Shown: one piece after another, positions 1 to 64,000 of the stretch | Layout: every line of letters begins with the position of its first letter | Position numbering within the stretch: position 1 is the first letter of the stretch | From: Mucidula mucida | Taxonomy: Eukaryota; Basidiomycota; Agaricomycetes; Agaricales; Physalacriaceae | Assembly (NCBI GenBank): GCA_015501055.1 | Contig: JADNYV010000063.1 | Coordinates: 62,001-126,000 of the forward strand | Direction: 5' to 3' | Length of the DNA stretch: 64,000 nt | Notes under the pieces: model-generated | Database searches by the model: none | What the model was told of the DNA's origin: nothing | Seen by the model: only the letters and a program-made list of their open reading frames with translations | Translations under genes and position numbers: made by a program

Positions 1-1178
1 TAAAATGCGGCACGTATGGTATCTTCAACTTCTTCTCTGCCAACTTGGCAGAGACAGGGATTGGAACGGACAACTTGTCTCGTCGGATGTCTTCATAGAA
101 CAACACTACTCCAGGATACCAGGGATTCGACCCTGTGAGACCGTGAGCTCTGTACCAGAGGATTAAAATAGGTCGGAGACGCACGGACTTTCCCCCAGAC
201 TGCGGGACACATCAGTATACGACAGAACACAAAAACGACAATGAAAATAGACACGCACCAACGGTTCCACTTTCCATAACGTAGTCATCGGGATAGTCAC
301 CTAGGCTTCGCTCTAGCAAGTTGTTCGTGTCAATGAGGCTTTTCTTTGATTGCCTGCCTCTACGCTTTCCACGCGTAATAGGAGTACTGGGTGTCAACGC
401 TGGACCTCCATTGATATTAGCACTTGACGGTGTGATGGCGCTAGACGATGCAACAGGCATTATGACTCCCGACCACTCTCCGAGTCCACCGAAACTTTCT
501 GCGCTACTACTGGTCCCACCCCGACCATTCTCATTGTCAGCTTCGCTCTCCAAGGAAGTCCAGTCAGAGGTGCGTTTACGCTTTTTGGAAGGCGGCGTTG
601 GTGTCTCGGAGATCACAATCGCAACCCTTCTCGCAGCCATGGCGTTCACCGAAAGTACAAGTTCGCTAGTTTCGCCGACAATGGCCTTTAGCGAGTTGCT
701 TAGGCCGATCAGCTCTAGGTGTTCGTCGATCTCGCGCTCCCGAAGATCTATCTGCTGCGACGTGAATTCATGGCGCTGACCTGGTGGCACGAGCATGTAA
801 GAATTTCGGAGAACCCAGTGAGACTTACAGTTAAAGTCAATGGTTATCTGTTGGTTTACACTGTGCAGATCTTCATTGGCGCGATTCAGGGCGTAGATGT
901 CACGCTTGAGCTTTCGTGTTTCCAGTTGGTGCTGGTTATCTATAAAAGCCTGGGTTAAATTGCCATACGAATAATGGACCACACAAGCAGGTTTACCATT
1001 TTCAATCAACTCGTTACGAAGGACAGAGATCTGCAACTTCAAGGCTTCTATGGTATCGCCGCCATCAGTGGAAGCAGTCGACGGCTGGTCTGTGCGTTCT
1101 AGTAAACAACATATATAAATATCAGACTGGAACCGAGATTAGAAGCGTACCAGCGACAAGCGACGAGTCAGAGTCCAT
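1..1178 (-). CDS. PWWP-like coiled-coil nuclear protein P1 (partial, 3' end beyond window)
   Basis: Role: probably a chromatin-associated nuclear protein, inferred from its domains only. The start was chosen at the ATG ending at 1178 (MDSDSSLVAE), followed by an intron with a GTACGC donor. An N-terminal coiled coil contains the conserved block REREIDEHLEL. A 48-base intron at 781-828 has a GTAAGT donor. It is confirmed by the hinge paralogue at 32759-34783, whose block RDIDEHLEL lies at the equivalent place. A basic stretch (KKRKR) and a Ser/Thr-rich linker follow, then GRQSKKS. The exon at the window edge encodes NPWYPGVV, resembling the core of a PWWP fold and matching RPWYPAVV in the paralogue. 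Unlike the paralogue it lacks the array of AT-hooks. The 3' end runs off position 1, so the gene is incomplete here. Confidence 0.6.
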
Positions 1179-1766
1179 CGCATAGGCGGAATTGACAGCC
1201 ACGTCAATTAAGGGCGGTCGAGTTCGCAAGTATAGGAAGAGAGCGTTCTGGATGCCACAGATCAATTCGAGCCGTCTAGCACATTACTAGCATACTGTAG
1301 ATTCGTCTGCGCTGAAGACTACTTGATAGTTGCAGTCCAAGAATTATTTGCGACGATAGAAGGGCTGAAAGTGATGGTATTGCCCCCGCCCGGCCCGGTC
1401 TCCCAAAGTTGCAGTTTGAGTTGCGCTCGCAGCAACACGTCCTGAATCCAATATGTCCATCCTTTCAAAGAGTACGCTATCCGGTGACTGCAATGAAAAA
1501 GAGGCGGCAATAGAATCTCCATGCCAGTTTAGCGAAACATCGACAATCAGTACAACAGCATAATGGTATATACAGTAAGTGTATCAATCAAATCATATAT
1601 AAATACATCGCATAGTTTGCGTACATGCACGGAAACATAGAAAGATAAATATACTTAAAACATACAGACTTGAAGTAGGTAAACAAACAAGAGCAGTATC
1701 GGGTGCAGCATTAACTGTCTGCCACCCTCAGAATTCGATCAGGACAAGTGGGCAAGAACGTCACTG
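1179..1766. other. Intergenic stretch, no supported gene
   Basis: The only notable reading frame is 67 codons on the minus strand at 1319-1522. It has no recognisable domain and no paralogue elsewhere in the window. The stretch from about 1560 to 1700 is A/T-rich and probably holds the 3' flank of the next gene. Confidence 0.4.
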
Positions 1767-4304
1767 TTAACTCCCTGCTTTCCCCATAGTCATGCTTTTT
1801 CGCATGCTCTTAATAGGCCCAAACGTTCCCAATCCCGGCGGAGGACTATCATCATCGTCATCGTCAACCTCCATCGGATCGTCCTGTGTACCACCGCCGT
1901 TCATAATGGGAGCAGGTATGGCGCCGTCCGGGTTCGGTAATGGCACAGTAAGAGCCTGCGGCGTCGACGCCACAGACGAAGGCGTCTCCGGCGGAGGGTA
2001 CAAACCCCCAGATGAAGGCGGCGCGACAGAGCTCGCGATGGACGATTCCCGAATGGATAGCGGGCTGTCAGCGTGCTCCTTCTCCGTAGCAACGACACCA
2101 TTCTCCTGCCCTATTTCCTTTCCCTTGCCTTTTTCATGACCGGCATTAAGCCCATTCACTACGACTTCTGGCAGTGGCGACAACTCCCCGTCCTCCTTTA
2201 CAATTCCAGCCTCTTGCATAGCCCCGCCGTCCTTTATAATCCCATCACCCTTGACACTGGCGACCTCCTTCTCCTTCGCACCCGCATCCTCCACGGTTTT
2301 GTCCTCGCGTCTGTCCTCTTTCATGTCCACCTTCGCAGCCTTCTTCACGCTCACGTCTTGCATTTGAACATCCTCTTGGGTGGCCAAGTGCCCGATTGTA
2401 TTCTGCCACCATCCAAACCCAGGCTCCACCGTCACCTTGAGCCTCTTAGCTGGCGGTTCATCGTCGTCATCGTCATCCCATCGCACCGCCCTCCTCTTGC
2501 CCTCCCGAACCAACAGTTTCCTTTTCAGCTCTGCCACCTCCGTCTCGAGTGCAGCCACTCGCCGGTCCTGCGTCGTCAAGGCATGCACCACCGACGGAAC
2601 AGACGGATTGATGGAAGAAAACGAAGACGCGAACGGGATTAATGCAGCGGACGAAATTGAAGGGGAGGCGACCGAGGACGAGGAAGATAGTTGTCGTTGA
2701 GGCTGCGCTGTGGAGATTGAGGACTGATGATATGTCGTCGCAGGAACAGTTATAGAGGGCGTAGCGGTATGAGATATATTGTTGCGCGTATATGGTGTCG
2801 GTTTAAACGTAGAACTCGCTGGAGCCCACGAAAAGCTCGACGTATACTTCGGTGCGGATCCATTGGTGGCCACTGTGGGGTAGACATATCCAACAGGTTG
2901 CGACTGGGCCTGGGTGGAGGTCGACGCAGCTGCAGATATCGAGCTTGAACCCTGCTTGGCCGCTGTGGTCGGCTGCTTGGGGGCTGGAGCAGCAGGTTTA
3001 GAAGCATGTGTGGGCTGTTTACCAGCAGAAGCTGGTTTGGATGGCGGCGGGAGAGGAAAAGGAGTTTGAGAAATCGAGATCTCTCTCTGCTCCTTCTTCA
3101 ATCTAAAGAGACCTGCCACATCGTTTGGCGCGGGTGTAGACGGCTTCGGGATCGGCGCGGTAGAAGCTGTAGTCGGTTTGGGCGCGGTAGGAAGTGCAGT
3201 CGTTTTGAACGCGGGTGCGGGTGCGATCATGGCTGGAGGAGCACTAGGCGGAAGAGCTTTCGGTGCAGCCTTCAGCGCGCTGATTTGCAGCGTGGGTTCT
3301 GCCATTTCAACGTCATTGTCGTCCTCCGCCGTCTGTTTCAACGGTGCTAACACAGTTGTCCAGCGCACGTCCTTCCCCCATACTTGTGTCTTGCGCCAAG
3401 ATTCCACAAAGCTGTTCGCGCGTCTAAACGACGTATGTTTGCCAGCCTCATCCCACACCCACTCACCATCGACCTCCTTGAGTCCATCAACATATTGGCG
3501 TATGGTTAAGCCGTCGTCGATTTGATCTTCGGTAAGCTTGAAGCCTTTGACGCCTTTGGTGGTTATACGCTTCCAATCTGCTACAAATCGTATCAAATAG
3601 GGGTAAAAAAGAGCGTTGAGACACTGACCAGTCTTGACCGGATCCTTGGCATATTCTTCGTCGCCGTAATTCTCCCAAAACTCCTTCAACTGGTCGGGCT
3701 CTGAGATGAGCCAGCCAAGTTTATACCTGACCAGCACTCGGTCGAACATCTCACAGCGCCACATACGAGCCATTCCCTTTGTCTCCTTGCTCTTCAATTC
3801 GTCCTCCCCAGCATCCACGTCTCCCTGCGTCTTCGCCGCCTCTAAAAAGGCCTCCGCCACGCGGGCGACATGGACTATCCCGACCCTAAACTCCTCCCAT
3901 TCTCTTTTTAGGCCCGTCGCTTCGTCCGCCTGTAGGACAAGCTTCACACTACCCCACAAAAACGCGCCCACAAACAGCAGCGGCACGCGGTATACGCTCG
4001 GTATGACTACCTTGTCACCGTTTGCGAGTTCGACTGTGGTGAAATACGTCCGGTGAGAAGGGCGCGGGGCGATGCTAAAGGCATGCGTGAGGAGAAATTG
4101 CATGATGCGTGACTTGGACCACGTAGAAGGGGTCGTAAGGTATGGCAATTCGGCGGGGTGAGCATGATAGGTGGTCGAGAGGGGGGCGCTGGGCCGCCGT
4201 GTCGTAGGGGATATGACCTCTGGCGTTGGGGTGCGGGACACTTTCATGGGTACGGGAGTTTCGGCATCTTCCTGTTTAACGCGGGCCTGCTTTCGTGGTG
4301 GCAT
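1767..4304 (-). CDS. Large low-complexity, probably nuclear protein (about 845 aa)
   Basis: The family is not recognised. The reading frame is open for 845 codons from the ATG ending at 4304 (MPPRKQARVKQED). The first 330 residues look globular, with a hydrophobic helix near residues 105-125 (VPLLFVGAFLWGSVKLVL) and many aromatic residues. Residues 330-560 are Pro/Ser/Ala/Thr-rich and probably disordered. A short coiled coil (ALETEVAELKRKLL) precedes an acidic block and a basic nuclear-localisation-like stretch (PPAKRLKV). The C-terminus is acidic (DDDDDDSPPPG). A segment near 3588-3640 has a GTCAGT donor-like start and a CAG end, and is a multiple of three, so it may be an intron or be retained. 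Nuclear location is inference. Confidence 0.7.
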   Translation of the reverse strand: MPPRKQARVKQEDAETPVPMKVSRTPTPEVISPTTRRPSAPLSTTYHAHPAELPYLTTPSTWSKSRIMQFLLTHAFSIAPRPSHRTYFTTVELANGDKVVIPSVYRVPLLFVGAFLWGSVKLVLQADEATGLKREWEEFRVGIVHVARVAEAFLEAAKTQGDVDAGEDELKSKETKGMARMWRCEMFDRVLVRYKLGWLISEPDQLKEFWENYGDEEYAKDPVKTGQCLNALFYPYLIRFVADWKRITTKGVKGFKLTEDQIDDGLTIRQYVDGLKEVDGEWVWDEAGKHTSFRRANSFVESWRKTQVWGKDVRWTTVLAPLKQTAEDDNDVEMAEPTLQISALKAAPKALPPSAPPAMIAPAPAFKTTALPTAPKPTTASTAPIPKPSTPAPNDVAGLFRLKKEQREISISQTPFPLPPPSKPASAGKQPTHASKPAAPAPKQPTTAAKQGSSSISAAASTSTQAQSQPVGYVYPTVATNGSAPKYTSSFSWAPASSTFKPTPYTRNNISHTATPSITVPATTYHQSSISTAQPQRQLSSSSSVASPSISSAALIPFASSFSSINPSVPSVVHALTTQDRRVAALETEVAELKRKLLVREGKRRAVRWDDDDDDEPPAKRLKVTVEPGFGWWQNTIGHLATQEDVQMQDVSVKKAAKVDMKEDRREDKTVEDAGAKEKEVASVKGDGIIKDGGAMQEAGIVKEDGELSPLPEVVVNGLNAGHEKGKGKEIGQENGVVATEKEHADSPLSIRESSIASSVAPPSSGGLYPPPETPSSVASTPQALTVPLPNPDGAIPAPIMNGGGTQDDPMEVDDDDDDSPPPGLGTFGPIKSMRKSMTMGKAGS

Positions 4305-5513
4305 GGCTGAAGGACGCGATGTGGGTCAAAGGCCGAGTTCCCGGGAATAACGCGAAGGAATGGAAAAGCGTAGGTTTCTTTGCCGGAAAGTGCAGTCGTC
4401 AAAAGAGTCGCCAAGTTCTCAGCGGATCAAGTCCGTTAGTCCAGGTGTGTCTGTTCGGAACTCAACCATCCGTGGAGGTAATATCAACAACTTGACGCAC
4501 TATTTTTCTCAGAAAGATGAGACTTTCTGAATAGCAGGGTGGTGCTGAATTTCTCGAGAGTTCGGCGAGATCACGCTCCCAAGTCAAGTTGTTACGACTG
4601 TAGGAACTAAAATAAAGTCAACGACCATCATACAGAATACAGTCAATTCAACGCACTACTCTCGGTCAGACGGTGAGCTTTACAAGTCTCCAAATTCCAC
4701 AACTCGATATCGCTTCCTTCCGCGTCCGCTACGAATCTCAGTCTCGACTTCTCGGGGTTCGAATCCACGTCGGTATGTTCGACTCCAAAGCACTCGCGAA
4801 GTAGCGCTCGACACTCTGCAGATAAATACAGTCCCAAATTCGAAATATCGTTCCAGTCGGTCGTCCGAGGCTTCACCTGCTCACCAAAGAAAATCCGGAA
4901 AAGTCAACATACGCCTATTCAACCACTATCCCGCACACACCCGTCCTCAGGAGCTAGCTCCGCCAGAAAGTGTCCAATAAATTCGGAGAAAGAAATGGAG
5001 TGGCGAGAAACAGCGCCTCCGATGGGAGTGGAGGAAGGCAAGCAAGGTCCAAGTGGCGATGACCAAGGTCGGATCAGATACAGACGTGCACGTGATCGGA
5101 CCACATGATGATGAGTTGAAAGTTTCACGTTCAACTTGACGTTGACTTGGAGTACCAAAGATCTACTCAGGCCCATCTATCTATCAGGAATTGTTAGTTT
5201 CAGCACCGTCGTGGACCGCGGGATCCGCAGTGATATCGTATCACTCTCGAGCCGCCTTGCCTCCTATCTGCTCAGAACTGAATTGCTGTCAGTGCTCGGA
5301 TGGTTTGTCCCCGTCGGATTGAAGACAAACCGTAAGCTGCTCAGTACCACCACCCAAATTGTGCCATGTATGTATGTTCAGATATCAAGGTACGCATAGA
5401 AGAGGCTTGTCCAGAAGAAGCAAATATAATATGCCTAAATGTAAGATAAACTAGTAACATAAAACAAAAACGTACAACGTAAGTAATAACACCACAGTAC
5501 TGTATATACCAAT
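4305..5513. other. Gene-poor stretch with a possible degraded minus-strand gene
   Basis: A minus-strand frame at 4643-4876 (containing AECRALLRECFGVE) looks protein-like. A GTATGT...GAGCAG intron could join it to upstream sequence, but every upstream frame at 4919-5176 meets a stop before the donor. It may be a gene remnant or a gene with an unseen start. No family is recognised. The rest holds no supported feature. Confidence 0.35.
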
Positions 5514-8264
5514 TTAAAAGAATGGAAGCGACGGTCGCAGCGGTGGATTTGGTCTGGGCCTTTTCCTTGGCCTGGTATTCTCCTCCTGGTCGTCCTCATC
5601 TAGGCTGTCATCTCCACCTCGATTCCCTTCCTCCACATCCTCGTCTTCATCGAACAACACCCCAACATCCTCATCCTCCTTCTTCATGATCATGCCCATG
5701 ATCACATCAACGCTCGCCGGTGTCTCGTCCTTCAACCTCCCCTTCAACTTCCTCAGTTCCTTCACATGCGTCTTCACCGCCTTTCTCATATGTTCTGCCG
5801 ACGACGACTCCAACGCCGCCGAAAGATTCTCGTAGAGATGCACAACAGCGACATGCTCCAATACAAACTTGCGCTGATACGACGTGCGCACTGACCCGGC
5901 GTGTTTGCGCGCGTTGTCCAGCTTGCGCTTGCATGTCGCCAGTTGGTTAGTGGTGCGCTCGAGTTCCTCGGTCAAACGAGCCATTTCCGCGTCATCTATA
6001 TGAAGAGATGTAGATCAGAAACCGGTACAAAAATGAAAAGCAAAGGACAGACCTGGACTGGTACTTGTTGACGCGCGCCGTCGGTCGGTATCTCTTCCGC
6101 CATCAATAGGAGCGTTGCGCGTCCCAAGAACCCCTTTCAAAGTGTCGTATTGCACCTGTAGAGTAGCGACACGCGTCGCCAAAGCTTGCTTATCGTTCTG
6201 TTCTTCCTCATACCGCGTCTGTAGCGCACCCAGCTCGGTCTGAAGCTGCCTCACAACCTCATGCTGGTATACATTTGGATCTGCTGAGCATCAGTCACCG
6301 GTGCCCATGATACCGGAACGCTGGATAGACATACCATGAATGCTACGCGACGGCTCGCGGCTCGCTGTTCTATCTAGCTCTTTCTCCTCCTGCAATTCAA
6401 CATGTCTTTTCTGGAGCTCCATGTATTGTGTTTGAATGGAAGCCACTTGTGATTGAAGGGCGAGCTTTTCCCGTAGAAAAGCAACATTTTCAGATCGCAG
6501 GTTGTCGAGTGGTCCATGATTGCTCAACGCTGGCGTTGCCTTTGTGTCGGCGTCGTTCATACGTAGCATTAGTGTATTCTTCTCCTCTAAAAACGCATCA
6601 CGCTCGGTCTGCCGTGCTTCGGCCTCAGTCTTGAGCGCTTCCTCCAAGGATGCTAGACAATTTCGCTCAGCCGCGATGCGAAGTTTTCAAACCCAAAAAC
6701 TTACCGGCCTTCGATGTTAATTCCTCGATCTGGCTCTCATAGGCACACTTTTCAACTTGCCAGAAGTCCTTCTCGGTTTGGAGGTTATCTGGAAATGGTC
6801 AGACGGCTACGACAACGAGAAGAAACAGACCCACCGACAGTGGACAACAACAGATTCTTCTCCGCTAGAAGTGCATCCTTTTCGGTCCCCGCAGTTTCTA
6901 AATCCTGGAACATGCGGTTCGTTAAATCATCCTTCTCATCCTGGAGCGTGTCTTTATCCGCCTGCAGAGTAGCTAGCTTCCATGAGCGAAGCGACAAGCA
7001 GCATACAGAACGACGCTCACCAACTTGAGCATTCAGTTCCCGGAATAGTTCAGCGCCGCCCATGTTCTCGACTTCAAAATCTTAGTACGGCAGAGTCAGC
7101 GCAAGTACCGACTTTGATCGATGTAAACTTACCGAAAACTTTGGCCTGCAACTCGGATATTTCTCCTTCCATCCTTGATTTGTCCGCTGCGAAGAGCACT
7201 GTCAGCGAGCGAGTGAGAAGAAAAGGGGCGCTATACGTACAGCCCAGAGATCGCGTTAACGCCTCTTGCTCTGACAGTTTTCGTTTCGTCCCTGTGTAAG
7301 TCAGATGTGTAGATAACAACAGAAAAAATACGTACCTTCCAATTCGATGCTTTGTCGTCGGAATGCTGTACAATCACGTCAGTATTTAGAACTATAAATT
7401 GGGAATGGAAGAGCGCACATTCTAATTCGGCTAGGTTTCGTTTAATTTCTAAAAGGATGTCAGAAGAATGCAATGTATATTCAACGATAAACCTACGTGT
7501 CTGCGCGCGTTGAAGCTTCTCAGTCAGATCTTTGATAGTTTCGTCGCGAGCTGTTCATGTCAGGTATGAAGTAGTCGCAACACCATAGTTCAATACTTAC
7601 CGAAAATGATAGCCTGAGACTCCACAACTTTGGTCTGGAGAGCTATGAAATGTCAATATCCAGGAATACCCAACTTAAGGACTAACAGACCATCTTTTTC
7701 CTTCACGAGCGCTACACACTTGTTTGAAATATGGAGATTGAACGAAACCACGGCGTACCTGGAATCAGAACCATGTCTATCGCATCGTCGCTCGCAGTCG
7801 AACTGGAGCGAGGACTTGGATACGGCGCCTTCATGGAGGACGAACGCGAAATTCGGAGCGTTATCGGTGTAGGAGGTATCTCCGGTCCTGAGGGATCACC
7901 CTCTCTTTTCTGTCGCACCTTGGCGAGGGTGGCATCGAATACGTCCCGCGTCAAATCTGGCAGAGCCACTTGCACGCGCGAAAACATCTGGTCATCGTAG
8001 CGACTGCACAATTCCGAGTTAGCACGACATTCCGGGTTTTTACATCGAAGTTGGGTGCTGAATGCGGAACAGGGAAGATTATTGGCAATGCAGAATTTAC
8101 AAGGCTATGAGAAAGAGTTAGTTAGAGTAATACTGCAAAGACACATTTTAGGCCTTACGATGCCCAAGTCAGCGTGTTTCTCGCACCATGTTCGCAGCTG
8201 TCTGGGTTCTGGCGCGTTTTCGAGGGCAGCGCGGACGGTATTCTCGATATCTGCATCCACCGCC
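5514..8264 (-). CDS. Zn2Cys6-like coiled-coil protein D4
   Basis: Multi-exon member of the repeated D family. Exon 1 (ATG ending at 8264) is 36 codons, MAVDADIENTV to HADLGI, and ends in a phase-0 intron (GTAAGG). Exon 2 opens with the cysteine cluster: PCKFC, C-x2-C-x6-C-x8-C-x4-C-x6-C, then MFSRV. This resembles the fungal Zn2Cys6 binuclear cluster except that the fourth and fifth cysteines are 4 rather than 2 apart. Several short exons of heptad-like coiled coil follow. The C-terminal domain has KRKLDNARKHAGSVRTS and VKTHVKELRKL, then an acidic tail and RPRKRPRP, a likely nuclear signal. It is closest to D3' at 36040-38363, which has the same C-terminal blocks. It lies head-to-head with F-box gene E3, 379 bases apart. 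DNA binding is plausible but unproven. Inner exon borders are approximate. Confidence 0.7.
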
Positions 8265-8495
8265 ATGATGGGAAGAAGTGCGCGCCAATATTCTAAGCCG
8301 CAGCGGATCAGGTAATTGCCGATCCGCCATTATTATCCGGCATACAGTCGGCCGCTTTCCACTGCGAACACCTTTCAATTTCCTCGCTGCCTCTCAAGAC
8401 TTGGCCGGTCGCTTGACAAATGAAAAACAAGAACATTTTGGGTGTGCTGTGCGCAGGTGGTTTTTGTCAATGTTCACTGTCAGTTAAGATATGTT

Positions 8496-8509
8496 TGCGA
8501 TCAGGTGAC
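8496..8509. promoter_or_regulatory. F-box promoter motif, inverted core (TGCGATCAGGTGAC)
   Basis: Lies between the divergent starts of D4 (8264) and E3 (8644). Compared with the motif before E and E4 (TGCGATCACCTGACC), the flanking TGCGATCA is the same and the core reads on the opposite strand (CAGGTG for CACCTG). The core is E-box-like. Function is inferred from conservation in front of F-box paralogues. Confidence 0.4.
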
Positions 8510-8643
8510 TCTTTCTTTTGTCTCCAAAAAGACAATGAGTTCTGATTCACTTGACTTTTAACCACCACGAGCGCCATCCTATCACTACCACTGCAAGGAC
8601 TACAGCTACTTTCTTCCTCTTCTAAATCAATCTCACTCGCAAC

Positions 8644-11048
8644 ATGCCTCCTGTGGTATTGCTGCGTCGCTCCGACCGGATTGCCGGTCCTAAAGACAAT
8701 ACGGCTTCTGTCGGTACCAACACTAGGAATCGTGCACGAACAGCTCGAACCGAAAGGCCTGGCGGACCAGCGGCTTCTAACGCTTATCAAAGGATACTAG
8801 ACAGACACGGAAGCGCGCCAGGACCAGCGTTACGGTTGAGCCTGCAGATGCGCCTGCACCGACTGGTAATCAGCGAGGACTTTTGAAGCAAATCACCGAA
8901 ACTCCTCTCGATGTTTTGTTCGAGGTACGCGTCCATGATTGTTTCCCCTTCAACCGAATCTAAAGTTTATCTAGATCTTTTCATATCTAGAGCCGCTTAA
9001 TCTCCTGCGGATGAGTCGTACGACGAAGCCTCTGCGTGTCCTGCTTATGAGCAAATCATCGAGCTTCATCTGGGAGAGGGCCCGTCTGGGCATGGAGGGT
9101 CTTCCTCCCATGATCGAAGGCTTCAACGAGCCGCAATATGCGAATCTCCTTTTCGACACCCATTGTCATGTACGTACATTTTGGTATGAGACTATTCCGA
9201 TTCTCATCCAGATCTTAGAATTGCTTGAAAGCGCCAACCAAGTCCGTCCAGTGGATGATACGCATCAGGCTCTGTAATCAGTGCTTGGAAAAGAAGAAGA
9301 TGTACGTGCAGCTCCCTTTAGCCTGCTGATTATTCCTGATTTTGCGAAGCATGATGACTGAGCGCGAATTTCGCAAGGAGTTTGGGCAGTACGGACTCTC
9401 AGACGACGTACTTTCAATCACTCCACACTCAATGGCGGATTACCCTCTGAAACGCTATCACCGGCCTTCTTACGAGCTGCTTCTTGAAGAGTATAGGACG
9501 CTGGCACCTGGATCACCAGCACGCGTATCCTGGCTTACTAGGAAGAAGCAGGAGCTCCAAGGTCTTGTTTTGGTGAGGCTTTATTCCCTAAATAAATACT
9601 ACGCGTATACTCAATCTCTCGTCAAGTTTACGTTGAGTATAATATATGGCTTACATTGAGAAATCAGGCGCGCAAGAAGGCGCTGGCTTCGATTCGCAAT
9701 CAACGATTTGAAAGGTAGTATTTACCCACCCGCGACTCAGTGCGCACGATGTTCACATTTTCTGTAGTATCATTGCTCGGTTAAAGGCTGAGGGTTGGGA
9801 AGAGGAACTGAAAGTGAAAGCGACTGCCGCTGGCTTGAAGGTACATCCGCTTGTGAATCAATCTAAAGAGCTGACCGACGAAAGTACGTTTTTTTTCTTA
9901 CCACCTCTAATCACTTACCTGAGCATTACCGATGTTATTAGTGTGGGAGACCGTTCGTAGAGGTCTCGCAGAATTCATGTCTCAGCGCCGCGCTGAAGTA
10001 CTCGAGGAAAAGAAGAAACTCGTCATCAAAGGGCGCATTAGTCTTCTCGAAGAACTCGCGGATTCCCGGCTAAACGAGTTGCCCGAAATCCCGCCCAATC
10101 CTCCTGGTTCCGCGGTCTGTCTATACCAACCCTTCTTCGATATCATCAACGACACGCCAGTCGAGAAAGACGTCACGGCGAAGCTGAAGAAGGCGCTCAA
10201 GTGCCTGCCTGACACATGCGAGGATTGGAGGCAGGAGCAGGAAGAGCGTCTGAGAAAGATTCTCCGGAGGCAAGGGCGCAAGGATGATCTGACGTTGGCC
10301 GTCAACGCCTTCACCTGCGCCCAGTGCAGCTACTTGTCACCCATCCTGCAATACCCGTACTTTGCCTGCCACCGGTGCTTCGATTCAACGGCCTCCTTTG
10401 GTTTGATGACGGATGTCAGGACGGAAATTTGGAGCGTTGAGAACGTTAGAGCGCTTGATCAGGCTGATTACCGGAAGTGCGTGAAGGTTATACGGATGTG
10501 TGGGCTCGATCCGGATACGGCGACTGCTGAGGATATGGACGCGGCTGATGTGTTTTTGCGATGCGAGAAATGCGACTCGAGCGCACAGGCGATTCCCGCT
10601 CGCTGTGGGCAAGGATGCGAGCCGCCCAAGAAACGGTTCAAGAAGTTTCGTTTGATGCGCTGGCGTACAGCTATGGTGAATTGCTTTCTTTGTGTCACCA
10701 GACTGGTTTCTGACGGGCCGTATTAGAATCACGACTTTATGGAGAAGGTGTTGAAAGTGAAGGATGTCGAGCTTATTAAGTTGGGCCATGCTGAGGAGAA
10801 ACGTTTGATGGAAACTTCTGAATCGTTCGTCTGCGCCCACTGTCATGTCGAGCAGTCCGGCATCTCTAGTTTTGAGGATCATCTTCGTTCTGCGTTGGTT
10901 CTTTCTATGATTCTGGTGTATTCGTCGACCTAAATTTTCTGCTTGTAGGCATCAGATAGATGGCGAGTCTTATGGCCATTATCGACGTAGTATCAAGTAT
11001 CAAGGTTTGAATGATTGTACAGTCGACGTTCAACAGGCGATTTCTTGA
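8644..11048 (+). CDS. F-box protein E3, with a frame break near the N-terminus
   Basis: Member of the window's F-box family, putative substrate adaptor of an SCF ubiquitin ligase. The ATG at 8644 begins MPPVVLLRRSDRIAG, parallel to MPPRRSQRIAV in E4. The F-box is split by an intron: ETPLDVLFE, GTACGC donor at 8925, then IFSYLEPLNLLRMSRTT. After it come CHC/LCNQC-type cysteines and a helical central region. A Cys-rich segment follows (CAQCSYLSPILQYPYFACHRCF, CEKC), and a C-terminal CAHC-HVEQS zinc-finger-like motif before the last exon ending in TGA at 11048. The N-terminal frame (to about 8795) and the frame entering the F-box differ by one, and no plausible intron resolves this. There may be a frameshift near 8790-8800, so the gene could be damaged. 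Confidence 0.65.
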
Positions 11049-11382
11049 GTGCGGGCAGAGGAATGAAGATTGTTTATATGTAACAGACGGTGTTACCATT
11101 AGCTGCTCTGGCTGCCGTGTACTTACAGAGATGGTATAGAATATACTTGACAGTTATAACGAGGAGATAGCCGCGATTCGAGTACGACTTGAGGAATTGA
11201 ATAAATCGGATTTCAGAGAAGTAGGGCCTTCAAGGTGTCGACGTTGACTTCAAGTCGAAGAAGAGGCTATCAAGGTCGCGTTGACAGAGTGGGTTATACA
11301 CCTCATTTGTGCTTAAATGCATGATAAGGCAGTACGCATGGGCGTCCTTTGAGGTGAATTCCAGAAGTGGACAAGGGAGTCC

Positions 11383-11397
11383 TGCGATCACCTGACC
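11383..11397 (+). promoter_or_regulatory. F-box promoter motif (TGCGATCACCTGACC)
   Basis: Fifteen bases identical to those before F-box genes E (24815-24829) and E' (44149-44163, reverse strand). Here it ends 58 bases before the E4 start codon; in E it ends 67 bases before the ATG. The conserved position and sequence across diverged paralogues suggest a shared regulator site or initiator region. Confidence 0.45.
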
Positions 11398-11455
11398 GCG
11401 GCGATTTTCAGTTATCATTAACACCGGTCTCTTCCGTACCACCACCATCCATCCT

Positions 11456-14025
11456 ATGCCTCCTCGTCGATCCCAAAGGATTGCTGTGGCGAGCTCGACG
11501 TCGCAGCCAACGCGCTCTATGAATCCCAGACCCGTGCCAGCAGCGGCCCCCGTCACCAAGCCAGCGACTAAGCGCCGTCGGATAGCAACTCCGGAATCCG
11601 AAGAGGACGACGCCGACGATGATGACGATAGTGGCGACGCTAGCGATGGAGAGGCAACAGAAGATGAGGCGCCAGCTCCCAAGCGAAAACCGAAGCCTAC
11701 TAAAAGCAAGGCATCCGGCTCTGCGGTGCAAGATGCGCCAAGTCAGTGGAAAAAAGTCAGAGGGAAACGAGGCATATTGCAGAAGATAGCCGATACTCCG
11801 CTCGACGTCTTGTTCGAGGTGCGTGCGCATATCTTCCTGGTATTTTGCTTTTGTCTCAATCCAAATCCTAGATATTCTCGTATTTGGACCCCATCGATTT
11901 GCTACGCATCAGCCGGACTACCAAGGATCTTCGCCAGCTCCTCATGAGCAAATCATCAGCTTTGATATGGGAACGCGCGAGACTGGCTATAGAGGGATTA
12001 CCGCCAAAGCCCGATGACCTCAATGATCCTCAATATATCAATCTCTTATTCGACAAATACTGCCATGTACGTGAATATTTCAACGCCCTAAAGCACCGAC
12101 TTACAGTTCTACAGGAATGCGGCAACGGTTTTACTCAGAACGTGCAATGGGAGGCGCGTCTTCGATTGTGCAAACACTGCTTACAATCCAACAAAATGTG
12201 AGTCTGCGTAAACTGCCTTAGCTGACCTTGGCTAATCTACATGATTCTGTGTAGCATGACCGCGAATGCCTCACATCTTGCTGAACTGTCGGGCCATGCC
12301 TTGAGCCTTGCTGCAATTACGCCCCAGTACACACTTTTCACATCTTCGGGACATTCAGGTATTTCTTTTGCGATTCATTGTCTCGGCGATGTAGCACTCA
12401 TCTCATGATTACCCAGTCAAACGTACGACCTACTATCATCTGCCTACGTTTCAGCGCCTCGCTGCAGAATCCATACAGGCTTCAGACTTTCGAGCCTGGC
12501 TTGCCCCGAAACACAGGGAGTACACGGCTCTTTCTACTGTGAGTTCCTCATCACCTGGGGCTCTCAAAACATTCACTCCTGTACAATGATACAGTCGTGC
12601 AAGCCATATGAGATTTGGTTAACAACCAAGAAGTATGACCGAGCGGGGGAGCTGGCCGCCCTTCGCGACCAAAGGTTATCGAGGTATATCATCTTTAGAA
12701 AAGCACGCTTTCCCGGCACTTACATTGGCTCAGCATCTACGAACGTCTAAAAGTTGATGGGTGGACCGAAGAGTTGAAAGACTCGCACGCGCGTGGCATT
12801 ATTCAGTCGCACAAACTTGTTAATCAAGCAAAGGCGTTAACTGATCGGAGTACGTCCCTTCGCCCATCACTTTACGCGTTCGCTTACCAGTGCATTGCCA
12901 GTCTGGGACAATATCAAGCCTACTCTGACCGCGCTAATGAGAAGCCTTCGCGAGGAGCTACTTGCGAAGAAAATACGCACCGCAGTCCCTAGGCGTGCCT
13001 GCCTCGTGATAGACCTTTGCAAACCTATTCTTTCCAACATGCCTGAAATTCCGCCATTCCGGAGGCCTCGCTCATTCCCGATCTCCATCCCTTCCGAGAC
13101 ATCATCATGAACAAGCCCCACGACCAAGACCTCACTGAGGACGATTTTGCTGAAGCCCTAGCCACATTGCCCGATATATGCACATTGTGGCGTCAGCAGC
13201 AAGAGGATGATCTCAAGTCAAAACTCTCCGCGCTTGGTCGAGATGTCAATCTATCGTTGGCCGTTAACGCGTGCAACTGTTCTAGGTGCTCTAGCCATCC
13301 CGTCTTCCATTACCCCTACTTCGCCTCGCATGCGTGTTTTAACACTCGTTCATCTATGACCGTTGATAACCCTACTACGTCTTGGGACTATACGAAGATC
13401 AAGCCAGCCCATGAAACTATTCGTTCAAACTGTGAAGAGATCATCCGCTCCTGTGATCTCGACCCCGCGATTGCCACCGCTCAGGACATGGACGCTACGG
13501 ATATATTCTTTCTATGCGAAGCATGCCCGATCAGCCAGTGGCACTCTCAGAGCTCCAAAGCTATCTATGTCATGCGCTGGAGGGCCGCCATGGTGAGTGT
13601 TTGGCAGTCCACACTTTCAATGTGCTAACCCTTTTTTAGAATCACCGGCACTTGGGAAAACTACAGCGTCTTACCGACCCCCAACTCCTTGCGCTCGCCA
13701 AAACCGAGGAGCAATCCTCGTTTCGGGCAGCAATAACCAATCCTTGGGCTCGCTCCTGCGGCTTCGTTTGCAACCATTGTGGCGTGGTGGATAACAGCCC
13801 AGAAGCTCGGGTGGAACATTTGCGCACTGCGTCAGTATATTCGCCCTTCACCGACGTTGTGTTACATGATACTGACTTGGGATGCAGACATTTGTGATTG
13901 ACGCTATTCAGAAACACTATAGACGCAGTGTGAAGAATCCGTTGCTTTCAGAAAGTTACCGTGTTGAGGTCCCAGATTGGTTTCCGATGCCAGCCGACAG
14001 ATCTACTACTCCTATCTCTTCTTGA
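11456..14025 (+). pseudogene. F-box protein E4, frameshifted copy
   Basis: Tandem paralogue of E3. It starts with MPPRRSQRIAV, then an acidic/basic linker (EEDDADDDDDSGD, APKRKPKPTKS). The split F-box reads ADTPLDVLFE then IFSYLDPIDLLRISRTT. The cysteine region (CNCSRCSSHPVFHYPYFASHACF) and the C-terminal CNHCGVV finger are present. The final exon after a GTATAT...GCAG intron runs to TGA at 14025. In the exon after the LTDR intron the frame is interrupted at about 13058-13066: upstream reads NMPEIPPFRR, while the rest (DLHPFRDIIMNKP) is in another frame. Alignment with E and E3 indicates one missing base and no intron fits. Either a pseudogene truncated at mid-length or a sequencing error; all other splice sites look usable. 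Confidence 0.65.
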
Positions 14026-14179
14026 GCGAAACGATATAATTGGTAACTTCTACGGAGGCTCAAGGGCGCAAGTCTATCGAGAGCAGCTTTACGATGGTAG
14101 ATAATTTCATGTAGCATCGGCGAGCTGACTAGGCGCCTTGACTGAATAGAGCATAAACCTGATAGGAAAATAAACATTC

Positions 14180-14280
14180 ATTACAGACATGATCTACGCT
14201 GGCCAGCGCTGGAGTTCCGATACCGGTGTTGCTGTCAAGAACTCCCGGTCCTTCATTTAGATCCACTGCTGAAGTCTTCG
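14180..14280 (-). pseudogene. Remnant of a second kinase-like gene 3' end
   Basis: The minus strand encodes KDREFLTATP, matching KDREFLTARP near the C-terminus of the kinase-like gene at 14683-16052, and nearby plus-strand bases are similar to 14672-14780. It lies between E4 and the intact gene and has stops around it. The rest of 14026-14682 holds no other supported feature. Confidence 0.45.
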
Positions 14281-14682
14281 CGCCGGCAAAGGCCAGCGGC
14301 AGCACTCATGATCCCAATGGATGGCTAGCCACTGTGACAGAATCGCAGGTTGGGTACGTGTTCCCGTAGAGCGACTCGGAGGAGGAACAAAAATAGCACT
14401 TGCACGGTCGGGGGAATGATTGACGATGGGTTACAGAGCTGCGTCGACCCAATAGCAATGACTGGAGGGCCATATGGTGGTTGAGATCTAGGCCCGGTAT
14501 AGAATACTCAAGGTAGATTGACAGTTTACATTATGGGTAGTTCCTACAACACAATGCGCATGCCTGTAGTTAGCGCCTGATCAAGACAGCGAATCTCCAA
14601 GTTTCTGTTACGAGCTTACCCCTTTGACAAAGTAGTAGAAAACCTTGTTTGGATGATGACTATTCATTTCAGACGCAATCAC

Positions 14683-16052
14683 CTACGCCGACTGCTGGAC
14701 GTCCTTGTCCGATACTTCTGATTCTATATCAGGGGGCCTTGCCGTCAGGAACTCCCGATCCTTCGAATCAACCCGAATCATCGTGCGCGGATATTTTTTG
14801 TAGGGCAATGGCGGTCGTCTATTCAGAATATGCATGAACTGCTGAAAACGCTGTGGTATGCTGGATATATACGCCGATCGTCGGAGCTCAGACCTGCTCG
14901 GGAGCGGAGTACACAGACGGTATAACTGTTCGACGGCTTCGGCCATAGTGGGACGTAGCTCTGGATCCTTCTGCAACATCTGGTCCCAAAGCGGACGCAG
15001 AAAACTCAGCGTAGGACAGTGGTTCTGTGGATAGAGATCAGAATCAGGCGCTGAGCGGCGAGGTTTGGAAGCAAAAGTCACCAGCTTCAAGTCGTCCGTG
15101 TAAATGGATGCCAATGCATAAACGTCGGCTGGGAACGGATTGAAGAAGCCACGTCGATTGTGGCGGTTCTCAGGATAAACGTGGATCCTCGGTGGTACCA
15201 TGGGAAGCGTCAGAGATGCGGGAATGGCGTCGCCGTTAAACCGTTGGGACCGGTCAAAGTCGATGAGGTAGTACCGAGGCCAGCAGTGTGTGCGGGTTAG
15301 ATGTTTCGCAATATCGGTGAAACCCGGAGTAGACCACGTATGAACGGGATGATGGCCATGAGGATAGAGAGCGCTGGCGTCCATCATGATGTTCAGCTCT
15401 GTGATGTCTCTGAACCGCCGAATGACATTGAGTAACGGAAAATCTGTAAAAGGTCCAGTGACCTACTTGTGAGCAATGTGATGCCGGTGCATGTATTCGA
15501 GGCCCTTATCCAAATGTTAGAGACTGAAGCTGAAAGACAGACTATACAGCCATGTACTACCTCGAAAGTTTGCCGAAAGAAATCAATCGCCTCCCCGACG
15601 CTATCGAATCCGGGGTAGTGGCAGGGATATAGCCGAGGCATGACAATTATTGGTGCTTTCTTGTCGAAAGGCGAATGTAAGACGTCCAGTATTGGTACAC
15701 AGTGGTTTTGGGGGTCGTCTTTTCGCTTTGGGTCTGAAAAGAAGAAGCCTATTTCGAGCTCTGTGACAGCTCGTTTCGTCATAAGACACTTGAGCATGAC
15801 GGGTTTCCCGTCTTGAGCTCTGGTCGCATCCATGACATAGGGATGCTATAATCCTAATTAGCTGGAAATTCGGAGTGAGGGAAAGACGATACGCAACGGC
15901 ATAGGCTACATCATCTGGATGGTCGGGTCTCTTCTCCTTCACTAGTCGGGCGTTTTAAGCCACTCTGAGTTGGGACGGAACTTTGGGCGCAGATTGTACC
16001 CGGATTGTTCGAGGAAAGGTTGGTGCTGAAGCCAGTAGATGTCGGTGAACAT
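14683..16052 (-). CDS. Protein-kinase-like (degenerate) protein
   Basis: Agaricomycete-type kinase-fold protein. The start was chosen at the ATG ending at 16052 (MFTDIYWLQHQPFLEQSGY). Two short introns (donors GTGAAG and GTATCG) lead to HPYVMDATRAQDGKPVMLKC, where the lysine fits the ATP-site lysine. An intron splits the catalytic loop: GLEYMHRHHIAHK, then DITELNIMM. The loop is therefore HKD...N rather than HRD...N. The magnesium motif is YYLIDFD rather than DFG. FNPFPADVYALA and LQKDPELRPTMAEAV match the C-lobe (APE-region successor and the RPT helix). No glycine-rich loop is evident. Activity is doubtful given HKD and DFD, though the key Asp and Asn remain. A remnant of a second copy lies just downstream at 14180-14280. 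Confidence 0.7.
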
Positions 16053-16450
16053 CATTAATGAATGTACAGTAGCTTGGTAAGTTTATGAGATGGCCGTTAT
16101 GTTGGGTGAGTCCTGCTTAAAGCTTAGCATGATCTACACCTACGAATGTGTTGGTCTCTTCTGAGACGAGAATGAGACAAAGTGAAATGAAGGAACGGAG
16201 CGTGAGAAAGTCTATTAAAACGGCCGGCGGCAGCTACAGTCTCAAGTTGCTTTCCTTCTCCCTTCCAATATGAGCTCCAGTCTGCCTTGTGCCATGCAGA
16301 AACGACGTTTCCAAGTCGCGTCGTCACGTAGCCACCTCACGTGAAGAAGCTATTTAACAGGTGTCTTACCTTTCTTGCGCTAATGACATTTTTACCGCCA
16401 AGCTGAGTGTTGGGTCTCTCGTAATTACACATAACCACGACCCGCGCACG
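16053..16450. other. Spacer before the palindrome
   Basis: About 400 bases without a supported gene. Sequence similarity between the two palindrome arms fades out at its right side. Confidence 0.4.
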
Positions 16451-16683
16451 ACGCGTCTCTTGCCCCATCATGAATGAACATCTTGGTTGCTTCTTGGCGC
16501 CATCGCAGCGGATATATTTGATGTTCTTGTGTTACCCACGATACAAGATCTTTATCGGATCTAGGTATGAATGGCGTGGGGAGTGGGACTGAAAGGAGCA
16601 TCGTGGGATCAGTGTCAACATTGACTCTTTGGGGTAAACAGAGCTTTACATGTGTCAAAATAAGTAGGACAAATGCGCTATAG

Positions 16684-18283
16684 CTACTTCTTCGACTTGA
16701 CCCCACGCACTGGTTTCAAGGCAGAAAGAAGAACGACCTTGGGCTTCAGAAGAACCTGTTCAACGGTACTCCCCGCGTCACCCGACTCGATTCTCCCATT
16801 ATACAGCCCCAGCTCGCATGTGCAGACCACCGTTTCTCTCTGCCTGAACCTCTTCGTACCGTACAAATCCTCCATCAGCTTATCGTCCGCCGGATCACCA
16901 TAGTGCACCATAGCGAGCTTAATATCTTCTGATATCATCTCCTCGCCGATGCTCCGGTCCAGGGAGACGACCAAGTTCGCCATATCAGCTATCCGCCTCC
17001 CGAACGACTCTTGCAAGTCCGCCTTGGGGTTTGCGGCTGACCAGCCCATAAGGGGAAGAACCGGTAGAAGGTTGTCGATGAGAGCCTCCGCTGCGAGACG
17101 CTTGCATTCATCAGCGTGAACGTATTTGGATTGGTGGCGTGTCATGGCGCGCCATCGGCCAGCAACAGAAGGCGAATCTACGTACCATTGACGTTAAATG
17201 GCATGTCTCATTGTTCAAGAAGGGGACTTACTTGATAAACGAATCTGGTCGTAGAGCGACGCGATACTGGCGCTGACCTGATAGTCAACGCCCCATACTT
17301 GAACGATCGCGACACAGGACTGTACGAAAGAGGCCTGAATCCCTGCGGTTATGAGAATTTCGCGCGTGTCTGGGTCTTGGTCGTTCATGAGAAGGTCCAC
17401 CAGGCCTCTGGAGAGCCACTGCGTTGCTCGTTGGACAATGGCCTCGTCAATAGCCGCGCTAGGTTTGGAAAAATCGAGGGTATCAGTCATGAACGCGGCG
17501 GTTTGGAAAATCTCTGAGTTCAACGACTTCGTCGTCTCCTTCAAGTCCTCGATAGAAATCGAATCCGCCTTGGATAGGTACATCTGCGCGTCATTGAGCT
17601 CCTGCGTACGAACGTGCAGGAGGTCTTGGCTACTCTGACGGAGAGCGCGCTCCGCCCAAACGTCCTTTTCAAGCTGCGTTATGTGGGACTGCGATGAATG
17701 TTCAAGATCAGTTAGGTGTTGGCGAAGGGATCTATTGTCGGATTTGTATTTGTCGAGTTTTGAGATAAGGGCGTCATCATCGTAGCCAGCAGGAACGTTG
17801 AAATAGCGACGAAGACGGTCCCAGGCTCCAGAAGAGTGAGAGACCCGAGAGAGCTGCCGTCTGAGCTCCTTTGACTCTCTGCGAAGTTCTTGATTTTCCG
17901 CCGATAGTGTCGCAATACGGTCTCTAGCATGAGAAAGTTCTGCGTCAGCGGCGCGCTAAGAATTCATGAGAAATATTGACAATGATGTGTATCGAACACT
18001 TTACTGGAGTGGCGCTTCTTGAAGCAACATAACCCGGCGTAACTTCATCGTCGTTCAAGAAGTTGAGAGCCCTGGTACCGTCACTGTGCTGGACGGAACC
18101 ACGTTCAGAACATCCGCGACTGCTCTCTCTAGAACCCAGAGAGAGGATCGCAGTGGCAGCCGCGTATGATGGCCGAGAAGGAGTGATTTGCGAGGTGTGG
18201 ACGTTCATTTGAGGAATACCAGGCGGGCGCACAATGTCAGATGTGTGATGGTGGCTAGATACGAAGTCTTGTCTACCGGCCAT
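16684..18283 (-). CDS. Coiled-coil protein A (left copy)
   Basis: Uncharacterised protein of 498 aa in three exons: 18005-18283, 17232-17955 and 16684-17177. Introns have GTAAAG and GTAAGT donors, and the exon lengths sum to an exact reading frame. The start is MAGRQDFVSSHHH. Residues about 93-210 are coiled coil (RIATLSAENQELRRESKELRR). A conserved domain follows: SLNSEIFQTAAFMTD, then WLSRGLVDLLMND. The third exon has SVAGRWRAMTRHQSK and a C-terminal CTCELGLYNGRI...VLLKPKVVLL block. The same blocks in the same order occur in neighbour B (LNADIFQTAA, NVAGKWRSITRKC, CTTDLGI), so A and B are old paralogues. A has no membrane segment. No known family is recognised. It lies downstream of B on the same strand. 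Confidence 0.8.
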
Positions 18284-18819
18284 GACAGGGAGACCGTTTG
18301 ACTGGTTGATTGACGAAGGATGGAGGAGAAAAATGAAGGCGCAGAAGCAGTACTTGAATCGACGGAATGAAAGGCCCTTGGAGTGAGTTACGAGGGTGGC
18401 CTCGTGTGTTGTGGCGGCCGCGCAGGAGATCAATGAGCGCTTAAAGAACAGTGCTACAGATCAATGTTAAGCCAATGTTGATATTGAAGCGGATTGAAGC
18501 GAGTAGTATGTACATGCATACTCCTTGAAAGAAGTTTCGATTCGCGTAAAATACAAACGCCCGTTGAGTAACCGTTAAGCCGGATCGAAGTCAGTGTCAA
18601 GTGTCATTTGACATTTTTGAGTTAATCTCGAGTCAATTCGAGTGAGTCAGAGTGGGGAGAGGCCGGGACGCCCGGTCCGCAAGAGGAGAGATTGATCCGA
18701 GGCCATTTTTCTATTTTCGACGGTCATGGCAGAACGGTGGACTTTGGGTGAAGGTCAACGAAATGCAAAGGCACGGTATTATTACAGAAGAACAATATTC
18801 AGTACTGACAACGCGTTAT

Positions 18820-20123
18820 CTAGACATTCGTTTCGTCGTCAAGTCCCGATCCCCACAATGCTTGCGCTTTAAGCAGTACCTTTCGACCAGAAATCCCATC
18901 TACATGTGCAATCCCTAAATCTGTCGTACAGATAAAACTTTCGGGATCACCTTGGACTTCCAAAAGCTCCTCGCTGCATGGGGAATCAAGGCGTGGGCAT
19001 ACGATGAGGAGGTCAGACGAGATGACCTCCTCTCCGATGAATGTGTTGAGGCGCATTGCCTTCTGCGCCAGCGTCGAAATTGATTCGGAGAATCTCTCAA
19101 CAGTTTCCTTCGCCCTTTGCGTCCCAACTCCTAGACATTCCAGCACTTCGTAAACCGCTCGCGCCATCTGGGTGAAACTATGTTTATGCCAAGTGCCCGA
19201 GTCTTGCGCGTTTGATAGGCATTTTCGCGTAATGGAGCGCCATTTTCCAGCGACATTTAGATCTTCTATATGCCAGTGAGTACAATAGCACAAATTTGTT
19301 TTTCCTGCTCACCGAATTTCTGGACACAGTCATACATGTCAACAACACTCGCTTCTTCGATACCACTGACGGCCTTTGTCCACGATGTGATAGTATACCC
19401 CGCTTGACTGCACAGCGTGGTCTGGATCGCAGTTTGGACCAGGAATTCGAACTCGCTATGGCGTGCCAGAAGTAATTCTGTCAACGCTACCCCAACATAG
19501 CGCGTCAAGGTATCTTTGACGCCCTCGTCCCAGCTCTCCACCACTGCTGGCTTGACGTCGAGAAACTCCGAGATGGTCGCCGCGGTCTGGAAGATATCGG
19601 CGTTCAGTCTCTCAACGAGTTCCTTCACGTCCGCCCCGGAGACCCCGTCCGAAGTCGCTAGAAACGCTTGGGCTGTAGTGAGCTCGCCGGTGCGTTCAGC
19701 GAGCAAACTCTGCACCTCCTTCGCCGCCCTCTGCTCTTTCTCTAGATCCGCCGTGGCGGTGCGAAGCAAAGTCTGGTGATGTTGGAGTTGGCCGCGTGTG
19801 GATGCGAGTTCGGAACGCGTCGTCTTCAACTCGACCTCGCAGTCGGACAGTGCACGCCGGAGTTTGTTGCTTTCTTGGAGACGCGAAGTGGAGAGTTCTT
19901 TCAGAGACTGGATCTCGGCTTTGGACCCGACGCCGGCAGCGCGCAAGTGGGATATGAGGGCGTCTTTGCTTTTTGCGTCGGACCTCATAGCTTCCAGCTC
20001 GTCCTCGCAGTCATGGACGTGTCGCTTGAGTTTTCGGGTTTTGAAGAGAGCGAGGAACGACATGCTAGCGCACGCGGCCAGGATCAAAGGTTTCTTGAAA
20101 TCGGATGAAAGGCGGGGCGTCAT
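18820..20123 (-). CDS. Membrane-anchored coiled-coil protein B (left copy)
   Basis: Uncharacterised protein of 418 aa in two exons (19313-20123 and 18820-19265). The 47-base intron has a GTGAGC donor and TAG acceptor, and the joined length is an exact frame. The start is MTPRLSSDFKK. Residues about 10-27 (KPLILAACASMSFLALF) form a single transmembrane anchor followed by basic residues. A long coiled coil (about 30-160) follows, then the domain shared with A (VERLNADIFQTAATISEFLD) and the exon-2 block NVAGKWRSITRKC to CTTDLGIAHVDG. The likely layout is membrane-tethered with the coiled coil in the cytosol, but topology is inference. It is divergent from the Hsp70-like gene C with 268 bases between start codons, so a shared promoter is likely. 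Confidence 0.8.
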
Positions 20124-20391
20124 GGTAGTTGAATACGAGTTTGGTTTGGTGTTTGCCTGGGTCGAAAGCATCCGCGCACAACACGAGGCCGAATTTATAA
20201 AAGCTTTGTCTTTCATGACTTCGATAAGCGCTCTCATGCATGATCGGCCTTTCTTGTCGCCTCCGTGTTCCCCTTTCAGATGGCACGCCCTTGCGACCAT
20301 TCACACGCGAGACGTACATTCCCATTTGGAAACTCTTTGACTGAAAACCTTTTTTCTTCAGTTGAAGTCAATCGTCAGTCCCAACTCTTCC

Positions 20392-22769
20392 ATGCAACTC
20401 CCCGTCATGTCCGCTCGCAAGCCATACACTGGTGCTTTTCGAAAACTTATCCTTGCATTTGATGTGGGCACCACGTACTCTGGAGTGTCCTTTTCGATTC
20501 TGGACCCAGGACTTGTCCCCGTTATACAAGGTGTAACGAGGTCTGCATCTCTTTCTCTTTCATCGTCAACCACACGACTCACTCGTTTCGTAGATATCCA
20601 GCCCAGCAAAAGGTTGGCGGCGACTCAAAAATCCCCACTATCATCTACTACGATGCCCGAGGAAACGTCAAGGCCGTTGGCGCAGAGGCTGTCGATGAAA
20701 CTTTCTTGGAGAAGGCCGAAGATGAGGGGTACACCAAAGTTGAATGGTCAGTGTCCCCTCTATTCCATCGTATCTCGCTCTCAAGTCAAATGACAGGTTC
20801 AAGCTTCACCTCCGACCTAAGGCCCTCGCCGCCTCGCATATAACAGATGCAGACATTCCCGCGCTTCCTCGGGGCAAGACTGCGCTTGACATCTTCGCCG
20901 ACTTTCTGCGCTACTTGTTTGCCGCTGCCAAAGCATACATCATCGAAACGACGCCTTCTGGTGTATCCTTATGGAACTCTGTCGAGCACAATATCGACTT
21001 TGTCCTGACTCACCCCAACGGCTGGGAAGGTCAGCAACAGGGATTGATGCGACGAGCCGCAGTTGTGGCAGGTCTTATTGAAGATGGAATTGGACAAGAG
21101 CGACTGCAGTTCGTAACCGAAGGAGAAGCTAGCTTACATTTCTGCATCAACAAGAACGTCTTGACTAAGGACCAGATTGTAAGTAGCCAACGATCATTCC
21201 TTTCTGTACTCTTTCTTTGGCTAATGATTAGACAGAACGGGAAAGGCATCATCATCGTCGACGCTGGTGGTGGAACTGTCGACCTCAGCGCATATGCGAA
21301 CAAGACGAACAAGGACAACGCTTTCGAAGAAATCGCACCTACTGAGTGTGAGCAATCTTTCGTCCCCCTGTCGATCTCGACTTACATTCCGTTCAGGTCG
21401 TCTCCAAGGTTCTGTGTTGGTGGGGCGCCGAGCTCGAGCTCACATTGAAGGTCTGTAGCATTTCGTTTCAGAGGCCAAGAACATGACTGCTAATAAGCCT
21501 ACACAGCCAAACTCCGAAACAGTAAATTCGGCAGTATTGAAGACATCAACCATATGGCTAACGTCTTCGACAAGTCTACCAAGCTCAGTTTCCGTACCTC
21601 CAGTGAACCGGCATATATCAGATTCGGTAGCGCGCGCGACAAAGATCTTGCTGTTGACATTCGGAACGGACAGCTCAAGCTTGATGGGTACGTTTCGGCG
21701 TCAACTTCTTACTGCCATCAACTCACTTTCTCGACAGCGAAACTGTGTCCGATTTCTTCAAACCCTCCATCCAAGCGATTATCAAGGCTATCAAGACGCA
21801 GAAAGGATGTTCTAACGTTGATATCACGGCGAGTACATCCCTCTCCTTGATCCATCACTGTGCTTATTGCGTCGCAGACTGTTCTTCTTGTGGGCGGATT
21901 TGCCGCGAGCGATTGGCTCTTCGGCCAGCTCCGAGATGCCTTGTCGCCGTCTCGCATGACTGTCTGTAGACCGGATGGGCATGTGTGAGTAATAATGAGA
22001 ATAAGCGCAAACGGTAGCACTCACTTAGCCGTGCTTTCTAGCAACAAAGCAGTCGCAGATGGTGCTGTCTCTTTCTATCTTGACCACTTCGTTTCTGCTC
22101 GAGTAGCACACTTGACGTACGGGGTTCAAATGGGTATCGCTTTTGATTGCGATGACCCCGAACATCTACATCGATCCCATCAGACGTACTATGATGCGGC
22201 AGGCATACGATGTGTTAGGAATGCTTTTTCGTGTATTCTGGAAAAGGTTTGCCTCTCTCTCTTATTGATACTGAAAAATGCAAATCTGCTTTCCAGGGCA
22301 CCCGAGTCAACGAAGAAACCGAGTTCCGCGAGGCATACTCACGGACCAGTACAAATGTGTCAGCATTGCAGTCGACTTCGATCGATATCATGAGCTATCG
22401 TGGTCCTTCGCCCTATCCGAAATGGTTGGATGTGGCGCCTTGTATGTTGTTTTTGAAACTTGACCTAACGACCGCTTAACCGTACTCAGACTCCTTCTCG
22501 AGCATATGCAGTGTTACCTCGGACACCTCAGGTGTTCCTAGAAGGAGGATCCCACCTCGGACAGCGTATGGATCATATCATTACCACCTGGACTTCGAAG
22601 TTGTCCTACTTTTTGGACTTACCGAGTTGAAGGCGCAGATTGCATGGATTGAGAACGTACGTGCTCTCCATTTGTTTGTTGGCAATTCATTCAGTCTTGT
22701 TGATAGGGAGTAGAAAGACGCAGCCCTGCGACCATCGTTTACGATAGTGTCCTTCAGTCTCGCCAATAG
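20392..22769 (+). CDS. Hsp70-like ATPase, HSPA12 type (left copy C)
   Basis: Actin/Hsp70-fold ATPase. The first exon (ATG at 20392) has the phosphate-1 loop LAFDVGTTYSGVSFSIL. Later exons have THPNGWEGQQQGLMRRAAVVAG, the phosphate-2 motif IIIVDAGGGTVDLSAY, and the adenosine-site motif VLLVGGFAASDWLF. This order and wording fit the HSPA12-like branch rather than canonical DnaK-type Hsp70, and no EEVD tail is present. Splice sites are canonical throughout. One exon, ending in SVLVGRRARAHIE, is joined through a GTGAGC donor in PTEC. The last intron has a GTACGT donor, and the gene ends VLQSRQ, TAG at 22769. The gene looks intact. It ends 34 bases from convergent D2. Clients are unknown; HSPA12-like proteins are amplified in many agaricomycetes. 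Confidence 0.85.
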
Positions 22770-22803
22770 CTATGTTCCATTACGCCTAACAATCATGTAC
22801 GTT

Positions 22804-24538
22804 TCAACAATGTTGGATACACCTAAAGACGCGCGCGGTGCCCTCGAAAATATGGCCTGTTTTCTTTCTCTTTGATGATCGTCCTTCAGAAACGTCGTTT
22901 TCGACTGCCTGCCCAGGCTCTTGTGAAACTTTTAAATGAATTCTTCGTGTAATAATTCCGTCCAATACCGCCGGGAGTTGCAACTGGATTGTTTTCCGCA
23001 ACCCGTCCATATCCTTCGTGTTTGCCAGAGCATACTCAAGCGAGCGTTGCGTGATGGTGAGATCATATACATCCTCCTTGTTGCGTTTCTCCTGCAGAGT
23101 GGTTCTATCGTGGATATTGTTTTGAAGCGCTAAGCAACGGGCGTCAGAGAACGTGGGGGATCAGTACGATGGGTTGGCATGTACCTTCTTGGGACGCCTT
23201 CACGCCGATCAATGCCTTTTCAAGTTCGCGTATTTGACCTGGAACGGCATCAGCAGGATGCCTTGAGCACAACGTGGCGTCAAATACCAGATTTTGCGGA
23301 TGATTCATCATCGCAAGCTACAACCCTTTGTCTGAGCCCTCTGTTGTCGACCTTCTCGCGCACCAGTTGTACTTTTAGTGATGTCAATTGCTCGTCCTGG
23401 TCTGTGTATATGTGATCAATTTGCGCTTCCGCCAGTAAACAGAACAGCGGCGATTACATACCGCGAAATGTGTTCATCCTTTCGTTAGCATCTACAACAC
23501 CGCTGATCAATATATGGTCCGTCATTAAGGCTCATTGTCCTTACCTTCGACGGATCTCTCTAAGATAGCGATTTGGTTTGTGCTTTCGTGAAGTCCTTGA
23601 AGACGAACGGTAGTAAGTATGGCGTCTGTCAAAAAGCAAGAGAAGCACGCAACGGGATTCTGTATCACGAAGCTTCTCTTGGAGATCTTGAAGGTTTCAG
23701 GATGAGGAAGACGAAAACCAGGTTGGAACCAGGATGAACTGCGCACCGGATAATTGGCTCAAGACGGCACGATTGGCGGCGGTTGGACTTCTGCTCATTA
23801 AAGGTCGGGATACTGATCACTGAGGTCAACAGGGACATCTGATAAGCTTGATTTCGTACGCACCTGTCTTGTCCTCTGAGTCAATGCGCGAATAGACCTT
23901 TTCTTTCCAGCGAAGCGTGCCTACATCGGCGCCCTCCTGCGATGTTGACCTATCACAGTGACTCTGCGACGAGCCTTCAATAGGCTTCTTAGCTCGCCCC
24001 AAGGACTCTTCGGAGTCGCTATCCGGAGGCTGAGATAGCTCGGAAGATACCGCTGAGCCCACTCTCGAGGGTGCCGTGGAAGAACTTGGCGTTTTGAGAG
24101 GGACAAAATAGGTTGTCAGCAAATCTGTATGTACGCGCTCTGACTCCGAGATTGTTGACGACGGGGGTTTAGGGAGCAGAGACGCAAGGACGTCGAACTT
24201 TTGACGTTTGAGTTCTGGCCAGGCGGTCGCGATCCTCTCAAACAGCTCGTCGTCCGACAAACTGCATCGACTTTCCGATGCCAGGCAGACGCTGGACCGA
24301 CACGCCACGTCTTCAAGGGTCCGCTCGCACTTCTTACGTGCATGTTCGCAGGTTTTGCACCGCTTCAGGCTGCTGAGTTATCGGATGTGGTATTGAACAA
24401 GGACGAACCGACCTTGTCTCTGTTTCTAGAAACCCACTTCTTGTTATCGCGCTTCAATCGAAGCTTTTTGTTTTCTCTTTGCATGATGAATTCCAGAGAC
24501 TTGCCGACATATTCTGCTGGTATGATAGGTTCAGACAT
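22804..24538 (-). CDS. Zn2Cys6-like coiled-coil protein D2 (left copy)
   Basis: D-family member. The start is the ATG ending at 24538 (MSEPIIPAEYVGKSLEF). After an intron comes the cysteine cluster LKRCKTCEHARKKCERT, spaced C-x2-C-x6-C-x8-C-x4-C-x6-C. Its first half is strikingly like the basic half of classic Zn2Cys6 regulators. DDELFERIATAWPELKRQKFD follows, the segment shared by all D proteins after the cluster. A Ser/Pro/Thr-rich linker leads into short coiled-coil exons and a lysine/arginine-rich end (SSKRKKTGH). The phase of the first intron is not certain: a GTGGGT donor earlier in the exon gives a continuous frame, while the more obvious GTCGGT donor does not. It is divergent from F-box gene E, 358 bases between starts, and convergent with C. 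Confidence 0.65.
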
Positions 24539-24814
24539 GATCGCAGGAAGAGAGATTGGGGACTTGGTGGGAACTTGCCCAATCCGTATGTGCATACCAA
24601 TAAGGAGGCTTCTCTCCCTTGCTTGATTTCAATGTCACTGGAGTACGAGGCCTCCAAGCGATAAACAGGACACCTGCGCATACATGAACGACAAGTATGT
24701 AAAAGGTATGTTTGACTCCGATTCTACGCATCCTTGTGAGGCCTTCGATTCGACAATTACTGGTGAAAAAACGATTTGAAATCTGGATGACTCTGAAACA
24801 TCTGACTGCAGTCG

Positions 24815-24829
24815 TGCGATCACCTGACC
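24815..24829 (+). promoter_or_regulatory. F-box promoter motif (TGCGATCACCTGACC)
   Basis: Sits in the 358-base divergent promoter between D2 and E, 67 bases before the E start codon. Identical to 11383-11397 before E4 and to its mirror copy before E'. Likely a regulator site for the F-box gene or for the divergent pair. Confidence 0.45.
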
Positions 24830-24896
24830 AGTGAAAAGGGTCAAACACGCGATTGCTTTTTTCCCTCTTGTACCATCACCCTCCCTAGTCAATACA

Positions 24897-27344
24897 ATGG
24901 CTACCCGTCGATCGCAAAGACTTGCCGTCCAAAAGGCCTCCTCTGACGAAAATACCAGTGTACAGCCTAGCAAACCTCAAGCCCACAAAGTCGTCGTCAA
25001 AAAACAAGTCGCGAAGAAACAACCTGAGACCACAAATCAAGAACCGGACAATGTTGAGGACGCGCTTCCTCCAAACCAGCGCCGCCCGAAGACGAAGACT
25101 GCTGTAGCAGCCGCGGCTACGACCGATAGCTGCCCGGCACCGAAGCGTCGTGGCAGGAAAGGTATATTGGAGCAGATAACAGATACTCCGCTTGACGTCT
25201 TGTTTGAGGTGACGACCTATCACTGCAAATCTTTCCCCATATCCTTACCCTCTTGCAGATATTTTCCTACTTGGAGCCGTTTGATCTCTTGCGCTTAAGT
25301 CGCACAACCAAGGACCTTCGAGGACTACTCATGAGCAAATCGTCTGCCTTCGTTTGGGAGAATGCTAGAGCAGGAATGGAGGGCCTACCTCCTATCCTTG
25401 ATGGTTTAAACGACCCTCAGTACGCCAACCTCTTGTTCGACGGGCACTGCCACGTACGTGTCACTCTATATGAACGCGAAACCTATTCAAACCAGTCTTA
25501 TAGAACTGCGGCGCGATGGGGGCAAAGCATGTGCAACTCGAAATACGTATGCGGCTATGCAAGGCCTGTCTGGACGAAGGAGAAATGTATGTATCCCTTA
25601 TTTTGACGATCCGTAAAGCGTGCTCATTCCAGATAGTATGATGTCCTGGACGGCTGTTCACGACGCTCTGACTGATATCGTCGTCGCTCGCGAATTGGTG
25701 ACCCTGGTACCAAAATACATCTTCTCCACCTCGTCTGGAGGCAGAACTTATTACTATGACCGGGCCTCTCTAGTTCAAATTAGCAAGGAATACGCGGCGA
25801 TCAAGAACCAGGCATTACGTGCGAACTTTTCCAGGGAAAAATACCAAGAATACGCTCCTCTTGCACGTGTAGGTGTCACGTTGTTGACCCGTTCGTTCAC
25901 TGACGGTTATCGCTCAGGAATGCGAACCACATCAGGCATGGCTGAAGTCCAGGAAGAACAATCGCACTGAAGAACTTGCTTTGCTGCGTCGCGAAAGACT
26001 CTTTCGGTCAGTTTCAATGACGTCCATCATTTTAAGACGAGCTGAGGTTGCTTTAGTGTGGTCGAACGCCTACGTGCGGATGGATGGGAGGAAGAAGTCA
26101 AGAGCAACTTGGTCCTGAAGACACTTGGAGAGCACAAGCTCGTCAATCAACCGAAGCCATTGACTGACCGCAGTACGTCTTTCACAAGTACATTATCTCG
26201 GCTCGACCGCTTACCAGAATCAGTGTGGCAGAATATGGAATCCAGTGTAGTTGAAGTGATGGAACAGCTTCGTGCCGAGCTTCTCGCAGAGAGGATACGC
26301 ACCGCAGTCTCGCGACGCATCGTTCTTGTGAAGGAGCTCTGCCAACCTCTCATCGACAAAATGCCAGAACTTCCGGCCACGCCGCCTGTTACCATGCTCC
26401 CCATGTTCAACGAGTTTGCAAAACTTATCGCAGAGACTCCTCATGAGGAGGAACTCACAGCAGATCATTTTGCCGCAGCGCTCGACTACCTTCCCACGAG
26501 GTGCGCAAGCTGGAGGCATGTAGAAGAGGGCAAAATGAAGGCGCTTCTCTTGAAGGCCGGTAGGAGTGATGATCTCTCCTTGGTGGCGAACGCGTTCACC
26601 TGCTCCTCTTGTACCCATTTCCCGCCTGTTCTCCATCACCCGTACTTCGCCTCTCACCGTTGTTTCTTTGGCTCCTCGCAAGTTGGTTCTGAGCAAGTAA
26701 AGCCAGTGTGGTATCCCAAATTAGCCGTGGCCATAGACCCGTTCGGACAGAAGGTCTGTAACACAATCATCAAGATGTCCGGTCTTGACCCGACAAGTGC
26801 TACTGCTTCGGACATGGACTCTGCAGATGTATTCTTTACCTGCGAGGAATGCTTCAATACGCAGTATGCCCCCCCTGGAAACCGACATTTGCGACTTATG
26901 CGGTGGCGTGCAGCTATGGTGGGTATCTCAATTCCAAATGATTTGACGTACGATACTGAAGACAGCTCAGAATCATCATCGGAGACATATGAACGATTTG
27001 AAACGTGTAACTGACGAAGATGTCCTTGTCCGGGCTCGCCTCAAAGAGGAGACTGAACTGGCTTCTCGCATGAAGAGCAGTTATGACCGCGAGACGTCTG
27101 TTTGTATTTTGTGCTCGACGGTCCAAGCATCACCTGAGGCTCGCACCGAACATCTGAAGGATATGTACGTGCATTTGATTTTCGTTCGTGCAATTTCTGA
27201 TACCAAGCCTCGTTTAGCCATGGGATTACTAACGATGATGCGAGTTACTTCAAGCTCAGTCAAAAGTCGAAGTCGTTGCTCGAGAAATGCGTCTTTGTCA
27301 AGGAACGGTTTGTTCCAACAGCCAACGTCGGTACTGCGGAATAG
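24897..27344 (+). CDS. F-box protein E (left copy, appears intact)
   Basis: Putative SCF substrate adaptor. The start is the ATG at 24897 (MATRRSQRLAVQK), with an upstream in-frame extension lacking an ATG. A basic disordered N-terminus (APKRRGRKG) leads to the F-box: ITDTPLDVLFE, intron, IFSYLEPFDLLRLSRTTKDLRGLL. Downstream are MRLCKACLDE, a long helical region, a Cys/His-rich segment (CSSCTHFPPVLHHPYFASHRCF, later CEEC) and a C-terminal CILCSTVQASPEAR...H finger-like motif. The last exon ends NVGTAE, TAG at 27344. About nine exons with short introns. No lesion was found, unlike the right copy. It is divergent from D2 and convergent with D1 (223 bases between ends). Confidence 0.8.
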
Positions 27345-27567
27345 GAATTTCCCACATGTCTAGGTCTAGATATCAGCGAGGCGTGGTCCTCGCGTTCTTT
27401 AAAACTTTTTGCTTATGCAGATGCTCGGCCCCGGTGGCCCGTTACAATTCACGACACCTTACGACTGCTGACTTATCAATTGAACGTAGGATACAATAGG
27501 ACGAAACAAGATGTCTACACTGAACGAGCTCAATACTACTACTCTTCCACGAAACCACATGGAGTTA

Positions 27568-29682
27568 TTAGTCTACACCCCTCTGTCGCTTCTTCGCTCT
27601 AGATGCGCCATCGTTGAATTTTACGACCTCGTCCTCTAACTCTACCTCATAATCATTTGTCGCCCATAATTTGACTATCTCGTCGTAGGTGCTCGGTGTT
27701 CGTTCAAGAGCCATATCTCCAACTTCTTGAGCTCTACCAAATGCCTGGATACCACGCTACAGATGCGTGCGGATTGAGGGTCGATGTTGTCGCGGGCGGC
27801 ACGATACGCGGATGCCAATCCGTCACGGAGTTTACTGATAGCGAGGTGTTGGAAGATGATCGACTGATGATATTTGCGGTTTTGGTTTCGCGTATCTAGA
27901 AAGTAAGTCCTCTTTCATGATACGAAAGGAACGAATCAGGAAGCTTACCGCGCAGCGTACGCCCTGACTTCGAAATGAGTTTGTAAGCTGAGTATTGTTG
28001 CTTTCGAGTTCGTCTATGCGGTGACCTATAGAAGCGCCGGTTCATGTACACATACTGGAAGGCAATGTAGATGATACCTTGGTCTGAAGAGGGAAGCCAA
28101 TCATTGTGAACTTGAAGGCCGCGGATTGTTTCAAGAAGACGCACGCTATCGTCTTCGATGGTCTTGATTTCGGCTTCCAACTCGACAGTGCGCATCTGAA
28201 GAACGTTTCTCTGGGCTGAATTCTTCATCAGTGCGACAAGGGGGGGTTGACCAGCAAACATACCAGATTCTGATTGAAACGCTCCTCCAACTCGGAAAAG
28301 GGTCGCCGCATCGTTCTCGGCCTGAAGAGCCTGTGCGTGTCTTTGTAGAGCGTGTAGATCCTCACATAGGGTGGCAATGGAACCGCAGATTGGTCTACTG
28401 TCCGCTTGTCAATGTCCGTGTCCGGCGACATAGCCACATCGTCCTCTTCAATGGAGTGCAATCTCTCAAATTCTCCTTCGAGTTCTTCGTATGAGCATGA
28501 TAGCTGTTGTTACTCTCAAGAAGGGCGTTTCTTTCGGTGCACAAGGAGTCCTTTTCGAGTCGTAAAGCGGCATTCTCCGCCTGGAGGACGTCATGTGGCT
28601 TTTAAGCTCGTTATTTTAATCTGGAAATCATAAATGCACAAATCAAAAACGCAGAACGGTTGCTTACCGAGTACCACCGGGAGTTCAGCAGCAGCCTCCT
28701 CCAAAAGTCGCATCCGCTCGGCGTTAGTCGCCACAGCGGCATCTCTCTCTGCAATTAAAGCTACGATTTTTACATCAGAGAACTGGGTAGTGAAAATCGG
28801 TAGGTAATGCTTACCGAGGATTCTGTTCCAGGTCAGCCGCTGGGGCGAATGGTATCGTATGAATTTAAAATGAAGACCTGGGACTTACCAGCACTCGCCG
28901 AAGCTTCCGACTCTGCCGCAGATTTGGAGGGAAGTGGGGCGAAGGGTGAGTAGGAAGCAAAGGCGGTTGGAAGGTGAGACGGGCGATAATACGAGTATCG
29001 GGGTAGAATGGATGAAGACACGTTGACCATAGTCGATGGGTCAGATAGACCGCGTTCCGGTATGGGAACATTACTTTGGCCATGTCGTTCCGAGTTTGCA
29101 GGGATAGTATGCCCTCCTAATAGATTCGCAAATGGATTGCCTAGAATGAGTACTTCATTGGTTGGTGAGGCGGTCTCCTCTGCGTTCTCTGAGTAGCCTG
29201 GGAGCGCAGCTACATGTGTTACCGGCGTATCCGCACTGCCAACCCCGTTTGACGGGGTCAACATAGACCCTAGTACATCCATCTTGGAGCTTGGAAGCAG
29301 ACACAATAGTTCCTCGGTCCTAATCTCTTTCAAAGCAGCGTCGAAATTGGTCCTGAGGACGTGGGGCCGCGCAGCTTTGACGCGGTCAAAGAGTTCTTCG
29401 TTTATCCTGGAGCAGGGTTCCCCATTCTGTGAGCAGCTCCTTGGTGAGCAATTGAGACGGGTTGCCAAAGAGCGACAAGAACACTTAGTTTCGGAGCAAT
29501 AGGTACATGGCTAAGGAGATTGGTCAGTTTAAAGCATTGATAATTCGAACACGCCGCGTCATACAATGCCGCGCTGGGGGGTTCGTTGTGTTCCATTTCG
29601 ACATCATATTTTGGCTAGGTGGATGAGAGATTGTAAGTATGATAAACCTTTTGAGGTTTTCATCTGAGAACGTCTCGGTCAT
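27568..29682 (-). pseudogene. Zn2Cys6-like coiled-coil protein D1 (left copy, with indels)
   Basis: D-family member. The start is the ATG ending at 29682 (MTETFSDENLKRFIIL). Exon 2 carries CTYC and the cluster spaced C-x2-C-x6-C-x8-C-x4-C-x6-C, then INEELFDRVKAARPHVL. A Ser/Pro-rich linker, coiled-coil exons and the C-terminal TPSTYDEIVK-WATNDYEVELEDE block end at 27568. Compared with D1' on the right arm there is one extra base in the C-run at the end of exon 1 (about 29576-29581), which puts exon 2 out of frame if the same splice sites are used. There is one missing T at about 28377 and a compensating 5-base loss about 95 bases further on. The gene is probably degraded, though alternative splicing cannot be excluded. 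Confidence 0.6.
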
Positions 29683-29957
29683 ACTGCAGTTCTTAGTTTT
29701 GTCAACTTTCAAGTTGATGGTACAAAGACAAGAAGCGCCGACTGATGTCAAGGATATAAAACAATCATGCGCTTCAACTGTTGACGTCGATTTTTCTTGA
29801 CTGAGTACAGCCTCCAACACGGTTCCCACTACCAACCTGGCTTGAGATTTCGCTTTCACTGCTCAAGTACATCGAATTTTGAAGTGCCTTGTCGCGTCGT
29901 GCCGTCTCGGCCGGCAGGGTCGTCATCTGAATACTTGCACCTTCCTCTTTCGCCATC

Positions 29958-31010
29958 ATGGCGGCTGAGTGTGATGTCAAAACCGTCGTGCGTCGCGCAC
30001 TTGACAACGCGCCAACAAATTGGTATGCTCGCCAGTGGATCAAGAACAACCCCACACTAGGCATTGTATGTAATCATATCCACTTTTCTACCTCAGCCAA
30101 CACTGATTGATACCCCCCCTTCCCAAGCCCTGTAACTTCTGCAAAGCGCGAAGCCTGCCTTGCGCACCACGTCTCAGCCGCATACACTGCAGTAATCCCG
30201 ACTGTCTCTCTACCTCTTGCAGTCGCGTGGATGAAGAGCTGTTTTCGCGCATCAAGACTATGCGGCCCGCTCGAGAGAGGGAGGAATTCGACACCGTTCT
30301 GGCTCGCATTCGTACAAAAGACGCGCAGAGCACGCCTTTGACGCTTAGGATTTGCCGTTTTCCAACGCGTGAGATGCCACCGTATCCCAGTCCCATCTCT
30401 AGCTCTACCACCCCCGCGAGCGACGAGGAGGAGGATCCAAGTATGTTACATCTTCATGATATCGTCGTATCTGATCATATGCTCAGCCATACGTGGCGAG
30501 TCCACCAGCAATCCTCCATTTTTCAGCATTTGAACTTGCCACAGATCTTGCGCAAACAGCGTGCGGAAAATCAGGCACTGTTACTAACCGCAGAATGGTT
30601 CTGCAAATCCGTGTCCGGCGACCTAGCCGCATCATTCTCTTCAATGGAGTGCAATCTCCCAAAGCCTCCTTTGAGTTCTTTGTGCTGAGAGCTGTTTCTA
30701 CTCTCAAGAAGAGCGTTTATTTTGCGCCGTCGCTATCCGGAGGATGAGATCGCTCTCTTGAGGGTGCCGTGGAAGGACTTGACGTTTTGAGAGGGACACC
30801 AGCAGATCTGTAAGTACATGCTCTGACTCCGGGTTAGGGGTTTAGGGAGCAGAGATGCAAGAACGTCGAATTTAGTTCTCGCATCCTCTCAAAAAGCTTG
30901 CCATCAGACCAACTAAGTACACTGACTTTCCGATGCCATGGAACGGCACACCACATCTTCAAGGGTCCGCTCGCACTTTGAGTATATGAGTATGTTCGCG
31001 TTTTGGATCT
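29958..31010 (+). pseudogene. Chimeric remnant of Zn2Cys6-like gene D3 (left copy)
   Basis: Exon 1 (29958-30065, 36 codons) reads MAAECDVKTVVRRAL and ends TLGI. Exon 2 has PCNFCKARSLPC, cluster spacing C-x2-C-x6-C-x8-C-x4-C-x4-C, then DEELFSRIKTMRP. Homology to D3' continues to about 30590, then ends in the first coiled-coil exon. From about 30600 to 30725 the sequence instead matches D1 (about 28390-28550) in antisense. From about 30735 to 31000 it matches D2 (about 24010-24350), also antisense. The result is a head of D3 joined to two antisense pieces of its neighbours, so no full product is expected. It is divergent from D1 with 275 bases between starts. Confidence 0.7.
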
Positions 31011-31166
31011 CTTATGGGAAGATGGCTCGGTGTCGATTTGTAATAACCTATAATGTCAATGTCAAGGATGATACTTATAAAATCGGTTCCAGATGGCTTG
31101 CCGGCATCTTGTTTGTGTGCAACACTGGTCAAAGTTGTATACGCTGATGATAGTGCGAGACTCATC

Positions 31167-31236
31167 GACTTCGTAGCTCACATGCGACTGCAGTCAGTCT
31201 ATCGCAGGGTCACGTGTTCAAACCACGTCGAAGTCT
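31167..31236 (+). tRNA. tRNA-like gene with an atypical D/anticodon region
   Basis: GACTTCG at 31167-31173 pairs perfectly with CGAAGTC at 31229-31235. The T arm is perfect: ACGTG, loop TTCAAAC, CACGT at 31212-31228. TAGCTCACATG fits a Pol III A box and GTTCAAACC a B box. Five Ts at 31239-31243 could terminate Pol III. However, only 38 bases lie between acceptor and T arm, about 3 fewer than usual, and no convincing 4-bp D stem or 5-bp anticodon stem with a 7-base loop can be drawn. No anticodon is assigned. Either a pseudogene or an unusual tRNA-derived transcript. Confidence 0.4.
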
Positions 31237-31421
31237 GCTTTTTGCGCCACTTCGCTAACACGTATGTCTTTGATCCATTTTGACCGTATTTTCGAACGAC
31301 AGAGACGAGTCTGCAGTCCTGAGAACGTGTTCCATATTGCGAGGTTCAAAGAAAAGAGTTGTCCTAATGGGTTAACCGCGATGAGTCAGCATCTGCAACT
31401 TTACTTCCTTCCGTCATCCCA

Positions 31422-32525
31422 ATGCCAGAAGTTACTAAGGAGAGCCACAATTCTGGAGAATACATCAAAATCTTCCCAACACATATACCTGTTGAGATTC
31501 TACGTTACATCCTGGAACTTTCCGCCACCATTGATCGAAAAATAACAGCTCGCGCTATCGTGCTTTCATCGAAGTTGTTACGCAGTTGGTGAGTCAGACG
31601 CTTGTACGAACTTGACTTATTAATTAAGGATAGGATAGATCCGATTCTCTATAGGAACATCATCTTGCATTCCACTGAATGTGGTACAGCCTTTGCAGCG
31701 ACGATCAAGGCGCGCCTAGGACGAAACCCCCAGACTATGTTCTTCAAACGGAGTGTCAAATTGCTTTCAATCAGCTCGTACGTCGCTGCCGCCGATATCA
31801 CCTCTGTACTGAACGCATGTACGGGGGTGTCTACTCTACATATGTGGAACCTCGCCGACGAGGATTACCAGGAGCCTAGCGATACTACCCCAATCTCTGC
31901 TCACGACCTTACTTCATTAACCAACCTACGCCACTTTAATTGCACATTCCTACCCACCACGTCTCTTTCCCCCGCTATCACGCATATCACTTTGTCGTGC
32001 AAAGACGCCAGCGACATGCAGACCTTGAATTGGGTACAGCTCTTCCGGCACTGCCCGCTCATCACGCACGTCATGCTGTTTAGCTGGGCAGAAACACGCC
32101 TCGAGCTTGATACGTTTCAAAAGGACCCCGACCCCACGCGCGTAGCTGAAGACATCCTTCGTGCTTATTCCCAGATCCACGACTCCGGGAGTCTGCAACT
32201 GGTCTTTGTGCCCTGGGCGCTCCTCATGCTCTCCCTGGCGCTGATGCCTAATGACTGGGTCGCGGATGCGCGTCCCGTCACATATGGAGATGGGAAGCTC
32301 CTCCTGGTGTATCCTACGAGCGTCCTCGATGATATTGATGAAGACGAGTTTGAGGTTATTGTGGGGACGCAGATGGATCCGGCGGATCTGAGGGATTTGG
32401 AGTCGGAGGAGGGCGATCCGTCGAGGTATATTATGCATATGTTTCCGGGGATTTATGGTGATTTGTGGGAGTTTGTGGAAAGGACTGGGAGGGCGCGCGT
32501 GTTAGGGAGTGGAAAGGTTTCTTGA
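31422..32525 (+). CDS. F-box-like protein (hinge gene)
   Basis: Two-exon gene: 31422-31588 and 31634-32525, joined by a 45-base GTGAGT...TAG intron that completes a tryptophan codon. The start is MPEVTKESHNSG. The region IFPTHIPVEILRYILELSATI followed by SSKLLRSW is the short N-terminal F-box-like motif found in many mushroom proteins. After it come ILYRNIILHS and a leucine-rich body with repeat-like strands (LTNLRHFNCTFLP, AITHITLSCKD, CPLITHVMLF). It is unrelated to the E family beyond the F-box idea. The gene appears intact and lies wholly within the hinge, so it has no mirror copy. Confidence 0.75.
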
Positions 32526-32758
32526 TGTTAGTTAGTGGATATGTATACCGTGCTTATGTTCTCGTATATATATCAATACAAGTACATCATAGCTGGACTC
32601 TCAAAGCACTGCGCGACAGAAATTCGATGATCGCCGGAGGATATAGGTGAAGCGGAACCCGGGCCGCAGTCCGTACTGCTTTTCCAACCACTACCGCCAA
32701 CTGCCCCAGTACGACTTGGACAGGCTCGCTTTTCTCTACGTGTAGACGTATCTAGACG

Positions 32759-34783
32759 ATGGTCCCGAAACCGCGAGAGTGTGAGGGTTCATTCTGTGTA
32801 TCGCTGACTGAGAAAATGACTGACTTTTTGCAGACACTGACAAGGAGCTAAAACTCGAAGTACAACGTCTGCGGGGCGACAATCGCGCGCTGCAGAGCCA
32901 CGTCGACGCGCTGAAGGACAAGCTAAATCGTGCGCCACGCCCAGTCCTCCCTTGTTCCGGCATTCCTGCTTATCTGCGTCACGCATAGGCCAAAAACATG
33001 AAGCCGACCAAAGTCGGGTGGATAGGGAACAGCGCGACATTGACGAGCATCTCGAGCTCGTTAAACTCCGCAACGCTCTCTTACAAGCGGCAATAGATCC
33101 TTCGGCCTCGGCCATTAGGGCTGGTATTAAAGAACAGCTGCCAATATTGGACACGATGGCGGCAAAACGTGTCCAACCTACCTCGAGGTCGTCTTCTCCA
33201 GTGCACAGGGTGCAAAAGCGCAAGCGCGCTAGTTGTGAGTTGATTGTTGCGCGTCCACGTCTTAATCTAACCTTAGTGGGAAGCGGTACGCGATGACTTA
33301 AGCTCGGACGATGAGGAAGAAGTGGTGACAGCCAAGACTCGCCCTTACAAACGACACTCTTCTCCTCAAGTCCAAATTAAGCGCACTTTATCCGCAAAGC
33401 CTGGTCCCGGGCGCCCTAGGAAAAGCAGCCGCGCCAAGCATCCCTCCTCACCAACAAAATACCGCGGGCGTGGACGACCCAGGAAAAGCGACCTTGACCC
33501 CGCAGACGAGTCTTCTAGTGGCGAGGACGCCCCTCCGTCGCCGTCAAAACGTGGACGTGGACGCCCTCGACAAAATGCTCAAGAGAGCGACACCGATGTA
33601 AATGTAATCATATCACCTCCAAGGCGTAAACCTGGGCGACCCAAGAAGATTTCAATGAATGGTGGCAACGATGACGATGCTGCTCCGCGAAAACGTGGGC
33701 CTGGACGGCCCCAGAAACAGCCTGTAGAGGAGGAGAAATCACAGGGAAGCGATGGGGAGGCGAAGCCTGCTATTACGCGTAGATTTGGGCCCAAGAAACA
33801 GACTCTGGAGGATGGGACCTCACATGGAAGCGACGACGACGAGATTGTGGCCCCGCCTAAGCGTGGGCGCGGACGGCCCAAGATGAGCAACGGCAATCCT
33901 AATCCATCCACCTCTGGCAAGAGCGCTGCGGCGCCGGCGAAGCGTGGTCCTGGACGGCCGAAGAAGAAGACAAGAACATCGACTGCTGTCAAGGCTGAGG
34001 CGTTTGACACACAGCTTGGAAAGTTTTCTGAAGACGAAGAGATCGAAAATGGGACTCTGGGTACGTGTTCCTATCTCTCTTCTTCATTTTGTTAATATGC
34101 ATTTTAAAGTCTGGGCCAAAACTCGTACGTACCTGAACGACAACATCGTCTTGGCGTGCTCATTTTCTTTTTGCGTAGCAATGAGACCTTGGTATCCCGC
34201 TGTCGTATTCGACGAGAACGACCCTGAAGTGCCAGTGCATATACTGACGGGCTCCACTAGCAAGGAGCGGCATATTGTCCGATTGTTCAATTCGACGGAG
34301 ACGTGGTAAGTCTAAGCTGTCCTTGACTTGTTTCATGTCCTGACACGATGTAGGGTATGTGTGCCGAAAATCAAGCTCAAGACGCTGGGGAAATTCAAGG
34401 GTGAGTGATTACCTTGCGCGCGTCGGTTTCTATGGATCTGAGACTCGGCGTATAGAACTCGACCAGGATATGATGGCCAGCGCGTCCCATTTCCAAGGGC
34501 AACTGACTGGCGGGTGGACTTCTGATAAACGCGACGAGGTTTTGGCTGCGTATCAGTACTTGCATGCTGTTTGTCTCTTGAGAGTCTAATATTGACATTG
34601 TTTATACAGGGACGCCACTGTCCAAGTCGCAGTTGAGTCGGGTGATGAGGGACGGGATGGGCCTGTTGTTGTTCAGTGCGTTTTTCGTCTGTCTTTGGTC
34701 ATGTGTGTAGTGCTGATGGTTATTATAGGGATGCCGATGTGGATGTGGCGGCTGACTCGGAGGATGAGCATGGGCAGAAATAG
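32759..34783 (+). CDS. AT-hook and PWWP-like chromatin protein P2 (hinge gene)
   Basis: Paralogue of the edge gene P1. A short first exon (MVPKPRE, ATG at 32759) is followed by a coiled-coil exon and the block REQRDIDEHLEL. Then come KRKRAS and seven AT-hook motifs with a GRP core (for example GPGRPRKS, RGRGRPRKS, RKPGRPKK, RGPGRPKKK) between 33400 and 33975. After introns, RPWYPAVVFDEND...VRLFNSTETW resembles a PWWP core. An acidic tail ends EDEHGQK, TAG at 34783. AT-hooks bind the minor groove of A/T-rich DNA, and PWWP folds bind methylated nucleosomes. The splice joining KRKRAS to WEAVRDDL (acceptor TTAG near 33275) is not clean by eye: the frames do not join with the obvious GTGAGT donor. 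The start and this junction are the weak points. Confidence 0.7.
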
Positions 34784-35410
34784 TCCTTATTTTTGGTTTT
34801 ATATTTAAGGAAGCTGCCTTCTGAAGTTTTGTATATTTGTTTTCTTCGAGCCTCTTTAGATGGCAAACAGAGAGTCTAATCAAGGAGGTTTGACCCCGGC
34901 GAGATTATACCTTGTCTCTTTCTAGAAGACTGCCATTCCCAAGGTTGCTCGAGCATGACAGAAGTATATATTCTACCAATGTGTGATTACAGACAAATCA
35001 TCATCTTCTTCAAATATACTTTTGTGTTCTCCTGCTCTTGCGAAATCACATCTGGATCTCCAGCTGACTCAGAACTCAAGTCGAATGCAAGGGAGCCAGG
35101 AGGAAATCCACCCTTACTGATGTCGCGCATGATTAGAATATCAAACGTGGCGCATCGTTCTGTCGAATCAGCCATTAGATCCGGTGTTGTCTGTGTCCTG
35201 TGGCGCACTTGAAAACTCGTAGTTTTGCAAACAACTCTTTTGACTAGCCTGCAATGAACATCGTTGGCCATGATGGTAGGCGGAGAGGTGAGTTGCCGAG
35301 CCTAGGCGTGGCAGTTTTAGTCTTTGAATCTGACATTAGTTATTGTACAGTATACTGTACGCCTACTCAAGCTGATTCAGTGTCCTTCAGATGTAATAGC
35401 CAGTCTACAA
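34784..35410. other. Gene-poor hinge centre
   Basis: No supported gene. It holds a perfect 16-base palindrome, GTACAGTATACTGTAC at 35345-35360, and ends in the 8-base target-site duplication of the hAT element. The midpoint of the giant palindrome (about 34.2-34.4 kb) falls inside P2 rather than here. Confidence 0.4.
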
Positions 35411-35930
35411 TAGTGTTCTGCTGGCTCTGGCTTGGAGCCAGGCCAGCCGTGTTTAAGCCAGAGCCAGGCCAGGCCGTGACGACGGCTTGAGAGAGCCTAT
35501 GGCCTGACTTCACATCCTGCAGGCCGTAAGCCAGCCTTCAGGCCATGGGCTTTGGTGGCGTCGAATGTTGAGGTATATACAGGACTCACATACCTTTCTA
35601 TTACTTATGCTGACTCTCCATGCCAATCTTGAACTCTATCCGAATCCGTAGTGCCCCAGACAGTCGGTTCTGTCAACCTGGTTAGGTCCGATATCTGATG
35701 ACTCGGACATTCAACACAAATTTTTAATTGTTCTATGCACGGGCAATGGTATTTTCTCGAAGGTAGACATCACCCAGGTTTATACCCCTCAAGACAACGA
35801 AATCTGGGCGCGCGCTTGCGCCCGCCGCATCCCGCCGCCATCCCGCCCTAAGCCACGGCTCCGGCCTGGCTTGGGAGATGGCAAAGCCAGGCCGGCGGCT
35901 TCAGGCCAAAGCCGGGCCAGCAGATCACTA
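35411..35930. mobile_element. Non-autonomous hAT-type element (520 bp)
   Basis: The ends are inverted: TAGTGTTCTGCTGGC at the left and TAGTGATCTGCTGGC as the reverse complement of the right. Flanks are a near-perfect 8-base duplication, GTCTACAA (35403-35410) and GTCTACCA (35931-35938). Both subterminal regions are packed with GGCC/CCAGGCC-type repeats in both orientations. Terminal TAGNG and an 8-base duplication are hallmarks of hAT transposons. The interior has no transposase frame, so mobilisation would need a transposase from elsewhere. It is inserted in the hinge between P2 and D3'. Confidence 0.75.
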
Positions 35931-36039
35931 GTCTACCAGTTCTTAGACAACATGAATTTCAAAAGTAAGTAGCGAGGCACATAAATAAACATATTCCACA
36001 GTGAACAAAGCAGATATCAAAGCGAAAGCAAGAAACTAT

Positions 36040-38363
36040 TCACGAATCGAGTCTGGTCCTTTTCCTTGGTCTTCCCTCTTCTTCTTCTTCTCCTTCCTCG
36101 TTCCCACCCCCACCTCCAACTTCATCCTCCTCATCCTCCTCATCCTCCTCCTCCCGCTTCACCGACACCCCCATAATCGCATCCACCGTCCCAGGCGTCT
36201 CCTCCTCGACCCTCTCCCGCAACTTCCGCAGCTCCTTCACGTGCCGCTTCACACTGCGTTCCAGCTGGTCGGAGCCCACAGCGGAGGCAAGGCCATGCTG
36301 CAGCCGCGTGAGCGCCAGGTGCACATTGGCAAACGTCCGCTGACTCGATGTGCGCACAGAGACTGTGTGTTTTCGCGCGTTGCCTAGTTTTCGTTTATAA
36401 ACGACAAGTTGATTTTCGAGCTGTTGAACGGTTTCTTCGGTGCAAATATTAGGTTTTTGACAGGACGAACAAGAGGTTCTGGCGGCATTACCTGTTTCTC
36501 CCGCTGTCTCTAGGTCCTCCATACGCGCTGCGAGCGCAATCTTCTCCGTCCGCAGGGTTTCGCACTGTTCTTGAAGCGTGGCGACTTGGACCTTTAGACC
36601 GTCAAGTTGCTTGTCCTTCTCGCCTGCTTCCAGCTCGGTCTGAAGTCGTGTAGCAAACGCGTCTCTGTCTATTACCACACAATCTAGTCATTACCCGATC
36701 TCGTGCGTGGCCGAAGAATACACCTACCGGAAGCATTGGAGTCGCGCGAGTGCTTCTCCAACTCCGCGTTCCGGATGAGGAGAGCATCCTTCTCTTGCTG
36801 TAGGGAGGCGTATTTTTCCGCAAGGGTTTTCAAAGCATTCTGCTCTTGGCCGCCTATCTCTAATTAGACTAGGCATGGCGAGGAAAATCTTGCGACGTAC
36901 TAGAGCGCGCGCGATGCTCGACTTGCTGCTGGAGTTCGTACTTCTCCGTTGATAGTTTGTCCTTCTCAGCTTCGACAACCTCTAATTGGGCTCGCAGGGT
37001 ATTTTCGAGCGAATCTGTGGTGTGACTTAACTCGGACGTCGCTTCCAACCGTTCATGAGCTCACCAGACATCACATCCCGGTTCTTCTGGTCGGCTTTCA
37101 GTATATCTTGAATATACTTGTCAGTCAGAACGCACACGCAAGACATCAATCAGACGTACCGACAGTGCTTTGTAGGACATTCTTCTCCTCCAAGAGCGCA
37201 TCTCGCTCAGCTTTGAGATCGTCGGTAGTACCTCGTAGTTCATCTTTGATGTCTACGTTAGCGGCATCAGACGAACGGACCGGACTCACTGATAGTGGTC
37301 TGCAGGTCGCGAAATAGCATGGCACCTCCAACGTCCTCTTTTTCATAATCTGCAAAAGGTTGGGACGCCAAGGTAAGCAGGGCAGTGTTGTAAACTGATA
37401 CCTGACACTTTGATCTTCAGCTGTCTGACCTCTTCCTCTAGCCTTGCTTTATCGTCTACGAAAACCAAAAGTCAATTGAAAAGTCTTTTAGAGGGATCGC
37501 GTACTTGTTTCTTCGGCAAGTTTTTGCTGCGTAGCTTGTAGTTCTTCCACGCGTTGCATTGATCCTAGCAAAAAGCGAGCCCTTGAATTACCGAATAAAG
37601 GACTGTTTGAACGAGAGACATACGAGCTTGAAGACGCATAAGCTCATCAGCGCGATCGTCCAGCTTTTCGTCATGAGCTGATTAACTTGAGAAGGGGTAA
37701 ATAGCTGAAAAGAGTAGACGCGTACAGAGTAGCAGTGCCTGATTTTCCGCACGCTGTTTGCGCAGATCTGTGGCAAGTTCAAATGCTGAAAAATGGAGGA
37801 TTGCTGGTGGACTCGCCACGTATGGCTGAGCATATATATAATCAGATACGGCAATAGCATGGAGATGTAACATACTTGGATCCTCCTCCTCGTCGCTCGC
37901 GGGGGTGGTAGAGCTAGAGATGGGACTGGGATACGGTGGCATCTCACGCGTTGGAAAACGGTGGAGCCTAAGCGTCGAAGGCCTGCTCTGCGCGCCTTCT
38001 ATACGAATGTTACCCAAAACGGTGTCAAATTCCTCCCTCTCTAGAGCGGGCCGCATAGTCTTGACGCGCAAAAACAGCTCTTCATCCAGGCGACTGCAAG
38101 AGGTAGAGAGACAGTCGGGATTACTGCAGTGTATGCGGCTAAGACGTGGTGCGCAAGGAAGGCTTCGCGCTTTGCAGAAGTTACAGGGCTTGGTAGGGGG
38201 GGGGGGGGTATCAATCAGTGTTGGCTGAGGTAGAAGAGTGGATATGATTACATACAATGCCTAGTGTGGGGTTGTTCTTGATCCACTGGCGAGCATACCA
38301 ATTTGTTGGCGCGTTGTCAAGTGCGCGACGGACGACGGTTTTGACATCACACTCAGCCGCCAT
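36040..38363 (-). CDS. Zn2Cys6-like coiled-coil protein D3' (right copy, full length)
   Basis: The start is the ATG ending at 38363 (MAAECDVKTVVRRAL, as in left D3). A phase-0 intron after TLGI precedes PCNFCKARSLPC, spaced C-x2-C-x6-C-x8-C-x4-C-x4-C, then DEELFLRVKTMRP. The first intron carries a run of 13 Gs (38196-38208), which is 7 in the left copy. Many short coiled-coil exons follow. The C-terminal domain has KRKLGNARKHTVSVRTS, VKRHVKELRKLRERV and ETPGTVDAIM. The tail is glutamate-rich and ends RPRKRTRLDS at 36040. Only its 5' part (to about 37730) belongs to the palindrome arm. The C-terminal domain is close to D4. Divergent from D1', 278 bases between starts. Confidence 0.7.
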
Positions 38364-38641
38364 GATGGCGAAAGAGGAAGGTGCAAGTATTCAGATGACG
38401 ACCCTGCCGGCCGAGACGGCACGACGCGACCATGTAAGTAGTGAGCAGATATGAAGGCACTTCAGAACTCGATGTCAGCGAGATTTCAAAAGCCAGGTTG
38501 GTGGTAGTGGTCCGTGGCGGTGGCTGTACTCAGTCAAGAAAAATCGACTTCAACAGTTGAAGCGCATGATCATTTTATAACCTTGACATCAGTCGGCGCT
38601 TCTTGTCTTCGTACCACGAACTCGAAATTAAAAACTGCACT

Positions 38642-41416
38642 ATGACGGAGGCGTTCTCAGATGAAAACCTCAAAAGGTTTATCATACTTACAATCTCTCA
38701 TCCGCCTAGCCAAAATGTGATGTCGAAATGGAACACAAACAATCCCCAGCGCGGCATTGTAGGACGGCAGCGTGTTATTAACGATTCTAACCAACTAACC
38801 AATCTCCTTAGCCATGCACCTATTGCTCCGAAACTAAACGTTCTTGTCGCTCTTTAGCAACCCGCCTCAATTGCTCATCAAGGAGCTGCTCGCAGAATGG
38901 GGAACCCTGCTCCAGGATCAACGAAGAACTCTTTGACCGCGTCAAAGCTGCGTGGCCCCACGTCCTAAGGACCGATTTCGACGCTGCTCTGAAAGAGATT
39001 AGGGCCGAGGAACCACCCAAAGATACACCGCGTCTGCTTCCAAGTCCCGAGATGGACGTTCGGTCTATGTCGACCCCGTCAAACGGGGTCGGCAGTGCGG
39101 ATACGCCGGTAACACATGTAGCTGCGCTCCCAGGCTACTCAGAGAACGCAGAGGAGACCGCCTCACCAACTAGTGAAGCACTCATTACGGGCGATCCATT
39201 CGCGAATCTGCCAGGGGGGAATACTATCCCTACAAACTCAGAACGACATGGGAAAAGTCCGCAAACTAAAGTTTCCATACCCGAACGCGGTCTATCTGAC
39301 CCATCGACTATGGTCAACGTGTCTTCATCCATTCTACCCCGATACTCGTATTATCGCCCGTCATGCCACGTTCCATCCGCCATTGCTTCCTACTCACCTT
39401 TCGCCCCACTTCCCTCCAAATCTGCGGCAGCGTCGAAAGCTTCGGCGAATGCTGGTGAGTTCCAGGTCTTTATCTTAGATGCATTCCGTAACAATCTACC
39501 GCAGCGGCTGACCTGGAACAGCGAATCCTCGGTAAGCAATGCATAACAGTTTTCACTGTCTATCTCTCTGATGCGAAAACTGTAGCTCTAATTGCGGAGA
39601 GAGATGCCGCTGTGGCGACTAACGCCGAGAACGCCGAGCAGATGCGGCTTTTGGAGGCTGCTGCTGCTGAACTCCAAGTGGTACTCGGTAAGTAACTGTC
39701 CTGCGAATTTGCGCATCGAGAATATATCGACCTTCCAGATGGTAAGAATGAGCTCAAAAGTCGCATGGATGTCCTCCAAGCGGAGAATGCAACTTTACAC
39801 TCGAAAAGGACACCTTGTGCGCCGAAAGAAACGCCCTCCTTGAGAGTAACAATAGCTTTCACGCTCAGTACGAAGAACTCAAAGAGTTTGAGAGATTGCA
39901 CTCCATTGACGAGGCTAGGTCGCCGGACAGGGATTTGCGGGACCTTCACCAGGGGACTGTAGACCTTGAATCTGCGGTTCCATTTGCCACCCTATGTGAG
40001 GATCTACACGCTCTACAAAGACACGCACAGGCTCTTCAGGCCGAGAACGACGCGGCGACCCTAAATGTTTCCGAGTTGGAGGAGCGTTTTGAATCAGAGT
40101 CTGGTAAGGTAGGGCTCAAGCGGAACCGGGAACATCATGTGATCGAAAGGTGACAGGAGAGTGACGGGAGAGTGACAGGCCGTATTTTGGCTTCAACTGT
40201 CCTGTAGTTGAGGATATGCGAAATCAGGCTCCGTGTAGCCCTCAGTAGTACCTATATCTAGATCGTCACGGAGCCATATTTTTTTATTTCGCTGTTCACG
40301 TCGAGTTGAAGCCAGTTTGAATGAGATTTCCTTTTTTAGCCACCCGCCTTGTCTCCTTTCCGCCCACCATTCGATCCCGCACACCATGCCAAACGTCAAG
40401 AAGCAACATAGGGGGCTAAAGCAATATAGCGGGCATGGGTCTAAGACACCCCAGAAGCGTAAGGAATCCTCAGAGAATAAGGAAAATGTGAGTTTAAAAC
40501 TTGTTGCATCCAAAACACGTCTCATTCTCTAGATACCCGTTAAAGCGCGTAAACGCGCTGCTAAAGACAGTCCACGCGCATAGAGAAGGCTAATATTCAT
40601 TAATTATCATCTCGTGCACGACAATCTACTTGTTCTCTATCGCTTCGCACATTTGAGGCAGTAGTAACGCTGGGTCACACTTGGGTCACGACAAAATCAC
40701 ATCACATGATGTTCCCGGTTCCGCTTGAGCCCTACCTTATGTTTGCTGGTCAACTCATCCCTTATCTCGCTGATGAAGAGTTAAGCCCAGAGAAACGTTC
40801 TTCAGATGCGCACCGTCGACTTGGAAGCCAAAATCAAGACCATCCAAGCCGACAGTGCATGCCTTCTTGAAACAATCCGCGGCCTTCAAGTGGGCCATGA
40901 ACTGGCAGGTATTCACGTTGCCTTCAAGTATGTGTACGTGAACCGACGTTTCTATAGGTCACCGCATAGACGAACTCGAAAGCAACAATACTAGGCTTTC
41001 AAACTCACTTCGAAGTCAGGAGCGTGCGCTGCGCGGTAAAGCTCCCTGATTCGTCCTTTTCGTGGTTCTGAGAGAGTCCATTTCTAGATACGCGAAACCA
41101 AAACCGCAAATATCATCAGTCGATCATCTTCCAACACCTCGCTATCAGTAAACTCCGTGACGGATTGGCATCCGCATATCATACTGCGCGCGACAACATT
41201 GACCCTCAATCCGCACGCATCTGTGGCGTGGTATCCAGGCATTTGGTAGAGCTCAAGAAGTTGGAGATATGGCTCCTTGAACGAACACCGAGCACCTACG
41301 ACGAGATAGTCAAAGTATGGGCGACAAATGATTATGAGGTAGAGTTAGAGGACGAGGTCGTAAACTTCAACGATGGCGCATCTAGAGTGAAGAAGCGACA
41401 GAGGGGTGTAGACTAA
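38642..41416 (+). CDS. Zn2Cys6-like coiled-coil protein D1' (right copy)
   Basis: The start is the ATG at 38642 (MTEAFSDENLKRFIIL). Exon 1 ends NPQRGI in phase 0, and exon 2 begins PCTYC with the cluster C-x2-C-x6-C-x8-C-x4-C-x6-C, then INEELFDRVKAAWPHVL. A Ser/Pro linker, coiled-coil exons (LHSIDEARSPDRDL, CEDLHALQRHAQALQAEND, SELEERFESES) and the C-terminal VVSRHLVELKKLEIWL and TPSTYDEIVKVW blocks end RQRGVD, TAA at 41416. It keeps the frame at places where left D1 has indels. A transposon lies in the intron after SELEERFESES and supplies most of the donor sequence (GTAAGG). That intron is about 690 bases instead of about 60. The gene is probably functional if the enlarged intron splices. 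Confidence 0.65.
40107..40737. mobile_element. TA-flanked inverted-repeat element (631 bp) inside an intron of D1'
   Basis: Perfect 37-base terminal inverted repeats occupy 40107-40143 and 40701-40737, starting AGGTAGGGCTCAAGCGG. TA dinucleotides flank both ends (40105-40106, 40738-40739). The left arm keeps the empty site: there the intron starts GTATGTTTGC with a single TA and nothing inserted. A TA duplication points to the Tc1/mariner/pogo-type group. Inside, an intron-split frame (40386-40487 and 40533-40583) encodes a basic 50-residue peptide, MPNVKKQHRGLKQYSGHGS to ending KDSPRA. It may be the truncated N-terminus of a transposase; that is inference. Confidence 0.85.
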
Positions 41417-41641
41417 TAACTCCATGTGGTTTCGTGGAAGAGTAGTAGTATTGAGCTCGTTCAGTGTAGACATCTTGTTTCGTCCTATTGTATCCTACGT
41501 TCAATTGATAAGTCAGCAGTCGTAAGGTGTCGTTAATCGTAACGGGCCACCGGGGCCGAGCATCTGCATAAGTAAATGGGTTTCACAAATGTGACTCGTG
41601 AGGACCACGCCTCGCCGATATCGAGACTTGTAGGAACTTTC

Positions 41642-44081
41642 TTATTCCGCAGTACCGACGTTGGCTGTTGGAACAAACCGTTCCTTGACAAAGACGCATT
41701 TCTCGAGCAACGACTTCGACTTTTGACTGAGCTTGAAGTAATTCGCATCATCGTTAGTGATTCCATGGCTAAAGAAGGCTTGGTATCAGATATTGCGCAA
41801 ACAGAAATCGAATGCACGTACACATCCTTCAAATGTTCGGTGCGCGCTTCAGGTGATGCTTGGACCGTCGAGCACAAAATACAAACAGACGTCTCGCGGT
41901 CATAACTGCTCTTCATGCGAGAAGCTAGTTCAGTCTCCTCGTTGAGGCGAGCCCGGACAAGAACATCTTCGTCAGTTACACGTTTCAAATCGTTCATATG
42001 TCTCCGATGATGATTCTGAGCTGTCTTCAGTATCGTACGTCAAATCATTTGGAATTGAGATACCCACCATAGCTGCACGCCACCGCATAAGTCGCAAATG
42101 CCGGTTTCCAGGGGGGGCATACTGCGTCTTGAAGCATTCCTCACAGGTAAAGAATACATCTGCAGAGTCCATGTCCGAAGCAGTAGCACTTTTCGGGTCA
42201 AGACCGGACATCTTGATGATTGTGTTACAGACCTTCTGTCCGAACTGGTCTATGGCCACAGCTAATTTGGGGTACCACACTGGCTTTACTTGCTCAGAAC
42301 CAACTTGCGAGGAGCCAAAGAAACAACGGTGAGAGGCGAAGTACGGGTGATGGAGAACAGACGGGAAATGGGTACAAGAGGAGCAGGTGAACGCGTTCGC
42401 CACCAAGGAGAGATCATCACTCCTACCGGCCTTCAAGAGAAGCGCCTTCATTTTGCCCTCTTCTACATGCCTCCAGCGTGCGCACCTCGTGGGAAGGTAG
42501 TCGAGAGCTGCGGCAAAATGATCTGCTGTGAGTTCCTCCTCATGAGGAGTCTCTGCGATAAGTTTTGCAAACTCGTTGAAAATGGGGAGCATCGTAACAG
42601 GAGGCGTCGCCGGGAGTTCCGGCATTTTGTCGATGAGAGGTTGGCAGAGCTCCTTCACAAGAACGATGCGTCGCGAGACCGCGGTGCGTATCCTCTCTGC
42701 GAGAAGCTCGGCACGAAGCTGTTCCATCACTTCAACTACACTGGATTCCATATTCTGCCACACTGATTCTGGTAAGCGGTCGAGCCGAGATAAAGTATTT
42801 ATGAAAGACGTACTGCGGTCAGTCAATGGCTTCGGTTGATTAACGAGCTTGTGCTCTCCGAGTGTCTTCAGGACCAAGTTGCTCTTGACTTCTTCCTCCC
42901 ATCCATCCGCACGTAGGCGTTCGACGACACTAAAGGAACCTTAGCTCGTATTTGGATGATGGATGTCCATGAAACTGACCTAAAGAGTCTTTCGCGACGC
43001 AGCAAAGCAAGTTCTTCAGTGCGATTGTTCTTCCTGGACGTCAGCCACGCCTGATGTGGTTCGCATTCCTGAGCGATACCCGTCAGTGAACGAACGATTC
43101 AACAAGGCGACGCGTACACGTGCAAGAAGAGCGTGTTCTTGGTTTTTTTCCCTCGAAAAGTTCGCACGTAATGCCTGAGTTTTGATCGCTGCGTATTCCT
43201 TGCTAGTTTGAACTAGAGAGGCCCGGTCATAATAATAAGTTCTGCCTCCAGATGAGGTGGAGAAGATGTATTTTGGTACCATGGTGACCAATTCGCGAGC
43301 GACGACGCTATCAGTCAGAGCGTCGTGAACAGCCGTCCAGGACATCATACTATCTGGAATGAGCACGCTTTACGGATCGTCAAAATAAGGGATACATACA
43401 TTTCTCCTTCGTCCAGACAGGCCTTGCATAGCCGCATACGTATTTCGAATTGCACATGCTTTGCCCCCATCGCGCCGCAGTTCTATAAGACTGGTTTGAA
43501 TAGGTTTCGCGTTCATATAGAGTGACACGTACGTGGCAGTGCCCGTCGAACAAGAGGTTGGCGTACTGAGGGTCGTTTAAACCATCAAGGTAGGCCCTCC
43601 ATTCCTGCTCTAGCATTCTCCCAAACGAAGGCAGACGATTTGCTCATGAGTAGTCCTCGAAGGTCCTTGGTTGTGCGACTTAAGCGCAAGAGATCAAACG
43701 GCTCCAAGTAGGAAAATATCTGCAAGAGGGTAAGGATATGGGGAAAGATTTGCAGTGATAGGTCGTCACCTCAAACAAGACGTCAAGCGGAGTATCTGTT
43801 ATCTGCTCCAATATACCTTTCCTGCCACGACGCTTCGGTGCCGGGCAGCTATCGGTCGTAGCCGCGGCTGCTACAGGAGTCTTCGTCTTCGGGCGGCGCT
43901 GGTTTGGAGGAAGCGCGTCCTTAACATTGTCCGGTTCTTGATTTGTGGTCTCAGGTTGTTTCTTCGCGCCTAGTTTTTTGACGACGACTTTGTGGGCTTG
44001 AGGTTTGCTAGGCTGTACACTGGTATTTTCGTCAGAGGAGGCCTTTTGGACGGCAAGTCTTTGCGATCGACGGGTAGCCAT
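41642..44081 (-). pseudogene. F-box protein E' (right copy, frameshifted)
   Basis: Mirror of E and nearly identical: the start is the ATG ending at 44081 (MATRRSQRLAVQK), the same exons, and the stop at 41642-41644. In the second exon, just after the F-box (SAFVWENARAGMEGLP in E), 8 bases present in E are missing. GGGCCTACCTCCTATCC... reads GGGCCTACCTTGATGG (reverse complement of about 43583-43602). This shifts the frame right after the F-box and before the cysteine-rich domains. Any product would be a short F-box-only protein. All other exons and splice sites remain intact, so the lesion is recent. Confidence 0.75.
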
Positions 44082-44148
44082 TGTATTGACTAGGGATGGT
44101 GATGGTACAAGAGGAAAAAAAGCAGTCGCGTGTTTGACCCTTTTCACT

Positions 44149-44163
44149 GGTCAGGTGATCGCA
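44149..44163 (-). promoter_or_regulatory. F-box promoter motif, mirror copy
   Basis: Reverse complement of TGCGATCACCTGACC, at the same distance from the E' start codon as in E, within the D2'/E' divergent promoter. Confidence 0.45.
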
Positions 44164-44439
44164 CGACTGCAGTCAGATGTTTCAGAGTCATCCAGATTTC
44201 AAATCGTTTTTTCACCAGCAATTGTCGAATCGAAGGCCTCACAAGGATGCGTAGAATCGGAGTCAAACATACCTTTTACATACTTGTCGTTCATGTATGC
44301 GCAGGTGTCCTGTTTATCGCTTGGAGGCCTCGTACTCCAGTGACATTGAAATCAAGCAAGGGAGAGAAGCCTCCTTATTGGTATGCACATACGGATTGGG
44401 CAAGTTCCCACCAAGTCCCCAATCTCTCTTCCTGCGATC

Positions 44440-46138
44440 ATGTCTGAACCTATCATACCAGCAGAATATGTCGGCAAGTCTCTGGAATTCATCATGCAAA
44501 GAGAAAACAAAAAGCTTCGATTGAAGCGCGATATCAAGAAGTGGGTTTCTAGAAACAGAGACAAGGTCGGTTCTTACTTGTTCAATACCACATCCGATAA
44601 CTTAGCAGCCTGAAGCGGTGCAAAACCTGCGAACATGCACGTAAGAAGTGCGAGCGGACCCTTGAAGACGTGGCGTGTCGGTCCAGCGTCTGCCTGGCAG
44701 CGGAAAGTCGATGCAGTTTGTCGGACGACGAGCTGTTTGAGAGGATCGCGACCGCCTGGCCAGAACTCAAACGTCAAAAGTTCGACGTCCTTGCGTCTCT
44801 GCTCCCTAAACCCCCGTCGTCAACAATCTCGGAGTCAGAGCGCGTACATACAGATTTGCTGACAACCTATTTTGTCCCTCTCAAAACGCCAAGTTCTTCC
44901 ACGGCACCCTCAAGAGCGGGCTCAGCGGTATCTTCCGAGCTATCTCAGCCTCCGGATAGCGACTCCGAAGAGTCCTTGGGGCGAGCTAAGAAGCCTATTG
45001 AAGGCTCGTCGCAGAGTCACTGTGATAGGTCAACATCGCAGGAGGGCGCCGATGTAGGCACGCTTCGCTGGAAAGAAAAGGTCTATTCGCGCATTGACTC
45101 AGAGGACAAGACAGGTGCGTACGAAATCAAGCTTATCAGATGTCCCTGTTGACCTCAGTGATCAGTATCCCGACCTTTAATGAGCAGAAGTCCAACCGCC
45201 GCCAATCGTGCCGTCTTGAGCCAATTATCCGGTGCGCAGTTCATCCTGGTTCCAACCTGGTTTTCGTCTTCCTCATCCTGAACCCTTCAAGATCTCCAAG
45301 AGAAGCTTCGTGATACAGAATCCCGTTGCGTGCTTCTCTTGCTTTTTGACAGACGCCGTACTTACTACCGTTCGTCTTCAAGGACTTCACGAAAGCACAA
45401 ACCAAATCGCTATCTTAGAGAGATCTGTCGAAGGTAAGGACAATGAGCCTTAATGACGGACCATATATTGATCAGCGGTGTTGTAGATGCTAACGAAAGG
45501 ATGAACACATTTCGCGGTATGTAATCGCCGCTGTTCTGTTTACTGGCGGAAGCGCAAATTGATCACATATACACAGACCAGGACGAGCAATTGACATCAC
45601 TAAAAGTACAACTGGTGCGCGAGAAGGTCGACAACAGAGGGCTCAGACAAAGGGTTGTAGCTTGCGATGATGAATCATCCGCAAAATCTGGTATTTGACG
45701 CCACGTTGTGCTCAAGGCATCCTGCTGATGCCGTTCCAGGTCAAATACGCGAACTTGAAAAGGCATTGATCGGCGTGAAGGCGTCCCAAGAAGGTACATG
45801 CCAACCCATCGTACTGATCCCCCACGTTCTCTGACGCCCGTTGCTTAGCGCTTCAAAACGATATCCACGATGGAATCGCTCAGCAGGAGAAAAGAAACAA
45901 GGAGGATATATATGATCTCACCATTACGCAACGCTCGCTTGAGTATGCTCTGGTAAACGCGAAGGATATGGACGGGTTGCGGAAAACAATTCAGTTGCAA
46001 CTTCCGGTACTGGACGGAATTATTACACGAAGAACCCCTTTGAAAGTCTCACAAGAGACTGGACAGGCAGTCGGAAACGACGAGGCCGAAGGAAGGTCAT
46101 CGAAGAGACAGAAAACAGGCCATATTTTTCGATTTTGA
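44440..46138 (+). CDS. Zn2Cys6-like coiled-coil protein D2' (right copy)
   Basis: Mirror of D2 and almost identical through most of its length. The start is MSEPIIPAEYVGKSLEF. The cluster RCKTCEHARKKC has spacing C-x2-C-x6-C-x8-C-x4-C-x6-C, followed by DDELFERIATAWPEL. The C-terminus differs from the left copy: after SSKRQKTGHIF the right copy ends in two residues and TGA (46138), whereas the left reads on for about 13 residues. The first-intron phase has the same uncertainty as D2. It is divergent from E' and convergent with C' (66 bases between ends). Confidence 0.65.
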
Positions 46139-46204
46139 GAGTACCGCACGTCTTTAGGTCACAGGTGTTGTGAAATACATGATTATTAGCAAAATTGAAC
46201 ATAG

Positions 46205-48575
46205 CTATTGTCGAGATTGGAGGACACTATCGTACACGATAGACGCAGGACTACGCTTCTCGATTCCCTGAAATCAAGGTAGGTCAGGACCAGTAGGATG
46301 AAACCAAACCGGTGACATACATTTTCAGTCCAAGCTATCTGAGCCTTCAATTCGGTCAACCCAAACAGTAGTACTATGTCGAAGCTCAGCCCATACCAGT
46401 GCGACCCATGGGCACTGCGAGGGGGCTGCCTTCTCTTCGGCACAGCCATCGTATCGGCGGTGACGGTGCACAAAGTCACAAATGAATCTGGTTCTATTTA
46501 GTCTACATCAATCATGGGATTGAACAACAACTTACGAGGAGCGATATCTAGCCAGATTGGATGAGGATAAGCTCCGCGGTAGCTCAGTATCTCAGCCGAT
46601 ATGCCATTCAATCCAGTAGCATTCGCACTGGTTTGAACGTATGAAGATCTGAACTCTGTCTCCTCATTGATACGGGTTCCCTGTTAACAATCAGCACTCG
46701 GTTCGCAAGTAGACTTCAAGACCTCGTCAGACCTTCTTGAGAATGGATGAAAATGCTCCAGGGACGTATCTGAGACCAGTAGCATCATAGTACGAGGTGT
46801 GATATCGTGCCCGGTGTTCCAGATCATCTGCGTCGCACTCGACATCTATTTCCACGCCGTAGGTTAAATTGGCAACCCTTGTCGTGACAAAATGATCGAG
46901 GTAGAAGGATATGGCACCATCTGCCACCGCTTTATTTCTGAAAACAAGGTGAACCAATGACAGCGGAATAAACTGAAGGGTGCCCACACATGCCCGTCGG
47001 GTCTGCAAACAGATATGAGAGACTGGGCCAAGACATCTCGGAGCCGGCCGAAGAGCCAGTCACTGGCGGCAAATCCACCCACGAGAAGAACGGTCTGTGG
47101 TAAGTGAGCATAGTGAGGAATTGACATAAGGTGCATACTAACAGAGATCTCGACAGAAGAGGATTCTCTCTGCGTTTTGATAGCCTCCAGAATCGCTTGG
47201 ATAGATGGTTCGAAGAAGCCAGATACAGTCTCGCTGTTCAAGGAATGAGCTGATGGCGATCGGACGTCGGTGTTGTAACGTACCCATCAAGCTTAAGCTG
47301 CCCGTTCCTAATATCGACAGTAAGATCCTTGTCGCGTGCACTTCCGAATCTAATATACGCCGGTTCGTTGGAGGTACGGAAACTGAGCTTCGTGGACTTG
47401 TCAAATACGCTCGCCATATGATTGACGTCTTCGACAGCGCCGAATTTGGTGTTCCGGAGTTTGGCTGTGTGGCTAGTCAGTGGTACCGTTTATAATTCAT
47501 GGAACGAAGTGCTACAACAGACCTTCAATGTGAGCTCGAGCTCGGCGACCTACTAACACAGAACCTTGGAGACGACCTGAGCGGAATTTCAGCTGAGATA
47601 GACAGCGGGATGAGAAATTGCTCACACTCAGTAGGTGCGATTTCTTCGAAAGCGTTGTCCGTGTTCGTCTTGTTCGCATATGCGCTGAGGTCGACAGTTC
47701 CACCACCGGCGTCGACGATGATGATACCTTTCCCGTTCTGTTTGATCATTAGCCGTAGAACAAGAATAGGAACAAATAAATCTTACAATCTGGTCCTTGG
47801 TCAAGACGTTCTTATTGATGCAGAAATGTAAACTGGCTTCTCCTTCGGTTACGAACTGCAGTCGATCTTGTCCAATTCCATCTTTGATAAGACCTGCCAC
47901 AACCGCAGCTCGTCGCATCAATCCCTGCTGCTGGCCTTCCCAGCCGTTGGGGTGAGTCAGAACAAAGTCGATATTGTGCTCGACAGAGCTCAATAAGGAT
48001 GCACCAGAAGGCATCGTCTCGGTAATGTATAATTTAACAGCGGCAAACAAGTAGCGCAAAACGTCGGCGAAGATGTCAAGCACAGTCTTGCCCTGAGGGA
48101 GCGCCGGAATATCTGCATCTGTTATGTGCGAGGCGGCGAGGGCCTTGGGTCGGAGGTGAAGCTTGAACCTGTCTTATTTGAGAGCGATACAATGAAATGC
48201 TAGAGGTGACACTGACCATTCGACTTTGGTGTACCCTTCGTCTTCGGCCTTCTCCAGGAAAGCCTCGTCGATAGCCTCTGCACCGACGGCCTTGACGTCT
48301 CCTTGGGCATCGTAGTAGATGATAGTGGGGATCTTTGAGTCGCCGCCAACCTTTTGCTGGGCTGCATATCTACGAAACGAATGACTAAGTCGTGTGGTTG
48401 ACGACGAAAGAAAAAGTGAATCATACCTCGTTACGCCTTGGATGACGGGGACAAGTCCTGGGTCCAGTATAGCAAAGGACACTCCGGAGTAGGTGGTACC
48501 TACATCAAATGCCACGACAAGCTTGCGAAAAGCGCCAGTGTATGGCTTGCGAGCGGGCAGGACGGGGAGTTGCAT
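46205..48575 (-). CDS. Hsp70-like ATPase, HSPA12 type (right copy C')
   Basis: Mirror of C. The start is the ATG ending at 48575 (MQLPVLPARKPYTGAF). The same motifs are present: VAFDVGTTYSGVSFAIL, THPNGWEGQQQGLMRRA, IIIVDAGGGTVDLSAY, VLLVGGFAASDWLF. The C-terminus is KRSPASIVYDSVLQSRQ. Splice sites match C in position and phase. Both copies look intact. They differ far more than neighbouring D2/E sequences do: 13 of the last 63 coding bases differ. Together with two open frames this suggests that both proteins are kept under selection. Divergent from B', 227 bases between starts. Confidence 0.85.
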
Positions 48576-48802
48576 AGGAAGAATTGGGACTGACAATGGA
48601 CTTCGACTGAAGAAGAAGGTTTTCAGTCAAAGGGTTTCCAAATGGAAATGTGCGCCTCGTGTGTAAAAGGTTCCAAGGGCGTGAAATCTAAAACGGAACA
48701 CACAAATGCGAAAGACAAAGCTTTTAGCGGCCTCGTGTTGTACGCGGATGCTTTGTAGCATGCGGCAAAGACAAACTTCAGACTCGCGCTTCTCCATAAA
48801 CC

Positions 48803-50106
48803 ATGACGCCCCGCCTTTCATCCGATTTGAAGAAGCCTTTGATCCTGGCCATGTGCGCTAGCATGTCGTTCCTCGCTCTCTTCAAAACCCAAAAACTCAA
48901 GCGACACGTCGATGACTGTGAGGACGAGCTGGAAGCTATGAGGTCCGATGCAAAGAGAAAGGACGCCCTCATATCCCAGTTGCGCGCTGCCGGCGTCGCG
49001 TCCAAAGCCGAGATCCAGTCCCTGAAAGAACTCTCCACTTCGCGTCTCAAAGAAAGCAACAAACTCCGGCGCGCACTGTCCGACTGCGAGGTCGAGTTGA
49101 AGAAGACGCGTTCCGAACTCGCATCCACACGCGGCCAACTCCAACATCACCAGACTTGGCTTCGCACCGCCACGGCGGATCTAGAGAAAGAGCAGAGGGC
49201 GGCGAAGGAGGTGCAGAGTTTGCTCGCCGAACGCACCGGCGAGCTCACTACGGCCCAAGCGTTTCTAGCGACTTCGGACGGGGTCTCCGGGGCGGACGTG
49301 AAGGACCTCGTTGAGAGACTGAACGCCGATATCTTCCAGACCGCAGCGGCCATCTCGGAGTTTCTCGACGTCAAGCCAGCAGCGGTGGAGAGCTGGGACG
49401 AGGGCGTCAAAGATACCTTGACGCGCTATGTTGGGGTAGCGTTGACAGAATTACTTCTGGCGCGCCATAGCGAGTTCGAATTCCTGGTCCAAACTGCGAT
49501 CCAGACCATGCTGTGCAGTCAAGCGGGGTATACTATCACATCGTGGACAAAGGCCGTCAGTGGTATCGAAGAAGCGAGTATTGTTGACATGTATGACTGT
49601 GTCCAGAAATTCGGTGAGCAGGAAAAACAAATTTCTGCTATTGTACTCACTGGCATATAGAAGATCTAAAGGTCGCTGGCAAATGGCGTTCCATTACGAG
49701 AAAATGCCTATCAAAAGCGCAAGACCTGGATACTTGGCATAGACATAGTTTTACGCAGATGGCTCGAGCGGTTTACGAAGTGCTAGAATGTTTAGGAGTT
49801 GGGACGCAAAGGGCGAAGGAAACCGTCGAACGATTCTCGGACTCGATTTCGACGCTGGCGCAGCAGGCAATGCGCCTCAACACATTCATCGGCGAGGAGG
49901 TCATCTCTTCTGACCTCCTCATCGTATGCCCCCGTCTTGATTCCCCATGCAGCGAGGAGCTTTTGGATATCCAAGGTGATCCCGAAAGTTTTATCTGTAC
50001 GACAGATTTAGGGATTACACATGTAGATGGGATTGCTGGTCGAAAGGTACTGCTTAAAGCGCAAGCATTGTGGGGAACGGGACTTGACGACGAAACGAAT
50101 GTCTAG
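48803..50106 (+). CDS. Membrane-anchored coiled-coil protein B' (right copy)
   Basis: Mirror of B with identical exon lengths (811 and 446 bases; intron 49614-49660). The N-terminal anchor KPLILAMCASMSFLALF, coiled coil, LNADIFQTAAAISEFLD and VAGKWRSITRKC blocks are all preserved, and the end is DETNV at 50106. Substitutions are scattered and no lesion was found, so the copy is probably functional. Confidence 0.8.
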
Positions 50107-50692
50107 ATAACGCATTGTCAGTACTGAATAGTTATTTTCTGTAATGATACCGTGTCCTTACATCTTGTTGACCTTCACTCGAAGTCCACCGTTCTGCCAT
50201 GACCGTCGAAAATAGAAAAAAGGGCCTCGGATCAATCTGTTCTCCTCCGGACGATTTGCGGACCGGGCGTTCCGGCTTCTCCTGCTTTTTGCCACTCACT
50301 CAAAGTTACTCAAGATTGACACTGACTTCAACCCAGCTTAACGGCTACTGCACGGGCGGTGTTTGTATTTAACGCGGATCGAATCTTCTTTCAAGGAGTT
50401 TGAATATACTACTCGCTTCAATCCGCTTCAATATCGACACTGGCTTAACATTACTCTTCAGCACAATTCTTTAAGCGCTCACTGATGTCCTGCGCAGCCG
50501 CCAGATCACACGAGACCACCCTCGTTCCAAGGGCCTTTCATTTCGTCGATCATAGTACTGCTTCCGCGCCTTCATTGTTCTTTTTCATGCTTCGAGTTAG
50601 TCAGCCAGTCTCACCGTTTACGACTGCAGATAAGACATCGTATCTAGCCACCGTCACGGATTGGCATTGCGCGCCCGCCTGGTATTCCGCCA

Positions 50693-52228
50693 ATGAACGT
50701 CTACAACTCGCCTGCCACTCCGACTTTTCGGTCATCATACGCGGCTGCCACTGCGGCCTCCTCTCCGCTCTGCCTGGATTGTAATGAGAGCAGTCGCGGA
50801 TATCCTGAATGTAGTTCTGTCCCGCACGGCGACAGTACCAGGGTTCTCAATTTTATGAACGACGATGAAGTTACACCGGGTTATGTCGCTTCAGGAAGCG
50901 CGACTCAAGTAAAGTGTTCGATACACACCATGGTCAATATGTCTCATGCTTTCTTAGCGCGCCGGCGACGCAGAGCTTGTCCATGCCAGGGACCGTATTG
51001 CGACACTATCGGCGGAAAATCAAGAACTTCGCAGAGAGTCAAAGGAGCTCAGACGGCAGCTCTCTCGGGTCTCTCACTCTTCTGGAGCCTGGGACCGTCT
51101 TCGTCGCTATTTCAACGTTCCTGCTGGCTACGATGATGACGCCCTTATCTCAAAACTCGACAAATACAAATCCGACAATAGATCCCTTCGCCAACACCTA
51201 ACTGATCTTGAACATTCATCGCAGTCCCACATAGCGCAGCTTGAAAAGGACGTTTGGGCGGAGCGCGCTCTCCGTCAGAGCAGCCAGGACCTCTTGCACG
51301 TTCGTACGCAGGAGCTCAACGACGCGCAAATGTACCTATCCAAAACGGATTCGATTTCTATCGAGGACTTGAAGGAGACGACGAAGTCGTTGAACTCAGA
51401 GATTTTCCAAACCGCCGCGTTCATGACTGATACCCTCGATTTTTCCAAACCTAGCGCGGCTATTGACGAGGCCATTGTCCAACGAGCAACGCAGTGGCTC
51501 TCCAGAGGCCTGGTGGACCTTCTCATGAACGACCAAGACCCAGACACGCGCGAAATTCTCATAACCGCAGGGATTCAGGCCTCTTTCGTACAGTCCTGTG
51601 TCGCGATCGTTCAAGTATGGGGCGTTGACTATCAGGTCAGCGCCAGTATCGCGTCGCTCTACGACCAGATTCGTTTATCAAGTAAGCCCCTTCTTCAACA
51701 ATAAGAAATGCCATTGAACGTTAATGGTACATAGATTCGCCTTCTATTGCTGGCCGATGGCGCGCCATGACACGCCACCAATCCAAATACGTTCACGCCG
51801 ATAAATGCAAGCGTCTCGCAGCGGAGGCTCTCATCGACAACCTTCTAACGGTTCTTCCCCTTATGGGCTGGTCAGCCGCCAACCCAAAGGCGGACTTGCA
51901 AGAGTTGTTCGGGAGGCGGATAACTGATATGGCGAACTTGGTCGTCTCGCTGGACCGGAGCATGGGCGAGGACATGATATCAGAAGATATTAAGCTGGCT
52001 ATGGTACACTATGGCGATCCGGCGGACGATAATCTGATGGAGGATTTGTACGGTACGAAGAGGGTGAGGAAGAGAGATACGGTGGTCTGCACATGCGAGC
52101 TTGGGTTGTATAACGGGAGAATCGAGTCGGGTGACGCGGGGAGTACCGTTGGACAGGTTCTTCTGAAGCCCAAGGTTGTTCTTCTGTCTGCCTTGAAGCC
52201 AGTGCGTGGGGTCAGGTCGAAGAAGTAG
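50693..52228 (+). CDS. Coiled-coil protein A' (right copy, shortened N-terminus)
   Basis: Mirror of A with exon 2 and exon 3 of identical lengths (50958-51681, 51735-52228). The start codon used by A (MAGRQDFV) is ACG here, and a one-base loss follows in the same stretch, so the first 25 residues of A are not available. The next in-frame ATG, at 50693 (MNVYNSPATPTF), matches an internal methionine of A and gives a 477-residue protein with coiled coil, SLNSEIFQTAAF and AGRWRAMTRHQ blocks intact. The lost part lies in the disordered N-terminus, so function may be kept. Confidence 0.7.
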
Positions 52229-52511
52229 CTATAGCGCTTTCCTCCTACTTATTTTGACACGTGTAGTAAAGCTTTGTCAAATTGTTTACCCCGAAGAGTC
52301 CATGTTGGTGACGTTGATCAAGAACCCCCATGACTCTCCTTTCAGTCCAAGTACCCACATCATTCATACCTAGATCAGATAGAGATCTCGCATCGCGTGT
52401 AACAGAAGAACACCAGACATGGGATGCTGGGATACCGAAGGGAGCTTCTTATTTCCCGGAAGCTTTATATCATGATGGATCCCTGTGATCTCATTGGAGT
52501 CCCTTCATAGG

Positions 52512-54102
52512 ATGGCTTGGACTGCGCGCGCACTATCAATCTGCCTTTCTATTCCTAACGTCGCCTCAATTCCCCTACTCGCCGCCTCGAACATCACCCT
52601 CCCCGATAATGTGACGAATCATGGCGAACCAAACCTCCTATGTACACCATCTACGGGGTATACTGTATTCTCGTTTATGCTCGCCAACTATGTTATGCAT
52701 GCTGCCACGACACAGACGTTCCCAGGGGAGTCGCCTTTCCACCAACTACTTACTTTCGTGACGGCGTTGTTGTTCCCGGCGGCTGGGGTGTCGCGCGGAT
52801 TAAACACTATTGCTCGTGGCATCCTTGTTACGGTGAACCGAAAACATGGCGACCTGCAGAAGGCTGCGGCAGCTGGGGCGCTGTGTATGGTCGTGAGAAC
52901 GGAAAATTGGCGTCCTGTAATTGGACACGCCATACATGGCGCAATAGCGCATAGGTGTGTATGCTTTGGTTCTGTCGACATGACCACTTCTGACTCTCTT
53001 TTCCCTATGCAGATCCATTTCCTCACAGGCTGTGAGATGGAGAATATACCGACCAAAATGGCTGCACAGCCATCGTTTATTTCCGGGGTGGCAGTTCACC
53101 GACGACGTCCCAAGAGGCCACACATTCGAATCTTTACGCCGTATACACGGTGCAGCGAAAGCTCTACCTATCGGCTACGCTTATGCATGCGTTCCCCCAA
53201 ACGCTATGATCGCGTCTCCTCTCGCCGACCCTACAATCCGCATCTCGGCGTCTCTCAACAGCGCCAAGATCATCGTTGCCATCTTCCAAGCCATCGTCTC
53301 GACCTATACATTCTACAATGCCCGTCAAGATCTGATAAAGCAGTTTGGATACGCGTCGTTCTCGTTGACTGTCGTGCCGTACACTATCATGTCCGTCGTC
53401 AACCTTCTCGGGAGTCTGCTGATGCCGGCCTATTCTTCCGTCTTCGTCGTTCGCTCGGAGGTCATGGACGAGCTCGAGCATCGCTATGGGAAGCGATTTG
53501 ATGGAACTGTTGGCGCGTTGGTTCCGTTGACACTAGGTGCCCCGATACAGCTTGCGTCTTCGGACGATGCAGTAGTAGTAAACGATAAATCGCGTCCTGT
53601 TCCGCGAGATGCGGTCGTCCTAGAGTCGAAGCCGCACGAAGCCGACCCCGACATCTCTATACCTGCCTGTGCGCCCTTCCAGTGTAGACCTTCCGCGAGT
53701 CTACCAATCTGGCTCAAACGAATTCGAAAAGCTTTTCCCAGAGCAGCCATCTTACCGGCGGGCTACGACCTTAGTGTCTTAATGAACTTCATCCTGTGCT
53801 TACTCGTCGTCGTCGGTGTACCGCTTGGGATTATCGGCGGACTGAGTAGCTTCAATGCAGGGAACAGCACCTTGGCGCAGCGGGTATGGACAATGACCTG
53901 GCTTGCCTGTGGATGCGTGTATGGACTGGGCTTTGGGTTTAGAATGAGTTACGGTTCGCCGTTCATTGATACTGCGGGGAATCCACAAGTTGCCATGTGG
54001 ATTGATCTTGGTATACGTACTGTCGCCGCCGTGCCTGCCATTGGTGGTATGGTTGTAGTAGCACAGATGATTATGGCGTATGGGGACTGTATAGTATTTT
54101 GA
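52512..54102 (+). CDS. Polytopic membrane protein, unknown function
   Basis: Two exons: 52512-52954 and 53013-54102. The 58-base intron (GTGTGT...CAG) joins in frame, giving 510 aa. The start MAWTARALSICLSIPN looks like a signal peptide or signal anchor. Hydrophobic segments include TVFSFMLANYVMHAA, FHQLLTFVTALLFPAAG, IIVAIFQAIVSTYTFY, SLTVVPYTIMSVVNLLGSLL, LMNFILCLLVVVGVPLGIIG, WTMTWLACGCVYGLGFGF and VAAVPAIGGMVVVAQMIM. It therefore has six or seven membrane spans, with a large loop (about residues 290-390) carrying LEHRYGKRFDGTVGALVPL. N-glycosylation-type sites (NIT, NVT) lie near the N-terminus. The family is common in mushrooms but uncharacterised. It lies just outside the palindrome. 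Confidence 0.75.
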
Positions 54103-54391
54103 TTCTCAGTCTTCACTGCCCTTCTCGCGACAGCCTGTTTCCAAGTAAGAGTCTCGCCAGGCTTGTTAGGGTGTCCAATTTATACATGCGGAAAGTCCCC
54201 AGGTGGCGACATTTCCTAGGCTACATGCATTGCTGTGACGCTGATGATGTGATGTGGTTCGCCGGCGCCCCATCACAGGCGCGCGGAGAAAGCGACATGA
54301 TGGCCTTAGCCAGCAACGCTGGACCACTGTGAGATACATAAGTATAATCGCCGAGCACGTAGTAAAGCTGAGGATGACGTATCAAACAGGA

Positions 54392-55530
54392 TCAAACACG
54401 CAACTTGTTGGAAAAAGAGCTGGCCGACGCCTCAGTGAGTGGCTCTTGCCTGATGGCGAACAAAGAATTATATTTGCTTCTCAGTAGACTCGCCATTGAG
54501 TCTGCAGTTGTTCGTGACTGCTGAAAGTATTCACCACTGGCACCGCCCGAGCAGCTTTGATCTGTACAAACTTTCATCTCCGACACGAACAACATGTTTG
54601 CCAAATTTGATGTAACTAGTAGTACAAATTTACAAAGAAGAGTCAGAAGAGTTACTGGAATAGGAATGACAACCTGCGGACAATGACCCTGCCCGCCCTC
54701 AAAAGAATGTCCCCGGGGCCCATACGACTTGGTAGTTGCCTGAGCGTGTTTCATCGGGCTGGCCGTGTAACGACAGCATTTGTTGAAGGCAGTACCTCCA
54801 AAATTCGGGTTATGCGATGAAGCCTGCTGTGGCGAGGAGGCGGACGAAGGCAATCGCCCATACAGTGCAACCGGAATGGCTGCTGGGATAGATGTACCGA
54901 CCCATTGGACCGTGCGTGATGAGCTGGAGCATCTGCAGCATGGTGAGTGGTCGGGAAGCTGAAAGAGGGATGTAGATTTTTTTGATAATGCGAATCGAGA
55001 GACTTCCATGAAGGCGGTGATTGACTCTAAGATTGGAGATGTATAGTCACTGTCAGGGTGACGATGAAGCGTAGTGAAGAGCACATACGTAAATCCGACG
55101 AGTTGACCATAGGGATGCGGAGCGGGGGGAATTGGAAGGAAAGCATCGAATTTGACTGCCGCGGAGTCCGCCCCATCGCCGAGAATACACTCCAATCGCC
55201 TGAAGGCATAGTGACCAAAGTAGAGCGCACAGATTCGCGCAATTTGTACCAGTGAACCAGGTTGGGGTATCCTGGAAAAGTAGTTTCGGATCGAATAGCG
55301 ACGACGTAGAGTTGAGTAATGATTCGATTTAGAGAATTGTTAGGAACTCTAGAATAGTCAACATTTGGTATGGCGTTTGTGGAGAAGACGAGCGCCGGTT
55401 GGGGGACATCAAAGGCCTGGTAGAGAGTAGAGTCAGTAGACTTATTCAATATTGCGGGCGGAGAGATTTCCTGACGAAGGAGGTCTGAGTGGAAGGAGGA
55501 AGGGACATGATGGCGCTGCCGAGGTTCCAT
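54392..55530 (-). CDS. Hypothetical protein, gene structure unclear
   Basis: Two overlapping minus-strand frames suggest a split gene. The first begins MEPRQRHHVPSSFHS and contains NKSTDSTLYQAFDVPQPALVF. The second contains LECILGDGADSAAVKF and YGQLVGFTYVLFTTLHRH, and later a hydrophobic segment VVIPIPVTLLTLLCKFVLLV that could span a membrane. I could not find a clean splice joining them. The tail (SASSFSNKLRV) lies in a roughly 30-base block (54383-54411) that recurs in the APH duplications at about 55673-55702 and 57755-57784. No family is recognised. Confidence 0.35.
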
Positions 55531-55555
55531 ACGCCATTGTATACATAGATATAAT

Positions 55556-56335
55556 TATTGGTGGTGGATGGTCAATCCCACGTCTTTGAATGAGGATGAG
55601 ACGCCAAGCTGCCGGACCACGCAGTGTGTGACCATCTCACCTCACGGGAGTGGGAAAGAGACGAAGACGTTTGAAACAGGACCAAACACGCGACTTGCTG
55701 GAGAATATCATCTGCATCGATGTATCAAGAGCAGCGGGCGAACGAAGTGAGGACCACCTGCCTCTATGACAATGAAAACAATGACATTGGGGTCTCTCAT
55801 TAGGCAAAAGAATATCTGAACAACGAGGAGGCAACTTCAGCCGAGTCCGAGGCAATGCCCTGGCAGGTGAGCGCATTGAATTCGGTCTGTGTAACATGAT
55901 TGAAGTAAATGGGGAATCAGGGACGTACAGAGGAGAGTTTCACAGACGAAGAGATTATCCAGCTCGTGATGTGTAACACCACGCCCGACGGTCTGGCAAA
56001 GGCAGATCACCCATACCTTGGACGTCGAACATTAATCCGATTTGCTGAAGACGCGGTGGTGAAACCAGTGTACACTCGAACGGAGGCACTTGTACTTGCC
56101 ATGGTCGCCGAACATACTTCCATCCCCGTGCCAAAAGTGCGTCGCGTACTCAAGGTGGAGCGGCGGGGATTGTACCTGGTGGTGATGGATTTTATTCGAG
56201 GGAAGCAGCTTGCAGCTATCTGGGGGGACATGTCTGATGAAGATAAGGAACATGTGGCACGTACACTGCAAGGATACGTACAGCAGTTGCGTAAAGTGGA
56301 TATTCCTCGCCGAAGAACCCTGGGTACGTGGAGGA
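55556..56335 (+). repeat. Segmental duplication, copy 1 (APH locus)
   Basis: Direct duplicate of 57639-58400, covering upstream sequence, the first exons and the N-lobe of the APH kinase. Copies are easily aligned by eye with scattered substitutions and single-base indels. Confidence 0.7.
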
Positions 56336-56834
56336 GGGCGATAAGGCGACGTGGTTTATGTCGCCGACAGTGTTCAACGACGATGACGGCACATTGGGCA
56401 AGTTCTCCACCCAGCAGGAACTAGTGGATCGGATGAACGAATTGACGGTGCTGAATGGAAGCGTAGAGTTGATTGGACGGTTTGACGCATCCAAGCCTCT
56501 GGTCCTCACACACAACGATCTCAACGCAAGGAACGTGATGGTCGATAAAGACAAGCGGTTATGGCTGATAGACTGGAGCGAGTCTGGCTTCTTTCCCGAA
56601 TTCTGGGAGCGATTGTCGATGCAAATGCAGCAAGCAAACGAAGAGCGCGTACAAGAGAAGAAACTGGGTGACTGGCGAAAATTGATGACAATCATGTGCG
56701 GAGAAAGCTCAGCGGAGGCATCGCAATTCCTGGCATGGTGCACGGCTGTTTACCATCGACGTCCAAGAAAGCCACCTGTCACAATAGTGCTTCCCGATGG
56801 TGATTACTTGATGTCTCTCGATGAAGTTGCTTAG
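55720..56834 (+). CDS. APH/choline-kinase-fold phosphotransferase
   Basis: Small-molecule kinase of the aminoglycoside-phosphotransferase superfamily; in fungi the substrate is usually unknown. Exons: 55720-55746 (MYQEQRANE), 55804-55866, 55921 onward. The N-lobe has ADHPYLGRRTLIRFAEDAVVKP, with lysine at the ATP site, and VPKVRRVLKVERRGLYLVVM. The C-lobe has the Brenner motif LTHNDLNARNVMV (catalytic Asp, Asn) and LWLIDWSESGFFPEFWE (metal-binding Asp). Between the lobes, near 56321, the frame changes. A perfect GTACGT donor (56322) and CAG acceptor (about 56368) would restore it, giving RRTLVFNDDDG. The paralogue reads this stretch as coding (PGYVEEGDKA), so it may be a new intron or a one-base deletion. 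The end is at 56834. Confidence 0.65.
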
Positions 56835-57638
56835 GACAGGTCGCTTTTTTGTCATCTCGAAACGCACATGATATATACAATTCCTGCTATGCGAGCAATG
56901 TTCCTGCTTAAGTCGAAGGTTACGCATCACATAGATGGCCTCTGCCCTACAGTGCTAGCACTGAGACGCGGGGCTTACTACTGCAGTGTGTGTTCAAGAT
57001 CTAAAGGCTATACAAACTCGTTTACTCGCTCCACGGTAGCTGACAATGAGGTCCCCCTATATTCACCGTACAAAGGCTCCGACGATTATCACGTCTGAGG
57101 TGTGTGCGCGGCAGCATCAACACCTGAGTGAGGTACGTCGCAGAGCAAGCCAACCGTCACAGACTAGCACCATAATGCGAGTCTCACCAAGCAAGTCTAG
57201 TCCCTGAAAGTTGTTCCCTCATAGACGCGGGAGGTTCATACTCCACTGCAGACAATGATGTGTTCGGACTACGCAACTACGGACTAGAGCACGGACCACG
57301 AAACCACGAACAAGCACACGGACACGGACACGGACACGGAACTACGGAACCACCAACAACAGCGTGGAACCACGAACCACAAACAAGATCTGGAGCACGG
57401 AACACGAATCCCACGGACAAGAGCGCGTACACAACCATGACACGGGGCTACGAACGAACTCGAAAAACATGTCGCGCGGCTACGAGACGAACAAGAGCAT
57501 GCCACGCTGAGGTGTACAGGCTGCTCACATAGATGAAGTGACAGTGGGTTAATGTCGTGTGTAATGTGAGGTGACAAAGTATGGTGGTGGATGTAAATAC
57601 TAATCAACGGGTCCGTTCTCCTTCATGGTGATAGGTCG
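56835..57638. other. Spacer with a short tandem-repeat tract
   Basis: No supported gene. From about 57270 to 57430 the DNA is a degenerate CACGGA/CACGAA-type repeat, with four uninterrupted ACACGG-like units near 57317-57341. Confidence 0.5.
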
Positions 57639-58430
57639 ACAATAAGACGTGGTCCAGGATAATCCCACGTCTTTGAGTACGACGCCAAGCCTCTGGACCA
57701 CGAATTGTGTGTCCAAAGTCTCACCTCACGGGAGTGGGAAGGAGACGAAGACGTTTGAAACAGGACCAAACACGCGACTTACTGGAAAATGACATCTGGA
57801 TCGATATATCAAGAGCGGCGGGCGAACGAGGTGAATGCCACCTACCTATGTGACAACAAAAACCAACCCATGGTCTCTCATTAGGCAAAGAAACCTCTGA
57901 ACAACGAACAGGCAACTCCGGCCGAGTCCAACACGATCCTCTGGAAGGTGAGCACGCTCGCTTGCTGTCCTTTTGAGATTGATATGAAATGGGAACAGGG
58001 ACGTAAAGAGGAGAGTTTCACAGACGAAGAAATTATCCAGCTCGTGATGTGTAACACCACGCCCGACGGTCTGGCGGAGGCAGATCATCCGTACCTTGGG
58101 CGTCAATCAGTAATACGATTTGCTGAAGACGCAGTTGTAAAGCCAGTATACACTCCAACAGAGGCACTTGTACTCGCCATGGTTGCCGAACATACTTCAT
58201 CCCCGTGCCAAAGTGCGTCGCGTACTCAAGGTGGAGCGGCGGGGATTGTACCTGGTGGTGATGGATTTTATTCGAGGGAAGCAGCTTGCAGCTATCTGGG
58301 GGGACATGTCTGAGAAGATAAGGAACAGTGGCACGTACACTGCAAGGATACGTACAGCAGTTGCGTAAAGTGGATGTCCCTCGCCGAAGAATCCCCGGGT
58401 ACGTGGAGGAGGGCGATAAGGCCAAAGCGA
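57639..58430 (+). pseudogene. APH-kinase second copy, N-terminal half, broken
   Basis: Direct duplicate of copy 1. The start methionine is ATA here. The frame is recognisable (ESFTDEEIIQLVMCNTTPDG, ADHPYLGRQSVIRFAEDAVVKP) but is broken by single-base losses near 58198 and 58211, and two more near 58313 and 58327. It reads through the place where copy 1 shifts frame (RRRIPGYVEEGDKA), then homology stops at about 58430. Its C-terminal half is found inverted at 58846-59328. Confidence 0.75.
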
Positions 58431-58499
58431 ACAGCTGTGCCGAGATTTATTGGTCAATCGTGCTCGAGGCTGAAGACATATCAACCCCTACGCATTCCC

Positions 58500-58745
58500 C
58501 CAGTGCCCTCGCTCACCTTCACGCTCAACGTCGACAACGCTATGAAATTTGGCACCGGCACCGCGTTGTTCGGCCAAGATGTGGCCGCATCCGTTGCTGT
58601 CGCCATCAACAATGGCATGACGCGTCTTGACGGTACGCAGGTGTACAGGAATTCTGTGACACGGCGGCGGAATGACAGCGTCCAAGACACCGCGCTCAGA
58701 GCTCTTCATCGCCACGAAGCTGAGGAGGGGGGACCATCATCACAC
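58500..58745 (+). pseudogene. Aldo-keto reductase N-terminal fragment
   Basis: KFGTGTALF...DVAASVAVAINNGMTRLDGTQVYRN resembles the first strands of the aldo-keto reductase barrel, with the catalytic-Asp/Tyr region (LDGTQVY). RSELFIATKL, the next barrel block, follows in a different frame, so the fragment is frameshifted and truncated. It lies between the two halves of the split APH copy, probably brought in by the rearrangement. Confidence 0.6.
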
Positions 58746-58845
58746 CGTCATCACGTTGACAAGTGAATTCATCTCCATACCCAAGTTTCGACACAATACG
58801 ATATCATGTGCATTCCAAGATAACCAAAAAAAAAACCGACCCGTT

Positions 58846-59328
58846 CTACACAACTTCATCAATGGACATCAGGTAGTCACCGTCGGGAAGCACTATTGGC
58901 ACAGGATCCTTTCTTGGACGTCGATGATAAACAGCCGTGCACCATGTCAGGAATTGCGACGCCTCCGCTGAGCTTTCTCCGCACATAACTGTCATCAGTT
59001 TTCGCCAGTCAGACAGTCTCTTCTCCTGTACGCGCTCCTCGTTTGATTGCTGCAATTGCATCGCCACCCGCTCCCAAAATTCAGGGAAGAAGCCAGACTC
59101 GCTCCAGTCAATCAACCACAACCGCTTGTCCGCGTCGACTATAACATTCCTCCCGTTAAGATCGTTGTGGGTGAGGACCAGAGGTTTGGATGTGTAGAAC
59201 AGTCCTACTTCTTCTACGCTTCCATTCAGCACCGTCAACTCGTTCATCCGGTCGACTAGTTCCTGCTGTGTGGCGAACTTGCCCAGTGAGGCGTAATCAT
59301 CGCTGAACACCACCGGCGACCTCGCCAA
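58846..59328 (-). pseudogene. APH-kinase C-terminal half, inverted
   Basis: 160 codons matching residues from VFNDDDGTLGKF to the end of copy 1. LTHNDLNGRNVIV and LWLIDWSESGFFPEFWE are intact, and the end is SIDEVV. It lacks any N-lobe and runs opposite to the N-terminal half at 57639-58430. Together they are one gene copy broken by an inversion. The frame itself is undamaged, which suggests that the break is recent or that the frame is under little decay. Confidence 0.7.
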
Positions 59329-60782
59329 GGGATTCTAATTGTCGTCAGTGTGCGCCCGTGATGACTCGGAGGCCGAGGAGGGACGCACGGAGGACTTGGG
59401 TGACAAAAATGAGACCTCGAGATAGAAATCAGCCAGGGAATACGATAACCGGTAGACCATCCGTCCTCCGGAACCTGTCCATCAATACGAGTCACTTGTA
59501 CCCAGCCGTGCAAGTAACAATCGTATGGGGACACCATGAACAGACAAGGCAGAAATATGGTCACCGGTCCACAAGTTTAGCAAGAAGTGTGGTCAGGAAA
59601 ATGAATTAAAAGAGCGACCTAAACCGCGACCCGATGAATGGCATCAACGAGTATAATAGCCGGTAGACTACTACTCGTCTTGAATCGTAGGAAATCGCTG
59701 CTGGTAAGGAATAAATTCTCAGGAGCTCTGCGCTCCAATCTCGGCGTGCGCGCGCAATGGTAAGTAGACACATGTACGAAAGATCCACAGAACAGTACGG
59801 CGTGTTTGGGTGACTCAATAGACCACCCGCACGGGCACGAAGCGATGATATCCGAGTCTCTGACCGTCTCAACTGTTCCACAGCAAGGAGTAGAAGCCGT
59901 GTCAGCACTTGTCTTTTGTCGAAACCCGAAGCCGAAGGTAGTGTCTCGCGAATATGACTCGGTGTGCAGGTTCCTTCGGACTAGGAGGAGGTAGAGGCTC
60001 CAGGCGATTCCAGAGAAGATATAACCGATTCAAGTAACCTGTTTAATCATCTCTTCGACCTGGACGTTCGAACGTCGGGGAAGTCGTTGATGGTGATTGT
60101 TAGGTCGTATTTGACGTCGGAGGCCTAGTAGGAAGCGGTTAAATAAGTAGTAGATTTACTAGAGTGATGTAAGGCAGGAAATGCGAGAAAAGGACTGGAC
60201 CGTTGAACGCACAAGTATGCCAATGCAAGAGCGCATTAATGAGACCTTGCTTAGAATGACATCAAAACAAAGCCCACCCCAAAATGCATATATAATATGT
60301 AGCGTTCACCCCTGCCACAGAAAGGAGGATAGCCGATAGACCATTCGTCCTTCAAACATTTGCATTTCAGCGGTCGTCGTAAGGATTCGATTCCTGGTTC
60401 TTCGTGGATCAATGAGGACGAGAACCGAGACAAAGGAATGGGCCTACCGGCGTGACAAGTCAACAATATTGAGACCAGTGAAATATAGGCCTTAAAACTA
60501 GAGACGCGTCAATCAACTGAATACAAGACAGAGTCCTCCACGCTCATCCCATACAGTGCAGTGGCGATGGTGGCGGGAAGAGTTAAGATGCATGAGTGTT
60601 GCTGGGCCACAGATTCAGGAAGCTGGAAGGGCGCGGTGCCTTCAGGGTAAGATGGGCGAAAACGAAAAGCGCAATTGACTCAAGAGTCTCGACTCCTCCC
60701 AAAAAGGACTGACCAGGCCCACGTGCTTCATGACGCGGCAACGGTCGCAATTTAAATTAGCGCATTTTCGTTCCTAACGGCC
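59329..60782. other. Gene-poor stretch with repeated module copies
   Basis: No intact gene. It carries three minus-strand copies of a module at 59443-59470, 59651-59678 and 60329-60355. The module's best form reads GGACGGATGGTCTACCGG and can encode EDGWSTGYR. About 100 bases beside the first copy also match sequence around 63000 and 63850. Confidence 0.5.
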
Positions 60783-61518
60783 ATGTCCAAGCAGCGCATC
60801 CGTTCTCCCTCCGTCGAGATCGTCTCCTATACGCCCGCCATCCTCTTTTCGCGCTCGCCCAATGTCCTGCAGCCAACTGCTGGCGCCTCGACCAGCAAAA
60901 AGCGCAAATACACTGGCAGAGACATTGCCGATTCGTCATCCTCAAAGCGCGCAAAGACTGCCTCGGCGCCTGCTCCTGCTGTATCCCAAGACCGCTGGAA
61001 ATGGATTAATCGTTGCAAACCCGAGATGTACGTCGCCTTCCTCTTGCCTGCCCACTACCATAACGCGCATTGTATCAGCGATATGAAGGGCACTAAGATT
61101 GAAGCGTCTAATTGCGGCGGGACGTACTTCAAGACGACTGCCAAGACGCTCGAGATGCGCCTGGACAAGCTTGAAGCGTTCTTTAACGAGTGCGACGGCG
61201 ACGAGTCGGGCCATCCACATTACGGGTACCCAGAGCTGTGCAAGCCCAAGGTGAAGGCGAGGAAGGAAGATGATAGGTGGAGCTGGGTGAATAGGTGTCG
61301 CCCGGAGATGTAAGTCTTGTCGGCTTTCCTTTCTGTGATGGTACGTTGACCGTGCATGTAGTCGATTGAAACGCACTGCGATCGAGGCGTACAATTGCGG
61401 CGGATGCTATTTCCGTGCTACGGGAAAGACTATCGAGGACCGTTTGGACAAGATGGAGAAGTTTTTGTCAGAATGCGGTGGTGACGAGACGAGGCATTCT
61501 TCTCATGGTTCCTTTTAG
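60783..61518 (+). CDS. Small protein with an internally duplicated two-exon domain
   Basis: Three exons (60783-61027, 61079-61309, 61362-61518) give 210 aa; both introns are phase 2. The basic N-terminus (KKRKYTGRD, SSKRAK) suggests nuclear location. Two copies of a domain follow. Copy 1: DRWKWINRCKPEI, intron, KIEASNCGGTYFKTTAKTLEMRLDKLEAFFNEC. Copy 2: DRWSWVNRCRPEI, intron, AIEAYNCGGCYFRATGKTIEDRLDKMEKFLSEC. The intron interrupts the same codon in both. No known family is recognised; conserved Trp and Cys residues suggest a compact fold. The end is at TAG 61516-61518. Confidence 0.75.
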
Positions 61519-64000
61519 ATGCGATGCTTATAATTCTGCTTTACTTTAGCTCTGACTACTTACTCTATACACATCAATTCTAATGATGAGCGTGTCTTTT
61601 TCCCTCTTTTCCTTTTGTTGCTCAGACCACTGCCACTGTCAAACTCGAAGGACCTGCGATGGTGGGTATCTAAAAGGCTCATTTGCCGGACTTCTCCTTG
61701 ATACTGGCTACCGCACTGGCCTTGATACCCGTGACGACAGGTAAGTAGCACTACTCGCGGATAGTCCGTCACATATCCTTGAGTCTAGATGTCGTCGCCT
61801 TCATGAATGGTATTCAAGCATGATATTCGCGTCCTGCAGTGTCGCTCGACTTCCTGGAAGGTTGGGACCTAGCCTTTCGATACCAACGCTGCATGACGCA
61901 CTTACCCAATCCTATGCCTCATTCACGAGAGTAAAAAAAGCCAGACGAGTACTCTTTCCGTTATTTTGGAATATGAATATCACTAAAAGCTACATTCAGA
62001 AGGACCAATGGTTTACCGGCTATCGTCCTCCAACATGTTTTGACCCGGTCACAGCCTGCTTGCTTCTTGCACCGGTAAACAGATTTCTTCCATCTCTGAT
62101 CTGTTCATTACGCGCAGTCAATTGCTCTTCCGGCAAGTTCAATTGCTATCTTCTCGTCTACACTTCCTTCAACCGCCTCCCAGGCCTCGGCCACAAGATC
62201 GCCACAGCCGACTCCGTTCCTCGTATGCGCAGACGTTGTATCTGGGCTCTCCGTGCTCATGCTCCGCCGTATAAAACTCCATCTTCACGGCGGAAGACTG
62301 ACTTTGGTTGAGAGAACAGATTCATGTATTCCCCCCAAACCAAAGTCAGGTGGAAAAATATTGTCAGTGGTTCATAGTTGCACAGGACATGGAGAGGATA
62401 ACCGTTAGACCATCCGTTCTCGTGAAAAGCTGCTTCTTTGATCACTTCTTCATAGTTCTGTTGCCCCAAACAAGTCCTATCAATATACAAAACAAAACGA
62501 CTCGACGGCGGATGGTTTAGCGGTTCTGTCTGCTCTCGCTAAGATATCTTGCTACTGTACTTTTTCGTACAGAGTACTAATGGTTGGCTCCTCCTCCGTG
62601 TGCGACCTCCAATACGGGCGCGCACCGACAACCATTAGCGAGGGGGTAAAGGGAGTAGGACGAACAGCGTTGTTGGTCAATTGTTCAAGAACCTCAAAGA
62701 CTTGCTGTACCAATGTGAGATTGATCACGGAGCCTGGAGGCTGAGATTGGGTGACGGTTCCGAAGGAGAGGGTTGGTCGGAGCGAGAGCATTGTGAGAGC
62801 TTCAAGTAAGTACTGTTAGTTGGATTGTGTTTCTCACCGGCACAGGATAAGTAGTCTAACGGCTATTGGCATCCTGATTCCTGGTGACTCGAAAATATGA
62901 CACCTTTTTCCATTCTTTTTCTGGTCATGCTCCTTGCTAAAGTTGTGGACCGGTAACCATATCTCTGTTCCTTTCGTCCCACAAAAGACAGCGTTGCATC
63001 GTTACTAACAAGTGACTATTCATAGACAACAACTTGAGAGACGGGTTAAGGAGGACGGATGGTGTAGCGGTTACCGTCTTCTTCAGTTATGCGTTGGAAC
63101 GCTGGTATTTTTGCCCGCAGTGGCTCATCCTCCGTGAGTTACTCCCTCCTTCTGAATTCCCTATGCGTGAGTGTAGATCCACTATCTACTACTACTACGA
63201 CATGACCAGGCACACATACAGCCCACACCTGCTTCGACCGCTTCCCAGGCCTTGTCAAATATGACTTTTAGAGCACCACCGCTAACATACCTCGTGGCTA
63301 CAGAGCTCTCCGTGCGTTACTCCCCTTCTGTCCCCTCCCCGCCCCCGGTACGTGACTTCACCATACGCGTACTACGGGCACACACTGACTACTATTGGCA
63401 AGAATTACAGGTCAACCGGAGGCTTGTTGTCAGTAGTACACCGTGACCTTGCTGTTTTGGTTTCGGTTCATTTATGCCACCCCTGGAACTTGCAAGTCGG
63501 TCCAAAAAATTCGCTAGTGGAGCAGTATGAATAAGATAACGGTTAGACCATCCGTAACCCATTCTCATGAAAAGATGTTCTTCTAACCCTTGACTTGATT
63601 ATGGCTCCATACAGTTGCGCGCCGGATAGTTTGAGCTTCAAGTCCGAGTACTGCTGCGGGGACGTACTAATCGTTACCAGCAGCGGTTCAAGCGTACTTA
63701 TAGAGCGAGTGGTCTAAAAGGCTATCATTCTAATGAATGATCTGCTTGAGAGATTTTTTTTACTCAGTATTTCTCGCCAAGCTTCTTGCTCAAGTCCTGA
63801 ACCGGTAACCGCCGTATTTCTGCCTTGTCCATTCATGGCGTCCTATACAAGATAGCCTTGCATCGCGGCCAACAAGTGACTATTCATACCCAACAACTTG
63901 ACGGATGAATTGAGGGCGGATGGTCTAGCGGTTAAATACTGTCTTTCTTCGTGGTTCGTATGCCTGTTATTCTTGTGTCGACCCTCCATGAGTCACTACC
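61519..64000. repeat. Gene-poor end with six copies of the WS-GY module
   Basis: Module copies lie at 62001-62030 (+), 62397-62424 (-), 62505-62535 (+), 63049-63080 (+), 63532-63560 (-) and 63922-63950 (+). The longer blocks at about 62930-63085 and 63778-63950 are direct repeats of each other and match the reverse complement of about 59440-59590. The block contains an exon-like piece ending VVDR, a GTAACC...CATAG intron and an exon starting QQLE. Copies are variously frameshifted. No intact gene was found. A short inverted repeat (GACTTTGGTT / AACCAAAGTC) lies near 62301-62347. Confidence 0.55.

Follow-up and report, generated by a model that had tools for sequence, protein, structure and literature searches.

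The window analysed here is a stretch of 64,000 nucleotides of Mucidula mucida DNA, contained in a 186-kb contig (C638). Within it lies an inverted segmental duplication, in a gene cluster rich in duplications. Self-BLAST of the window gave 86-89% identity between inverted arms at 16519-30585 and 52415-37728, in an outer block (16519-28262 against 52415-40738, 89.2% over 11,861 columns) and an inner block (28261-30585 against 40106-37728, 86.3% over 2,410 columns). Local alignment extended the outer end to 16502/52433 and placed the inner edge at 30585/37728. The palindrome of 14-kb arms and a 7.1-kb hinge described in the initial annotation was thereby recovered. The arms also show the differences that had been attributed to them: substitutions, indels, an insertion and inner ends that do not match. 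The coordinate pairs given for it, 16684/52228 and 29958/38363, are those of the gene models, being the ends of gene A and the starts of gene G. Gene models and self-BLAST placed genes A to G in mirrored order across both long arms. All of the seven genes counted earlier are present and in order, but they do not form seven intact pairs, as the right copy of F has an insertion and the left copy of G is truncated. The features are as follows.

16519..30585, plus strand: left arm (L), from self-BLAST, with the inner edge from local alignment
30586..37727, no strand: hinge of 7.1 kb, matched at 97% by a second contig (C511), which has about 1.08 kb extra
37728..52415, minus strand: right arm (R), in the opposite orientation to L, from self-BLAST; collinear in C511 to 51714 except for the insertion at 40105-40739
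16684..18208, minus strand: gene A left, 464-aa model, coiled coil
18820..20123, minus strand: gene B left, 418 aa from the start common with B right; the predictor's start is at 20300
20392..22769, plus strand: gene C left, HSP70/HSPA12-like, P0003, CPB85DRAFT_840353, 602 aa
22804..24595, minus strand: gene D left, gene model
24684..27344, plus strand: gene E left, F-box-like, E=0.0018, 18.4 bits, below the curated cut-off of 24.3
27675..30064, minus strand: gene F left, poor model with 11 introns
29958..30747, plus strand: gene G left, truncated at the arm end at 30585, from gene model and local alignment
30597..30978, plus strand: fragments just inside the left inner end, a piece of F and then a piece of D
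36040..38363, minus strand: gene G right, 593-aa model, extending from the arm into the hinge
38642..41416, plus strand: gene F right, whose C638 model enters the insertion at 40105, with a further piece predicted at 40806-41416
40105..40739, no strand: insertion splitting F right, bounded by perfect terminal inverted repeats of 39 bp and a TA at either end
41642..44294, minus strand: gene E right, F-box-like, E=5e-05, 23.4 bits, just below the cut-off of 24.3
44383..46138, plus strand: gene D right, gene model
46205..48575, minus strand: gene C right, C-terminal half diverged, P0001, CPB85DRAFT_1254346, 604 aa
48803..50106, plus strand: gene B right, 418 aa, 100% identical to P0121, CPB85DRAFT_1254347
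50693..52228, plus strand: gene A right, 477-aa model
54736..56874, plus strand: single arm of another inverted duplication, now decayed, whose partner (C638:134654-136726, 87-88%) lies outside the window

The gene models came from a crude self-trained spliced predictor, and those of F and of the left copy of G are poor. The ends of the left gene C were read by eye from a three-frame print, the predictor's model having run upstream into gene B and been cut by hand. The many short introns of these genes explain why a Pfam scan of ten raw ORFs gave no match. Genes A and B are distant paralogues (30% identity), and the left B protein is 93.5% identical to the right one and 81.3% to P0122 of Hymenopellis. 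Gene D belongs to a Cys-rich and coiled-coil family, a name assigned in this analysis, and for gene E the annotated Mucidula protein P0123 bears PF00646/PF12937. Gene C is a putative HSP70-like gene, named so because its relatives are called Heat shock 70 kDa protein 12A or actin-like ATPase, with PF00012 in 2 of the 120 matches listed; the right copy itself gave no Pfam match (E up to 0.1) and no match in a PDB sequence search. A third fragment of gene B was seen in the right flank, and it alternates in orientation with L and R.

Neither C511 nor the left arm has the insertion that splits the right gene F; elsewhere this insertion occurs as a 100% copy in contig C564 and as two matching pieces in C446. 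A transposon origin was considered for the arms themselves, and the six-frame translation of the left arm gave no transposase family among its Pfam matches (E up to 1); in the hinge, the scan took in the three plus frames and, of one minus frame, 30701-35700. The hinge holds a dispersed repeat at about 35396-35933. Of the fragments at the left inner end, the F piece (30608-30722) is 84% identical to 28415-28534 and the D piece (30755-30978) 70% to 24062-24332. The one junction pair examined was without a mechanistic signature.

Contig C511 was collinear with 27713-51714, hinge included, at 95-98%, and because of this identity and collinearity it is read as the other haplotype, with its right arm denoted C511R. 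Identity between L and R is a mosaic, running from 68% to 99% in named tracts; the identity above 99% along a whole arm that marks Y palindromes was not found, the overall value being 86-89%. Three of these tracts are listed here.

21450..22760, plus strand: diverged island in gene C, with differences at 414 of 1277 ungapped L-R sites; conflicting trees
23119..25677, plus strand: near-identical L-R tract, 19 of 2545 ungapped sites differ
26600..27460, plus strand: allele-specific tract of 0.85 kb, in which C511R is closer to L than to its own allele

The longest L-R stretch free of mismatches spanned 433 sites, compared with at most 152 in 1000 random placements. The labels of the R/C511R differences were clustered (72 runs against a shuffled mean of 93.3, with 3 of 10000 shuffles as low); this clustering could come partly from uneven mutation rates, and most R/C511R differences match L simply because one allele retains the older state. 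Differences between L and R in introns amounted to 14.0% of 129 sites in A, 2.1% of 47 in B, 29.7% of 492 in C, 1.0% of 406 in D, 6.3% of 444 in E, 13.9% of 725 in F and 5.1% of 178 in G. Since the introns share the mosaic, protein constraint alone does not explain it. Among the 854 sites of tract 26600-27460, L and C511R differ at 11, L and R at 44, and R and C511R at 46, a pattern that fits the prediction of arm-to-arm gene conversion. From the near-identical tracts, introns included, and from the conflict between alleles and arms, in two contigs of one strain, we infer that the arms exchanged sequence by patchy gene conversion.

An assembly artefact in which two haplotypes of one locus were misjoined head to head, a kind of error that the initial annotation had thought unlikely, could draw on the redundant, near-identical contigs in the assembly, on the several arm tracts that are near identical and on the presence of the outer part of L (16519-27712, 11.2 kb) in one contig only. 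However, both C638 and C511 connect the inner part of L, by way of the same hinge, with R, C511 containing the inner 2.9 kb of L and R up to 51714, so that over 27713-51714 the structure has been assembled independently more than once. The inner ends are unequal, with gene G full length on one side only. Moreover, L and R differ at 1188 of 13117 sites (9.1%) but R and C511R at 208 of the same 13117 (1.6%), and the inner left alleles of C638 and C511 at 59 of 2758. Arm-to-arm divergence thus exceeds allelic divergence, which makes misjoined haplotypes very unlikely; near-identical contig pairs elsewhere in the assembly, presumed allelic, show 97.4-99.8% identity. The genome paper (PMC8480192) reports Illumina and PacBio sequencing among the species that it covers. 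As both contigs that cover the centre carry the duplication, both haplotypes of this heterozygous strain most likely do, the strain probably being dikaryotic. It is likewise improbable that strong selection, and not gene conversion, produced the near-identical tracts. L-R dN/dS was 0.46 for A, 0.28 for B, 0.22 for C (an average over two halves with different history), 0.40 for D, 0.21 for E, 0.42 for F and 0.95 for G; with values below 0.5 in six of the seven pairs, purifying selection seems to act on most copies. Against selection as the cause, introns and synonymous sites within 23119-25677 are also nearly identical, and in 26600-27460 one allele is more like the other arm than like its own allele.

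The diverged half of the right gene C is at odds with a single date for the duplication. In alignment columns 455-620, L and Hymenopellis are 81.6% identical, R and Hymenopellis 61.8%, and R and L 62.0%. In the tree of the C-terminal half, the right copy branches outside Mucidula-left and Hymenopellis, which are sisters with support of 0.942, whereas in the N-terminal tree L groups with R at weak support (0.605); the Hymenopellis protein used as outgroup seems mis-spliced in places, which inflates the distance of the N-terminal half. There is about an even chance that the duplication post-dates the Mucidula-Hymenopellis split and that ectopic conversion, or introgression from a diverged relative, then replaced the right gene C over its 3' half. 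The disagreement of the two trees is in favour of this, as is the presence of HSP70-like paralogues on contigs C226/C575/C411 and C94, but among the best candidates scored nothing in the strain's own genome came closer to the right C-terminal half than the left copy does. The lack of a closer match speaks instead, together with the C-terminal tree and identities, for a pair older than the split, in which conversion homogenised everything except the 3' half of gene C and Hymenopellis lost an arm. We regard this as possible but somewhat unlikely, since it requires that loss, since only a single diverged island is seen in the arms, and since the arms of B and E are more alike than either is to Hymenopellis. 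B, C and E are each represented in Hymenopellis radicata by a single cluster member, and in all three cases the contig is 180,114 bases long. It is doubtful that a pre-split palindrome outside known mating-type contigs has been in concerted evolution through arm-to-arm conversion while the C-terminal half of the HSP70-like gene escaped homogenisation, two ancient lineages being kept, perhaps by diversifying selection.

Taken together, we consider it highly probable that a seven-gene block underwent inverted segmental duplication in Mucidula mucida, most likely in both haplotypes, and that the arms were then patchily converted. The 14-kb block would have been copied beside itself in opposite orientation. 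Its source was probably the right arm with the hinge, as only there does gene G reach full length, the left copy ending at the inner breakpoint; against this stand the dependence of the direction on a single truncated gene and the position of the diverged half-gene in the right arm. Insertion of the copy at a distance of 7 kb and later loss of part of one arm from the centre of a tighter palindrome are both possible routes. Patchy gene conversion between the arms would have followed, divergence continuing in other patches. The likely present effect is a set of extra or diversified copies of narrowly distributed genes, F-box-like and HSP70-like ones included, given the signs of purifying selection on most of them.

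The initial annotation had described long gene-bearing palindromes as best known from sex chromosomes and amplified loci. A link to sex-determining regions, with the mating-type locus as candidate, found no support here: none of the 27 genome matches to PF02076 (STE3) and none of the 4 to PF05920 (Homeobox_KN) lies on C638, in a search that covers the 186-kb contig and that diverged homeobox or pheromone genes could escape. The expected proneness to hairpin deletion was overstated for double-stranded DNA, but the risk, though lower, is not nil. In yeast, according to PMC10164571, inverted-repeat instability is lowered by a long spacer and by arm divergence; even so, an occasional interaction may occur between repeats separated by up to 30 kb, and long single-stranded DNA makes widely spaced, divergent repeats potent.

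Among the titles and opening parts of abstracts listed for fungal palindromes and inverted segmental duplications, none gives an account of this locus. The palindromes of the human Y chromosome resemble it in their large gene-bearing inverted arms, spacer and arm-to-arm gene conversion, which is inferred here, but their arms are given as more than 99.9% identical in PMC3723533, in contrast to the mosaic 86-89% here, where no mating-type tie was found. The long inverted repeats of Caenorhabditis, as outlined in PMC1803023, consist of homologous gene pairs, unlike the seven-gene block here. The pheromone-gene repeats of Cryptococcus MAT are likewise fungal, are usually inverted around a gene pair and are thought to be kept alike by intra-allelic gene conversion; in PMC526376 they measure about 500 bp, with larger amplicons of up to 5,000 bp also named, inside the mating-type locus, whereas the arms here are 14 kb long and their contig has no mating-type match. 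Inverted duplications and triplications arise by foldback, template switching or origin-dependent amplification, as summarised in PMC10622511 and PMC4689423; their copies alternate in orientation, as do L, R and the gene B fragment, but the hinge here is 7 kb and the examined junction pair has no signature of the kind. This kind of structure is already known, and the fungal 14-kb, seven-gene example is a new member. On a contig without sign of mating-type genes, its arm-to-arm conversion can be compared directly with allelic divergence, because one assembly contains two versions of the same inverted repeat, and the half-gene that stayed apart provides a concrete test of local resistance to conversion against later entry of foreign sequence.

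Self-comparison of the window (bases 62001-126000 of C638, a contig of 186,060 bases in an assembly of 59.9 Mb and 1047 contigs) confirmed the two long inverted arms described in the initial annotation. The outer part of the arms, 16519-28262 against 52415-40738, had 89.2% identity, and the inner part, 28261-30585 against 40106-37728, had 86.3%, on the two sides of a 7.1-kb hinge; a chance match is excluded by their length and identity. A local alignment extended the match outward to 16502/52433, where identity was falling, and inward to 30585/37728, where it ended after a near-identical stretch. The worry that the structure is an assembly artefact, thought unlikely from the outset, was largely removed by a second contig, C511 (24,457 bases), which spans the same hinge. 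It is collinear with window positions 27713-51714, running from the inner left arm across the hinge and through most of the right arm.

Matches of contig C511 in the window
27713-35949, 96.8% identity
35944-40106, 95.1% identity
40738-51714, 98.3% identity

We take C511 to be the other haplotype, judging by its identity and collinearity. Among 13,117 ungapped sites, 1188 differed between the left and right arms of C638, 208 between the right arms of the two contigs, and 1139 between the C638 left arm and the right arm of C511. Over 2758 sites of the inner left arm, the left alleles differed at 59 and the right alleles at 81; the two arms differed at 261 sites in C638 and at 251 in C511. Presumed allelic contigs elsewhere had identities of 99.8% (C478/C267; 97.4% in another stretch of this pair), 99.0% (C638/C691) and 99.6-99.8% (C575, C226 and C411 mutually). 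Since the divergence of the arms is far above that of alleles, both here and elsewhere, the arms are not alleles of each other. The outer left arm (16519-27712) is present in C638 only. On both sides C511 ends near stretches of almost identical arm sequence, a possible reason for its ending at those points. The new genomes of PMC8480192 include those of Oudemansiella mucida CBS 558.79 and Hymenopellis radicata, and the paper states sequencing by Illumina and PacBio for the genome set as a whole.

A self-trained spliced predictor gave the seven mirrored genes, A to G. The right copy of B was 100% identical to CPB85DRAFT_1254347, and the right copy of C matched CPB85DRAFT_1254346 (Mucidula mucida, 604 aa) along its whole length at 91% identity, the mismatches being at exon edges placed otherwise by our model. 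A and B are coiled-coil proteins with 30% identity to each other, C would be HSP70/HSPA12-like, as named from its relatives, and E is F-box-like. D, F and G apparently form one Cys-rich coiled-coil family (32-35% mutual identity over 57-97 residues). Gene G is full length on the right only, where it extends into the hinge; the left copy ends where the arm ends. Gene models in the left flank include relatives of E at 8644-10933 (35%) and 11519-14025 (39%) and of G at 5514-8266 (33%). Between the arms dN/dS was 0.46 for A, 0.28 for B, 0.22 for C, 0.40 for D, 0.21 for E, 0.42 for F and 0.95 for G, and purifying selection on most copies is the best reading.

In C638 an insertion splits the right copy of F. 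It has 39-bp perfect terminal repeats, TA at each end and a 100% copy on C564, and neither C511 nor the left arm contains it. The hinge of C511 holds about 1.08 kb (C511:8235-9316; window 35944-35949) absent from C638, with imperfect terminal repeats and TA at each end. A dispersed repeat in the hinge (about 35396-35933) had matches on at least 32 other contigs. The hinge gene model at 32759-34783 has repeated GRGRP/GPGRP motifs, which we take to be AT-hook-like; its frame also gave a PWWP match that was weak and under the cut-off (E=0.13).

Divergence between the arms was mosaic, from 414 of 1277 sites in the tract 21450-22760 to 19 of 2545 in 23119-25677. The longest mismatch-free run was 433 sites; when as many mismatches were placed at random 1000 times, the longest run was 152. 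The pattern extended to introns, with differences of 1.0% in D (406 sites), 2.1% in B (47), 5.1% in G (178) and 6.3% in E (444), and of 13.9% in F (725), 14.0% in A (129) and 29.7% in C (492). At the 208 sites where the two right alleles differ, the left arm was matched by the C511 allele at 123, by the C638 allele at 74 and by neither at 11. Such matching is expected by itself, because one allele usually retains the older state. The labels were clustered, however: they formed 72 runs, where shuffling gave 93.3 on average and 3 of 10000 shuffles were as low. Of 854 sites in the tract 26600-27460, 11 differed between the C511 right arm and the left arm, and 46 between the C511 right arm and its own allele. 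Part of the clustering could come from uneven mutation rates, but they do not account for an arm that is nearer to the other arm than to its own allele. We read the mosaic and the clustering as arm-to-arm gene conversion, partly still polymorphic.

The locus is repeatedly rearranged. A second, decayed inverted duplication lies in the right flank (54736-56874 against C638:134654-136726, 87-88%). After it comes a fragment of gene B, 188 bases long (C638:136881-137068; 89.9% to the left and 88.3% to the right copy). Orientation alternates from left arm to right arm to fragment. Pieces of F and D sit just inside the left inner end. Elsewhere, a 1440-base stretch with most of gene D (23171-24610 / 44368-45807) recurs at C98:30986-32425 with 99.7% identity to the left and 99.2% to the right copy and unrelated flanks; by eye, neither terminal repeats nor a target-site duplication were seen around it, and it appears to be a recent ectopic copy. 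B-like and C-like genes also lie near each other at C94:420061-423225 and on C226, C575 and C411, which suggests that B and C form an ancient module; the last three, compared over 3 kb, are one copy above a two-haplotype expectation. Window positions 1-2287 are 100% identical to C279:38600-40886.

Gene C departed from the other genes in its C-terminal half. In alignment columns 455-620 the left copy had 81.6% identity to Hymenopellis, the right copy 61.8%, and the two copies 62.0% to each other. In columns 1-330 the copies shared 91.0%, with 77.3% (left) and 74.4% (right) to Hymenopellis, both values lowered by an apparently mis-spliced Hymenopellis model. Midpoint-rooted trees were made of the 45 proteins shorter than 700 aa that came first among 120 matches listed. 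The N-terminal tree placed the two copies together with weak support (0.605); the C-terminal tree joined the left copy to Hymenopellis (0.942), with the right copy outside. In the right copy, the C-terminal half thus probably predates the separation of Mucidula and Hymenopellis. One possibility is that the inverted pair is equally old and was homogenised everywhere else; the other is that this half was acquired later. Among the matches listed in the own genome, no closer donor was found. In B and E the arms were closer to each other (93.5% and 91.5%) than to Hymenopellis (81.3 and 81.5% for B, 68.4 and 63.5% for E); differing models lower the values for E. Among the annotated proteins of Hymenopellis radicata, B, C and E are each represented by a single cluster member; all three lie on contigs of 180,114 bases, taken to be the same contig. 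This suggests an unduplicated block there as far as annotated copies go, an unannotated second copy being possible.

Taken together, the palindrome would have arisen by inverted segmental duplication of the block, the copy probably being taken from the right arm and hinge, with later patchy arm-to-arm conversion and purifying selection on most copies. The initial annotation held the structure to be prone to hairpin deletion and its survival telling. In yeast (PMC10164571), rearrangement was 31-fold rarer with a 1.5-kb spacer and 47-fold rarer with a 20-kb spacer than with one of 12 bp, and divergence also lowered recombination. Given a 7-kb hinge and 9-14% divergence, survival is unsurprising. 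Against this, the paper finds that spacing has little effect in long single-stranded DNA and that occasional interaction is possible between repeats as much as 30 kb apart. The likeness to sex chromosomes found no support, as none of the 27 STE3 and none of the 4 Homeobox_KN matches in the genome was on C638. The half of gene C that stayed apart is the feature worth following. The palindrome itself is a further example of an already known kind of structure.
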